Assembly (NCBI GenBank): GCA_914767715.1
Contig: OU612072.1
Span: 22,508,001 to 22,572,000 of the forward strand
Length of the DNA stretch: 64,000 bases
Origin: Membranipora membranacea
Lineage: Eukaryota; Bryozoa; Gymnolaemata; Cheilostomatida; Membraniporidae
Direction of reading: 5' to 3'
Shown: one piece after another, positions 1 through 64,000 of the stretch
How positions within the stretch are numbered: the first letter of the stretch is position 1
Layout of the letters: the number at the start of each line of letters is the position of its first letter
Notes under the pieces: model-generated
Told to the model about the DNA's origin: nothing
Database searches by the model: none
The model's input: only the letters and a program-made list of their open reading frames with translations
Program-made: the position numbers and the translations under genes

Positions 1-3000
1 CGATCACCCCTACTGACCTTAGATACTCTGCTATCAGGCGACCACCTCAATATTAGAGGTAGAATAGAGCTATGGTGACAGTGTTTTAGAGCACAATGTG
101 TGCAGTTTTTAAATTTTATATATTTTACTATGTACATCAATTTTTAGAGAATTAGTACTTAAACCTGTTTTAGCTCGACAAAACATTTGATTGTTTCACC
201 ACATGTGGCAGAGATAGAATACACACACATATGTAATACCGAATCAGGAAATACTCTGTTACACAACTGATTGACAGTCTGGGATAACTTTTCCTTTATT
301 ATTTTTCTTTCAATGCTTAATGATCACTTCCCCCTTTCGATTCATCCTAAGCACAGATATTTATGCTGTTATTGAATCTGTTTATTCTTCTATCGAAAAC
401 AAATTTGTTATTTGGGTAATTTAGCTGTTTTCCCTTCTATTGAGAGAGGACAACTCTCAGCCCCCTTCTGCATATCGCTCATCAATCATCATTGTATGAG
501 GTCCTTGCCATAATTTTTTGCGAAGCCTATAAATAATAACAATTATACTCTGATGACCGGCAGAACCATTAATGGCTTAAGGTCCCACACTCAGTGTTAT
601 CCAGAAAAGCATTTCTCAGAATCATGCCGGCTAACAAACATTAAAAGTTGGAATAACAACAGTATGTTTTATGTGCAATTACAAAGGGTGTAGGGGGATT
701 TGAATTTGGTTGTCGACTTAGTCAATATGATAATTTTTTTTGAGAGCCTATCATGACCCAGCAACTGAAACCCAGGTGCCCTGTGTCACATTCCGCAGCC
801 AATTATGGAGGTCAGGGTCGAAGACAAATCACACTAGACTGGACACTGAGCATCAAAAAGCGACGTCTCACTGTGGTAGAAAATTTAATCAGTGCATAGC
901 ACTTGTACATAAATCGGTTACAAATTCACAGTATTTGACAGCATTGTTGGCCTGCTGATTTTAGCAAAACTTATGATTTTTTCCTTTCAATTTTCTTTGA
1001 ATTTGGTGGTCAGAGATGTGTTTACCTGTCCTTTATTATTTATAGAAGCAACACCAATGGTTTGTATGAAAAAAATGATGCAAAATATATGATTATGTTT
1101 CAATATTGTCTTAGACGTGATTAAATGGAATAATCTTACTGAGATTCTGCCTCCCATTGTCTTTGTTGTCTAGCCTTGATGGCTGCAAATCAGAGCATAC
1201 CGCAGAAGGAGAGTTTTAATGTGAGAGTTACACTGGGATGCACATTTAAGGTCATGCCTCGCCATAAAATTTTTTGGGTCCTGTCAATGCTCAGGATCAA
1301 AAAAGTCTAAACCCAAAATTTGACAACGTTACGCCACGACGTAATGTCATAGCGCGGCGCTGAATTTCAGCAACATGTCAAAACCTATTGTCACTATTGT
1401 CCATTATAAAGACATCGCAAGTTCATGGAGCAAAAGATGCAGTTAAAACATAAAGACTACCGTTAAATCATGCAGCCATAACAACAAGAATGTTCAATGT
1501 TTGATGGGACTTGAAAAATAATGCCATTCAAATTCACATACTGATAGCTAAACCATCAGTGTTGACAATGCTAAAAAGAAAGTGAGCTGTATCAACTCTT
1601 GTCCAAGGTGGACAAATGTGATTATCCTAGTGCCCCCACTAGCCCACTGCTGAACAATATTGATGAAGAAAAATGGATGTGCCAGTTGGCAATTTGGAAT
1701 TATCTGACGTCAATACTCGTTAAAATTTAATTATGTGAAAACCGTACTGAGACTGAAATATTTTTTTCTGATAGGGGCATCCTTTAAAGCCTTGGCGAGG
1801 GCACTTGGCATACATTTTTGAACCAAATGACACTCTTGTGTTGGAGAAGAAGTATAATAAGTGTGCCTCTCATGGTGTCTTCTAGAGGTAGACTGTAAAG
1901 TCAATATTTATTTTGTCCAGCTAACTTCAAATAAGTTATATGTTGAGTGAACAATTGCATGGGAATTACCTACAAACATATCCTTTTTGCATATTCCCAA
2001 GTTTTGAATCCAAATCTTTACTCAAATTGAAATAAATGCCTCATGAATACAGAGGAAAATCAAACCATTCATGGCTTTTTGCCTGATTTATTTCTGCACC
2101 AGATTTGGCGTAGTAATAGAGGCTCTAAAATCCAGTCATTTTAGTGTATTTTACAATAGTTCACAAGCTGGCTTGTTAACTTTTGTCTGTTATAAATGAA
2201 CTTTTCTTATCTAGTACTTGAAATTCATGTCAAGGCCTGTTGCTACGATTTATTATCACAAATTGATACTAGTTGATCATGGTGTGGTACGAATAAATGG
2301 TTGTGAGGCGTCTGAGCCAGATGCTCCTAGTTATTGGCAGCTCCTATTCTTTTGCATGTGCACCAGTTGCTTAATTTTTATAAATTGAAATCACCATCAT
2401 AAGAAATTATATTAAAGATAATTGAGGGTTCGGAAATTGCCAAACAAGGAATAGCTACAATTAGAATGAAATTTTATCCACGCAACTGAGTTTGTTAGCT
2501 TGAGGCCTCCCAATTCTTGCAGCCGATGAGAGAGCAGTCCAACGCTGAGGGAGAACCAGCTGCACTTAGAAATTCTGCACACTCAGAGCATGTAAGCTTA
2601 ATGCTTCATAGAACGTATTCACCTTAAAAATGACAAGGCATGAGAATGAATAAGCAGCCTGATACACCCAGAGATATCGATAGCAAAAAGGTATATACCA
2701 ACCACACAAGTCATGTTTTGTTTGTCATAATTAAACTAGCGTGTGGTGGACCAGCCTGTCTTTACAAGCTCTTTTATGAGAGGGGAAGGGTCGGGGTTAG
2801 TTAAACTGATGCATTGACTACTCCAACACACAAGATAATCTTGTATTTTTTTATGGTGAAAGATGGATAACCCCCAATGCAATTCTAGGTTGGAATTTCA
2901 AAGGGGGTCAGAAAAAAATCCTTTATGATATTATTGTAATACTGATGGGAATCAAACCACTATGAATTATTGGATATTAGAATTCATTGGAGATCATTAT

Positions 3001-3133
3001 TACCTTATATATATTATATAATACTATAATACTATATTAACAGATCAAATCCCTATCAGCGAAAATGAATCAGCAGTCATACTGGAGTTTTATATGACTC
3101 CGTACTGTACATGTTAATGAATAGTCCACTTAC
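1..3133. other. No gene recognised
   Basis: AT-rich non-coding sequence without a convincing exon on either strand. A stretch near 2748-2775 resembles one end of the foldback family described at 13.1 kb (AGCCTGTCT followed by TACAAGC), but no partner arm follows. A short low-complexity AT run lies at about 3005-3045. It may be intergenic DNA or part of a long intron; the sequence does not decide. Confidence 0.6.
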
Positions 3134-3840
3134 CTAAGTTATGGCTTATGTCCCCGATTTGTATGGATATAATCAGTGTTTCCTGGTAGGAGTTGTCACT
3201 GAAATCCTCTTCTTCGTCATCTAGCTCATCGATATTCTTCTTTTGATTAGTGCTGTCAGAAGGTAAGAGCCGTTTTGTTGGCTTCCACTGTTTGAGTCGA
3301 TACAGTTGGCATAAAATCTTATTGATTAAGATCTGACGTCAAAACATCATTGACGAATCGGATCTGAGAATTTGCTGCAGTACAAAGCTCTATCACAAAG
3401 GCCTTCCGTCTACTCGTATTCACAGGTCAGCCATCAGACATCCGTAGCCGTCCTAGGTATGTCAATGAGGCATCTAGAGTATGGGATATGTTCTCGATGT
3501 TTTGGTTGTTAACAGGACTCTTGTAGCCCTTACTTATATTATGTAACAGGTGAACTAGGTATATCAATTTGAGTGTGGTGTTTGTAATGGTACATAATAG
3601 CTGACCCCTAAATCCAATCATGGTGTTGTTATCCAAAGCCCCAAAAGTTTGGTTTACCACATGCTCACCTAGGCAGCCATCTAATGCATCCAGCTGTGAT
3701 TGATTAATCTTTGCATTCTTTTGTAGCAATTTCAGTACATTTTTCTGAGTTTGAACCTTCGCCTCAGATGATACACCTGCTCCCTCAAAGCATTGACAGA
3801 CTTTCTCAGTTTAGGAACGAGTGCTCTGTCGGCATTGGTG
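3134..3840 (-). pseudogene. Degenerate coding remnant, possibly a transposase
   Basis: Three minus-strand stretches look like coding sequence but change frame. Near 3840-3730 there is a basic helical run (LVPKLRKSVNALREQ...), from 3756 to 3427 a 100-plus-residue open stretch ending in RLRMSDG, and past its stop the same frame continues (PVNTSRRKAFVIEL...) to about 3320. A shift then leads into QLYRLKQWKPTKR and an acidic tail (ELDDEEEDFSD), which ends at AG|GTAAG, a good splice donor at 3134/3133. The pattern is that of a decayed protein-coding element. The SRRKAF stretch is loosely reminiscent of P-element/THAP-type transposases, but I cannot confirm this. It could also be a decayed host exon. 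Coding remnant is moderately supported; the family is a guess. Confidence 0.35.
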
Positions 3841-3849
3841 GTCCCCCCC

Positions 3850-6157
3850 CCCCTGCATAGTAGGCAGCTGGTGACTATTTTATTTTTCTTTCTTCTTCTT
3901 TAGGGAACCAGCGGTAGCTAAGGTCTGTCCTAGTTGTGGACCATTGCTCCATCAATAAGCAGCGCAGCAGCTTCTGGTCTGACGTGGCTGTGAAAGTGAG
4001 AAAACAATAATGTGTTAACACAGAGTAGTCTTACTATGTAATAGTATTGTAATGAGATGATTGTGGATAACTGTGAAACAAAACAAATCACATACACAGA
4101 TGGACGTCGACCATGGATAATAAAAAAAACAACAACGGTATAATGGACTTCAAAAAGATGTCAGTGTAGCGTGCAGGTAGGTTCATGCTACTATTTAATA
4201 TGTTCAGTACTAAAGGCTCCAATAGGTACCAAACTCAAAATATACTATCAACATAATTAATATGTACAATCACTGTTTGTAAATTGACAATTTTGCTTGC
4301 TCAAATTAAGTGATGAGATGGACAGAATATGGAAGAAGCTCTTACCTTTGCTGCAGAAGTTTGCTGCCTCTCTTCCATATCAGGCAAGGCTCAAAACATG
4401 CATCTCTTCATTAACTAACCATTGTTCAATGCTCAACTGATCACGGTGAGATGTTGTTGCGTCACAGTATTTAATGGGGACACCTTTTATTAGGCTATTT
4501 ACTACACAGTGTCCAGTCTAGTGTTGTGTGTTTTGGTCTATGGTCAGGGACATCAGTATATTAAGCCGATGATGTGTGTATCCATTCATTGACTATGGTG
4601 TGGTATTGGTGATTTTACAGAGAGTTCATCATGTCAGGGATGTGGGTTTTTTCAGGAGGAGACCGGTATCAGGGTTTTATAAATACATATATGTATACAT
4701 AACATAATAATATGTCTATTTTGTTTTTTTCCATTATATTATCAAATAAGTAATGTTAAAAATATGTTGTAGGCAAATGATATATTGTTCAACTTCATGT
4801 CAGGGCGTCTGTTTGAAGAAAATAATTTGATACAATCATCATGTCTAATATAACATAACAAGTATTCCATATCAGTTGATGATGGTTCAAAAGGTCAGTA
4901 CAAATAAATATGCATATAGCTATAAAACATATGTCACGACATGTAAATATAAGATAATGTGCTGTGGGGTTAAACCCAAGAATGAAGTCACGTCCTGTCA
5001 ATCAAATAATCTAATAACTCTAGCATAGTATGCTAGAGTTATAAGTGATGAGAAAAACTCAGAGGGGTCAGTAACGGTGTAGGAATAATATGAAACCATA
5101 AGATACACACAGGTTTTATCTGTTGGACTGTAACATCAGTGTTAGTATTAATAATAATATAAATATGTAAGTCACTCATTCTGTTATCTAGTATCAGAGA
5201 GTACCAGAGAGTGAGGTAAACACGCCAGCTGGCAGTGTGTAAGTGATGTGATGGGTAAATATGATTATGATCAGGTTTCATAAAATAGTCAAATCAATCT
5301 ATTTAGTACATATCTGACAGTGAAATACAATAAAAATATCAAATATATGTCTGCTGAAGTCACAACTTACTTATATAACTGACACTCTAAAGCGAGTGGC
5401 AAACATATTGTAGCCTGCGTTGAGGGGCTTATAGGTCCTGTTTGACCTGGTTTGATACATGTGGTCACTTGTCTCTATCCATTGTCTATCCACTATCATG
5501 TGGTAGAAGTGGATCTTTTAGGTAATGTGATCATCTGTAGCTTGATTTCTTCATTATTTGATAACGAAGTCGTATGAACCAAATCTGCAAACAAATTTAA
5601 ACAAAAATCATGAATAATAATACTGATATGACTTCTTGCATGTTCTGCAAAGATCGTTGATTAACCATAAAACTCTCCAATGCTAATTAAGAGCATTTAT
5701 TGTTAAGCAATGGAATGGTTTTCACATGTTCTTTCAATCCTGGTGCAGTCTCTACCTCAATTTAGATCCTAAATTCACACAGCCATCTTTTTGTATGGCT
5801 TGAAAGTATTTATGAGAACTTAGGCTTGCATGATAATTGTGATACCATGTGTTGTGATTGAGATGCAGGGCTCAGCCGTTCTGCAACACATTGTGAAGCT
5901 CAGTTGATGGCTGCCTGCATACCAATTGCTTGCAGATATCCATAGGCTGACTAGATGGTGCTGTTTTGTGACAAGAAAGAGGATTTAGTACAAATTAATG
6001 TTTGGCATTTATTTTCAGGAATTGGCTGCTAGGAGTGCAAAAACACCAAATAATCTCAACATCAAGTGAGTGTTCACAAGTCTACTGAGATTTTATCTAC
6101 CTGGATCATTTTGCACTATATTGTATTGCAACAGTAGGAGTAGGAGGTAGCTAGTAG
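3850..6157. other. No gene recognised
   Basis: AT-rich sequence with several short open frames but no codon pattern, splice-bounded exon or recognisable protein. The only structured item is the perfect palindrome at 5014-5042, listed separately. Confidence 0.55.
5014..5042. repeat. 29-bp perfect palindrome
   Basis: The arms ATAACTCTAGCATA and TATGCTAGAGTTAT are exact reverse complements around a single G. No repeat copy elsewhere in the window was noticed. It could be a hairpin former or the collapsed remnant of an inverted-repeat element. Confidence 0.8.
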
Positions 6158-6431
6158 TAGGTGGTAGCTCAGTTGGTTAGAGCGCCTGTCCTCTGACGCG
6201 CAAGCGTTGGAGGTCACGGGTTCGAGTCCCGCTGCAGTCTACCGACTACTGGGCTCAATTGACGCCCCAATTACCTTTACATTGAGGCATCTCCAGATCC
6301 TTTGGTGTTTCTTGTCCCTCCGCCATCTCTTGACACCCAGGAATCTGTGCGCTCACATTTATTCCAGGGAAGAGAAACAATCTGCGCTCATTAGTAAACG
6401 TGCTAATGGTAACCGGTAGCTGTGTTTTTTT
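6158..6431 (+). mobile_element. tRNA-derived SINE
   Basis: The head has a clear RNA polymerase III A box (GGTAGCTCAGTTGGTTAG, 6163-6180) and B box (GGGTTCGAGTCCC, 6218-6230), spaced as in a tRNA. The anticodon arm is too long and does not pair properly, and the acceptor ends do not pair, so this is not a functional tRNA gene. A tRNA-unrelated body follows, ending near a T-rich run at about 6424-6431. This is the standard layout of a tRNA-headed SINE. An intron-containing tRNA pseudogene is the alternative. Confidence 0.65.
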
Positions 6432-9400
6432 GCCACTGACCGTCCTCACAGCTTCTTGTACCTTCATTAAAAAGAACTGTGATTATTATGGTTATCATCA
6501 ATGAAATAGAAGTTCAGTCCATATAAGGAATCTAATCTGCTCTGAATATCTCAGAATTAGTTTATGTTTTGCTGCAGATGCATTCATAAAGTTTGCTATT
6601 TAAAGTGTTTGTAAAGGATCAGGTTTTTTGTATCATTCTAGAGATCTCAGTCTAGTTTAGAACATTGTTCTATGTTTAAAAGCAGCCTGTGGCCCAGTTA
6701 AGACTTATTTGCCCTCAAAGTTGGAGTGAGAAGGTACTAAAAAGGTCCTATTTTTTTTCCTTTGGAGTTGTGATCACTTGTTGAAAATAGTACCTTTTTA
6801 GTACCTCAGATTATAATGGGAATATACAGTACTTTGTAACTAAGGCATATTGTTATGACACAGTGGTTTTGATATTCTGCATGTGATAAAAAAACAAACA
6901 AAATTTATCTATTGAATGAATGAGTGAATAAAAGGCATTATTTATCTGTCCCATGTGGTTTAGCTGGTAAAATGGGATAGTGTATGACATTTCATAATTC
7001 AATGACAAAGCTAATGATCTAAATCGAACATGGCAAAAAATTACAACTCTAGCTCATCCGACAGTGAGAATGGAAATTACAGGGAGATTAACAGCTCTAG
7101 TGAGAGCAAGATTGAATATCATTTAGGAGGCATTTGTAGCAAATCGACGTCAAGTCCATGTGATTATCAGAGGGAGAATAATTATCTCTGAGGCAGTCAC
7201 ACCACTCAAGTTTAAATCTGTACAATTTCGGCCTCTGGAAATAACCCACAGTGCTTTGGCAGATACAACATTTTCTGTTAACCATGGTTACTGCTCGAGA
7301 TAGAAATTGGCAATATAAAGGCAGATCAACACATCAGTATTTCAAGGTTTTGTTTACATTAATATGATGAATAAATGAGATTGTGGCTATGACATTCCAA
7401 TCAAACTCCGTCTTCAGCCCGCATGAAAACCAGTGATATGCTTCAATTATTAGCTTCAAGAATAGCGGCTTTCAATAGAATTTCAATGGAAGATACAAAA
7501 TTTACACAGTTAGATTGTGTGTTTTTCTTGAAAATATGTATTGCCAAATCGCACAGAAATCTAAAATAAATTCTTTGTAAGTCTCGACATTTCAGGCATT
7601 AGGATGATGTTGAAATCCAAAGCAAGGTTTTGACAATCTTTTCAACAATTTTTGTAAATATCCTGATGTTTAAACACTCAAGATTTTTTGGATAAACTGT
7701 GTCTAAAAACTAAAAATTACAAGTCACAAAGTAAATTCAACTCAATCAATTTTTCATCTAGTTGTTTCGGACTTCAGGGTGATGTAAAATGTAAATGAAT
7801 TTGACTGCCTCCTAAAGACGAGTATTGATAATCGTGTTAGCAGTGGGATACCTTGAGTAACTTTCTATTTTATCATTAGATCTTGTCCATCTGTGTGCAT
7901 CACAGATACTCAGCACATCTTAACATAGACTATCAATATTACTGACTGAGTGCAGCAGGTTTTATGAGAGCACATGTCACTGCACACAACAGTCGCTTAG
8001 GAAACTAATTTGTCGAGTTTTTGAGTTATTTCGTCATTATGGATCTGATTTGGGAGGCTAGTGTTGGGTAAATTGCAAGATTTGGTACAAACTATAAAGC
8101 ATTGCATGGACCATTTTTTGGTGAATCGGAAATAAGCAAGGCTTTGTCAGCAGGAAAAAATCAATTTCTCCATTGTAATCTTATTTTAACAGAGCAAACA
8201 AGCGCGTCGGTCTGAAATGAAAATCACTCATTCTCATGCTTGAAAAACAGCTGACAGGGAATGCGTCAAAGTCATAGTCATTGATTGTAATGTACAGTGG
8301 TTCTTCTAATCTTTTCTTCGACATGAGCTCATAACAGATATAAAGGCTGTTTTGATTAGCGGTCTCAACTCATCAAATAGTGAGTATACAAATTATAGAA
8401 CTTCTTTTGAACTTTTATGTCATCAGACAAACTTGTGAGTGACTTTGTCATTTATTTGCAAAAGTTGTTATCTAACCACAATAGTCACTAATATTACAGT
8501 ATTTCCCCAATAACAGGCTCATCACAAATCGCCTGGACTAGTTGGGCGGTGCATGAGTAGGCTACTCAATGTTGTTAACTTATAGCCCCCAAACCTACCA
8601 GACCAAATAACCCTGATGACTAATTTTATATGCAAATGTATGTGTGATAGCTGTCTTAATCTGATTTCAAGCTCAAAAATGATACCAAGAAACCTGTTCC
8701 TTTACAAACACTTTAAACAACAAGTTATTGGAATCGCTCACATATAAGGTATATTATTGAATAACCTGCATGCAGTTTATTTGATGACAAGATCAGATCA
8801 ATCCATTGACAGATAGGGCTTAGCAGCCAATCTCAATTTCTGTGCATTAATTCCAAGTCAAAAACTATGCCACAACCTCAGTACCTTGTAATTGCGTCAT
8901 TAACGAGCATTTCATGTAACAGTAGGGTGATACTACCTATTACAGAGAGGGGTGGGTTCGTACCTTTTTGCTGAGATCTTCCATATGCATCTCTCCAGCT
9001 AACCTGATCAACACCGCTATGAATGTTCTAGTAAATAGTGATCCAAGTCTCTTACCATGCCATGCAGCATAATCTACAGATATTATAGTGGTTATTGCAT
9101 TTATGTATCGTGTCATGTTTGCATATTGTATATCTTACTGTGGATTTTTCAGATCAGACAAAGTCAAGTAATTTAGTAATTCCTCAACATTTTGGTGGAA
9201 TGATCATTTTTATGTCAAACAGCATTTTGAAATTCAATCCTCACCACTCATTGTAGAGTCAAACACTATCAGATCATCCATACAATCATAACTGTCTTCT
9301 CTTGTAGGAATGCCTAAAATAAAATGGAATGCAATATAATGTCTCTCATGAAGTAGAAATAAAAACACTTGGTTTGTTGTATCAAAATTAATCATTATTG

Positions 9401-10652
9401 ATCAAAATATGTGCAAGCTACATTTATCATTAACGGGATTTTTAATTTAGGTGCTAATTGAATCAAGGAGTTAGGGAAAAGGAGATGCAACAATAATTGC
9501 CTCAGTCTCTTTTCAAAAATATCGCAGTGTGCAACAGTATCTTCCCATCATCATTTTTAATGTGGAAATGGGGCTAGATGACTGTTGTCTCGTAAAAAAG
9601 TTTAGAGGTTACGCTGAGATGAAGTTTATAATTACAGTTTACCATTGAAAAAATATGTTTCATGACCCAAATGTATAGCTGGATATAAAGTAGAGGAATC
9701 CATTCATCCAACAAAATGCTTTTAGAGCACAACCAGTTCATTTTCATCACATTTAAATAGATCAAAGATAGCGGATCATTAAAAATATCTTCAATTTATC
9801 AGGAGCTCTTACAATGTTCATTACTACTGGCTAAATTTATCTTAGAACAGTGACTAAGTATGATGGTGATCTTACAATGCATGAATAATTTGAATGGATG
9901 ACATTAAAACATAGCAAATCTCTCTAGTTATGCTAGATTATCCAGTGTCTCATTGGTGGAAGTGGTTTTTACTTCTGCTAACTTCTCAGAAGCCCAAGTG
10001 GTAATCTTTTTTTTCTTCAAACTCTATAGGGTATTTAAATTTGTTTTTCTCTCCTGCAGCCATTAACAATAAACTATATAGCCTATATATGTCCTGTCTT
10101 AGTAGTCAAGAACTTGGAACTCTAAGCTTCATCAGAATAGTCATGTATTGACCTAGATTGCTGACATCCTATTGGTTGTTGGAGAGGAATTACTATATAG
10201 AAGGAGGGGATAACTCTCTGCCTCTGAGACAACATTAATTTGTAAATATAAGGCTGTTGCATTTCCTTGTCTGTAACTCCATGATTGAATCAATACATTT
10301 AGTCCAGTGGCAGCCTACCAAAAATGTGGCTAGAAAGGCAACTTTATTTGCGAAATTGGATGGATGAATTTTAAGAGTGGATTCTAGGGTAGTTTTTTGA
10401 GGCAGTCGCAATGGTGATGATGTACCTTACAAAAAAATTGGACAATAGGCAGCAAATTGCCAAAAACGCTGCCAGAAAAGGCCAAAATTGCTGTTTTTTT
10501 GAGTTTTCAAAATTCTGTCCTGTGCTCACCTTATGAGTTGGGCAACTCAAACTCTGCAATCAGAATCATACCTTGGTCAGTTTTTGGTATAATATCAAGA
10601 TGATATCTCAAATATTGAGTGTATGCCCAACCTTATCAAAAGTGATAAAGTG
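6432..10652. other. No gene recognised; one hairpin
   Basis: AT-rich sequence without exons I can support. It contains the 75-bp hairpin at 6732-6806 (listed separately). Around 10,455-10,500 a stretch with CAAAAACGCTGCC matches the ends of the foldback element that follows, so it may be a decayed relative. Confidence 0.5.
6732..6806. repeat. Hairpin with 23-bp arms
   Basis: The left arm (6732-6754, starting AGGTACTAAAAAGG) and right arm (6784-6806, ending CCTTTTTAGTACCT) are reverse complements with one mismatch and a 29-bp loop. The likely origin is a very short MITE. The motif GTACT recurs in the 35.8-kb palindrome, but the two are not otherwise alike. Confidence 0.75.
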
Positions 10653-11398
10653 AAAAACGCTGCCGACAAAAGGGAAAGTGATGAATAAATGACGATATGG
10701 TTTCGGAACATCCAAAAACTAAAAGAGCATGTCATAATTAGTGGATCTACAAATTTACATGGGTCTGCTATCATAAATAGCCTAGATGTGGCCAACAGCG
10801 GTTGCAATACCACCTTATATCACCTGTATATAACTATCATTGAAACGACACTACTGTTTTCAATTTTGCAGACGCCTCAAAAACTGACTTCGAATGTTCG
10901 TATCGATCTGATTTTTTATGGTGGTTTTGTATTGACTCCATCGATGACCAAACAAATTTGTTTCAGTACTACGCACTTTTCTGATGATGCTTGAATGAGT
11001 TAACTTCTGCTTTCCACGCTTTATAACTTTATAATAACAATTTTTATGATACTATAAAGGAAACCTAAGAATACGCACTATTTGAAAAATGACACACTCA
11101 GAGCATTGAAAACTGGTGTTATGCGATGGGAGTGTCAATACACAGTAACCATAAAAAATCAGATCAATACGAACATTCGAAGCCTGTTTTTTAGGCAGAG
11201 CATAATTGAAAAAGTAATTTCGTTTTAATGATAGTTATACACAGGTGATAAAAGGGATATTGCAACCGTTGTTGGCCGCATCACAGCTTTTTATGATAGC
11301 AGACCCATGTAAATATGACATACTCTTTCAGATTTTAGGTGTTTTGAAAACATATCATCATTTTTTAATCACTTTCCCTTTTACCGGCAGCGTTTTTG
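10653..11398. mobile_element. Foldback element, ~280-bp inverted arms
   Basis: The left arm (about 10,653-10,943) and right arm (about 11,123-11,398) are imperfect reverse complements. Both start outermost with AAAAACGCTGCCG, followed by AAAAGGGAAAGTGAT. They share long blocks such as CATGGGTCTGCTATCATAAA and CGAATGTTCGTAT. About 180 bp of unpaired centre separates them and no transposase is encoded. This is a non-autonomous inverted-repeat (MITE-like) element. A fragment near 33,305-33,350 (AGGGAAAGTGAT...) looks like a lone relative. The exact ends and target duplication were not resolved. Confidence 0.7.
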
Positions 11399-12436
11399 GC
11401 AATCAGTGCCAGAAACAACTGACAAACCTTATCAATCCAAAAGTGAAAATGGAAGTGACAAGATAGGCAGGGGCTGCCAACGAACTAGTTACTGTTTTTG
11501 TCTTCTTTTATAGCTGTACATCACTATTTGATAACAGGTGGATTTACACATGTATAAAAATTCTAGTTAAATTGTGAGTGCATGTCGGCTGAAAGCATTT
11601 CAGAAATGGCATCAGAGTAGACACTTTTGTTGATTTGGTTGTGTGAATTTAGAACGTCACGTCCTTGCTATTGATTGAATAGGGAAGCTCATATTATCTC
11701 AATTATGCCTCCAACCCTGAGTTTGGAAGGGGTGAAAAAACTTAAAATATAAACTAACTAAACTATAAACCATGAATCTTTTGTCAATCAATCAGTCAAA
11801 TCAATTTGTAAGGAACTATGCTTAATTACTGATGGTTTTCTACGCTTACCTAATCACAGAAATCCTTTTTATACTTCACATCGTATCGTTCAGCCTCTTG
11901 TTAATTTTTAATGAAATTATTGTCAATAAGACAATGCAATTATAAGTATGAAACATTGAACAGGAATTACATCGGTTATATAATGATTCGCTTAAATTGC
12001 ATATCTACAGCAACATCGTACTCTGAGGGTAGAACTAGCTAACATCTTTTTAGGATCAGCTTATTATTATCAATATTTGATTAAAGCTCTTTAGAACCTG
12101 GAAACAGATACTTGCCCTGTTAAGCTATGTTTCTGGTTGTGCCACATTAATAGAAAAGTATGTAAAATTGTCAAATAAAAAAAAGGGTATACTCAAGGCT
12201 CAAATTCCGATCTTTATCATTTACCAAGGACCTGTTGCACCAACTATCTAAGATAGTGAGAAAAGTGAAAGGAGTGTTGAGTTATTACTTGGCACTTACT
12301 TCCTACACTCTCTGTTCCAACAGCCTTGTCTTCCACTTCCTTTGTTGCTCCACACTCGCCTGTTCCTAAGTTAGTGAAGAAAAATAATGGCCAATATTAA
12401 GGACTATAATGATGAAACTGAATCAACCAGCTGCGT
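11399..12436. other. No gene recognised
   Basis: AT-rich non-coding sequence between the 10.7-kb foldback element and the left target duplication of the 12.4-kb transposon. Confidence 0.55.
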
Positions 12437-13101
12437 TAAGCCGTACCGGTAGGTAAGAAAAACCGAACCACGAACTCTCAAGCTACGAACCTTTAAAAAA
12501 CCGAACCTTCAATGTGTCTGATAACATAATTTCGTCCAATGATATGCTTCGTAACAAAATTGGAACTTTGAAGAACAGGGTTATCCTCTCTTGCACTTAG
12601 GCAAATGGTAGAGTGACAACTCCCATCCCAGCAGAGAGTTTGGGACATATTAACAGCAGGGAGGGTGGGAGGGGAACAGGGAGGGGTGCAGGGAGTTTGT
12701 CCCCAACTGAACAAAGAAGGGGATTTTGTTCTAGAAAAGACACCAGGCAAGATCATGGCTTGAACGATTTCCAGATTGAGACAGAGTTTCCGGAGAGCTG
12801 GGAGCCACGAAATTCAAACTTAGTGATTATTACCACGGTGGTGCGACTGATCCTGGAAAATTGGGTGATTATGCACAAGTGGCGCTCGCAGTGATCTTTT
12901 TACTTATTAAATGATGCTTGCAAATACTCAATTTATGTGAGTGATAAGGTGATCCAAGCAGATAATGTATTATATGCGCATTTAAATAAAGGTAATGGTT
13001 CAGAGAAGAGACTGTTGATGGTGTTTATATGTGTATTCAATGAACTTATTTGTATATTATGGTGCCTGAAATAGCGGCAAAATGAGAGGCAGACACAAGG
13101 C

Positions 13102-13325
13102 TAGCCTGTCTTGACAAGCTTTGTTCGGTGGGGGGGGGAGGAAACAAAGCTTGTCAACTCTTGCATGCTCGACTATACAATTTGATTAGTGAGATGAAGG
13201 AGTTATCTTCCTGATTGCAAGAGAAGACAATATTTAATATTGGCTGCTCGACAGTCGAGCATGCAAGAGTTGACAAGCTTTGTTCCCTTCCCCCCCCACC
13301 GAACAAAGCTTGTCAAGACAGGCTA
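13102..13325. mobile_element. 224-bp foldback MITE with nested hairpins
   Basis: The 72-bp terminal arms at 13,102-13,173 and 13,254-13,325 are almost perfect reverse complements, starting TAGCCTGTCTTGACAAGC. Within each arm a second, smaller inverted repeat (GACAAGCTTTGTT ... AACAAAGCTTGTC) closes around a G- or C-rich run, so the single strand can form a hairpin of hairpins. The same end motif forms a short hairpin at 31,903-31,966. No coding sequence is present. It is nested in the 12.4-16.1 kb transposon. Confidence 0.85.
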
Positions 13326-14122
13326 ACACAAGGCCTGAGAGAATAGTAATGGCTAGGGTGGATTTTAACTGAAGTGTGAGCATTTGTGGCTGTGAATACA
13401 CATGTGATGGTAGACCATTGGGGACATAAAGCAGTTCCTATCCAATCGTAGTGGCAATGTATGTTGTCAATGACAGTAAGCTAACTATCAAGCCATCACT
13501 GTTGCACACCAGCTATCACAAGGATTGTGCTGTGTCTTCTGGTACTGCGCAACTAAAAAAAACAGAAAATATCACATACGAATCCAATGAGAAGTGTTTG
13601 ATATTATATGTCATGTTATTATGAGCTAAAATTTATAACTCACGTTTTTGCTCACCTCAATCTACTCCTAGCTTTAGGGCAGCATGAGTTAAGCTCACAG
13701 TTTCGTCATTGCCGGTTAATATTATTTGCTTTTTTATGGCTAGATGGTGACTGGTGAACCTCACACCACATTATATATCAATCATGCTCGGCTGGGATAA
13801 AATGAATAATACACAATTTATTTTGATACATACCTGACCCAACTTCCAGCTTAATTACATGAGGCCGTTGTAGGAGACTAGGATATTATCATTATCAGTT
13901 TAGTCCGGGCCACCACAGCTTGAACCTGACTTCGTTACACAGCTATAGAACAGCATGTGAGTCTGACCATCGAACCAAAATACCCATTGTCGCACTATAT
14001 TGTTAGAGGGAAAACAGGCATTCTTTGGTATTCTGTGGTACATGTAAGAGAAATCAATAGCTGAAGTTGTGATGAGTAAGGGCCCGCATGGATATCTACA
14101 AACACAAGATTTCTTGTGTTAA

Positions 14123-15233
14123 GGTAATGTCAAAGACCGATCCGAATATCAACATATCATATACTGTTGGAAAGCTGCCGAGCTACTGAAAATGAATACC
14201 TGAACAAAAACTTGATTCAATCACGTTGTGTCATTTTAGGGAGGAAATGAGGCAGAAAACGCTGTTTTTGCCAAAGCAGATGGGTGAGTCAAATTAAATG
14301 CAAGAAATTTCAAACCAGGTGGAATGCATACTTAGAGATTGCGTTCATCGTAAAATTTGATTTTCTTTGATATATGACTAGTCTAAACTGACTTTTTACG
14401 TCACGCCATACAATGCATTCTTTTTTGTGAAGCCGTGAAAATATGTGAAATTTCAATCATTAATTCAGAACAGATCATAGGCTCGAAACAAAATTATTTA
14501 TGATTTTCCCTTAGAGTACACTTCAAATGCCAAAAAACAGCTATTTTTTGGGACTTTTTGAGGTGTTTTTGGCCATTCTTTTGCGTTAAATTCAAGAAAA
14601 ACGAAGATGCAGTGAAAGAATCTGTTGGCCTTTACTGCGTGCACCATGGGTAATAAAAGCGGCTTCGTATATGAGAACTTTCAAAAAAACTTTGTTTGGC
14701 CACAATAATGGTCATTTGGACAGCACATTTGACGTTATGCATAAGTTGCGAAAAATATTAGCTGTATTCGAGGGTCCACTGTTTTCGCAATATGCAAGCT
14801 ATTTTGTTGAAAGTCAATATGTATGACATTTGAAGTGTACTCTAAGGGAAAATCATAATTAATTTTGTTTTAAGCCTATGATCTGTTCTGAATTAATGAT
14901 TGAAGTGTCACATATTTTCACGGCTTCACAAAAAAAAATGCATTGTATGGCGTGACGTAAAAAGTCAGTTTAGACTAGTCATATATCAAAGAAAATCAAA
15001 TTTTACTATGAACTCAATCTCTAAGTATACATCCCACCTGTTTTGAAATTTCTTGCAATTAATTTGACTCCTTCATCTGCCTTGACAAAAACCGCGTTTT
15101 CTGCCTCATTTCCTCCCTTTGATGACACAACGTCATCGAATCAAGTTTTTGTTCAGGTATTCATTTTCAGTAGCTCGGCAGCTTTCCAACAGTATATGAT
15201 ATGTTGATATTCGGATCAGTCTTTGACATTACC
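14123..15233. mobile_element. 1.1-kb inverted-repeat element flanked by TTAA
   Basis: Two arms of about 410 bp (14,123-14,535 and 14,823-15,233) are reverse complements at roughly 90% or more, around a ~290-bp centre. The ends read GGTAATGTCAAAGAC inward from both sides. Each is flanked by TTAA (14,119-14,122 and 15,234-15,237), as left by piggyBac- and Kolobok-type elements. No open frame of note is present. It is nested in the 12.4-16.1 kb transposon, so it inserted later. A perfect 8-bp-arm hairpin (AACACAAG / CTTGTGTT) lies just outside the left end. Confidence 0.8.
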
Positions 15234-16069
15234 TTAATCATTGCAATAGGCCCTATGCAGTTCATAAAGTAGTTGCCTAACCACTTTCATAGAATCATTT
15301 CAGAGATGATGCTAATGGAGAGGCAACACTGATCTGATGTCTCTTAGAGTAGCACCAAATGCTTTATGTATGACCTAATTTTTATAGAAGAGAATAATTA
15401 TGTATATTCAGAGGTCAGGCTACTTTCCCCTCATGCTTTGAAGCCAAAGAACAGCCATGAACATTTAAAAACAATATTTCAAGATAGGCTAACACCAATA
15501 GAACATACTTGTTAACTCTGTTGAGATGTGATGATGCAGGAGGTAGCCTTGTGCTCCAGTGAAGAGTCAAGTCAAGGGACTCCAATATATACTAAACTGT
15601 GACCATTCTATTCTTTTTCAATTTCTAATAAGTGAGGTTTGTCCTCCATTACAGCCTTCTCTAGTAGCTCCAAGTACTTCCATCATTTTAAAACTTGCAG
15701 GAATATATAGTCAAACCATTCCTCTCTCTAATGCAAAAGTTCATTTGGATTCATCATGACTAATTTCAAATTTGACATCTGCACATGGTGTGCACCGCAC
15801 CGTGCCACCTTGTTCTCCATAATTTTTAATCAAATGACCTTGAGCTAGTGCACCAAGCTAAGTTGCAATGAGCTCTATTAAAAGTCAAAGTTTGATATCT
15901 GTTATATTATTGGTCACTTATCCAAATCATGACATTTCATTGGCCACTGACAATTTAAACTTTGAGCAAATTGATTTAAGAAGGAGAGGATAATCCTGAG
16001 TTCCGTTTTATGAGGGTTTGTAGTTCGTGAGTTTGTGGTTCGGCTTTTCGTACCTACCGTAAGCCGTAC

Positions 16070-16600
16070 ACATAGCTGTCATTTATCAGTGAAGGGGAAG
16101 GTATTTGTAGAACAGTGAGTTCTTATCAGAGGCACATTTCCATTGTTCACAAAATTTATTAATATACCTGGTTTACAGACTCAGCTGTATTCAAATGCTG
16201 CTCAAAGATGACAAAGGGCAGTCTACTGTACCTCAGGCAGAGGAACAAATGGATGTCACTTACTGATGTCTGTGATTGGCTGAGATAACAAATGATTATG
16301 TTTTTGCACTTAACTGTTAGTTTGTTGGTATAAAATTATCTACAAACAAGCCTTGTTCGTGTAGCTCCCTTGGGACCAGGTGATTGAAGCAAAGTGCATG
16401 AGTTTGATTCTCACTCAGGGCACAATAATATCATGCAATACGCAATAGATCACATTTCTATTTTAGTGAGTCAGTCAGTTTGGTTCTCCTGGTATGTTTG
16501 GCAGTTGGTTAAAGTAGTCAGAAAGTATTTCCAAGATTTGGTCCTTCTCTCATCATGGTCACGGAGCTGAATCAGTCCTCTTGGTTTTTGGCAGAAGGAT
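16070..16600. other. No gene recognised
   Basis: Sequence between the right target duplication of the 3.6-kb transposon and the 16.6-kb hairpin. A weak B-box-like stretch near 16,410 was not accepted as a tRNA or SINE. Confidence 0.5.
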
Positions 16601-16718
16601 GGAGGACAAAGCTAGAGAGCTCAAAAATGCAGCAGACAGGATGGACCCTGAAGCTTGTATAGAATGCTGAGGGTCCTGCCTGTCTGCTGCATTTTGCAGT
16701 TCTCTAGTTTTGTCCTCC
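16601..16718. mobile_element. 118-bp hairpin MITE
   Basis: Arms 16,601-16,648 and 16,670-16,718 are near-perfect reverse complements, starting GGAGGACAAA and containing GCAGCAGACAGG. They surround a ~20-bp loop. This is a compact stem-loop without coding capacity, probably a very small MITE or the ends of a deleted element. Confidence 0.75.
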
Positions 16719-17059
16719 AACCGTCTACTCTTCATCTCTCTGGTATACCTCTGAGGGCTGCTCTGTGTTTTTGAGTAAGTATTTCTCTTGGATCATGTAT
16801 TATTCTGCAGGGATACTCTCCTTGGCTTGTTTATATCCTCAATCAACTGCATCAGTTCCTCATGGTGTTTCCGGCCCTGTCGGCAGTCGAATCGGCCCTT
16901 TCCTTCAAGTCTTCCGATCATTGTTCAAAGTCACCATATTCTGCATCCCAGTGCTCTAGACTGGCATCCAATTCCATCCTTAGTTGCTCTCTCTTATTCT
17001 GATCTTTCAGTGTACTCGTGTCTAGTTTCCATTGTGGTTTAGAACAAGATTTCCTACAC

Positions 17060-17760
17060 CTTCGTTTTTATCCTTATTTTAGATCCTAACACGACAAGGG
17101 TCTATGATGAGGTCCAACAAGTGCCAGTGTTTGGACCTCAAGTGCATCAATGTATTCTTGTGTGTCTCCTAGTGCTTAACTAAAGGTGGTCTTAGTTATC
17201 ACAAGGCTGTGCTCTGAGCAAAGAGCTAAGAGTACCATCCATTTGTGTTGCACTCTCCTATTCCTTGACTGCCAAGTGCTCCTTTCCAATTTTCTGAGTC
17301 TGAGCCTATTCGCACATTGAAATCACCAATCAGTATCAGTCTAACACCAGCTGGAACGCGCTTAATTGTTTCCCTCAGATGACTGTAGAATTGCTCCTTC
17401 ACTTCATTGGTATTGGTCGTTGTGGGAGCATATACACTAATGAAGGTAGCAAATAGTTTCTTCTGAAGATGCAGTCTTAGCGTCACTATACGTTCATTGA
17501 CTGGTTCTTCATACAAAGTGGAAGTTATACTCCTGCGTCTCTCCTTTCTTCAGCAAACTTTCCATTCCAGAAGAAAACATACCCATGATCTTCCAAGCTA
17601 TCATATCCTGGCAATCATCTTTCGCTGAGTGCTGCCACATCTACACCATATCGAACTCCATGGCCAAGTACGGTCTGCCTCTCTGGAAGCTGTCATCTTG
17701 AACTATCCATTAACTAAGTAGATTAAATTCTGCTAAATATCAAGCTGCATCTCCGTATTT
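17060..17760 (-). pseudogene. LINE endonuclease fragment (CFDP2-like)
   Basis: On the minus strand, broken frames give the core of an apurinic-type LINE endonuclease in order: a VDVAALSE stretch (about 17,640), GYVFFWNGK (about 17,570), the open part with FISVYAPTT and LIGDFNVRIGSD (17,516-17,226), then HLRSKHWHLLDLIID in another frame (about 17,110). This matches the order in elements often annotated as craniofacial-development-protein-2-like. The GDFN motif is an endonuclease signature. No reverse transcriptase follows, so this is a truncated dead copy of the same broad family as the 19-22 kb element. Confidence 0.75.
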
Positions 17761-19269
17761 CTTCCTTCATTCTCATAGCACACTACTCGCTGGTTTTTCT
17801 GGGCTACATCTGAGCTAGCATGAGCTTGTTTTTGTTTGACTATTTATGAAAACTGCTTGCAAGGAGGTTACACCAACATCTAGCTTATGCTCGACTAGAA
17901 GCACTCACTTGGCAGCAAGAGAGATGACCAGTGCCAAGGACAGGTTTAGACAGACAGCGCCCCTTGTCTGTTGCAGTGACTGACCAGAAGATAAGTATGT
18001 TATCCCAGCTCTCGTTGGAGTGTGTGTCACCTTAAACCGACTGACATGGTCCACTTCAGACATGGATGTGCGTTCTTATCCTGGTAGTCGGTTTAGTCAC
18101 TGACCGCTTGACCCATGCCACAGGTTTCACCGGTTTTTTATGGTTATCAGGTAGCAAGTAGTGACCTGACTTGGGTATCGCACCATTAATCAATTGTTTT
18201 TGGTGATGGTGAGGTTTCACAATGGGTTTGCGTGCCAATGGATTTGTTTCAAGTAACAAAAAGGGGGGATGGGCTTTCAAGGTTGATAAGAAGTGATAAA
18301 AAATGTCAAGATGTGAGTAGGCTAGCATAACTCGGGGCATAACTTTTTGACAAGGCAATCACTGATAATGCCGACTACAGAAATTTGGATATTCTATAGT
18401 ACTAACTTGCAGAGGTTTGCTCAGTGTCTTGGTTAGCTTGCTTTATCCTAGAGGCTTTCGTTTTTCTCTTTCCATGTTCTGCAAAAATGAATGTTTGTAT
18501 GGTAAATCGACAATTGATGATGGTTTGTGTAATGACTGTCAATCAGAATAGAATAAATGAATATGCTGAACTCAATCAGACTTAAGTTTGGGATCAGCCA
18601 GTATATCTCAAGTGAAAAAGTGACATATAATAATTTGTGATTCACAACATAGAACGTTTCATCTAATATGCTCCAACTTATCTCCTTTGGTTTTCAAGTC
18701 ATTCTTGCGAATGTTTGTCACAACAAAGATCTTCTTGTAACAGGTGCAGTGAGCAAGTCCCTTATGGCCCCGTCCAACATCAAACATAGAAAATGCAGTA
18801 AGCTGTCAAATGTAAATTATATTCATATTTGCAAGTTTTGGGAAATTTGCATAATAATGGGATTTCATCATCCACCCATTCTCACAAAGTACATTGGCGA
18901 TTTTTTGGTCAATTGCAATATGTAGCAGTGGGTTATAAGTACTTACTCCTCCCACTAGGCTTTGAGCTTTTATCATGCATCATTTGGTTGAACTTGTCAT
19001 TCGAATCCCTTCCACTCCCTGAAAAAAATGTTTTGAAACTAGAAGCGGTATTACTCACATGATCACAATTTATGTCATAGGAGTCTGCCACTGTCATAAG
19101 CTAGATATCCTTAGTTAGTTTGGTAAGTCACTAAAGTAAGTCAGTTGGAAAGCTATTAAATCAGCAGGACATATTGGATCTTGTTGTCAGGTGACAATAC
19201 ATTCTTTCTCGCCATAGATGATGTGTTCAAGATGTCACTATTTTGAACACCCAAACCTTCTGTTGTTAA

Positions 19270-22200
19270 TTACAATTAGCTTACTACTACTACTGGCAAT
19301 CCATTGGTTCCGATGATGACTTCTGCTTCTGAATCATTTGTGCCAACTCGCTCTGTTTTTTGTCAGCGTCTGCCAAACATTTGTTGGCATGTTGAGATCT
19401 TTGAGACTTGACTTGACTGTTCCCTTGTATCGCAGCTTTGGTCAACCTCTGCTACAAGATCCGACTTTTAGTTGAGAGAAGAGTATTTGTTTTGGTAAAC
19501 TGTTTTCATTTTGCCTGCAGACATGACCGGTCCATCTCAGTGTTCCTCGTCTAAGGATGTCATACACGCTGGCCAAGCCCATTTTTGGAGTATTTTCTTG
19601 TTGCTAATGCGGTGCCACCATTTTATCTTGAGAATGTTCCTCAGGTGCCTCATCATGTACGCGCTAAGCCTGTGGGATGTAATCCAATACACACCCCATG
19701 ATTTCACACCATACAGTAGCGTGGATAGGACTATTGCACGATAAACTGCAGCTTTGGTCTTGATGGTGAGGTGTTTATTATCCCATACTCGTTCTCGCAG
19801 CCTCCCAAAAGCAGTGGATGCTTTCGAGATCCTTGATTTCAATTCTTGTTCGTGTCTGACACTGTTGACCCTAGATATTTGAAGTGGCTTACTCTATTTA
19901 GATCTTGATCATCAATTTTGATATTCAGGCCCTCAGGGTTAGATCCTGGGACTGGTTGGTACATCATCTCTGTTTCTTTGATGTTGATCTTAAGTCCAAA
20001 TGCCTTTGCTGCATCTGAAAACCTTGTGATGATTGCTTGTGCATCATCAAAGCTGTGAGCCTTGAAGGCTGTGTCGTCCGCAAACATCAATTCTCTCACT
20101 AATATATCTTTGGTCTTGAGTGTTGATTTAAACTGGTTGACGTTGAAGAGATCTGCGTTTTGGTGGCTTTTGATTAGGACTCCCTTGTTACAGTCATTGA
20201 ATGCATGGGTTAGAGTTGAAGTGAGGAATAAAGAAAAGAGTGTCAGTGCGAGAACACATCCTTGTTTGTCCCGATTTGATACCGTAAACGGATCCGAGAG
20301 TTCGCCGTTCAAGCTTACTCTGGCATGCATGTTTGCATGCAAGGCTTTGATGAGGTTGGTGAACTTTTGTGGGCAGCCATAACTATTAAGCAGCTCCCAT
20401 AGGGCGGTTCTAGTCACAGTGTCGAATGCTTTAGAAAAGATATTGCCTCTCTCAGCTCTGCCTTTACAGATTGAACATTAAACTTGTCAAAGGGCAACCA
20501 GGGTTTCAAACAACTTCTCATAGGCCATCATTGATTAATAGCAGATTGCACCTTCTGCAGAGGGAAAAAGACAAAATCTACTTCGGATGATTATTCAGCC
20601 AGAATTCCTCTGAAACATTTCATACATCAGGTACTCAAACTCAGCTAAAATAAAATACCACAGAGCAGTTTCCTGTTCCTGTTATTATTTATCTTGTCCT
20701 CTATCATCATTAAAGCAATGTCTTGGAACCTTCCCTAAACCGAAGTGTTACCCAGCTTAGAGTCAGCAACTATACTCCATCAAGAGTTAACCAGGGGAAG
20801 GCAATTTCTAATTTATTCATGATCTGTACTATTCACCCTTGTAACATTTATTATTTGTCTATCTTGAATAATCTCGGCATTGAATAAGAGTGTTGACAAT
20901 GATTGATGGTCAAAATTAACTTAGTAAATTCCAAGATTAAAATTATTTTCCTATGTAGTTGAGAATTTCTGCATTTCTGAATATCTCCATTGTTGATCAT
21001 AGCCCCAAAAAAAAGCTTGCACGTAAAAAGTCAAATGAATTTTTTTAGCAAATTGAGAGCAGATAACTCATACAGCCCATTGTTTTTTTATATGAGTTTG
21101 ACTCCACATGAAGAGTATATAAAAGTGGTTCAATAACGTGAGTGGCACTTAGGTGAGTTGGGGGAGTCAATTTTACAAACCCATGCAGAAAACTTCATTC
21201 AGTCAAATGAATTTAAGCATTGTATATACCACTTTCCCATCCCCCTATCAATCCTTGACCCAGTATAGTTTGAGTTTTGCATCGCGTAATGCACAAAGTT
21301 GATGCTGCCTAGCACATCATTTACTACCCATTAATGCATTGCTGCGAAACCGTGGTTGCCCTTTAACATCCAGCTTCAATTTAATACTTGATCTTTATGA
21401 CATTCGTTTGCGAATGATAAGGTTTACTTTCGAAACTATCATTATGTGAACAGCAGTTTGCACCTCTCATTGCCCTGGTGTTCTGGAAATCTTGTATATC
21501 TCATTGACGGGTGATTAAAAAGTCAATCAGGTGCAATTGCTTAGACCTTGGATGCATCTATGAATTCTTATGCACTGGTTGATGGTTAAAGTAGGTGTTT
21601 GTAATGGCGAGCTGGTGTTAGAACACAGGGCAAGGAGGATTTCTCCATTGCTGTTTTTCTCTACCGCTGTTGAATTTTCCATATGTGATGGTCTGATCCT
21701 ACTCTGACGATGAAGTCTCCTAGCATTATAATTTTTACTGCATTCGGATTGTCTTTGAGCACCTGGCTGAGCTTGTCATAGAACCCCCTCAATGATTCCC
21801 GGTGGGTTTGTCATGGTTGGTGGATAGACACTTATGATAGTACAGTGCCTTTTGTGCTTCAGTGGTATTCGTAGAAATATTATTCTATCGTTAATGGCTT
21901 TGGGCTCCTCGTCCATCTGAGTGACTGTGATGTTACTGATTGCTATAGCTACACCAGCCTGCTTTGGTTCAGTTGATGGGTTTCCGTTCCAGAATATGGT
22001 GTACCCTGAAGCTTCTTCTCGTATACTCTCGCACCCAGGGAACCTCACCTCACTTAGTGCAGCTTTGTCGATATTGTATTTCCTGAGTTCATTTGCTATG
22101 ATAGCATTTCTCCGTTCCAGTCTGCAAGCTAATATCCTGTCCAACACATGGCTGACATTCCATTCATCTAGTTTCAATTTCTATGATTGGACTTTGTTAA

Positions 22201-22620
22201 CCCAGGCGACGTCCAAGCCGGTATGAGTGTTCGTTGTCGTTGTCATTATTCATAGAGATTGCTGGCAAGGTATTAGACTAGGCTGGCCGGAAGATACATA
22301 GAGTTCATACCACCCTCGAGTCAGGGTGCCACTTTCCCTGGGTTTTCTGTTGGGGTTTGCTCTCTTAGCCTTTGTCCTGAAAGGGGACGGCTGCAAACGG
22401 CAGGGTACTGGGCTGGTAGATGAGCGTAAGACCCAAGGTGCATGCGCTCTTAGAGGCAGGTTTTGTTTTTGTCCTACCAGGGTGTCTACCCACCCTCCCA
22501 CTTCCTGTTAAGCCAGTGAGTGTTCCGGCTTAGTCGGCGGGGGCCTTGACCATGTGGCAGGTGGTACTGGGTTACAGTGTTTACCAGTAGCAAGCTTATC
22601 ACCCTAAGCCTGCCTGACCT
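19270..22620 (-). mobile_element. CFDP2-like LINE, full-length but degenerate
   Basis: Read on the minus strand, the order is that of one non-LTR retrotransposon. First come the 5' leader and N-terminal part (22,501-22,250). The endonuclease follows (22,177 to about 21,330), with AALSEVRFPG, FWNG, VYPPT, MLGDFIVRVGSDH and, in broken frame, a region resembling the family's WMHPRSK-WHLIDF stretch. Reverse transcriptase runs from about 20,465 to 19,840, with FSKAFDTVTR, a QGCVLA motif, the catalytic block MFADDTA, and YLGSTVSD. The tail (19,842-19,270) has SKASTAFGRLR, VYRAIVLSTLLYGVKSW and finally YKGT-VKSSLKDLNMP in another frame. Stops and shifts are frequent, and 21,330-20,470 yields no clear RT N-terminus. 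It lies just downstream of the last visible exon of the Roco-caspase gene, on the same strand. Confidence 0.8.
19537..20465 (-). pseudogene. Reverse transcriptase domain of the LINE
   Basis: The longest open part of the 19.3-22.6 kb LINE runs 20,417-19,839 and continues after a stop to 19,537. Visible reverse-transcriptase motifs in order are FSKAFDT (motif A region), RDKQGCVLALTLFSLFL (motif B), ELMFADDTAF (motif C, catalytic FADD), ETEMMYQP and FKYLGSTV. The C-terminal part has TLLYGVKSWGVYW and LRNILKIKWWHR. Compared with the family consensus, QGC-APTLFS-reads QGCVLALTLFS, a change next to motif B. The frame is broken at the 5' end and again at 19,839, so it is not expected to be active. 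Confidence 0.8.
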
Positions 22621-22801
22621 AGCTTAATTTAGCTTAATATGTTACTATATCTTTGTTTCTTTTCACTTTTTATTTGTCTTAGTCCAAAATTTTATTGCGA
22701 ATTAAATCATAATAAAACACTCGATGAGAACATAGCTTCACAGGTAAGAGCTTATTCTTAATACGTGTACAGAAGAGAATCATACCATGATGAATATGAT
22801 C

Positions 22802-22953
22802 TCAATCCTGAAGCCTAGACAATTCAGTGTTTTGCAGCATTAAATTCATTGTTGCATTGGACTGGAGGGAATAAACACACCTTTCATAGTACTCACCTGA
22901 TCCGGCACTTTGAGACTTCTGCACACCTTCTGAATTCATTGACATCTCATGGT
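22802..22953 (-). CDS. Roco-caspase gene: exon after the catalytic cysteine
   Basis: The acceptor TTTTTTGTAG lies at 22,954. The first two bases complete a GAC codon with the preceding exon, giving ...DCCSGDHEMSMNSEG. The residue after SG is therefore Asp, as in caspase QACRGD. Two ends are possible. A strong donor (TCAG|GTGAGT) at 22,897/22,896 would give a 57-bp exon in phase 1, leading to a p10 exon not found in the window. Alternatively, reading through gives 32 more residues ending at TGA 22,804-22,802, with an AATAAA signal at 22,696-22,691. In that case the protein would end after a linker and lack p10. The Ser/Gly-rich linker resembles an inter-subunit region. The exon start is firm; the end is open. 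Confidence 0.7.
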
Positions 22954-23516
22954 CTACAAAAAAGCAAAATTCAACCATGAACACGAGTAAGCTGAACAGG
23001 TTCTGAAGCATTTTTGGGAGTTATTGTTGCTATAACCTTAGGAGTAAATCATGGCAACAAGCATAGCATTTAAGCACAATAAAAATTAGAAGTCACTAAG
23101 GCCTACAATAGAGCCCTATAATAATTTAACCTCTGGATTAATAGCTTAATTTTAAAATCGTTGCAAGTTTTCTTTATTGTGCCTCAACAAACTACTGTTA
23201 TCGAAGTAATGTGTGTATTTATTGGTTATTTGACAGTATAGTTTTGTTGTTGCGGGGTTGCTCAAAAGTCAAAACTACTAATTTTGACTTATCCAGCTAC
23301 TCTTCAACAAGCAACAATACCCACTAATAACTAACCACTAACCACTAACAAACCCATAACTGCAATGCAGTCTAAAGCAGTACTCTCAGCTGACGTCAGA
23401 ATAAACACTTCATTATGAATTATTACCTGTCACTGTTAGACGCCAAGAGATCTCTACAAAAGGCATTTAACACAATCGGAAGACAATAATCAAACTGCAC
23501 CTTCTTTGAGACCTAC

Positions 23517-23772
23517 CCCCAGAGCAGCAGTCAAATATGACCATCTTTGGTTTCCTTCTCATAGCTGGGAAGTTCTGAGGTGACAGCATACGCAGCACAT
23601 CAACTCTCCTGACATGCACACCCTCTTCATCATCATCACTATGACATTGGATTGTACCATAATCACCATGCCCATTGATTACAAGAGCGAACATTCCAAG
23701 ACTTGAATGTACTGACGTTTTTGTCTTCTTATCTTGACAATGTATCTCTTTCCATATAGCTTCAAATAATTC
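23517..23772 (-). CDS. Roco-caspase gene: catalytic p20 exon (His and Cys)
   Basis: This 256-bp exon starts after TTCCTGGCAG (phase 0, GAATTATTTGAAGC) and ends TCTGGGG|GTAGGT (phase 1). It encodes ELFEAIWKEIH, a lysine-rich turn, then MFALVINGHGDYG. The last matches the caspase SHGxxG block with the catalytic His. KPKMVIFDCCSG follows, matching KPKLFFIQACRG with the catalytic Cys. The first two and fourth residues of QACRG are replaced (D, C and S), making the site look like the metacaspase DCCHSG. The fold order (helix, His loop, VRRVDVLRML helix, Cys strand) is that of a C14 peptidase. An Asp/Glu-rich insert (HSDDDEEG) lies between the two motifs. Activity is plausible but unproven because p10 is not seen. 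Confidence 0.85.
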
Positions 23773-24347
23773 CTGCCAGGAATGAAAGCAGCGATATAAC
23801 TTAAATTATTTTTGTGAATAAGACGCCTAGCAATCACCAAAAATATTTTCAAACTCAGTAAATTATTTGAATTGTTCGGCTCAATGACTCGAGTATATTT
23901 GAGTATCACAATTACTGATAGAAAGGCCAATATTTAAACATCATTAATCACCTTTCTCAAAATTCAGCCGGTTTAACATTGCTGTCATGTCTTGCATGAT
24001 AACACGACAGAAGGGGAGAAGAGGATTGCGATTGTTATTTTTAACAGTTGAGTTTGGCCTAATCCACCAACTGTGCTTCAAATATGGACAATCAAAACTA
24101 CTAGCTGCAGATTCCTCTTCTGATTGCTAACATGTAACCATGATGATGGTAATTGCATCAAGTTGCTCGACTCCATTCATTAGATATAGAGGAGTAGGTG
24201 ATGTGGCGGTTCTCATTAACACTTAAAACAACTGCATAATGCTATCTGGCAGATAATAAATGAAACTTAGAAGAGACAGAAGATGAAACCAAACGCCGAA
24301 TGCTAGCCTTTTTGTGTCAAAGGTGAGCATGTATAGATGAAAATTAC

Positions 24348-24503
24348 CTTTGGACTCCAGGATTTATGTGCGCTGTAGCCACTTATGATGAAACCAAAGT
24401 TTTCAAACATCTCTCTTAGGTTATCATAGTCATGTTTTGCTCCCTCCAGTCCTGAGTCAATGATGATCAATACTCTTCCTCTTATGGGGGTCATCTCATA
24501 CAA
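24348..24503 (-). CDS. Roco-caspase gene: start of the caspase-like p20
   Basis: The exon is 156 bp, phase 0-0, with acceptor GGATTTTAG before TTGTATGAG and donor CCAAAG|GTAATT. It encodes LYEMTPIRGRVLIIIDSG, then DYDNLREMFENFGFII. This is the first strand and helix of a caspase p20 (consensus Y.M....RG.ALIINN...DxxNLxxxFxxLGF). The segment between, GLEGAKH, is where classical caspases have R-x-GT with the S1-pocket arginine. No arginine is present there, so cleavage after aspartate is doubtful. That reading rests on an eye alignment. Confidence 0.8.
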
Positions 24504-24651
24504 CTAAAATCCAAACATGATTAATCAGAATACCATAACCGTCTCTTTTTGAATTGAATTTTCATCAGATCCGAGTACTTTTCAAAATAGTGTTACTACG
24601 AGCAAACTTCTGTATAACACATTCATCATCATTTCCCAGTTAAGTTCAAAC

Positions 24652-24815
24652 CTTTGAAATCCTTTCCACAGGATATGGAGATTGCTGGGGTACTGGTTTA
24701 TCGCTTATTCTTGCATGATCTTTAACAAGAAGCTTGATCTGTTTCATGACATCTACTGTGTTCTCCTGGATATATTTGCCAAGGGCAGCCTTGTGCTTTG
24801 CCAAATCTTTTCGAC
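24652..24815 (-). CDS. Roco-caspase gene: helical linker exon
   Basis: The 164-bp exon has acceptor ACAATTTCAAG at 24,816 and donor CAAAG|GTTTGA at 24,652. The donor is weak but gives phase 0, which the next exon needs. The first two bases join a T from the Roc-COR exon to make Cys, giving GPCRKDLAKHKAALGKY. The rest is amphipathic and helical (IQENTVDVMKQIKLLVKDH), then a Pro-rich tail (DKPVPQQSPYPVERISK) just ahead of the caspase fold. It resembles a short pro-domain or hinge rather than a recognisable death-fold domain. Confidence 0.7.
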
Positions 24816-25019
24816 CTTGAAATTGTAATAATGTCTAAAAGTTGTAGTAACCATTAATACTCTTTGATGAATCTTAAACTTAGGTGATCAGCAACCAACC
24901 AATATCCAATATACTCACAATCATAATAGTCTCAAAATTCTACCCAAAATATTATTTGGGATAATCCTATCGATTTCCTTGCAAATGGAACATACAAAGT
25001 TTGAGAAAATACCACATAC

Positions 25020-26896
25020 ATGGTCCTCTAAGCAGAACAGGAATGCTATCTCCGCAGCATTGAACTGAATTTTCTTGCAAAGATGTGTCAGTAGCAGTGA
25101 TGACTGTAGGGTCAAGACAGGCTGGGTTTGACCGTTTCAGGAACAGGCAGTGGGGACAGGGGATGACTATGTCAGTCTTAGTTGCATGCGATGATGAGGA
25201 AAGATGGTCATTAAGTCCATTGAGCAGTTTGATGAAGCTGTCCCACATTTCACTTACACTAGAGGCATCGCCCTCAACTCGTATGATCACTCTCTGGGAA
25301 TCAAACTCATGAATGAAGTGAACATGAGTGTCATCATTTATCTTCCCTGATGCGCCATTCTTAAACTTGAATGATGAGCCTGATAACGTATCAGAAGGGA
25401 AACTGTCTACAACCGTCAACATCATCTGATGAAATGCATATTCAGGTAATTTCATTCCGTAGAAGCTGTAGGAGGCCTTTAGGCAAATATCAGCCTTTGT
25501 ATTCGGGAAGGAATAGTTTTGCATGAAGTAAGGGACAAGGAAACACTCAGGAGAATCCCCGACAGCTTTCTGACTGTATATCAGCTTGTACTTTTCCAGT
25601 AATTCTACTGCAATACTCAGAGGTATTTCTGATTTCTCGATCAGCTTCTCGAGATCATCTCTTCGGAGAACACCCTTAGGCAAGTAAACAGCTTCAACCG
25701 AACCTGGAGGTACACGAGCGTCTCCTTCTACTGGTTTATGATTGAATATTGAATTGATGAGACAAGCAACTCTCGGAATGTTGTGAAACACTATATCATC
25801 AAGTCCAGGCCCTTTGTACGTAAGAATTCGCCCTGATCGTCGCATGAAATTAAGTATAGCATGAAACTGTCGCTTGCTATCCCTCACTTTATCTTCCAGT
25901 TCTTTGCTGACCTCTAGGTACGACTCTTCTCGCCTCGTCTCGATTTTGTTCACCTCCTTCCCCCATTCCGCTGGAATGGAGCAGTTAGTTTTTCTCAGAC
26001 TTGCTTTGAGTTTGTCCTGTAGTGGCTTCAAAGTATCAGATGACGCATCCTTATCTGCAAATCCAACTGAGCATATAAATGGCTGACTGTCTTTTTTACT
26101 CCACTTTGCTATAGCGAGATTTTTGACATTGCTGTTTTCCTCGATAAGATCTCTGGTAAGGGCTTTTAGGGTTTTGATCAACACCTTTTCTAATCGCTCG
26201 ATTTTTTCCTGTTCAAACTTGTCTTTATGAGTGAGTACCAGAAGTGGTTCTTGGATATCAGCCTTCACCATATAAGAAAACCAATCAAAGGCGACAAATC
26301 TGGCAGCTTCTCTCTTCCCGCGCCTTTCACTCACCCTGTCAAACTCTTCAATGTTGATTACTACCAGGGGGACACAACTTTGTTGAAAAGTAAGTTGGTA
26401 AGCATGTTGATAGACGGCATCACCACCAAAATCAATCAACCGAATCGTTGTCTGCTGGCCTGTTCCGGTGTCAAGAGAAAGTTCCTGAAACTCGAAGACC
26501 TTTGTCTTTGCTGTTTTCGCATCCGCATATGTGAATTCGTTTTTCATGGCGCTCACAAGTGTGGATTTCCCAACTTCTTTCCTGCCAATTACGACAACCG
26601 TTGCCAAGTTGATGGAAAGTTCACCATGAATCAAATCACTGAAGTATTGTATAACATCTTGTAGACCTGATAGGCAGACTGAAAGAGGAGGAAGAACTAA
26701 ACGTCTGCAGCCCTTGCAATCAAGATTCTGCAGAGAAGACAGAATGTTGGATATATTTGGGTTTATGGTCAGAAGACATTGATTGTTTGAGAGGTCCAGG
26801 TTACGAAGACATTTGAGGTTACCAATGAAGGCTGGCATGTGCTCGATCTCATTCCCGCTTATTTGCAGTACGACAAGGTCTTCCATACCACCAATC
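25020..26896 (-). CDS. Roco-caspase gene: last LRRs, Roc GTPase and COR exon
   Basis: One 1,877-bp exon, with acceptor AAATTACAG at 26,897 and donor GGACCAT|GTATGT at 25,020. Counting from the first Met (26,886), residues 1-70 are LRRs (LRNLDLSNNQCLL). Residues 90-300 form a Roc domain: P-loop GRKEVGKST at 101-109, G3 DFGG at 152-155 and G4 THKD at 219-222. Residues about 310-560 are COR (winged-helix part DDIVFHNIPRV, and VPYFMQNY). A C-terminal tail has CPHC at 577-580 and a second CC at 609-610, a possible metal site seen in several Roco proteins. All GTP-binding motifs look intact. LRR-Roc-COR order is that of the Roco family (LRRK, MFHAS1-like). There is no kinase here; a caspase-like domain follows instead. 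This exon is the firmest call in the window. Confidence 0.95.
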
Positions 26897-27245
26897 CTGT
26901 AATTTAAAAAGATAACAAAATAAAATGAATGAGGTATATTTGATGGCAGACCTGAAAGAGAAAGCTAGAAAGTTGGTTGAGTTTGAGCACATGAACTAGC
27001 ACTATTCTGTGCCAAGTAGCATTCTTTGCTTTTTCAATGGAAAACTCGGAACTCAGAATGAGTATTTTCTTTGAGCTGATGCGAGTTGATGTTATTTGCA
27101 ACATAACACAGATTTTATTTACACAGATATCAGTTTTAATTTGTACGAAATCAAACTGGCCAAAACATTCATTGTTCTCCAATTATGCAATGCACATGCT
27201 TGATTTCATTCCCTCATATGTTTAATTTATCAAGGTATATACTTC

Positions 27246-27580
27246 ATACCACCAATTCTGTTAGTTAAGAAGATAAGAAAATAAACTGAATCAAGTATAT
27301 TTGATGACAGACATGAAGAAGGATAAAGGAAAGTGGGTTGAGTTTGAACACATGAACTAACATTATTCTGTGCTGATTATCATTATTTCTGTTTTCCAAG
27401 AAAACCTGAATCATAAGTATTTTGTTTGAGCTGATGCAAATTGAGATTTTTTAGCAACATAACACAGTCTTCATTGACATGTATATTACTTTTAATTTGT
27501 AAAGAATATACTAGCCAAAATATACATTGTATTCCAAATATATGCCTGAAAGATACGATGACACCTTTTGAGTTAGGCCT
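27246..27580. repeat. Old duplicate of the sequence upstream of the Roc exon
   Basis: 27,246-27,580 repeats 26,882-27,220 at roughly 80%. It begins with the Roc exon's first bases and its splice acceptor (CATACCACCAATTCTGTTAG versus CATACCACCAATCCTGTAAT) and continues through GTATATTTGATG.CAGAC and ATGAACTA. This is a tandem duplication of the exon edge plus ~330 bp of intron. The duplicated exon edge leads nowhere. Confidence 0.75.
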
Positions 27581-30500
27581 GCGTTAAGTGTGGTAAAAAA
27601 GTTGATAAACCGTTACTTAGATGCTGATATCACACAGGCACATAAGGCAGATAGCATAAATTAATATCACATAATTCTAATATCAAATTATGTTGATCAC
27701 ATAATCACATATTGCTAATATCAATAATCGAGATACTCACACCGCTTTCAGTATCGCATGTCTACACTAAGAATTCTCCATGACATATTGGAGTTGCATC
27801 CCCTTAAGACCAAACGGCATTTAATTTTAAACAATGATGATTGGATTTTTGAAGTGTCACTAAAATTTCTAAAGCAATACACTTGATAGTAATTATACAT
27901 ATAAGATATATAGATAATAGATGATAGCTGTTCTCTTTGTGAGTTTTCTTAAGCCAAACTCTCTATTCATTTTAGATTTTGGTGTGAAATTCAAAACATA
28001 TTAAAGATTTTAGCAACTTTGTTACATCCTCCTTGCATTATTATAAACCCATCATCATTACAAATGGATGAGAGCTGAAAGAAAATAATATGAGGGAGTT
28101 TTAGATTTCGTCAACCCAGAATCTTAATTTGCTCTGCCAAACAGAAATCCTCATCCAGTTGTTGCAGCAAATTTCAGAATGACGTGATATTTCTGTTAGT
28201 CACTAAGGAATTTGTATGACCAAAATCGTAAGTCCATACCATATGATAATAGGAACGATCTCCTCTGCGCTGCACTAGTGTTGTATTGAGCCAGGAATAA
28301 TGAATATGAGCCGAGCCACCGAAATTTCTCTAAATTTGGGTATGAGTCGGGTCGAGTCGAAAAGAGCGCATGAAATGGATTTACATTAAGACTTCATAAG
28401 TCGCTTTCCTACTCCTACACTGTCTTCAGATATCACAATATAAAAGAATGATGGATATTCATCCACTAATCACTAGTGCATTTGCTAATAGTACATGTTA
28501 AGTTTGATTCAGTCTGTAATATATCATCTAGACATAATGAACTATGTTGAGACCAAGTTTCATCAAATTCTTTCACGTATTTATGGAATTATAGACGTCT
28601 GAAGAAAGCTTTATGTAGTGTTGTAAGCGTTCATAATAATCACAGCAAAAGCATGACTAAAAGCTATATGTTTTATCATCGTATAGTCTCTATTTCCTAA
28701 ATCATCACCTAAAAACCATAGCATAGTGGTTAAGATCGTGAACTGTAGTGCACTAGGCCTCAGGTTCGAGTATCACTCTAGTAGTTGAGACCCGTAAGGA
28801 TGTAGACCTCTGACCCGACTTGACCCTAACATGACCCGACCACAGAAACCCGAAACCCGACCCGTTGACTTGACCCTGAATACAACAATACGCTTCACCC
28901 TTTTGCATAGCGATGTACCTCTACTAGAAGCACAAAGCCCAAACACATAGTCAATGTTTCGGACAAGCTACAATACCACTTCAAAATTAGTTTGGTTTTG
29001 TCCATTCAAAATTTCTCACTGAAATTTTCTACAAAAAATTTTTTTTTCACTTCAAGCTAAATAGATGGCCATAGCATGGTGAAACAGGAATGCTTCATGA
29101 AAGTTGTAGTTACTCAGGGTTGGCAGAGTTGCTTCTAGAACAAACGGTTTTGGTCCTTGCTAGATTCAAAATAAATTGAAAAGGCAGCTAATCTAGAGGG
29201 GCACATGATAAAATAAAAACTCTTATATTCATTTATGTTTTCATGCAGTAAATAACTTTAACTAGGCGAAAGGCAAGTTCTCTGCTATTAACAATTATGT
29301 TGAAAGTTTTACAAAGGGATTCATACTATAATAACATAGCAACATTTTTTGATGATATAGCTGACCGGAATTTAATGTTGCGTTGCGTTCATAAAATTTG
29401 TCACCACTCTAGACATTCTGCATAACAAGTTGGCTTACATCCTCGTCTTATCCTACTTACACAAATTTATAATTAAGTAAAATGAACATTAATCTGATAA
29501 TTACCCTTAAATTTTCAGTAAAAATCATAATTGTTTTCTACATTTGTAGACTACATTACTATTATTAGGAGTTAATAATCCCATGAGACAGAAATATGAT
29601 AGTACAAATCTAAAAGGTGAGCGCAAGAATTTTATTCTCAAAATTCCGGTGCTTTAGCTAATCAAAGCTTGGTATTGTATGTGGTTAAATCAGTGAGCAA
29701 CCAGAATGCAATGCGCTGCAGATTAGGACTGTAGTACAAAATTGTCTCCAACTTATGAATTTAGAAAAGAGGAACAGAGGTGAACAAAGCTGTTGTGAGC
29801 CTTTCAAGTTTTTCAACTGTGTTTCCGATAACTTGTAACATTATCATACACTTGACCACCAAGAACATAGTTGATTAAAAATAAATAAAACATTTGATTA
29901 AAACCAGTTGTCATATCACACGCCGCATCCCAAGCATGGGCGGCAAAATATTATTTGCCTCAGGACCTATGCCACAATATCTGCGCCAGATTGCTCTCTG
30001 TTTGCAGGCAGGTCGGAGCAAACCTGGAGGCCAACCCAACCCCAGTAGTCGAAGGACTGCAGTAGGATTTTAACCGCTAAAGGCCGTATCCAGCTGAGCC
30101 GCCTCATACTCCGTAGTTGAAACCTTACACAATTTATCACATGTGATGAAACACATTCTGAAATCTGTTTATGGGTACCAATGACTTTATATAATAGGGG
30201 AATTTCATATCCCAATACCAACAGTCGATGACTCCGCAATTGCACATTCCCCCATTACACCAATTACTCTTTTACTGAATTAAAAAATGGTAGCTATACT
30301 GCGCGCTGTGAAAATGAACTTTGATTTCTAATTCTATGGACAAATCCCTGTTTACCTCACTGGTTATTGATATTCAAGGCTGGCTGAGAGTAAGGTATTG
30401 TATTTGCCTTTCAATCATGGAATGTGTCACTTGCTAAAGTACAACTACATGATAGGATATTTCTTCCATCATTCCCAGGGATTAATAGAACACTGAAACG

Positions 30501-30619
30501 CAAGGGAGCATAACTCCTAATATGTGAATTTAGTAGTGTAGACATGCGATACAAAATTCGGTGTGACTAATCACGTAATTGATGCTATTGGACTAGTCCT
30601 GTGGCAGCCCCTCCCCCCC
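27581..30619. other. Intron sequence, mostly featureless
   Basis: Part of the ~11.6-kb intron between the 38.5-kb LRR exon and the Roc exon. It contains a tRNA-like SINE remnant (28,710-28,800). Short GACCCGA-type repeats occur on either side, in opposite orientation: GTCGGGTCGAGTCG near 28,347 and GACCCGACTTGACCC near 28,812. No exon seen. Confidence 0.5.
28710..28800 (+). mobile_element. tRNA-derived SINE remnant
   Basis: An A-box-like stretch (TAGCATAGTGGTTAAGA, about 28,720-28,736) and a B-box-like stretch (CAGGTTCGAGTATCAC, about 28,760-28,775) are correctly ordered and spaced. The stems do not fold into a full cloverleaf. It is a decayed tRNA-headed element; its body was not delimited. 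Confidence 0.5.
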
Positions 30620-33200
30620 TGTTGAACCCACAAACGTCGCAAACGTCGAAACGTCGCAATCTAGCGTTCCACTAACGCCGCAATCCCAAAAACGTCGCAA
30701 CGAAGGGTTTTTATTACGTCGCAAACCAAAAAACGTCGCAACTTTTTAAATGTCGCAATAGCTCGAACCCACTAACGTCGCAAATGTCGCAACTCAACTT
30801 AAATGCCGAGTTGTCTCCTCATTTGATGCAAATTGGTGATGATGATTTGTTGCAAGACGTAGATAGGAGCATAGGATTTTCAAAACACGGTGGAGAATTG
30901 AATATCAATGTTTTATGTTGTGCTTTGGATAATTGTTGAGTATTTTTCAGGTTATTTGAATTATTTTCTTCACTTGTTAATTGTTAATTCAGAATCCATT
31001 AATGCTGTCATAAAAGGGATGCTTACCAACATCTAGCAGTTATAGTGACATTCCAATTTGTAATGTGCCTCAATGTTTCATTTAGCCAATGATTGAAATC
31101 GTCAAGAGGTATTGACACAGGTTGATTGAGTGCTATATTTTTTCTCTTGCTGGCATAGCCTTAATCCATCAATAAAAAATGTTACATCATTCCCGTGACT
31201 GAACGCTTTGGTTTTCTCAGATGAATCAAGTCAATTTTTTTTTATCATGTACCATGTCAGTTTGAGCTGTTACATTATAACGATCGACGATGCTCGGATA
31301 AAGGAAACAATTTTTCAATATTTTAAATTCAATAGGAGTTGTTCCCTCACAAATTAAAATAAGATAACTCATAACTATGTTTTCTACATCCTACTTATGA
31401 AATAAAATGTTATGGTAGAGAGTAATTCCATTCTCCCTGGTTGAACATGAATGATTCTTGGTAACAAACAGATGCACATGAATTACCATCAGAGAGCCCT
31501 GAGCGTGTTTATTGTGAAGTTTGATCAATGGAAAGAAAAACCTGTGTGCCTAGACAATATTGTGTGCCATGTGAATAGTTTGTCTTACCATGTTAGATTT
31601 ATTTAACAAAATTGGATAATCAGAAGAATAAGGCTACAGCAGATCTACTTAGCTCTTTTGTATTTTATTCATTGACCCCTCCTCCATACCATAGGTAGTA
31701 GGCAGCCTACTGTATGTATAGGTACAATAGATTGATACTGTTTCACATGCTGGCTAGATAGAAAAAAGCAAGGTGGATTTTTAGAGGTAGGATAATGGGC
31801 TTTGGGTACCCAGGCATAGTTGAGCTGCAAATTTTATCAATTGATTTCAATACTAAACAAGCCAATCACGATATCTCAAAAAATCATCTGCTGGCTCCTT
31901 ACCCTGTCTTGACAAGCTTTGCTGGAGGGGTTCCCCCCTCCTTCAAGCAATGCTTGTCAAGACAGGCTACTGTTTGCCATGGTCTTAAGAATTAAGAATT
32001 TTACTTGATTAATATCTATATAACCATGGCCATTAACAATGAGCCCCTTGGTCACAAAGCGATATTAAATTCTGTAAATTTTCAATTGCACTATCATTGA
32101 CCTGCAGTCCACAGTCAAGGTCCCTGCCCATAACTCAAATTTCTTTGACAAGGATTTGCGTTTACAAACTGCATTTAATTCTACAGCCTATCGTGGTACA
32201 TTCAAATTTTTATAAGACTGTAAAAATTTAAAACGACAAGCTCAAAATCTTGTTCAAAGTTGCTAGAGCACCCTAGATTACAGAGTGATAAAAACACAAT
32301 TGCCATTACGCAAGTCAATGTTCTAAAATCCCTACCTATTGTATGCTAATGCTTCTTATAGTATCCAGTTTAGGTTTTATTATCATAAACTTTATATGAA
32401 AACCATGAAGTTTCATCTTGGGAATGATGTTAAAATTCCTTAGTCAGTAGATAAAGGATAAGTCATAAAGAGATGAAGCGGTTCATGCATAAATGACTTA
32501 ATATTTTTTCTGGTATTTCAAGTAGTGTAAAAGCATAGCCTATATCAAACATGAAAGTATATTTCAAGCTTGACATGTATGCAGATATTCGCCTTACTCG
32601 TGCTAAATCTTGATAATCATCCCGTATAAAACAGCAGTGACAAATTATGAGCAAGTAGCAAGTTTTATCATTATCCTAGGAAGTTTTTCTCTGATAAAAA
32701 TTGGTACAATATTCTCAATATTTCAACTCCCACAGTGTTTGAAATCCGTATCTTCTACCAACTGGTACGTCACTACATCTGCTAGAAGTTGATTAGCGTC
32801 TCTTTTATGACAGCATTAATGTATTCTGAGGTAACAATGAAGAAAGTGAAAAAAATGATTCAAATAACCTGAAAAATACTCAACAAATATCCATAGCACA
32901 ATATTATAGCGTTGATATTCAACTACCCACCATGTTTTGAAGTTTGTATGCTCCTATCTACGTCTCGCAACATATCATCATCACCAATTTGCATCAAATG
33001 AGAAGACAACTCAGCATTTTTGTTGAGTTGCGACATTTGTGACGTTAGTGCGTTCGAGCTATTGAGAAGTTTAAAAAATTGCGACGTTTGTGGGTTTGCG
33101 ACGATATAAAAACCCTTCGTCACTACGTTTTTGGGATTGCAACGTTAGTGGAACGCTAGATTGCGACGTTTTGACGTTTGCGACGTTTGTGGGTTAAACA
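30620..33200. mobile_element. 2.6-kb element with ~435-bp TIRs and CGTCGCAA arrays
   Basis: The outer ends read TGTTGAACCCACAAACGTCG on the left and TGTTTAACCCACAAACGTCG inward from the right. Arms 30,620-31,055 and 32,765-33,200 are reverse complements at roughly 85%. The outer 170 bp of each arm is an irregular array of AACGTCGCAA and close variants, a likely set of transposase-binding sites. The element is bracketed by CCCCTCCCC-like runs (left CCCCTCCCCCCC, right CCCCTCCCC), a probable target duplication blurred by C-run slippage. The ~1.7-kb centre shows no transposase. It lies in the big intron of the Roco-caspase gene. Confidence 0.8.
31903..31966. repeat. Short foldback of the TGTCTTGACAAGC family
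   Basis: The arms CCTGTCTTGACAAGCTTTG and CAATGCTTGTCAAGACAGG pair almost perfectly around a GGAGGGG...CCCCTCC inner stem. The outer motif is the same as the ends of the 13.1-kb MITE, so this is a short member of that family. It sits inside the 30.6-33.2 kb element. Confidence 0.8.
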
Positions 33201-35772
33201 CCCCTCCCCTATCTTCCGCTTCAATTTATAAATATGCAATGTAATGGTGATAAGGTAAGTTGCATCATGTTGCATGTAATAAGCGACTAGTTGGTTCAAG
33301 CAAGGGAAAGTGATAAAATAATGAAATAGTTTCAGAACTTCTCAAAGCAAAAAATGAAGCAATATTTAGGTTCCCTAAGAAACAAAATTACTCCTAGCTG
33401 TTAGCTGGTTTCAGCAAATGTGGTGGTTACTATAAAACGCGTATGCCCTCTCTGGATGAATTATTCAGTTCAGTTCGGTTAGGCTATGTAACTCACCAAT
33501 CGTCCCTAGTTAGTATTAACACAATCCTTAATTTCTGACATTGCATAATTTGTTGGTTGAGATGATCAATGTTTGACACATTATGATTGATAGGGCGATT
33601 AGCAACACACTATCTGAATTCTTTCTCATTTTTCCACTCAGTTTCAAGTCTCGTCTTTTCCCATATTAACTCACTGTGACGTCATTTGCTGATATTATGT
33701 AGGCCACAATGGGTACTTCTATGCAGTGAACACTACATCAATACCCCCGGGTCGCTGGGCCCAAGCACTCCATAGGCAATGCTGACTAATGAGAACCTAC
33801 ATCATGATTATGTTTCATGTCCTTTAAAGACAGCTTTAGAGCTGCTAATGAACAGTGATTTACATTTAAATTTTAAATTTACATAAAGAAAACACAGTTG
33901 AAGGTGAGGTGGTTATCTTATTCATTTTTCTATCCCCTGGAAACCTTAAATTGACTTGGGAATGAAATGAAACCGAGAAGATCGGAAATCAATTAACTCT
34001 TTTTTGACTCATTGATCTCAATATTTGTTTAACATTAATCTTTGTGTCTTTTTGCAAACTGTAGAAGGGTCTACCCTTAGTGCATAACAATAAGAAAACG
34101 AGAGCATTGATATCAGGTGACACAGAAGCAGAAGAGCTGACGAGAGATTTTTGACGCGGGAGGCTAAGGTGATGTAAAAGTATTAAACATCGGTCTTTTC
34201 ATCCAAAAAATGAATCATATTATATTATACCTCCAACTGTGCAGGTTGAGCATAACCAATTCACCCCTTATCTTCTAAGTATCATTGTTTTTTTGCAGGT
34301 AAACAAAGGTGTAACTACTCCTTCCTTTGTTTTTGACCATGGATGGTTAATATGTGGTCTTACTAATTTGAAATAAAGATTTCTGAAAGCTAATTAAAAA
34401 TATGGCCGCATCATCTAGCAATCGCGTTGTCCAAAGATTTATACAGGAGTGGGCAACTCGAGTTGGCTCCACGTACTCGAGTTATGGTCAAAAATAATTT
34501 ACCAAGCCCAAGAGTAGAGTAAACACAGCAATTACACTGATTAGAGTAGAGTGAAAAAGAGTGACACAGGTCTCAGAGTCAAGTATGTCCTGAAAATCTG
34601 AGGTCTGTATGTAGCTCCATAATTGCTTATGCCTGCATCAGAAGAAGCTTCCTCTAAAGCATTACAAATCAGGAAAATCATTTTCATTTGAGCAGCCGCA
34701 TGGCTTTAAAAGGTCTGACAGCACAATTATTTATATCATTGGATCGCTCATCTCCTTAGGAACATAGTGGTTATTTTTTTAGTAAACAAGGAAAACATCT
34801 GCCAAGGTCAGTAGCTCGTTAACTCACAACACAACTTAACCACAAAAGAAGATTTCTCTTTACAATCAATTTATTGGCTTTTTTTGTCTTTTCGAGATGT
34901 GGGTATAACTTGGGTTCACAAAACTTCCTTATTGTTCTGAAAAGGTTCAAGGATAAAACTACTTGTAAATATATTTGTGCAATCTATTGACTCTAAGAAT
35001 AGGTCAGAACACTGTGCGATGAATCACAAGATATTTGCTAAAGCTAACCGTATAGGACATTAACCATTCTATTTCTTAACCAGTAAAGGAGTCAGATAGT
35101 CATAGCTAGCGGCCCCAACAGGCAACCAGCATAAAACGTTCATTGGACGCCCCCTGTTGCAATAACCGCATCAGTTACAGTTTCAACTCATAACCCAGTT
35201 ATCCGGTGGCGAGAACATAGGCCATAGATTATGACACTTCACCAAATCATCAGCATCAGCCAATTAAAGGGGACATAAATATCAACTAACCTGAGGACCC
35301 ACACCAGCCTATTCCGATTTGACCAAGCTTCTAAGCCCCCAGTAACGAGTTCACATCAATGCTCACTCCTTCATTGGGAACTAACTCAACCAGATTAGTG
35401 GTACAATAGTCATGGTGCCCTTATATGTCAATAGAGAAAGATGGCAGTGCAGAAGATGAATATCAAACAGCAGAGGGCAACTGATAGCAGAAATTGATGC
35501 AGAAGAAGCAGAGATAGACCAGCGGTCAGTCAAGGATTACATGTCCAAACACTGACAATTATGCTGAAATTTCAACTCACTATCACCAGTTAATCAGTAA
35601 AAGCTCCACCTCCAATTATAACACTTCTTGGTAATCAGTAACTACTTACTAATTGTCAAGCAATATAATGAGTCAATTAGCTTTACATTATTCCCTTTAT
35701 CGAATGCTAACATCTCAAAGGGGGCTTTGATATGAACAGAAGATATGTCCACCCCTTTTTACATAGCGATCG
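33201..35772. other. Intron sequence without recognised features
   Basis: Part of the large intron. No exon, tRNA or complete mobile element seen, apart from the foldback fragment near 33,305-33,350. Confidence 0.5.
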
Positions 35773-35815
35773 CTTAAAGTATCTAGGTACTATAATAGTA
35801 CCTAGATACTTTAAG
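35773..35815. repeat. 43-bp perfect palindrome
   Basis: CTTAAAGTATCTAGGTACTAT and its exact reverse complement are separated by one A. Allowing one mismatch, pairing extends about six bases further on each side (CGATCG / CTATCG). With a one-base loop it would form a cruciform rather than a hairpin transcript. Confidence 0.9.
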
Positions 35816-35992
35816 CTATCGAAGATTTCCCTGTTCTTCAAACAATTAATTGATTGATGGATGAGTCAAAGCAGAAATGACAGATGTTATTATTTCGAAC
35901 CATTTGAATGCTCAAAATACTGTCAGTGGCAATAAAAGGACCTTATGGGCATTTTGCTGGCCATAAAGGATTACAACTCTGAGGTTTATCTC

Positions 35993-37540
35993 CTCTGCTC
36001 AAACCGGAAGCAAAAGAGTAAATGAGATGATGGCCATGAGAAATGCGCAACAAAACAAACTGACATGAATGCCTTATAATACTAGATCACTTGGGAATAG
36101 ATATAATTTCAAAACTGCCTCTGCTGCTGCCTTGGGGCCTACGGTTGAGGTTCAAAAATCAAAAGTCATGTTTTCATAAGATTCCTAAACTTTCTGAGAA
36201 TTTGTGAGCATCATGAGAACCTACAAGTGTGTATAACTTTTCTGAGCTGGTGACCCTGCACTTGTCATTTATAGCAGGATGGATCAAAAGACTCAAAAGT
36301 GATGACATTATCTCTCATGAAAATTTTACATAACTTGACATGATTTTTTTACTTCACCTATCTGTTTTATTAGCCTACCTGTTTTATTAGCATACCTGTT
36401 TTATTAGCATACCTGTTTTATATTCGTAATTTTTACAGAATTGTAGAAACATAAATAAAAAAAGCACATAACTAAAACCTGTATGACCATATTCACTGGG
36501 CAAACTACAGGTTTGGATAGTTGTTGCTCAGGATGATCTAAACTGATTATGATGACCAATGTGCCTTTCTAAAATTCATAAATGTGTATGGCCGTTCACC
36601 ACCTCCCAACAACCTTGCCACTTCATAGGTATTAAGCTGAAATCAAAGAAATTGCCAATAACAATCTATGGCAGACCTTATCAGTATTGAGGACTGCCAA
36701 ATTTACATTCAGCAGATTCAGCTCTCAAATATGCAATCACTATCCTGCAGCAGTTTGATGAAATCAATCCCATTCACAGCCAGTGAAATAGTGGCCAGAC
36801 CTTTTAAGATTTTCATAAAGTCTGTCAAGTACTACTGCCAAAATTCACTTTTATCCTTGGTTAAGTGATTATAAATTGTTTAGTGGTGTTGGCATTTGCA
36901 GCTAACAGTTGATAATCCCTGAAAACCTATAGTAATAGGTGTAGTGGGACCTAATCCATTATCATAGGCAATGGATCTAAGTAGATAATTAATTCCTATA
37001 ATTACAGCTACAACAATTAACTACTGGCAAGAATCCAGTCAGACAGCCCAAATTTGAGTCCATTGTGTCAAAATAAATAAAAATCTCAATATTAAACATT
37101 GTTGATAGCTAAAGACAATACAGCCAGCTTTTTCTGTGTGAATAGCATAAATTTTCCCAGGAAATAGGCAAAATTAATGTCAATACACAGCATTGAGTTT
37201 TGATTTCTTCCACAAAATACCATGCCGGTTACATGTTGTGTTATCATCTAATGTTTTCAACATTCACCACAAATTGCGATATTCTTGCTTAGCAGACATC
37301 TTGTATAAAACATTTACATTGAGATACTAAGTTTTTGACTCCTTATGCGGTCAGAATATCATGGATCCATATTGATATAAGTCGGAATTGTATTGACAAA
37401 CTGTATGACAATGGACAATGTTTCTACAGTTCTTGAGTTCAATTCCATCAATGACATAGGTGAACGGCGATCATTTTGGATTCCAGGAGGAAGGCGAACA
37501 GCACAACCATAATTATATGTTTAATGCAGCTTTGTTTGAA
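35993..37540. repeat. Segmental duplication, copy A (pairs with 39,595-41,240)
   Basis: From CCGGAAGCAAAAGAGTAAAT onward this stretch matches 39,595-41,240 at roughly 93-95%, with small indels and one extra ~50-bp stretch in copy B (about 40,895-40,945). The spacing is about 3.6 kb. Both copies contain the 17-bp tandem repeat and the block GACAAACTGTATGACAATGG. After this block copy A runs on into the unit carrying the 38,485-38,631 LRR exon, while copy B breaks off near 41,240. Confidence 0.85.
36362..36423. repeat. 17-bp tandem repeat, copy A
   Basis: About 3.5 units of ACCTGTTTTATTAGCAT. The duplicate locus at 39,976-40,084 has about six units, so repeat number changed after the segmental duplication. 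Confidence 0.85.
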
Positions 37541-38484
37541 TGAATTAAAATCAGGAATCCATCATCCCGAGTTAAACTCCAGATCACACTTTAAAGAATA
37601 ATGATTTCAATGCTTGCTGTTCATGTGTAATTCTTACACCTGTCAAACTTTGCAAACTTTGATGATTATACTATGTGATCAAGTCAACCCAGGGATTAAA
37701 TTTTGATCTCTTGGTGTGAAAGGCTTGATACTACTGTTCCATCCATTCTGTTGTCACCGAAGTATAAATATATTTTGACAAATCCTTGATTTTGTTTGCA
37801 CTGCGAAGATACTCATGTTAGAATCGCCTGAGCCTGATTTTCTGACAACATTTACAACTTTTTGATGGTGTCGTAATTCATAATTTGTAATTTTACTTTG
37901 CTGGACGATACTATAGTATGGCTTCTGAACGGAGGCAATTATCATTGATTTAATATCAGCAATTCTACTGCCAGCCAGTTATGATAATACAAAACTGAAT
38001 GGCAGCTGCCCTTCTCACTGGGGACAAATTTACATTTATAATGGTAAACACTCTGATATCTAGTATTTCGACTCCACGTTATGGCGATGTTTTTGGGCAT
38101 TTTAAAATTCCAAGAATATGTTGAAGGTAATATAGTTTTAAAAATTTAAACACATTCCATCGATCTGTGGAAGTGATGTAACCATTTTCTTGACAGTGGG
38201 ATAAACATTGAGTTTGCCAAATTGAGATTGATTCCTAATAAAATGTAACAGAGATTGATGTGAGATGGTTCTTGAAAACAATTTCCATTGAGAACTGAAA
38301 GGCATTCAGAATGCATTACATTGTGGTAGCCAGTGTTTACCTTTCGGATTGATTCTGACACTTCTCACTTGGGGGTGAGCACGATTCCAAAAATTTGAAA
38401 ATCAAAACACATACATACATACATGCGATATAGTTTTCGATGTGTTATTTCAATAGCATAATCAAACAAACAAACTGAACATAC

Positions 38485-38631
38485 CCTGAAGGTAACTCGA
38501 CCAGAAGACAATCACTCAAATCCAGTTCCTCTAGTCTTGTAAGTCCTGATAGCGTATCACTCAACTGATCATCTGTACTCAGATTGTTTTCACTGACATT
38601 CAGCCTCTTCAGTGATACCATCTTTGAAATG
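38485..38631 (-). CDS. Roco-caspase gene: LRR exon 8 (most 3' of the array)
   Basis: 147 bp, phase 2-2, with acceptor CCTTGCAG and donor CTTCAGG|GTATG. It encodes ISKMVSLKRLNVSENNLST, then DDQLSDTLSGLTRLEELDLS and DCLLVELPSG. That is two LRR strands (LKRLNVSENNL, LEELDLSDCLL) joined by a helix. It is the diverged member: compared with the 47.6- and 51.9-kb copies it differs mainly at KEL-TVRNN versus KRL-NVSEN and in the second strand. Its last two bases join the G of the Roc exon to give Arg. Confidence 0.85.
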
Positions 38632-38739
38632 CTGCAAGGTACCAACAAAACATTGAAATTTGTTCATAACAGAGAGTGGTGAAATCTGAATTCGACATTG
38701 ATAATAAGATGTTGAAGGTTGCAGCCAATTGCATGCCTC

Positions 38740-38895
38740 TGAAAAATTCAAGGCGCCACATTTACATTATGGTTGTCAAGCTCTGATGTGAAATCATCAA
38801 GCAGTTTGACCGAGGCGTCGACTGTCCCACTGTGCGTCTTGTAAGCAAACTGTGATGGCTCTATTACCTCTGTCAATTTGGATCTCATTTATTTT
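38740..38895 (-). pseudogene. LINE reverse-transcriptase fragment in the LRR unit
   Basis: The minus strand carries a decayed stretch related to the 47.9- and 52.1-kb copies, which read KLTEVIEPSQFAYKTH and VDASIKQLDDFTSELD. This is the RT segment around the QFAY block of CR1/Jockey-type LINEs. It travelled with the LRR-exon unit during segmental duplication. Confidence 0.6.
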
Positions 38896-39594
38896 ATTAT
38901 AACCTCCTCAGTAAGCTTGTCAAGATGGAACAATATTGACACTGACCAATGGTCTTTGTGTGTGGGAGGGCTATCTTGGAGCTGAGTGGGCGCTCGGAGT
39001 GACAGGCTGAACTCACACAGCTATCTCCAATTGTTGTCTGTTTGCCAATTTAACCATTGAGTACAGTATTTAAACCTACACTAAATTGTAGCAACCAGCC
39101 AATAGATCGCTGTCGTTTATGACTCATTGAATAATACGCTATAGCAGAGAGGAGTTTTGAAACTCAAAATCTCAGGGCGTTGCCTCTACCATCTGTTCAA
39201 ACACTGGAGTCTGATATGCATTTGGAGCCTCATAATCTGGGAGAAACCCCATCTCATGTATAAGTTGGATGTTGAGAAGTCAACATCTATGAAGACTTCC
39301 GGACATGGATCTCAGTTGAGAGTGAAGAAAATGTTTGCTCGCCTCTCAATGACATATTGAATTTGATGCAATCTACATCGGAAATTCTAGTTAAATGCAA
39401 GAGAGCCCAAATCCGACCAATCCATAGGGTTGCTTGCCCTACCAAACACAAAGACTATCAGCTAGTGTCAATATTGTTTCACCTTGGAACCTCTCTACCT
39501 GGGATTCTCTCCTGGGTAGGAGATCGGGCGAGGTAGCCGGCTATCAAGTGAAGGGAAAAGAGAAAACTTCTCATGACAGGCAAACTGCATAAAC

Positions 39595-41240
39595 CGCTGA
39601 AACCGGAAGCAAAAGAGTAAATGAGATGATGGCCATGAAAAACGCGCAACAAAAATGAACTGACATGAATGCCTTATAATACTAGATCACTTGGGAGTGG
39701 ATATAATTTCCAAACTGCCTCTACTGCTGTCTTTGAGCCTACGGTTGAGGTTCAAAAATCAAAAGTCATGTTTTCATAAGATTCCTAAACTTTCTGAGAA
39801 TTTGTGAGCATCTTGAGAACCTACAAGTGTGTATAAATTTTTGAGCTGGTGGCCCTGCACTTGTCATTTATAGCAGGATGGTTCAAAAGATTCAAAAGGG
39901 ATGACATTATCTCTCATGAAAATTTTACATAACTTTACATGAATTTTTAATTCAACTTTTTAAAGGTGTGTACGCTATTTTATTAGCCTACCTGTGTTAT
40001 TAGCGTACCTGTTTTATTAGCCTACCTGTTTTATTAGCGTCCCTGTTTTATTAGCCTACCTGTTTTATTAGCATGCCTGTTTTATATTCGTAATTTTCAC
40101 AGAATTTTAGAAACATAAATAAAGAAAGCACATAACTAGAACCTGTATTCTCATATTCACTGGGCAAAGTACATGTTTGGATAGTTGTTGCTCAGGATAA
40201 TCTAAACTGATGATGATGACCAATGTGCCTTCCTAAAATTCATGAATGTGTTTGGCCGTTCACCACCTCCCAACGACCTTGCCACTTGATAGGTATTAAG
40301 GTGAAGTCAAAAAAGTTGCCGATAAGAAACTATGGCAGGCCTTATCAGTATTGAGGACTGCCAAATTTACACTCAGCAGATTCAGCTCTCAAATATGTAA
40401 TCACTATCCTGCAGCAGTTTGATGAAATCAATCCCATTCACAGCCAGTGAAATAGTAGCCATACCTTTTTTGATTTTCATAAAGGCTGTCAAGTACTATT
40501 GCCGAAATTCACTCTTATCCTTGGTTGAGTGATTATAATTTGTTTAGTGGTGTTGGCATTTGCAGCGTAACAGTTGATAATCCCTGAAAACCTATAGTAG
40601 TTGTAGTGGGACCTAATCCATGTTTATGCACAACAATTATCATAGGCAATGGATCTAAGTATATAATTAATTCCTATAATTACAGCTACAACAATTAACT
40701 ACTGGCAAGAATACAATCAGACAGCCCAAATTTGAGTTCATTGTGTCAAAATAAAAAAAATCTCAATATTAAACATTGTTGATAGTTAAAGACAATACAG
40801 CCAGCTTTTACTGCGTGAATAGCATAATTTTTCCCAGGAAATAGGCTTCATTTAACTCTGGCAAAATTAATGTCAACACACAGCATTGAGTTTTGAATCT
40901 CGTTTGTACACACGATGGAGATAGGGCTGATATCTTCCACAAGATACCATGCTGGTTTCATCTTGAGTTATCATCTAATTTTTTCAACTCCCACCACAAA
41001 TTGCGATATTCTTGCTTAGCAGACATCTTGTATACAACATTTACATTGATACTAAGTTTTTGACTCCTTTTGCGGTCAAAATATCATCGATCCATATTGA
41101 TATAGGTCGGAATTGTATAGACAAACTGTATGACAATGGACAATGTTTCTACAGTTCTTGAGTTCAATTCCATCAATGACTTAGCTCAACGGCAATCATT
41201 TTGGATTCCAGGAGGAAGGCAAACAGCACAACCATAATTA
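39595..41240. repeat. Segmental duplication, copy B
   Basis: The partner of 35,993-37,540 (see that entry). It begins abruptly after a stretch matching the end of the LRR unit (GGGATTCTCTCCTGGGTAGG at about 39,500) and ends near 41,240 after AACCATAATTATATGTT. It therefore lacks the LRR exon part of the unit. It preserves the empty target site for the U2-headed SINE at about 41,114 (GACAAACTGTATGACAATGG uninterrupted). Confidence 0.85.
39976..40084. repeat. 17-bp tandem repeat, copy B
   Basis: About six imperfect units of (A)CCTGTTTTATTAGC(A/C/G)T, expanded relative to the 36.4-kb copy. Confidence 0.85.
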
Positions 41241-43500
41241 TATGTTCCGACCAGATTTGCAATTAATTTTCTGATGAACTAGTTGAACACACCATAAATT
41301 GTGGAATTTGAGTCAAAAAAGGTAAACTCAAACACCACCAAAGGTAATATCACAACCCCACAAGCCTGTTGCTCATAACATAGACTCAACGATCAATGTT
41401 GCATTTCTAATTATTACACAATGTAAAGTTTTATCTATGCAGGTGAGAATCAATGCCGCGCTGACAGTGGTCAACAACACAAAGTCACTGTTTATGAAAC
41501 ACACTACCGTAACGATATATGACACATATACAGAGGCGATATTCCAGCAATTTATGCTGCATTTCATATCAAATTGCTATGGCCTGAAAACCTTCTATGT
41601 AGCCAACATCAAGTCTGTAATCGTCTACGCCTGCACTGCATGTATAATCTGCTATGAGAAACCGATAAACAAGATTAGAGAGGCCTCATTCACTTCAATT
41701 TTTTTAATCATAATTAATCTGTGATTATCTCTTTTCCTAAGAGAGATACAGCTATATAGTTTTTTTCATCATAAAATTCAGCTATGTCTGGGATAGCTGA
41801 ATTTAATCTGTCTTTGCAAATTGTTCCGATCATCACTGTACAGGCAGCTGATTAGCATGCTGCTGCTGGGATTTACAACGGATTATCTCTGGCTCAATTA
41901 AACGTATCAAAAACGCCCTTGATTGTACTATGGGATAGATCATATCAAACAATTTCCTGAAGGCTTTTTATCCTAGCTGTTTTAAAAGTGGTCTTCATTC
42001 CTGATCCTTGCTGATTTTTTCAAATAATCCATTTAATCAAAGTTGTATGGAGCTTCGAGCTTTATTAAGGAAGTTTATGTTTTTGTGTGTATAATGAAAA
42101 AAACAGAAGCAATATCGAAAAACTAGTTGCCAAGATATTCACATGTAAAGACCATTTTTGGAAAAGTGCACATGATCGCGAATATGTATGTAATCGTGCC
42201 AACACAATTTATGTTTTTTTTGGACTTTATTGGCATAAATTTCATTCAATGAGAATCTTGAAAGTTTTAAATGTTTGAAGGTTTTAAAAAGTAAATATCA
42301 CACAGTTTCTTCATGCATAATCCAACTTTGAAATAGGTATGATATAGATGCTTCCACTTAATTTATATGACCAAGCTGTCAGGTTTACCATTTTCGTTGC
42401 TAATCAGGAGGTTCAATTGTGTTTTGTGTTATGGTTGTAATTTGTTGGTTTGTGTGTTGATTTAGGTAAATTTTGATTAATGAATAATATTTGTTTGATT
42501 TGTCTTCAGAATAAAATAATGGTCCTGGATCCTATGGTTCTGTGGTCAGTTAATGGTACTCGCTCAGTTAGACTCAGTGGCTGACAATATTTATCTTGGG
42601 ATATGAGACTATAGATGATTCTAACAATTAACCAACAAGACCTCAGTGGTAAGCAGCACGACTAGTGTACAATGTGCAAAAGTAACACTGCTGAGCACTG
42701 GTTTCAATTTGGTTTGGTTGTCAAGTATTTTGACTTGTTTCTACTTTGATTCATAAAATTGTACAGCATTTTGGTTTCAGAAAATTGGTGAAACAGTCCC
42801 ACGCTGTGTTTCACTATAAGGTGGTATTTAAAAACTAGTTTTTCTCATTTCATGACTGATTCTTCTGTGACTCAGCCTCAATTTTTCTGTGCCGTGAGTA
42901 GCTATGTGAACCGTTCTCCCGAAGTGTAGGCCTCAGATATGAGCTCCTGTATCGTCTATGAAATAAAAGTGCACTTTAATCGTCTCTGTGTGTGCTGTCC
43001 TATTCTGCAATGTCCTCTAACTGAAGAGGGCTGTGTGTCAGGCTCCTTGTAGCCAATCAATCATAATCTTCAATGCAACTGTCGGATAAATACTGTCCTT
43101 TCTTGAAGGTGCTGTCGTATTCTGGTATCTTCACTGTACTGTGATATACTACTATCGTCTCTATACTGTCATATTCTGTACTGTCATCATCTGGTCCTTG
43201 GGGCTGGCTCCTTGGTTTGCTGTCTGTGTGCCTCTGCCTTATAAAGGTGGTGTTCATTGTCATGTAAGCTTATGTCAGCATTGCAATATTCTCTTTCCAT
43301 TGTCTTACTTTCCTCCCTGAACAGATTTTTAGGCAATTTGTCATCGCCCACTTATCTTCTCTTTTTGTGTTTGAATATTTCTTCTCCTTAATTATGTAAA
43401 TTTTGTCCTTTGAGTCCTGTGTCCTGTAGAGGATTTTGAGGAGGTTACCCTAAGGCGGCGATACCCGCCACTGCAACCACGCACATTGCCTATTTATACT
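41241..43500. other. Intron sequence, no gene recognised
   Basis: Unique-looking sequence inside the ~9-kb intron between LRR exons 7 and 8. Open frames at 41,437-41,724 (+) and 43,057-43,263 (-) have no protein-like family signal and no supporting splice pattern. TACTGTCATATTCTG-type short repeats occur at about 43,100-43,200. Confidence 0.5.
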
Positions 43501-43880
43501 GAGTACGCCGACTCTCTAAAACGAGTACGCCGACTGTATCTGCCTGGAAATATATCGAGTACGACGACTCTATCTGAGGGGGAAGGTAACGAGTACGACG
43601 ACTCTATCTGATGGGGAAGGTAACGAGTACAACGACTCTATCTGAGGGGGAAGGTAACGAGTACGACGACTCTATCTGAGGAGGGGTAACGAGTATGACG
43701 ACTCTATCTGAGGGGGAAGGTAACGAGTACGACAACTCTATCTGATGGTGAAGGTAACGAGTACAACGACTCTATCTGAGGGGGAAGGTAACGAGTACGA
43801 CGACTCTATCTGAGGAGGGGTAACGAGTATGACGACTCTATCTGAGGGGGAAGGTAACGAGTACGACGACTCTATCTGGG
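43501..43880. repeat. ~34-bp minisatellite with a higher-order pattern
   Basis: About eleven units of GAGTACGACGACTCTATCTG plus AGGGGGAAGGTAAC. There are 34-bp units and 29-bp variants (AGGAGGGGTAAC spacer). Units with the marker variants CAACG, TATG and the short spacer recur in the same order twice (about 43,622-43,745 and 43,749-43,877), indicating duplication of a multi-unit block. The first two units are diverged (GCCGACTCTCTAAAAC), as expected at an array edge. Confidence 0.9.
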
Positions 43881-44739
43881 CTGGGAACATAATTGACCTG
43901 ACTTTGGGACTTGCTTTGGGGGTGGGGGGATGGGAGATGCGGACAAAAATAGGTGGTTAACAGTGGAAAATCAATTCATAAGATTTATAAATATCTTTCA
44001 GCCCATCGTATCAATCACATTAATAATTTGATTATGTGACACTCTAACTTTAAAACTTGATCTCAACAGCGGCTATTGTCTAGCACTGAATAATCTTAGA
44101 AGGATAATAATTACCCATTACACATTACTCATTGGTACTGACATCTACTACTTGTTTACAAAACTCTCGTACCATTTCCATGTTATATTTTTGCACTAAA
44201 AGCCCAGTTGGTAATAAAATAAAATATATCCGCATACGATCAAATGTTGGTGTATTTTAACTTTAAATTGACAAATGCAAAACAGCCGCCCGTCAAAGCT
44301 GTCCTGTTTGTCAATTTATGATCCTTGATTATGTGAGGAGACAACTTGTGTTACAGGGATTATCAGATAAAGCTTCCATAGTGATATTGTGTATGATAGT
44401 GTAGCATGGTTAGTGAAAAAGTTTAAAAAAAGCAAATACACAATTATTCCTTGTAGATCAGTCTAGTTGCCATAGAAAGTCATGAAAAAGTTAAAAGAGC
44501 TCTTACATTGCTTTTCGATACGATATTCTTTGGTCAATCTCAAGCTTACTAAAGAGAGGGTGAGACGATGTTGGCCGTTCGTAGTTGTGATATCCTGAAA
44601 GAAAGTGCTGGGCTGGAGCCGCGTAGCCAAGTATTGACCTGATATTAGTCAATTAAAAGGTCAATAATCCACACTTGTCTATACAATAGTCTTACATTTC
44701 CTCACTAGAGTCTAGCGCTGTACTTTGTCATTAATAATT

Positions 44740-45400
44740 CTTCATGTTTGTCGCATGATAGCTTATTATCAATAACAACTCTGAGGAATTTTGTGTAGGC
44801 ACTAGGGGACATTGAAAAATCATAAATCACTACATCCTGTTAATCCTTAAACCTATAGCTAAGATTGCTGTTTATGACTCAGTCTTTGCAAAAATCAGCT
44901 GCATGTTATTATCAGCAGCCCATCACTGCGTCCTTAATACTGAGGTGGCTACCGGTGATGTGTGACTGAGGTCAACCACCAGGTGTAAAACATTGTATCC
45001 TCAGCATATTTTATGTGGTTAATGCCATCCCAGCCAGGTCGTTGGAATACAAGAGCCATAAAATTGGTCCTAGTTTGGTACCTTGAGGAGCCCAACCTTA
45101 TTGCTGCTGCTCATTACCATATTTCAAACATTGTAGTTGGTTATCCAAAGATTTAGATATAAGTGGGAGGGTATGAGGGTTAAAACTGTAACCCTCTAAT
45201 TTCTGGAGAAGTACAGCAGTCAATGGAATGCCTCCACAAGGTCCAAGGCGGCAGTTTGAATGTACTTTAAATTTGGGGTGTCAGGCTCCGATGTGAAATC
45301 ATTGAGCAGTTTGATAAAGGCGTCAACTGTCCCAATGTGCGGCTTGTAAGCAAACGGGCTCTATGACCTCTGTCAATTTGGATCTCATTTTGTTTATTAT
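44740..45400 (-). pseudogene. CR1/Jockey-type LINE RT, decayed
   Basis: Minus-strand reading in shifting frames gives, in order, KLTEVIEP (about 45,385), AALDLVEAFH (motif A region, about 45,240), GPILWLLYSNDLAG (motif B region, about 45,060), and LRVVIDNKLSCDKHEE (the LGV.ID..L region, about 44,760). The catalytic FADD block is not recognisable. It shares its upstream part with the LRR-unit fragments at 38.7, 47.9 and 52.1 kb, and is the longest member of that family here. Confidence 0.65.
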
Positions 45401-46217
45401 TACCTCCTGAGTAAGCTTGCCAAGATGAAACAATATTGACACTGGCTGATGGTCTTTGTGTTTGGACAGGCTACCTTGGAGATGAGTGGGCGCAGCTCTC
45501 TAAAAATTTAGTCTGTTTGCCAGTTTTACTTTGGAGTACAGTATTGAAATCTATACTTAACTGTTGCTACCAGCACACAGATCGCTGTCAAATATGACTC
45601 AGGGATTAACAGGCTATAGCAGAGAGGTTGTTCCGGATTTCAAAAATTCAAATTCTCAGTGTGTTGCCTACTACTATAATCTGTTCAACCCTGGAGTCAG
45701 ATATGTATTTAGAGCCTCTCAGTCTGGAGGAAATCCCATCTCATGTATAAGTTGGGTGATGGGAAGTCAACATCATCTGAAGACTTCCAGACATGGGTCT
45801 CAGTGGAGGGTGACGAAAATGTTTGTTTGCCTCTCAATGCCATATTAATTTTTATGCAATCTACATCAGAAATTCCAGTTCGGCAGCAGCTAGTTTAAGT
45901 TTTGAAACAACTCCCAATACATTTGACACTGACATACATTTTAACTTGCTGCATGTGGGTTTCTCTCTACCTGGGATTCTCTCCTGGGTAGGAGATCGGG
46001 CAAGTTAGGGCTGATATCTTCAACAAAATACCATGCCGGTTACATGTTGAGTTATCATCTAATGTTTTCAACTTCCACCACAAATTGCGATATTCTTGCT
46101 TAGCAGGCATCTTGTATACAACATTTACATTGATACTAAGTTTTTGACTCCTTATGCGGTCAAAATATTATCGATCCATATTGATATAGGTCGGAATTAT
46201 ATTGACAAACTGTATGA

Positions 46218-46445
46218 TCGCTTCTCGGCCTATGGCTACGATCAAAGTGTCATGGCCAATGGCTGATTAGTGCCCGTTTCAGTTTATGGCAGCTTGCTGC
46301 ACACTTACGATAAGGAGGTCCACCATGGCCTCACCTCTAGGATGCATTCTAGTTTACTAGGATGTATCACACTCTCAGTACGAGGACTCTGGGCAACTTG
46401 CGTCCCTCTTTAGGGGCAGCCCACCCTATGTTTTGTCACAAACAG
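46218..46445 (+). mobile_element. SINE with a U2 snRNA-derived head
   Basis: The element begins TCGCTTCTCGGCCTATGGCT and continues ACGATCAAAGTGTCATGG. The first ~37 bases match the start of U2 snRNA (TCGCTTCTCGGCCTTTTGGC, then TAAGATCAAGTGTAGTA) with few changes. A ~190-bp unrelated body follows. It is flanked by a 14-bp direct repeat, GACAAACTGTATGA (46,204-46,217 and 46,446-46,459). The uninterrupted target is seen in related copies at about 37,396 and 41,114, proving insertion. The U2 branch-site recognition core is altered, so it is not a working U2 gene. A second, 5'-truncated copy starts at 50,583 because a tandem duplication broke inside it. Confidence 0.85.
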
Positions 46446-47635
46446 GACAAACTGTATGACAATGGACAATGTTTCTACAGTTCTTGAGTTCAATTCAATC
46501 AATGACTTATATATATATATATATACTTTTATTGTCAGCAACAATTCATTTTTTCAAATGTTTTTCATGATGTGACATGTTTTTTCTTCATGATGTATCA
46601 TGATTTAGGTCAACGGCGATGATTTTGGATTTCAGGAGGAAGGCAAACAACACAACCATAATTATATGTTTAATGCAGCCTTTTTTGAATGAATTAAAAA
46701 CAGGAACACATCATCCCGAGTTAAACTCCAGATCACATTTTAAAGGATAATGATTTCAACGCTTGCTGCTCAGGTGTTAATCTCACACCTGTCAAATTTT
46801 GCAAACTTTGATGAGTATACTATGTGATCAAGTCAACCCAGGGATTAAATTTTGATCTCTTGGTGTGAAAGGTTTAATACTACTGTTCCATCCATTCTGT
46901 CGTCACCGAAGTCTAAATATATTTTGACAAATCGTTGATTTTGTTTGCACTGCGAAGATACTCATGTTAGTATCGCCTAACCCTGATTTTCTGACAACAT
47001 TTACAACTTTTTGATGGGGTCGTAATTTATATTTTGTATTTTTACTGTGCTGGACGATACTATAGTATAGCTTCTGAACGGAGGCAATTTCCATTGATTT
47101 AATATCAGCAATTCTACTGCCAGCCAGTTATGATATTACAAAACTGAATGGCAGCTGCCCAACTCATTAGGGATAAATTTACCCTTACGATGGTAAACAC
47201 TCCGATATCTAATATATCGACTCCACATTATGGCGCCATTTTCGGCATTTTCAAATTCCATGAATGTTTTGAAGGTAATATATTTTTTTTAATTTAAACA
47301 CATTCCATCGATCTCTGGAAGTGATGTAACCATTTTCTTGACAGTGGGCTAAACATTGAGTTTGCCAAATTGAGATAGATTCCTAATAAAATATAACAGA
47401 GATTGATGTGAGATGGTTCTTGAAAACAATTTCCATTGAGAACTGAAAGGCATTCAGATTGCATTACATTGTGGTAACCAATGTTTACCTTTCGGATGGA
47501 TTCTGACACTTCTCACTTGTGGGTGAGCACAATTCCAAAAATTTGAAAATAAAAAAAACACATGCATACATACATGCGATATAGTTTTCGATGTGTTATT
47601 TCAATAGCATAATCCAACAAACAAACTTAACCTAC

Positions 47636-47782
47636 CCTGAAGGTAACTTGACCAGAAGACAATGACTCATATCCAGTTTCTCTAGTCTTGTAAGTCCTGA
47701 TAGCGTATCACTCAACTGATCATCTGTACTCAGATTGTTGTTTCTGACAGTCAGCTCCTTCAGTGATACCATCTTTGAAATG
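47636..47782 (-). CDS. Roco-caspase gene: LRR exon 7
   Basis: 147 bp, phase 2-2, with acceptor CCTTGCAG and donor CTTCAGG|GTAGG. It encodes ISKMVSLKELTVRNNNLST, then DDQLSDTLSGLTRLEKLDMS and HCLLVKLPSG. It is identical to the 51,891-52,037 exon, as expected from the recent 4.25-kb duplication. The frame and both splice sites are intact, so both copies could be used. Confidence 0.85.
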
Positions 47783-47884
47783 CTGCAAGGTACCAACAAA
47801 ACATTGAAATTTGTTCATAACAGAGAGTGGTGAAATCTGAATTCGACATTGATAATAAGATGTTGAAGGTTGCAGTCGATTGCA

Positions 47885-48235
47885 TGCCTCTGAAATGTCC
47901 AATGCGCCACTTTTACATTATGGTTGTCAAGCTCTGATGTGAAATCATCAAGCTGTTTGATCGACGCGTCGACTGTCCCAATGTGCGTCTTGTAAGCAAA
48001 CTGTGATGGCTCTATTACCTCTGTCAATTTAGATCTCATTATTTTATTATAACCTCATCAGTAAGCTTGTCAAGGTGAAACAATATTGACACTGACCAAT
48101 GGTCTTTGTGTGTGGGAGGGCTACCTTGGAGCTGAGTGGGCGCTCGGAGTGACAGGCTGAACTCACACAGCTATCTACAATTGTTGTCTGTTTGCCAGTT
48201 TAACCATTGAGTACAGTATTTAACCCTTTACTGGA
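47885..48235 (-). pseudogene. LINE RT fragment (minus), unit 1
   Basis: Reads RPLVSVNIVSP, a break, then KLTEVIEPSQFAYKTH and VDASIKQLDDFTSELD. This corresponds to the YRPISVLPILSK through QFAYR and DFT region of a CR1/Jockey-type reverse transcriptase. A plus-strand fragment of the same region faces it at 48,535-48,665. Confidence 0.65.
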
Positions 48236-48534
48236 CTGTAGCAACCAGCCCACAGATCGCTGTCGTTTATGACTCGTTGATTAATACGCTATAGCAGAGA
48301 GGAGTTTAGAAACACAAAATCTCAGGACGTTGCCTCTACCATCTGTTCAAATAATTGATTCTGATATGCATTTGGAGCCTCATAATCTCGGAGAAATCCC
48401 ATCTCATGTGTAAGTTGGATGTTGAGAAGTCAACATCATCTGAAGACTTCCAGACATGGATCTCAGTGGAGGGTGAAGAAGATGTTTGCTTGCCTCTCAA
48501 TAACATATTGAATTTGATGCAATCTACATCGGAA

Positions 48535-48665
48535 ATCCCAGTTAAATGCAAGAGAGCCCAAATCCGACCAATCCATAGGATTGCTTGCCCCACCAAACAC
48601 AAAGACTATCAGTTAGTGTCAATATAGTTTCACCTTGGAACCTCTCTACCTGGGATTCTCTCCTG
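48535..48665 (+). pseudogene. LINE RT fragment (plus), unit 1
   Basis: Reads AQIRPIHRIACPTKHKDYQL, then VSI, matching the IPKV..PT...DYRPISV block just before the RT core. The underlying DNA (CAAAGACTATCAGTTAGTGT) is an inverted relative of the minus-strand fragment near 48,090-48,110. Repeated in unit 2 at 52,790-52,920. Confidence 0.6.
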
Positions 48666-48909
48666 GGTAGGAGATCGGGCGAGCTATCAAGTGAAGGGAA
48701 CAGGCAAAACTTCTCAAGACGGGCAAACTGCATAAAACTCAATCTAGGTACAAATTTAATCATAGTCATGGACTGGGGTAAGTTTGGGAGCATCCAATGA
48801 AAAAGTCATAAAGCTTGATAAAATATCTACCAGAGGAAATCAACTTAAGTCATCAGTGACTATGCTAAATGAGTGAAACAAATTAGCACAGAGTAACAAC
48901 ACCAGAACA

Positions 48910-50252
48910 GGATGGCTAGGCCAACCGATTACCAAATCATTGACTTTTTTAATCATGTTCAAAATCTTAGCCCAGGATCTGTGAATACTGTTATTAAAAA
49001 ATTTAGCGCCAGATCCTTTACAGTTTTTCACAATCAACAAAATGCCTTTGTTTGAAGTACTGCTAGCTCAACTCAATGTTCATTTTTCATGTATTGTCAT
49101 TTCAGAGACATGGTTTTCACAAAATGAATTTTTAGAGAAGTTTTCACTAAATGGCTATAAAATGTTTTGTAGATCTAGATTTCATGGCGCTGGCGGTTGA
49201 ATTGCTATGTATGTATCAGAGGAGTTTGAGGCTAGTGTGACGGATGTTCGGTTGTCTGGAGCGGAGGCTATGGTGGTTCGTATGGTTTATTCTGGCCGCC
49301 CAGTCTGCTCTGTGCTGGCAGTCTATCGCACCCCTTCGATGGGGCCGGCGATTTTCCTGGAGGACTGGGAGGCGCTGCTGCCTTCGCTCCCTATCAACTA
49401 TATAGTTGTTGGTGATCTTAATTTTGACTTAAATTCCTCAAATGAAACTGATAACTTTACCCTAGACTATATGAGAATTATGAGCATGAATGGCTTCTTT
49501 AATATTATTGAGTCGCCAACACGGTGCCGCCGCACGAAAGACAGCATTTTGGATCATAATCTGGTCAACAACACCAGTAATGAAATTTTGTCATGTACAA
49601 TTAAAACTGACATGATAGCTGACCAATTTCCAGTTATTAGCTCCATTGCTTTTCCAAACACATGGAAGCAAAACCAAGCTAACCAAATTTTAATTACTAA
49701 GCTTGATCCAAACACACTTTACAAGAAAGTTAATGACCCCGAAGTATGACAGGGAGTGCTCAATAGCAGTAATCCAAATGACGCCTTTGAAATTTTTACA
49801 AATTCTCTACAGAAATTAGTAGCTGAGTCATCAACAACTAAAACTAAAAAGCTTGTTAAAAGCCTTGGATGACGCTCAAAATCTTCAAATTGATTCAACA
49901 GCGAGAAAAACTTGCCCGAAAATTAAAGGATGAGCCTTTTAACAGTAAACTTCTTCAAAAATATTCTAAGATAAAAAATCTGATATGTGATATCATCAAA
50001 GATGTAAAAAATAGAATTTTACAACACTGAACTTGAAAATGTAAAATCGAATAAAATGAGAAATGGGCTTTTGTAAATCGGCTTTTAAACAGAAAAGCAG
50101 ACAAGTCTTCATCATTAAGCTGTATTGAAACAAATGGACAAAGTTACACATCTGCAATTGAAATTGCTGAATGTTTTAAGGAATTTTTTACGAGTGTAGG
50201 TCCTGGCATGGCAGCTAAATTACCTGTATGTCAAGCTGACCCATTATCAAAC
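48910..50252 (+). pseudogene. CR1/Jockey-type LINE, 5' part with endonuclease (copy 1)
   Basis: The plus-strand endonuclease reads ISETWFSQNEF (about 49,100), YKMFCRSRFHGAGG, a TGA stop at 49,198-49,200, then IAMYVSEEFEA, VLAVYRTPS, IVVGDLNFDL and SPTRCRRTKDSILDH up to 49,746. These are the SETW, GG.AIY, VYR.P, GD.N.D and S.LDH blocks of a LINE endonuclease. Further stops and shifts follow (49,747-50,244). The copy is cut off by the hAT-like MITE and then by the duplication junction, so it has no reverse transcriptase. GC content of 49,230-49,400 is visibly higher than its surroundings. Confidence 0.8.
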
Positions 50253-50582
50253 CAGTGGCGTATATTAGCACTCACGGCCCACGGATTTCCGTGAGTGGCT
50301 AAATAGCTCAGTATGTAGAGCGTCCGCCTTATAATCACTGATAATAAGATTGTTGTTGGTTTGAATCCCATCACGGACAGTTTTTTTCAAATGGGTGCTT
50401 TATAACTGGAGCATTTTTACCGTAATCTTCTACTGCTATTGAGTTGTTTTCTGAAAGTACCCAACAGCTCAGTGAGCTATTGAAATACCTCTCTGCTTGC
50501 ACTATTTCGCTACCGATATGCAAAAATTTCCGTGCTGGGAGGGCGCTTAAGCGCCCCTCTCACACCCTCCCCGCCACGGGGC
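50253..50582 (+). mobile_element. hAT-like MITE with tRNA-like core, truncated copy
   Basis: The left end CAGTGGCGTATATT follows the 8-mer TATCAAAC (50,245-50,252). A 9-bp hairpin (CACTCACGG / CCGTGAGTG) and a tRNA-like A-box stretch (AAATAGCTCAGTATGTAGAGC) follow. The copy ends at the tandem-duplication junction about 50,581. It keeps a ~31-bp segment (GTGCTGGGAGGGCGCTTAAG...) that the 54.5-kb copy has lost. Confidence 0.8.
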
Positions 50583-51890
50583 CTCACCTCTAGGATGCAT
50601 TCTAGTTTACTAGGATGTATCACACTCTCAGTACGAGGACTCTGGGCAACTTGCGTCCCTCTTTAGGGGCAGCCCACCCTATGTTTTGTCACAAACAGGA
50701 CAAACTGTATGACAATGGACAATGTTTCTACAGTTCTTGAGTTCAATTCAATCAATGACTTATATATATATATATATATACTTTTATTGTCAGCAACAAT
50801 TCATTTTTTCAAATGTTTTTCATGATGTGACATGTTTTTTCTTCATGATGTATCATGATTTAGGTCAACGGCGATGATTTTGGATTTCAGGAGGAAGGCA
50901 AACAACACAACCATAATTATATGTTTAATGCAGCTTTTTTTGAATGAATTAAAAACAGGAACACATCATCCCGAGTTAAACTCCAGATCACATTTTAAAG
51001 GATAATGATTTCAACGCTTGCTGCTCAGGTGTTAATCTTACACCTGTCAAATTTTGCAAACTTTGATGAGTATACTATGTGATCAAGTCAACCCAGGGAT
51101 TAAATTTTGATCTCTTGGTGTGAAAGGTTTAATACTACTGTTCCATCCATTCTGTCGTCACCGAAGTCTAAATATATTTTGACAAATCGTTGATTTTGTT
51201 TGCACCGCGAAGATACTCATGTTAGTATCGCCTAACCCTGATTTTCTGACAACATTTACAACTTTTTGATGGGGTCGTAATTTATATTTTGTATTTTTAC
51301 TGTGCTGGACGATACTATAGTATAGCTTCTGAACGGAGGCAATTTCCATTGATTTAATATCAGCAATTCTACTGCCAGCCAGTTATGATATTACAAAACT
51401 GAATGGCAGCTGCCCAACTCATTAGGGATAAATTTACCCTTACGATGGTAAACACTCCGATATCTAATATATCGACTCCACATTATGGCGCCGTTTTCGG
51501 CATTTTCAAATTCCATGAATGTTTTGAAGGTAATATATTTTTTTTAATTTAAACACATTCCATCGATCTCTGGAAGTGATGTAACCATTTTCTTGACAGT
51601 GGGCTAAACATTGAGTTTGCCAAATTGAGATAGATTCCAAATAAAATATAACAGAGATTGATGTGAGATGGTTCTTGAAAACAATTTCCATTGAGAACTG
51701 AAAGGCATTCAGATTGCATTACATTGTGGTAACCAATGTTTACCTTTCGGATGGATTCTGACACTTCTCACTTGTGGGTGAGCACAATTCCAAAAATTTG
51801 AAAATAAAAAAAACACATGCATACATACATGCGATATAGTTTTCGATGTGTTATTTCAATAGCATAATCCAACAAACAAACTTAACCTAC

Positions 51891-52037
51891 CCTGAAGGTA
51901 ACTTGACCAGAAGACAATGACTCATATCCAGTTTCTCTAGTCTTGTAAGTCCTGATAGCGTATCACTCAACTGATCATCTGTACTCAGATTGTTGTTTCT
52001 GACAGTCAGCTCCTTCAGTGATACCATCTTTGAAATG
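51891..52037 (-). CDS. Roco-caspase gene: LRR exon 6
   Basis: 147 bp, phase 2-2, with the same sequence and splice sites as exon 7 (47,636-47,782). It encodes LKELTVRNNNL and LEKLDMSHCLL as its two LRR strands. It differs from the 56-59 kb exons at most exposed strand positions while keeping the DDQL..TLS.L helix. Confidence 0.85.
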
Positions 52038-52139
52038 CTGCAAGGTACCAACAAAACATTGAAATTTGTTCATAACAGAGAGTGGTGAAATCTGAATTCG
52101 ACATTGATAATAAGATGTTGAAGGTTGCAGTCGATTGCA

Positions 52140-52490
52140 TGCCTCTGAAATGTCCAATGCGCCACTTTTACATTATGGTTGTCAAGCTCTGATGTGAAAT
52201 CATCAAGCTGTTTGATCGAAGCGTCGACTGTCCCAATGTGCGTCTTGTAAGCAAACTGTGATGGCTCTATTACCTCTGTCAATTTAGATCTCATTATTTT
52301 ATTATAACCTCATCAGTAAGCTTGTCAAGGTGAAACAATATTGACACTGACCAATGGTCTTTGTGTGTGGGAGGGCTACCTTGGAGCTGAGTGGGCGCTC
52401 GGAGTGACAGGCTGAACTCACACAGCTATCTACAATTGTTGTCTGTTTGCCAGTTTAACCATTGAGTACAGTATTTAACCCTTTACTGGA
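52140..52490 (-). pseudogene. LINE RT fragment (minus), unit 2
   Basis: Duplicate of 47,885-48,235, with the same KLTEVIEPSQFAYKTH stretch. Confidence 0.65.
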
Positions 52491-53164
52491 CTGTAGCAAC
52501 CAGCCCACAGATCGCTGTCGTTTATGACTCGTTGATTAATATGCTATAGCAGAGAGGAGTTTAGAAACACAAAATCTCAGGACGTTGCCTCTACCATCTG
52601 TTCAAATAATTGATTCTGATATGCATTTGGAGCCTCATAATCTCGGAGAAATCCCATCTCATGTGTAAGTTGGATGTTGAGAAGTCAACATCATCTGAAG
52701 ACTTCCAGACATGGATCTCAGTGGAGGGTGAAGAAGATGTTTGCTTGCCTCTCAATAACATATTGAATTTGAGGCAATCTACATCGGAATTCCCAGTTAA
52801 ATGCAAGAGAGCCCAAATCCGACCAATCCATAGGATTGCTTGCCCCACCAAACACAAAGACTATCAGTTAGTGTCAATATAGTTTCACCTTGGAACCTCT
52901 CTACCTGGGATTCTCTCCTGGGTAGGAGATCAAGCGAGCTATCAAGTGAAGGGAAAAGGCAAAACTTCTCAAGACGGGCAAACTGCATAAAACTCAATCT
53001 AGTTACAAATTTAATCATAGTCATGGACTGGGGTAAGTTTGGGAGCATCCAATGAAAAAGTCATAAAGCTTGATAAAATATCTACCAGAGGAAATCAACT
53101 TAAGTCATCAGTGACTATGCTAAATGAGTGAAACAAATTAGCACAGAGTAACAACACCAAAACA

Positions 53165-55980
53165 GGATGGCTAGGCCAACCGATTACCAAATCATTGACT
53201 TTTTTAATCATGTTCAAAATCTTAGCCCAGGATCTGTGAATACTGTTATTAAAAAATTTAGCACCAGATCCTTTACAGTTTTTCACAATCAACAAAATGC
53301 CTTTGTTTGAAGTACTGCTAGCTCAACTCAATGTTCATTTTTCATGTATTGTCATTTCAGAGACTTGGTTTTCACAAAATGAATTTTTAGAGAAGTTTTC
53401 ACTATATGGCTATAAAATGTTTTGTAGATCTAGATTTCATGGCGCTGGCGGTTGAATTGCTATGTATGTATCAGAGGAGTTTGAGGCTAGTGTGACGGAT
53501 GTTCGGTTGTCTGGAGCGGAGGCTATGGTGGTTCGTATGGTTTATTCTGGCAGCCCAGTCTGCTCTGTGCTGGCAGTCTATCGCACCCCTTCGATGGGGC
53601 CGGCGATTTTCCTGGAGGACTGGGAGGCGCTGCTGCCTTCGCTCCCTATCAACTATATAGTTGTTGGTGATCTTAATTTTGACTTAAATCCCTCAAATGA
53701 AACTGATAACTTTACCCTAGACTATATGAGAATTATGAGCATGAATGGCTTCTTTAATATTATTGAGTCGCCAACACGGTGCCGCCGCACGAAAGACAGC
53801 ATTTTGGATCATAATCTGGTCAACAACACCAGTAATGAAATTTTGTCATGTACAATTAAAACTGACATGATAGCTGACCAATTTCCAGTTATTAGCTCCA
53901 TTGCTTTTCCAAACACATGGAAGCAAAACCAAGCTAACCAAATTTTAATTACTAAGCTTGATCCAAACACACTTTACAAGAAAGTTAATGACCCCGAAGT
54001 ATGACAGGGAGTGCTCAATAGCAGTAATCCAAATGACGCCTTTGAAATTTTTACAAATTCTCTACAGAAATTAGTAGCTGAGTCATCAACAACTAAAACT
54101 AAAAAGCTTGTTAAAAGCCTTGGATGACGCTCAAAATCTTCAAATTGATTCAACAGCGAGAAAAACTTGCCCGAAAATTAAAGGATGAGCCTTTTAACAG
54201 TAAACTTCTTCAAAAATATTCTAAGATAAAAAATCTGATATGTAATATCATCAAAGATGTAAAAAATAGAATTTTACAATACTGAACTTGAAAATGTAAA
54301 ATCGAATAAAATGAGAAATGGGCTTTTGTAAATCGGCTTTTAAACAGAAAAGCAGACAAGTCTTCATCATTAAGCTGTATTGAAACAAATGGACAAAGTT
54401 ACACATCTGCAATTGAAATTGCTGAATGTTTTAAGGAATTTTTTACGAGTGTAGGTCCTGGCATGGCAGCTAAATTACCTGTATGTCAAGCTGACCCATT
54501 ATCAAACCAGTGGCGTATATTAGCACTCACGGCCCACGGATTTCCGTGAGTGGCTAAATAGCTCAGTATGTAGAGCGTCCGCCTTATAATCACTGATAAT
54601 AAGATTGTTGTTGGTTTGAATCCCATCACGGACCGTTTTTTTTCAAATGGGTGCTTTATAACTGGAGAATTTTTACCGTAATCTTCTACTGCTATTGAGT
54701 TGTTTTCTGAAAGTACCCAACAGCTCAGTGAGCTATTGAAATACCTCTCTGCTTGCACTATTTTGCTACCGATATGCAAAAATTTCCCACACCCTCCCCG
54801 CCACGCCTACGGCGTGTGGATCGGGCTGCGCCCGATTATTATGCTCATCTCTGAAAAGTCAGTGAGTGAAAATTTTTAGAATATACGCCCCTGTATCAAA
54901 CTTATCAAAATACGACAGAAGTAACAATTTTGACTTCTTAGAAATTACAAACGACATTACAGAGAGTGTCATAAATAATTCCTCTGCAAAAATAGCAGAT
55001 TGGTACGTTGGGATTTCCATGAAAATCATTCAAGAAAATAAAAATGCTATCAGCCCAATCTTGACCCACATGATCAATTTTATTGTTCGAACATCAGAAT
55101 TTCCAGATAGCCAGAAAATTTGCCAGATTACGACCACTGCATAAAAAAGGTGATAAATTTGACTGTAACAACTATCGGCCGATATCGATATTAACTGCAA
55201 TATCCAAAGTTGCAGAAAAAGTATTGGCTATCCAACTTAGATTCTATTTGGAAAATTCTAATATTTTAATTGACAGCCGGTTTGGATTCACTGAAAAACG
55301 GAACACAAATTCTGCTATATCTAGACTAATGGAACACCTGTACGACAGTTTTAATGACAGTAAAATTACATAAGGAATATTTTGAGACTTCAGCAAGGCT
55401 TTTGATACCATCAACCATGATATTTTAATCAAAAAATTGCCTTTTTATAATTTTACAAATGATGCATGTGACTTGCTGAAATCTTATTTAGAAAACAAAA
55501 AATAATTTGTCAAAATCAACGATTATTCCAGTACAATGAAAACGGTCGATATAGGAGTTCCTCAGGGATGTGTATCAAGTCCAATTTTATTTTTAATATT
55601 TATCAATGACTTTGTAATCATCTATGCCAATCTTTAAATATATTCTCTTTGCCGACAACACAAATATATTTTCCAATGATCCTGAAATTTTCAAATCAAA
55701 TGTTCGTAAAATTGAACAATGATGCTTGAGTAATACGTTGATTTTAAACTATACAAAAACATTTCAGGTAATTTTTAAATCCACAAAATAAGCACATTTT
55801 AGATCCTGAACAGTACCAAATTGAACTTGGTAATCAGGCTTTAGAGACAAAAAGTAGCACCAAATTTCTCGGCATTCACATTTGTCTTACATAGTCAAAT
55901 AAGGGGCTTTGGCTGTCTCGACAACAAAAATACATAAAACAGGTGTTTACAAAAAAATTAAGGTTGTAATGTTTTCTTTT
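53165..55980 (+). pseudogene. CR1/Jockey-type LINE with EN and RT, split by a MITE (copy 2)
   Basis: The endonuclease half (53,165-54,499) duplicates copy 1, including the shared TGA at 53,453-53,455. After the MITE, the RT half continues: LRPLHKKGDKFDCNNYRPIS (about 55,135), FGFTEKRNTNSAISRL, FSKAFDTINHDIL (about 55,390), GVPQGCVSSPILFLIFINDF (motif B, about 55,555) and LFADNTNIFSNDP (motif C, where the second Asp of FADD is Asn). KFLGIHICLT follows at about 55,860. In-frame stops (for example before GIF and inside the NKK-FVK stretch) and shifts show that it is dead. Block order and FDTINHDIL favour the CR1/L2/Jockey superfamily. Confidence 0.85.
54508..54893 (+). mobile_element. hAT-like MITE with a tRNA-like core
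   Basis: Terminal inverted repeats CAGTGGCGTATATT and (inward from the right) CAGGGGCGTATATTCT are flanked by an exact 8-bp duplication, TATCAAAC (54,500-54,507 and 54,894-54,901). CAG-ending short TIRs plus 8-bp duplications are hallmarks of hAT elements. At 386 bp it has no transposase. The left interior carries AAATAGCTCAGTATGTAGAGC and GTTTGAATCCCA, ordered like Pol III A and B boxes. The bracketing 7-mers TCCGTGA and TCACGGA pair perfectly, like an acceptor stem. It interrupts the LINE between endonuclease and RT. Confidence 0.88.
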
Positions 55981-56502
55981 TTTGCAAGATTTGATAATGT
56001 ATCAACACGACAAAAAAGGTCATAATAAGTAATGTTCTTCTTTTAAGGTGCTGTCTGTACACTTGTTAAATCCAATGTATCAACCAAAGACAGAAATGGT
56101 GTATAGCTACTATAGGTTTCTCAACAGAGCAATGCAAAAAAACTGTTGCATTTTAGCACTCACTACCCATCACTAAAACAGGGAAATAATAAACCTAAAC
56201 AATTTTCAGCATATATGATGACTGTCTTTGACAAAAATTTAGAAACACTTTTTATTTGTTGGGCAAGTACACACATGACTAAATCTAAAAAAAATTAGAG
56301 AACCCTGGGAAATCATTGGACAGTTTTAAGGGATAAGATGACTCCCAATCAGTTTAACATTCTGACATACATTTTTTTTGCTGCATTGGGGTTTCAGTGC
56401 CTTTAGCAAACCTTATATACCTCTCATATACCTTGACATGAATGACTAAATCAAAAGGGTAAAGATGAATAAACTGAGGTTTTGGCCGACGGGTGTCATT
56501 AC

Positions 56503-56649
56503 CTGTCAGGTATCTTAGTCAGCTCACAGTCGCTCAGGTCCAGTTTCTCCAGATTAGTAAGTGCTGACAATGTCTGACCCAGCTGATCATCTCTACTTAG
56601 ATTGTTATTGCATAAGTTTAGGTTCTTCAGCGAGTTCATCTTAGCAAAG
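56503..56649 (-). CDS. Roco-caspase gene: LRR exon 5
   Basis: 147 bp, phase 2-2, with acceptor TTTTCTCCAG and donor CTGACAG|GTAATG. It encodes FAKMNSLKNLNLCNNNLSR, then DDQLGQTLSALTNLEKLDLS and DCELTKIPDR. It differs from exons 2 and 4 (57.6 and 58.9 kb) chiefly at strand positions: LKNLNLCNN versus LKDLKLYNN, and LSDCEL versus LSRCRL. Confidence 0.88.
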
Positions 56650-56706
56650 CTGGAGAAAAGAAAATATGATTTCCACATTATTCCCTGTTTTATACAATAA
56701 TGCAAA

Positions 56707-57110
56707 ATGCACCAAACTTGGTAATTCGTCTTGCAGAGTTAGTTAAGGGGCTTTGGCTGTCTCGACAACAAAAATACATGAAACAGGTGTTTACAAAAAA
56801 ATTAAGCCTGTAATATTTTCTTTTCTTTTGCAAGATTTGATGATGTATCAATACGACAAAAAAGGTAATAATAAGTAATGTTCTTCTTTTAAGGTGCTGT
56901 CTCTACAATGCACCAAACTTGGTAATTCGTCTTGCAGAGTTAGTTAAGGGGCTTTGGCTGTCTCGACAACAAAAATACATGAAACAGGTGTTTACAAAAA
57001 AATTAAGCCTGTAATATTTTCTTTTCTTTTGCAAGATTTGATGATGTATCAATACGACAAAAAAGGTAATAATAAGTAATGTTCTTCTTTTAAGGTGCTG
57101 TCTCTACACT
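56707..57110. repeat. ~201-bp tandem duplication
   Basis: The segment from GCACCAAACTTGGTAATTCG to GGTGCTGTCTCTAC occurs twice back to back, at about 56,709 and 56,910, almost identically. Further single copies of its GGGGCTTTGGCTGTCTCGAC part lie at about 55,905 and 58,252, marking the left parts of the LRR duplication units. Confidence 0.85.
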
Positions 57111-57559
57111 TGTTGAATCCATTTTATCAACCAAAGACAGATATGTTGTATAGCTACTATAGGTTTCTCAACAGAGGAATGCAAAAAAACTGTTGCGTTT
57201 TGGCATTCACTACCCAATTCTAAAACAGGGAAATAAAAATACCTAAATAATTTTCAGCATATATGATGACTGTCTTTGACAAAAATTTAGAAACACTTTT
57301 TATTTGTAGGGCAAGTACACACATGACTAAATCTAAAAAAAATTAGAGAACCCTGGGAAATCATTGGACAGTTTTAAGGGATAAGATGACTCCCAATCAG
57401 TTTAACATTCTGACATACATTTTTTTTGCTGCATTGGGGTTTCAGTGCCTTTAGCAAACCTTATATACCTCTCATATACCTTGACATGAATGACTAAATC
57501 AAAAGGGTAAAGATGAATAAACTAAATAAACTGAGGTTTTGGCCGATGGGTGTCATTAC

Positions 57560-57706
57560 CTGTCAGGTATCTTAGTCAGCCTACATCTGCTCAGGTCCAG
57601 TTTCTCCAGATTAGTGAGTGCTGACAATGTCTGACCCAGCTGATCATCTCTACTTAGATTGTTATTGTATAATTTTAGGTCCTTCAGCGATGTCATCTTA
57701 GCAAAG
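57560..57706 (-). CDS. Roco-caspase gene: LRR exon 4
   Basis: 147 bp, phase 2-2. It encodes FAKMTSLKDLKLYNNNLSR, then DDQLGQTLSALTNLEKLDLS and RCRLTKIPDR. It is identical at every base to the exon at 58,863-59,009 in the next duplication unit. Acceptor TTTTCTCCAG and donor CTGACAG|GTAATG are intact. Confidence 0.88.
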
Positions 57707-57869
57707 CTGGAGAAAAGAAAATATGATTTCCACATTATTCCCTGTTTTATACAATAAATTTTCGGATAGCCCAGAGTCACTCTGATTTCTTCGCCTCACA
57801 AGGTCTTCCTATAATGCAGTATGAAAAAGATGAAAATAGACTGAGGTTTAGGCCAATGGGTGTCATTAC

Positions 57870-58016
57870 CTGTCAGGTATCTTAGTCAGCTTACATCTGC
57901 TCAGGATCAGTTTCTCCAGAATAATTAGTGCTGACAATGTCTGACCCAGCTGATCATCACTACTTAGATTGTTATAGTCTAAGTTTAGGTCCTTCAGCGA
58001 TGTCATCTTTGCGATG
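57870..58016 (-). CDS. Roco-caspase gene: LRR exon 3
   Basis: 147 bp, phase 2-2, with acceptor TTTGTCTGCAG. It encodes IAKMTSLKDLNLDYNNLSS, then DDQLGQTLSALIILEKLILS and RCKLTKIPDR. It is the counterpart of 59,173-59,319. The two exons differ at only nine bases, seven of them inside a 15-base stretch that changes DLNLDYN to ELDLQGN. All four changed residues there are exposed positions of the LRR beta-strand. Confidence 0.88.
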
Positions 58017-58862
58017 CTGCAGACAAAGAAATATAATCTTCACATTATTCCCAGTTTTATACAATTATTTTTCGGATAGCCCAGAGTTACTCTGGTTTCT
58101 TTGTCTCACAGGAACTCCCTAAAATTTAGTGTATTCTAAGATCAAGTTTGATGCATTATTCTCTTGTATTAGGTTTGAACTCATAGGAGAGCAACTCTGA
58201 ATGCAGGAAAATGGACCAAACTTGGAAATTCGTCTTACAGAGGTAAATAAGGGGCTTTGGCTGTCTCGACAACAAAAATACATAAAACAGGTGTTTACAA
58301 AAAAATTAAGGCTATAATGTTTTCTTTCTTTTTGCAAGATTTGATGATATATCAACACGACAAAAAAGGTCATAATAAGTAATGTTCTTCTTTTAAGGTG
58401 CTGTCTGTACACTTGTTAAATCCATTTTATCAACCAAAGACAGAAATGTGGTATAGCTACTATAGGTTTCTCAACAGAGCAATGCAAAAAAACTGTTGCA
58501 TTTTAGCATTCAATAGCCAACACTAAAACAGGGAAATAAAAAAACCTAAATAGTTTTCAGCATATATGATGACTGTCTTTGACAAAAATTTAGAAACACT
58601 TTTTATTTGTTGGGCAAGTAAACGCATGACTAAATCTAAAAAAAGTAGAGAACCCGGAGAAATCATTGGACAGTTTTAAGTGATAAGATGACTCCCAATC
58701 AATTTAACATTCTGATATACGTTTTTTTTTGCTGCATTGGGGTTTCAGTGCCTTTAGCAAACCTTATATACCTCTCATATACCTTGACATGAATGACTAA
58801 ATCAAAAGGGTAAAGATGAATAAACTAAATAAACTGAGGTTTTGGCCGATGGGTGTCATTAC

Positions 58863-59009
58863 CTGTCAGGTATCTTAGTCAGCCTACATCTGCTCAGGTC
58901 CAGTTTCTCCAGATTAGTGAGTGCTGACAATGTCTGACCCAGCTGATCATCTCTACTTAGATTGTTATTGTATAATTTTAGGTCCTTCAGCGATGTCATC
59001 TTAGCAAAG
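58863..59009 (-). CDS. Roco-caspase gene: LRR exon 2
   Basis: 147 bp, phase 2-2, base-identical to 57,560-57,706. Intact splice sites and frame. Its identity with exon 4 dates the 1,303-bp duplication as recent, or indicates ongoing conversion. Confidence 0.88.
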
Positions 59010-59172
59010 CTGGAGAAAAGAAAATATGATTTCCACATTATTCCCTGTTTTATACAATAAATTTTCGGATAGCCCAGAGTCACTCTGATTTCTTCGCCTC
59101 ACAAGGTCTTCCTATAATGCAGTATGAAAAAGATGAAAATAGACTGAGGTTTAGGCCAATGGGTGTCATTAC

Positions 59173-59319
59173 CTGTCAGGTATCTTAGTCAGCTCACATC
59201 TGCTCAGGATCAGTTTCTCCAGAATAATTAGTGCTGACAATGTCTGACTCAGCTGATCATCACTACTTAGATTGTTACCCTGTAAGTCCAGCTCCTTCAG
59301 CGATGTCATCTTTGCGATG
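59173..59319 (-). CDS. Roco-caspase gene: LRR exon 1 of the 147-bp array
   Basis: 147 bp, phase 2-2, with acceptor TTTGTCTGCAG and donor CTGACAG|GTAATG. It encodes IAKMTSLKELDLQGNNLSS, then DDQLSQTLSALIILEKLILS and RCELTKIPDR. The strand motif LKELDLQGNNL is a textbook LRR, and the second strand is LEKLILSRCEL. See 57,870-58,016 for the clustered differences. Confidence 0.88.
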
Positions 59320-61975
59320 CTGCAGACAAAGAAATATAATCTTCACATTATTCCCAGTTTTATACAATTATTTTTCGGATAGCCCAGAGTTACTCTGGTT
59401 TCTTTGTCTCACAGGAACTCCCTAAAATGTAGTGTATTCCTAAATCAAGTTTGATCCATTTTTCCCTTGTATTCAGTTTGCACCCATAATATTTCACAAG
59501 GTATGATGATTTTCTCTTAGGATTAATTTTCAATTGTCAGACAATTAGACACATGACTAGTTCTCGAAATAAGAGAACATGTGGAATCTTTTGACAGTTT
59601 TAAGTGAAGAGACAACTCCCAATCCATTTGACACCGACATACATTTCAACTTGCTGCATCCAGGGAGGGTGGCACCCTCCCTGCTGCATCAAGGTTGATC
59701 ATTTTTCCCTTGTTTTAGGTCAGCTTATTTAATTTGCCACACACTGGCTTATTTTAGTCAAAATTGTAAACATGCTGGAATTCAATGTATTTAGGTTTGT
59801 AGGGGTTTTCAAGCATGGTGAGCAAGAATATGAAGGTTGTTTATGGAATCAATTGCCTGCTGCCGAGCTATGGCAGCATTTGGCATGAGATCAAGAAAAG
59901 CTCAAATACTTAGCAAACAGACGAAAACACAAGTCATGGGGTAAGAAACCCTCAGAAAACTGAGTAATGCATTGCAAATTGTCTTAATTTACCCGCTGAC
60001 TACTGACGGCAGCATTTGACGTGACATCATGAGAAACTCAAATACATCACAAACAGACAAATACCCCAGTAATGAGGTGAAGACCTCCCAGGGAACAGAA
60101 TACAGCGTTGAAAATTGTCGTAACTGATAGTATGGAATAAATAAAGTACATTTTGATATATTTATTGTTTTATTTCATTCATATTTAACTTTTTCAAATA
60201 CACAAATTAAGTAATTGTCTCATGTCAGCCGTTCACCATCTGATCCTCACATAGACTTAATAATAAACCTAGACAGGTCACGATATACAGCTGAAGTGAG
60301 GCACTTAATTGTGGGGCTACGCAACGTCATTGGAATGTGTAGAAGCAATGATGCTATCATTGATTTATTGTCCATAATCCAGGTTTTTTGCTGATAACTC
60401 TCGGATTTTTAATTTGAAAATTGCTAATTAGGCTACTCCTATTGATGATTGTATCGCATACCCATTCGTGTATGCAAAACAATGATCAAGTACATAAACT
60501 GACTCTTCATTCAATAAAAATTCTAACAATGACACTGGAAAAATAAAAATGGGAATTTAAGACTTTGGTAAAGATAAAAAATAGTAGTATCGTCAGGGTG
60601 ACGGGCCAAATAGGCAAATGTAACTGTAAGAAGATTCTGGTTGGTTGATTTGCAAATATATCAGCACCACTGTACGAATCTCTAGATCAAGCATGATCCA
60701 ATTTGCCTGCATTTAGGCTTTGAGGTGCAGGCAAAAGGGATCATGAACTTTCGTCCTATTCGTTGTAGTTGTCCTATGCTATGTGGACAGTTGGTAGACA
60801 CTTGAATTTGTTTGGCATTGCAGCATTTGAAAGGCATCTTTTGTATGGAACCAAGTATGAGGACTTCAATTCTGGAATTTGTTTAGCAAGGAGCTGAGAA
60901 ATTTTAGAAAATGTCCATATTTAGACCAAACTATAACTATATAGAGTTCAGAGTACAAAGATCACATGCAGGATTAAAAAATCAGTGATGTGCAGCCGGA
61001 TGCGTTTGAAAACATAGGCAATTGAATATGGATTTATACCACTAAGAAAACGCCACAAATAAATCGAGACAAATTTATTTGTTGAATTTTAACGTTTTTC
61101 ATTGTCCATTGCACCTGGAGTTGTCCAACTACCATTTTAAAAAAGGCAATTTCTTGTTCTTTTTTTATCTAAATTATCAAATAACTTAATCTTTGCTAAC
61201 AGATTCTTACATGTATACTTTCAAATACAACTGTGAACATCCTGAATTATAACCAGTGCATATATTGTGTGTACTGAGGGAATATTTTCTATGCATATGA
61301 TATAAATCTAGAATTAGTGATCACCATAAGATCGCACAGAAAGTCTGTTTGCTTATAAATTAAACTTCTCCTGTTAATGTGAGTCAGGTGCAGAAGGCTC
61401 AAACTATGGAACAGCAATGTATCAATACTGCTTCTACCTGATGTACATGGTGATGTTAGTGAGCTGTAATGACAGGAGTTATCACCGTTTTAAAAATCAA
61501 TCTATGATCATTTTTTAATATCTCACTATTTATTATAGATCAATTTCACATAATAATCAGCTTGAATACAAATACATAATCACCCTAACATACCTCATTA
61601 TATGTGATGGTACAATGTAAATTTTGAATAATTATCAAAACACAAAACACAGGACTATCACTTACCTTACTGAGGCCTGACTGGCGTATAGTAATACAAT
61701 TAAGTTGGCCAATAATCTATACCATTCAGATTATCTTAAATTGTCATAATTATTGTAGCAAGTTATGCCATTAGCTTTATAGGCTCAGTTTATAATTTTA
61801 CTGATATTGTTATATACAACATTAAGACAACGTAAATGGCCCACACAGAATATGTACCATCGTTAGTTTAATAGGAGGTTACAGATGGTCTGTGTTATAT
61901 AATATTTATAGTAATTCGTATATGATGTGCCGACATGGTAATCTTACATCCTGCTTATATTGATGATATATTTAC
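59320..61975. other. Intron sequence
   Basis: A ~2.7-kb intron between the first LRR exon and the 147-bp array. It has a GGGAGGGTGGCACCCTCCC hairpin at about 59,666-59,684. Repeats related to 45.9 and 56.35 kb (ACTCCCAAT.CATTTGACA..GACATACAT) also occur. No further exon seen. Confidence 0.55.
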
Positions 61976-62116
61976 CTGTCGGGCATCTTAGTCAGATTAC
62001 AGTCATACAGATTCAGAGATACCAGATCTGCAGTTAGCGTGGATAGACACTGATTCAGCTCATCACTTCCACTCTTGTGAACCCACAGATGCCTCAGTGA
62101 TGTCATCTCTGATAAT
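61976..62116 (-). CDS. Roco-caspase gene: first LRR exon, 141 bp
   Basis: Acceptor GTATGTTATAG and donor CCGACAG|GTAAATA, phase 2-2 like the array exons but 6 bp shorter. It encodes LSEMTSLRHLWVHKSG, then SDELNQCLSTLTADLVSLNL and YDCNLTKMPDR. It has the same two-strand layout as the 147-bp exons (SLRHLWV, LVSLNLYDCNL) but is clearly older. It is the likely founder type of the array. Confidence 0.85.
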
Positions 62117-62364
62117 CTATAACATACAAATACGGATATACATACTTCAAGTATGTCAATCGCATTAGAGCCTACACTATAATCTCACATCAATTTTTCT
62201 ACCCTTGGAGAATGGTGACTAACATGGTTTGATCAAACTCTGCATGCAAACTTGGTACTGATATTAACAGTAAAGTCAGCATTATTCTGAAGGGGGAATA
62301 TGTGAGAAATTATTTTGGATCTATAAAATTAAAATCAGTTTGATAAAAATCTGAGCTCACTAAC

Positions 62365-62620
62365 CTCAGGCTTTTAAGGCTATTTTCTTGCATATCATGC
62401 AGCAACAGATATTTCACTGATTTAGTTAGCCTCTCTGATAACTCTGCAGGTGCGTCATCTATAAATAATAAAGCTATCTGACCAGCTGAAGCTGTCTCTC
62501 TCTCCAGCTCTACTAGAGTCAGCTCTCTATCGCTGAATAGTAATCGCCCCAAGGTTTGTCCCCGTACATCAGGATCATCCCAGTTACTGTCACCCTGCTT
62601 CTCCCAAGCTACCCTGTATC
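62365..62620 (-). CDS. Roco-caspase gene: N-terminal exon
   Basis: The 256-bp exon has acceptor CTGATTATTACAG at 62,621 and donor AGCCTGAG|GTTAGT, entering in phase 1 and leaving in phase 2. It encodes YRVAWEKQGDSNWDDPD, then a leucine-rich helical segment (LGRLLFSDRELTLVELERE), an IALLFIDDAP strand, and a first LRR-like run (LKSLRL) completed by the next exon. I do not recognise a named domain before the LRRs. It may be an LRR cap or a short divergent adaptor. The join downstream gives R-L-S-E-M in frame. Confidence 0.8.
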
Positions 62621-63375
62621 CTGTAATAATCAGAAGCAAAATAATAAAATGGTCATGAATGAACCTTTGAAATAAAGGGAATATTATTATTATGTTTTAA
62701 GTGAAGATTCTCAACATTCATTATCTAAATGTTGTAAAAATTTTGAAATCTGGAACAAATACTACATGCATTATACACACATGGCATCAGCGAATGATTC
62801 CATCCCACAAAGTATAGTTATATTATTTGCAGAAGAGATTATTCTTGTGAAAATAGTTTGCAATGAGCAACGCAATTTACTACCAAAATTGATGTTCAAT
62901 TTGGAGTTGTGTACTCTTGTTGTATCAATAGTCAACCGCAAACTCCCTCTTAAAAAAAAGATTTTGGCTGTTAGCCTATTTTTGCAATAAGCAGGAGTGA
63001 AGGTTGAAATTAAGACCAAGACTGTGTGCACTGTTTTTTGCCGATATCCTCCCAGTATGATCTCATATCAATAATATGATGGTTCATAGCATCACAGTGA
63101 AGCTCTTCATAGTGTGGTTGAAGGGAATTACTTGTTAGATCGTAATGTTGCTGATGCAGTCACACATCCTCGAGATTCTAGTTGTTGTGGAACTGGTATA
63201 CAGTAGATGAAACCTCAGTCCGTAGACTGTCAAAAAAACTAGGTCAGTACCCTAAACTTTTTCGGACTTCGAACCAACTAATCAGCGAAAGCAATGAACA
63301 TTACGGACACCTTATGAGGCACAATTTGATATGCTGTATTCACCCTTTAAATGCTGAATCAATCTCAGAACTCAC

Positions 63376-63467
63376 TTTTGTCTGTGCTAAGATTATCCTC
63401 TTCTCTGCCTTGCTCCATGATTGAAAGCTGCAAGTTGTGGGATTCACAGGACAGCTTTGGCAGCAAT
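63376..63467 (-). CDS. Roco-caspase gene: first visible exon with candidate start
   Basis: The acceptor CTTTAACTTCAG lies at 63,468, and the donor GACAAAA|GTGAGT ends the exon in phase 1, matching the next exon (A+GA = Arg). The frame reads LLPKLSCESHNLQLSIMEQG, then REEDNLSTDK. ATG at 63,418-63,416 (MEQGREEDN) is the only visible candidate start. The frame is open upstream of it to the acceptor, so translation may begin in an exon beyond the window. Without transcript data the start is uncertain. Confidence 0.6.
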
Positions 63468-63779
63468 CTGAAGTTAAAGAAACAATTATAATGAATGCCA
63501 TCAAAAAATTATCAAAAAATCAAAAAATGTTTAGTGTCTTGGTGTGTACGTTACCAGGAAGGAATGGAGTGATGTGAGCTGATGTAGATACAATTATAAT
63601 TAGTGGATAAGTGATAACAAATCTGAGAACAAAGGTATTACTTTGTTCTTTGGTCATTATTAGCGAAAAATTTTATCTAGCAATATTCAACGGTTGAAGG
63701 ATAAATGGACCCCATAGTATTGGTGTTGAAAGTTGAGGAAATGTACATTATTGTTGGCTTTCTTAGCTCTCTAATAGTC

Positions 63780-63995
63780 ATTTCCTACACCTTTCATACA
63801 GATAATTTGATGTAAAAGAAATTTGATTTAGTCTATAAAACCTTCAGGATAGGTATACACCCGAGGGTGCTGGGGGCTGGAACAATCAACAATGAATGCT
63901 CCCCCAGTGGGGCTCGAACCCACAACTCCTGCGGCACTAATCGCCTGGCAGTGAATAGCAAGCGCGCTAACCGATTGCGCCATCTCACCATCCCC
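63780..63995 (-). mobile_element. tRNA-derived SINE at the window edge
   Basis: On the minus strand, GGTGAGATGGCGCAATCGGT, then TAGCGCGC (about 63,990-63,963) is a clear A-box region, and GTGGGTTCGAGCCCCAC (about 63,919-63,903) is a perfect B-box stem. About 43 bases separate them, longer than a normal tRNA. The anticodon arm carries extra sequence. A tRNA-unrelated tail (CAGCCCCCAGCACCCTCGGG onward) follows. It is a SINE rather than a tRNA gene. The head differs from the 6.2-kb SINE, so it is a second family. Confidence 0.7.
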
Positions 63996-64000
63996 AAAAA

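Follow-up and report, generated by a model that had tools for sequence, protein, structure and literature searches.

The window analysed here is a stretch of 64,000 nucleotides from Membranipora membranacea (Bryozoa), and the locus lies on chromosome 8. On the minus strand of the window, 19 exons running from position 63,418 to 6,357 join into a single frame of 1,470 codons with 0 stops, in which LRRs, Roc, COR (a weak match), a linker and a complete caspase domain follow one another in that order. The protein length of 1,470 residues is a minimum, and the model ends at exon C of the caspase small subunit (p10). All motifs listed in an earlier note on this DNA (GRKEVGKST, DFGG, THKD, RGRVLIII, NGHGDYG and DCCSGD) were found on the minus strand and in phase.

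Exons of the LRR and Roc-COR regions

The best candidate for the start codon is an ATG at 63,418 in exon E1 (63,376–63,418), which passes from phase 0 to phase 1, has a GT donor and is in phase with exon E2. The latter (62,365–62,620) has AG and GT sites in phase and corresponds to the N-terminal region; a Pfam search of its open reading frame gave no match up to an E-value of 1. Nine LRR exons follow, all phase 2-2 and each carrying two repeats. The first is 141 nucleotides long (61,976–62,116) and the other eight are 147 (exon 2, 59,173–59,319; exon 3, 58,863–59,009; exon 4, 57,870–58,016; exon 5, 57,560–57,706; exon 6, 56,503–56,649; exon 7, 51,891–52,037; exon 8, 47,636–47,782; exon 9, 38,485–38,631). 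These exons were assigned by phase and by Pfam LRR models, with exon comparison in addition for exons 3, 7 and 9. The protein joined from 16 exons, up to the exon named CASP3, matches LRR_4 at 3.2e-51. A home-made LRR profile was set aside, since it was built from the same exons and its E-values are circular.

Sequence comparison indicates that the LRR exons arose by recent duplication and that most of their changes lie at exposed positions. Exons 3 and 5 are identical, as are exons 7 and 8. Between exons 7 and 9 there are 10 nonsynonymous and 0 synonymous differences, and amino-acid changes affect 6 of 10 exposed positions versus 2 of 38 other positions (p = 4e-4). Among exons 2–6, the pairs that differ have pN/pS values of 1.00–2.41, so some pairs look neutral.

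A single long exon (25,020–26,896) contains the last LRRs, the Roc GTPase with its P-loop GRKEVGKS, DFGG and THKD, the COR region and a conserved CxHC motif, as assigned with Pfam. Roc is matched at 3.2e-6 in the 16-exon protein and at 1.1e-6, over the curated cut-off, in this exon alone, where LRR_8 (6.9e-4) falls under its cut-off. A Roc match is present in all 12 aligned Roc-COR exons of the family; G1, G3 and G4 are intact, and G104, G109, K110, DFGG at 155–158, T222, H223 and D225 are invariant in the family alignment. The 16-exon protein has no Pfam match to a kinase domain or to NACHT or NB-ARC up to an E-value of 1, and the GTPase type is Roc. The COR region lies directly after Roc and has the right length. 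Its matches are weak here and stay below the curated cut-offs (COR-B at 0.027 in the 16-exon protein, COR-A at 3.3e-4 when the exon is scanned by itself), and COR reaches E ≤ 1e-3 in 5 of the 12 aligned exons. Many LRR proteins are among the solved relatives of the Roc-COR profile, as are 6hlu and 3dpu (both CtRoco, as given in passages of PMC6337361), 4wnr and LRRK1/2. A single-sequence AlphaFold2 model of the Roc-COR exon alone is of low confidence (pLDDT 33.6) and was set aside.

The caspase exons and a distant small subunit

Between COR and the caspase lies a linker exon (24,652–24,815) that is in phase, is also open in a duplicate of this gene (L036) and looks helical by eye only; apart from that duplicate, tblastn with this exon gave no match in the other loci compared. 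The first p20 exon (24,348–24,503, beginning RGRVLIII) is assigned by Pfam and by paralog alignment. The second (23,517–23,772) carries the catalytic His (GHGDYG) and Cys (DCCSG) and matches Peptidase_C14 at 1e-6 as a single open reading frame. CASP3 (22,897–22,953) is the inter-subunit linker exon and has a GTGAGT donor, and AAG acceptors are found at the linker exon and at p10 exon C. Read through the CASP3 donor, the frame reaches a stop at 22,802, past which AATAAA occurs at 22,696 and 22,674.

The earlier note had ended the gene at that stop, which proved too early, as three further in-phase exons complete the caspase small subunit. Exon A (9,245–9,313) supplies its first strand, DDLIVF, and was located with a weight matrix and a profile of paralog exons. 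Exon B (8,964–9,073, YAAWHGKRLGSLFTRTF...) and exon C (6,357–6,461, VQEAVRT...LPVTISTFTNERRLFLFPG) belong to clusters of open reading frames found in 19 and 18, respectively, of the 20 loci compared, including this one. The intron preceding p10 is 13.6 kb, long relative to the paralogs, and holds a LINE reverse transcriptase (19,839–20,477, minus strand; RVT_1 1.2e-11) that lies between the p20 and p10 exons and outside the protein. A p20-only protein had been considered, with Pfam scans of positions 1–22,953 in three frames giving no p10; it was rejected when paralog comparison located p10 in the window, and those scans were therefore false negatives.

Peptidase_C14 is matched at 4.6e-10 in the 16-exon protein. 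Addition of the three p10 exons brings the caspase match to 1.7e-24, covering profile positions 18–229 of 233. Peptidase_C14 is matched in 9 of 9 aligned family members, and the best solved structures for the caspase family profile are CED-3 (1.3e-31), caspase-1 and caspase-3. Together, profiles and alignments indicate that a caspase fold with both p20 and p10 is present.

Although the frame is open to 22,802, AATAAA sequences follow it and p10 is 13.6 kb off beyond a LINE, we consider it unlikely that the gene also or mainly makes a p10-less decoy or scaffold by read-through of CASP3: the p10 exons are open, in phase and conserved, CASP3 has its GTGAGT donor, AATAAA is frequent in AT-rich DNA, and p10 exon B of the paralogs lies about 0.6–2.2 kb after p20.

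Paralogs in the genome and the S1 pocket

The earlier note treated the locus singly, but its family has about a hundred members. Searching the genome gave at least 116 Roc or Roc-COR loci spread over ten contigs, a lower bound for the size of the family. The paralog comparison covered mainly the Roc-COR exon and the downstream caspase, with upstream LRR exons in few loci; LRR_8 is matched inside the Roc-COR exon in 6 of the 12 aligned, and upstream LRR matches are present in L010. Caspase sequence lies downstream in all 25 loci read, 20 by tblastn (including L034, with the first p20 exon only) and 5 by Pfam after joining two open reading frames. The latter five, on contig C3, had been candidates for caspase-free Roco genes for want of a tblastn match, but a divergent caspase was found in 5 of 5.

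The linkage of the two halves is directional. Among the matches listed, a scored caspase match lies downstream at 61 or more of the 116 loci, and upstream or antisense at 0 of 116. In the loci read, the first caspase exon lies 0.5–2.6 kb past the Roc-COR match, with strand and order constant. The halves also co-diverge (Mantel r = 0.83 for 16 loci, 0 of 5,000 permutations). In exons compared, the duplicate L036 is 95–98% identical in DNA to the gene described here and keeps its frames and seven compared splice sites; dN/dS between the two is 0.36 (Fisher p = 0.0014), and purifying selection spans the COR-caspase junction. The same order at other Roc-COR loci, together with the kept frames and splice sites of the duplicate, is more than chance. 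These observations favour one LRR-Roc-COR-caspase gene, as the earlier note had proposed. They make it very improbable that each Roco gene simply sits beside a distinct caspase gene, the two having been copied as a pair, with the fusion an on-paper splicing artefact, a reading in which phases would not be expected to run on across exons as they do. Such separation would fit the 82 of 145 caspase matches that are without a listed Roc-COR neighbour, among the matches listed, and these may include free-standing caspases.

The catalytic dyad is kept in this copy, with GHG and CCSG aligning to SHG and ACRG of CED-3. In the alignment, the Arg, Gln and Arg that we take to be the S1 residues, by caspase-1 numbering mapped via CED-3, are replaced in this copy by L, D and H. 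All three are present in 14 of the 15 spliced paralogs, as well as in 2 loci of the C3 group. One of the 15 (L016) has lost both catalytic His and Cys. Of the 16 spliced copies, this one alone has the catalytic residues yet is without all three Asp-pocket residues. The changed pocket suggests that this copy probably cleaves after a residue other than Asp or serves as a modulator. The execution role given to the caspase by the earlier note is accordingly safer for the paralogs than for this copy. A protein that modulates instead of cutting after Asp, with its activity abolished or its specificity switched by the altered pocket, is a serious possibility to which we give somewhat less than even odds. 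The L and D of the pocket recur in L036, whose p10 was outside the comparison, whereas the retained His and Cys, and purifying selection in the coding parts compared, speak against it.

Proposed mechanism and known systems

We consider it likely (probability about 0.8) that the locus is one gene whose product, an LRR-Roc/COR-linker-caspase-fold chain with 1,470 residues or more, belongs to a family of about 100 paralogs and acts as a sense-switch-protease receptor. A ligand would bind the variable LRR face and thereby alter the nucleotide state of Roc. The earlier note suggested that GTP-dependent COR dimerisation could join the caspases. This is probably the wrong way round by analogy with CtRoco, which according to passages of PMC6337361 is mainly a monomer when bound to GTP and a dimer when nucleotide-free, with an intermediate state in GDP, so that dimerisation should follow GTP hydrolysis or release. 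Roc-COR would then associate or reassociate at that step, and two C-terminal caspase domains would meet. Their proximity may then activate them, with cutting at the inter-subunit linker and cell killing or signalling as the outcome.

The most likely use of the family is in innate immunity or allorecognition. Bryozoans undergo polypide regression and caspases are general death proteases, and a role in tissue turnover, such as zooid degeneration, could draw on both; we regard it as improbable, since the roughly 100 copies, the turnover of LRR exons and the changes at exposed sites resemble recognition diversity. The fullest version of the immune or allorecognition reading, to which we give slightly less than an even chance, is that about 100 one-protein 'sense-switch-kill' receptors of this bryozoan gain recognition diversity through LRR exon turnover, and that the protease pocket of a sublineage on chromosome 8, to which this gene belongs, has been re-tooled away from Asp.

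Animal caspases are usually gathered by separate adaptor platforms. Here, sensor, GTPase switch and caspase appear united in one molecule and, if so, one chain would do the work of inflammasome or apoptosome sensors, adaptors and caspases. A family of about 100 members in a colonial animal offers candidate bryozoan immune or allorecognition receptors, a protease assay could read out Roco association, and the intact, pocket-changed and dead copies form a natural series for the evolution of caspase specificity.

In the literature searched we found no animal LRR-Roc-COR-caspase family described, the arrangement being described there for bacterial conflict proteins only. Passages of Kaur et al. 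2021 (PMC8195603) describe LRR-AP-GTPase(Roc)-COR proteins with at least 24 variable C-terminal effectors, caspase being named among them. Like the bryozoan gene, these have the order LRR, Roc, COR and C-terminal effector, with several paralogs per genome; their effector varies between paralogs, whereas caspase sequence accompanies every bryozoan locus read. Of 214 confirmed prokaryotic Roc-COR loci, the best 80 were scanned with a caspase HMM trained on nine animal members, which found a caspase at 0 of 80. This neither supports nor refutes the published fusion, as a model trained in this way may fail to recognise bacterial caspases.

The vertebrate Roco proteins named in passages of PMC6337361 (LRRK1/LRRK2, MFHAS1 and DAPK1) share the Roc-COR core, and the LRRKs also have LRRs ahead of it; the bryozoan gene differs in its protease effector, lack of a kinase match and about a hundred copies. 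As excerpted, the sea anemone LRR-Ras/Roc-COR-TIR genes (PMC5094078) likewise join an animal LRR-GTPase-COR to an immune effector, but this is TIR rather than caspase, as in the Aplysia Roc-COR-TIR genes (PMC9334734), of which two TLR-like examples are named. The LRR-caspase and TNFR-caspase hybrids of amphioxus (PMC2575513) also fuse a receptor part directly to a caspase, although the main text names no Roc or GTPase, unlike the bryozoan gene. Finally, the non-animal LRR-ROCO genes of brown algae have the arrangement LRR-ROC-COR, with no caspase mentioned in the abstract of PMC11378527, but they likewise carry their LRRs on separate shuffling, diversifying exons and are proposed to be immune receptors.

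Exon structure of the window gene

The minus strand of the window carries a predicted LRR-Roc-COR-caspase gene whose exons run from 63,418 to 6,357. All of the Roc and p20 (large-subunit) motifs named in the earlier note are present on this strand, and the exons that it described as phase-consistent indeed join in one frame, 16 of them as far as 22,897, with GT/AG borders. The joined protein matched Pfam LRR, Roc and Peptidase_C14 in that order, while COR appeared between the latter two as a sub-threshold COR-B match. Peptidase_C14 was covered from profile position 18 to 134 of 233, which represents the large subunit only.

The gene end had been placed near 22.8 kb, which is wrong, since conserved exons for the small subunit (p10) lie further downstream. 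Frame-by-frame Pfam searching of window positions 1-22,953 recovered no p10; the sole matches were to reverse transcriptase and, below threshold, to an endonuclease. Exons B and C emerged when the open reading frames that follow the p20 exon were compared between the window and 19 paralogs, and are kept in 19 and 18 of these 20 loci, respectively, the window included; exon A was located by a weight-matrix search and profiles. The resulting 19-exon model comprises 4,410 nt (1,470 codons, no stops), with a provisional first exon and 3′ end after exon C. With the p10 exons included, the caspase domain matches Peptidase_C14 over profile positions 18-229 of 233 (1.7e-24).

Introns of the gene hold LINE pieces at 19,839-22,180 (minus strand, reverse transcriptase match) and 49,201-55,373 (plus strand, endonuclease- and RT-like ORFs recognized by eye only), and a repeat array with a spacing of mostly 34 bp occupies 43,485-43,854. 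Two tRNA-like stretches, one a weak match at 63,906-63,983 (minus strand, 30.1 bits, E 0.029) and the other noted by eye after exon C at ∼6,150-6,260 (minus strand), are perhaps tRNA-derived SINEs.

Linkage of Roc-COR and caspase across the genome

Searches covered the 339.34-Mb genome assembly of this bryozoan (18 contigs, prefixed C), in which the window occupies C8:22,508,001-22,572,000. A Roc profile yielded at least 148 matches (150 of 372 candidates scored), of which we used 69, made up of matches within long open frames and two on C5 (204 and 233 aa); short-exon matches were left out. The window gene's Roc-COR exon yielded at least 83 (70 of 268 scored), of which 70 were used after omission of 13 second halves of split matches. 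Merging these gives at least 116 distinct loci on ten contigs, the window gene among them. Of the 145 Peptidase_C14 matches listed from a third search (at least 145 matches, 140 of 515 candidates scored), 63 lie downstream of Roc-COR on the same strand within 9 kb, at 61 of the 116 loci, and 82 have no listed Roc-COR partner. Among the matches listed, none is upstream of any of the 116 loci and none is on the opposite strand. A smaller count (74-row list, 8-kb limit) gave 34 downstream, none upstream and none on the other strand.

Twenty-five distinct Roc-COR loci were read directly. The window gene's caspase found a tblastn match in 20, including one (L014/L034) with only the first p20 exon in the stretch read, where the next C14 match lies ∼11 kb downstream of its Roc. 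The remaining five, all on C3, carry a divergent caspase that, joined by eye from two ORFs each, matches Peptidase_C14 over both subunits in every case (1.2e-11 to 3.2e-13). An automatic splice search, which imposed the window gene's phases on the paralogs, recovered a complete chain of p20 exons c1 and c2 and p10 exons A and B in 15 of the 25 paralogs and in the window; the other ten reflect edge cuts, a different exon layout (five) and, in some, an unrecognized exon.

In the loci read, 0.5-2.6 kb separates the Roc-COR match from the first caspase exon. This spacing, together with directional linkage and phase continuity, argues for one gene rather than two and favours the earlier note's assignment of both sets of exons to a single gene. 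Roc-COR and caspase identities also correlate among 16 spliced loci (Mantel r 0.833; none of 5000 permutations reached this value). In a tree built from 12 Roc-COR exons, the window gene pairs with L033 on C8 (support 100/99) and then with L015 on C7 (100/100). Because caspase-bearing loci fall on both sides of its root, which is a midpoint only, the fusion is probably older than the spread of the family.

Caspase matches form a tandem array at C1:36.0-36.7 Mb (+) with no listed Roc-COR neighbour, and may belong to Roco genes left unscored or to a different fusion. Roc-COR lies within single open frames of 1,634, 1,745 and 2,462 aa at C1:30,534,708 (-), C11:2,957,873 (+) and C11:3,048,850 (+), which are perhaps intron-less members. 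On C9, L017 and L022 each have two p20-like matches ∼4 kb apart, the downstream one (∼7,457 and ∼7,451, respectively) being the weaker. L001 (C13:4,186-4,530), which has the highest-scoring Roc match in the genome (115.4 bits), contains a TAG; its contig would fall outside the eleven chromosomes if the numbering follows contig size, and the locus may represent a different type of gene or foreign DNA.

Protease pocket and LRR exon turnover

The best solved structures for the family caspase profile are CED-3, caspase-1 and caspase-3, and CED-3 served as the reference for locating active-site and pocket residues. The window gene and 14 of 15 spliced paralogs have the catalytic His and Cys; both are lost in L016 (C10:22,185,700-22,195,699), by sequence a natural pseudo-protease. 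Three Asp-binding pocket positions, which we take to be R179, Q283 and R341 of caspase-1, hold R, Q and R in those 14 paralogs and in both aligned C3-group loci. The window gene has L, D and H. L036, a close duplicate on the opposite strand at a distance of 1.8 Mb (Roc-COR protein 96% identical, exon DNA 95-98% identical), shares L and D in the p20 part compared. The changed pocket points to either an altered substrate preference or a non-proteolytic role for this pair. Over part of Roc-COR, the linker and two p20 exons, the two genes differ by 19.5 synonymous changes in 390 sites and 26.5 nonsynonymous changes in 1,425 (dN/dS 0.36; Fisher p 0.0014 on rounded counts), and 7 of 7 splice dinucleotides compared are preserved.

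LRR exons (1-9, numbered 5′ to 3′) have a different pattern. Exons 7 and 9 differ by ten nonsynonymous and no synonymous changes, with flanking introns 4 to 7% different, and their eight amino-acid changes affect 6 of 10 β-strand positions that we define as exposed on the basis of the LxxLxLxxN motif, against 2 of the remaining 38 (p 4e-4). Among exons 2-6, changes occur at 6 of 10 exposed versus 7 of 38 other positions (p 0.016), and pN/pS is 1.00 to 2.41 among differing pairs. Because the exons are few and related, these values suggest, rather than prove, diversifying selection.

Exons 7 and 8 lie on a near-identical 4,255-bp tandem repeat (∼46.3-54.5 kb; flanks with 1-2 differences per 400), which is either a recent duplication or an assembly artefact; a third copy, ∼92-95% alike, lies ∼9.15 kb away at 37.4-39.5 kb. 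Further LRR exon copies sit in tandem blocks of ∼1.0-1.3 kb at 56,363-59,332, and exon 3 equals exon 5.

The Roc-COR switch and known systems

All 12 aligned Roc-COR exons share the same residues at the P-loop G and GK, DFGG and TH-D positions. A profile search of solved structures returned CtRoco (6hlu, 3dpu), 4wnr and LRRK1/2 beside many LRR proteins; COR itself is assigned from its position and length, together with weak Pfam matches. A CxHC motif after COR (residues 580-583 of window:25021-26895:-) is likewise invariant in the 12 exons and, with a nearly invariant Cys at residue 613, may form a metal site at the junction of switch and protease.

GTP-dependent dimerization through COR, as proposed previously, is at odds with a review account of CtRoco, which is mainly monomeric with GTP, dimeric when nucleotide-free and intermediate with GDP (PMC6337361). 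For the steps beyond architecture we infer that, if CtRoco behaviour holds here, the resting protein would be a GTP-bound monomer. Ligand binding by the LRRs would lead to GTP hydrolysis or release, after which Roc-COR association could bring caspase domains close.

Bacterial LRR-AP-GTPase-COR proteins carry at least 24 C-terminal effectors, caspase among them (Kaur et al. 2021, PMC8195603). Other papers describe LRR-GTPase-COR proteins with TIR in sea anemones (PMC5094078), Roc-COR with TIR in Aplysia (PMC9334734), LRR-caspase proteins in amphioxus, with GTPase unmentioned (PMC2575513), and LRR-ROCO genes with shuffled LRR exons in brown algae (PMC11378527). Among titles and abstract openings listed from the open-licence literature, none reports an animal Roc-COR-caspase, and the terms caspase, leucine-rich and immun are absent from the Flustra genome paper. 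Roco conflict receptors themselves are not new; what is new, as judged from this literature, is a greatly expanded animal family of them with a caspase at every locus read.
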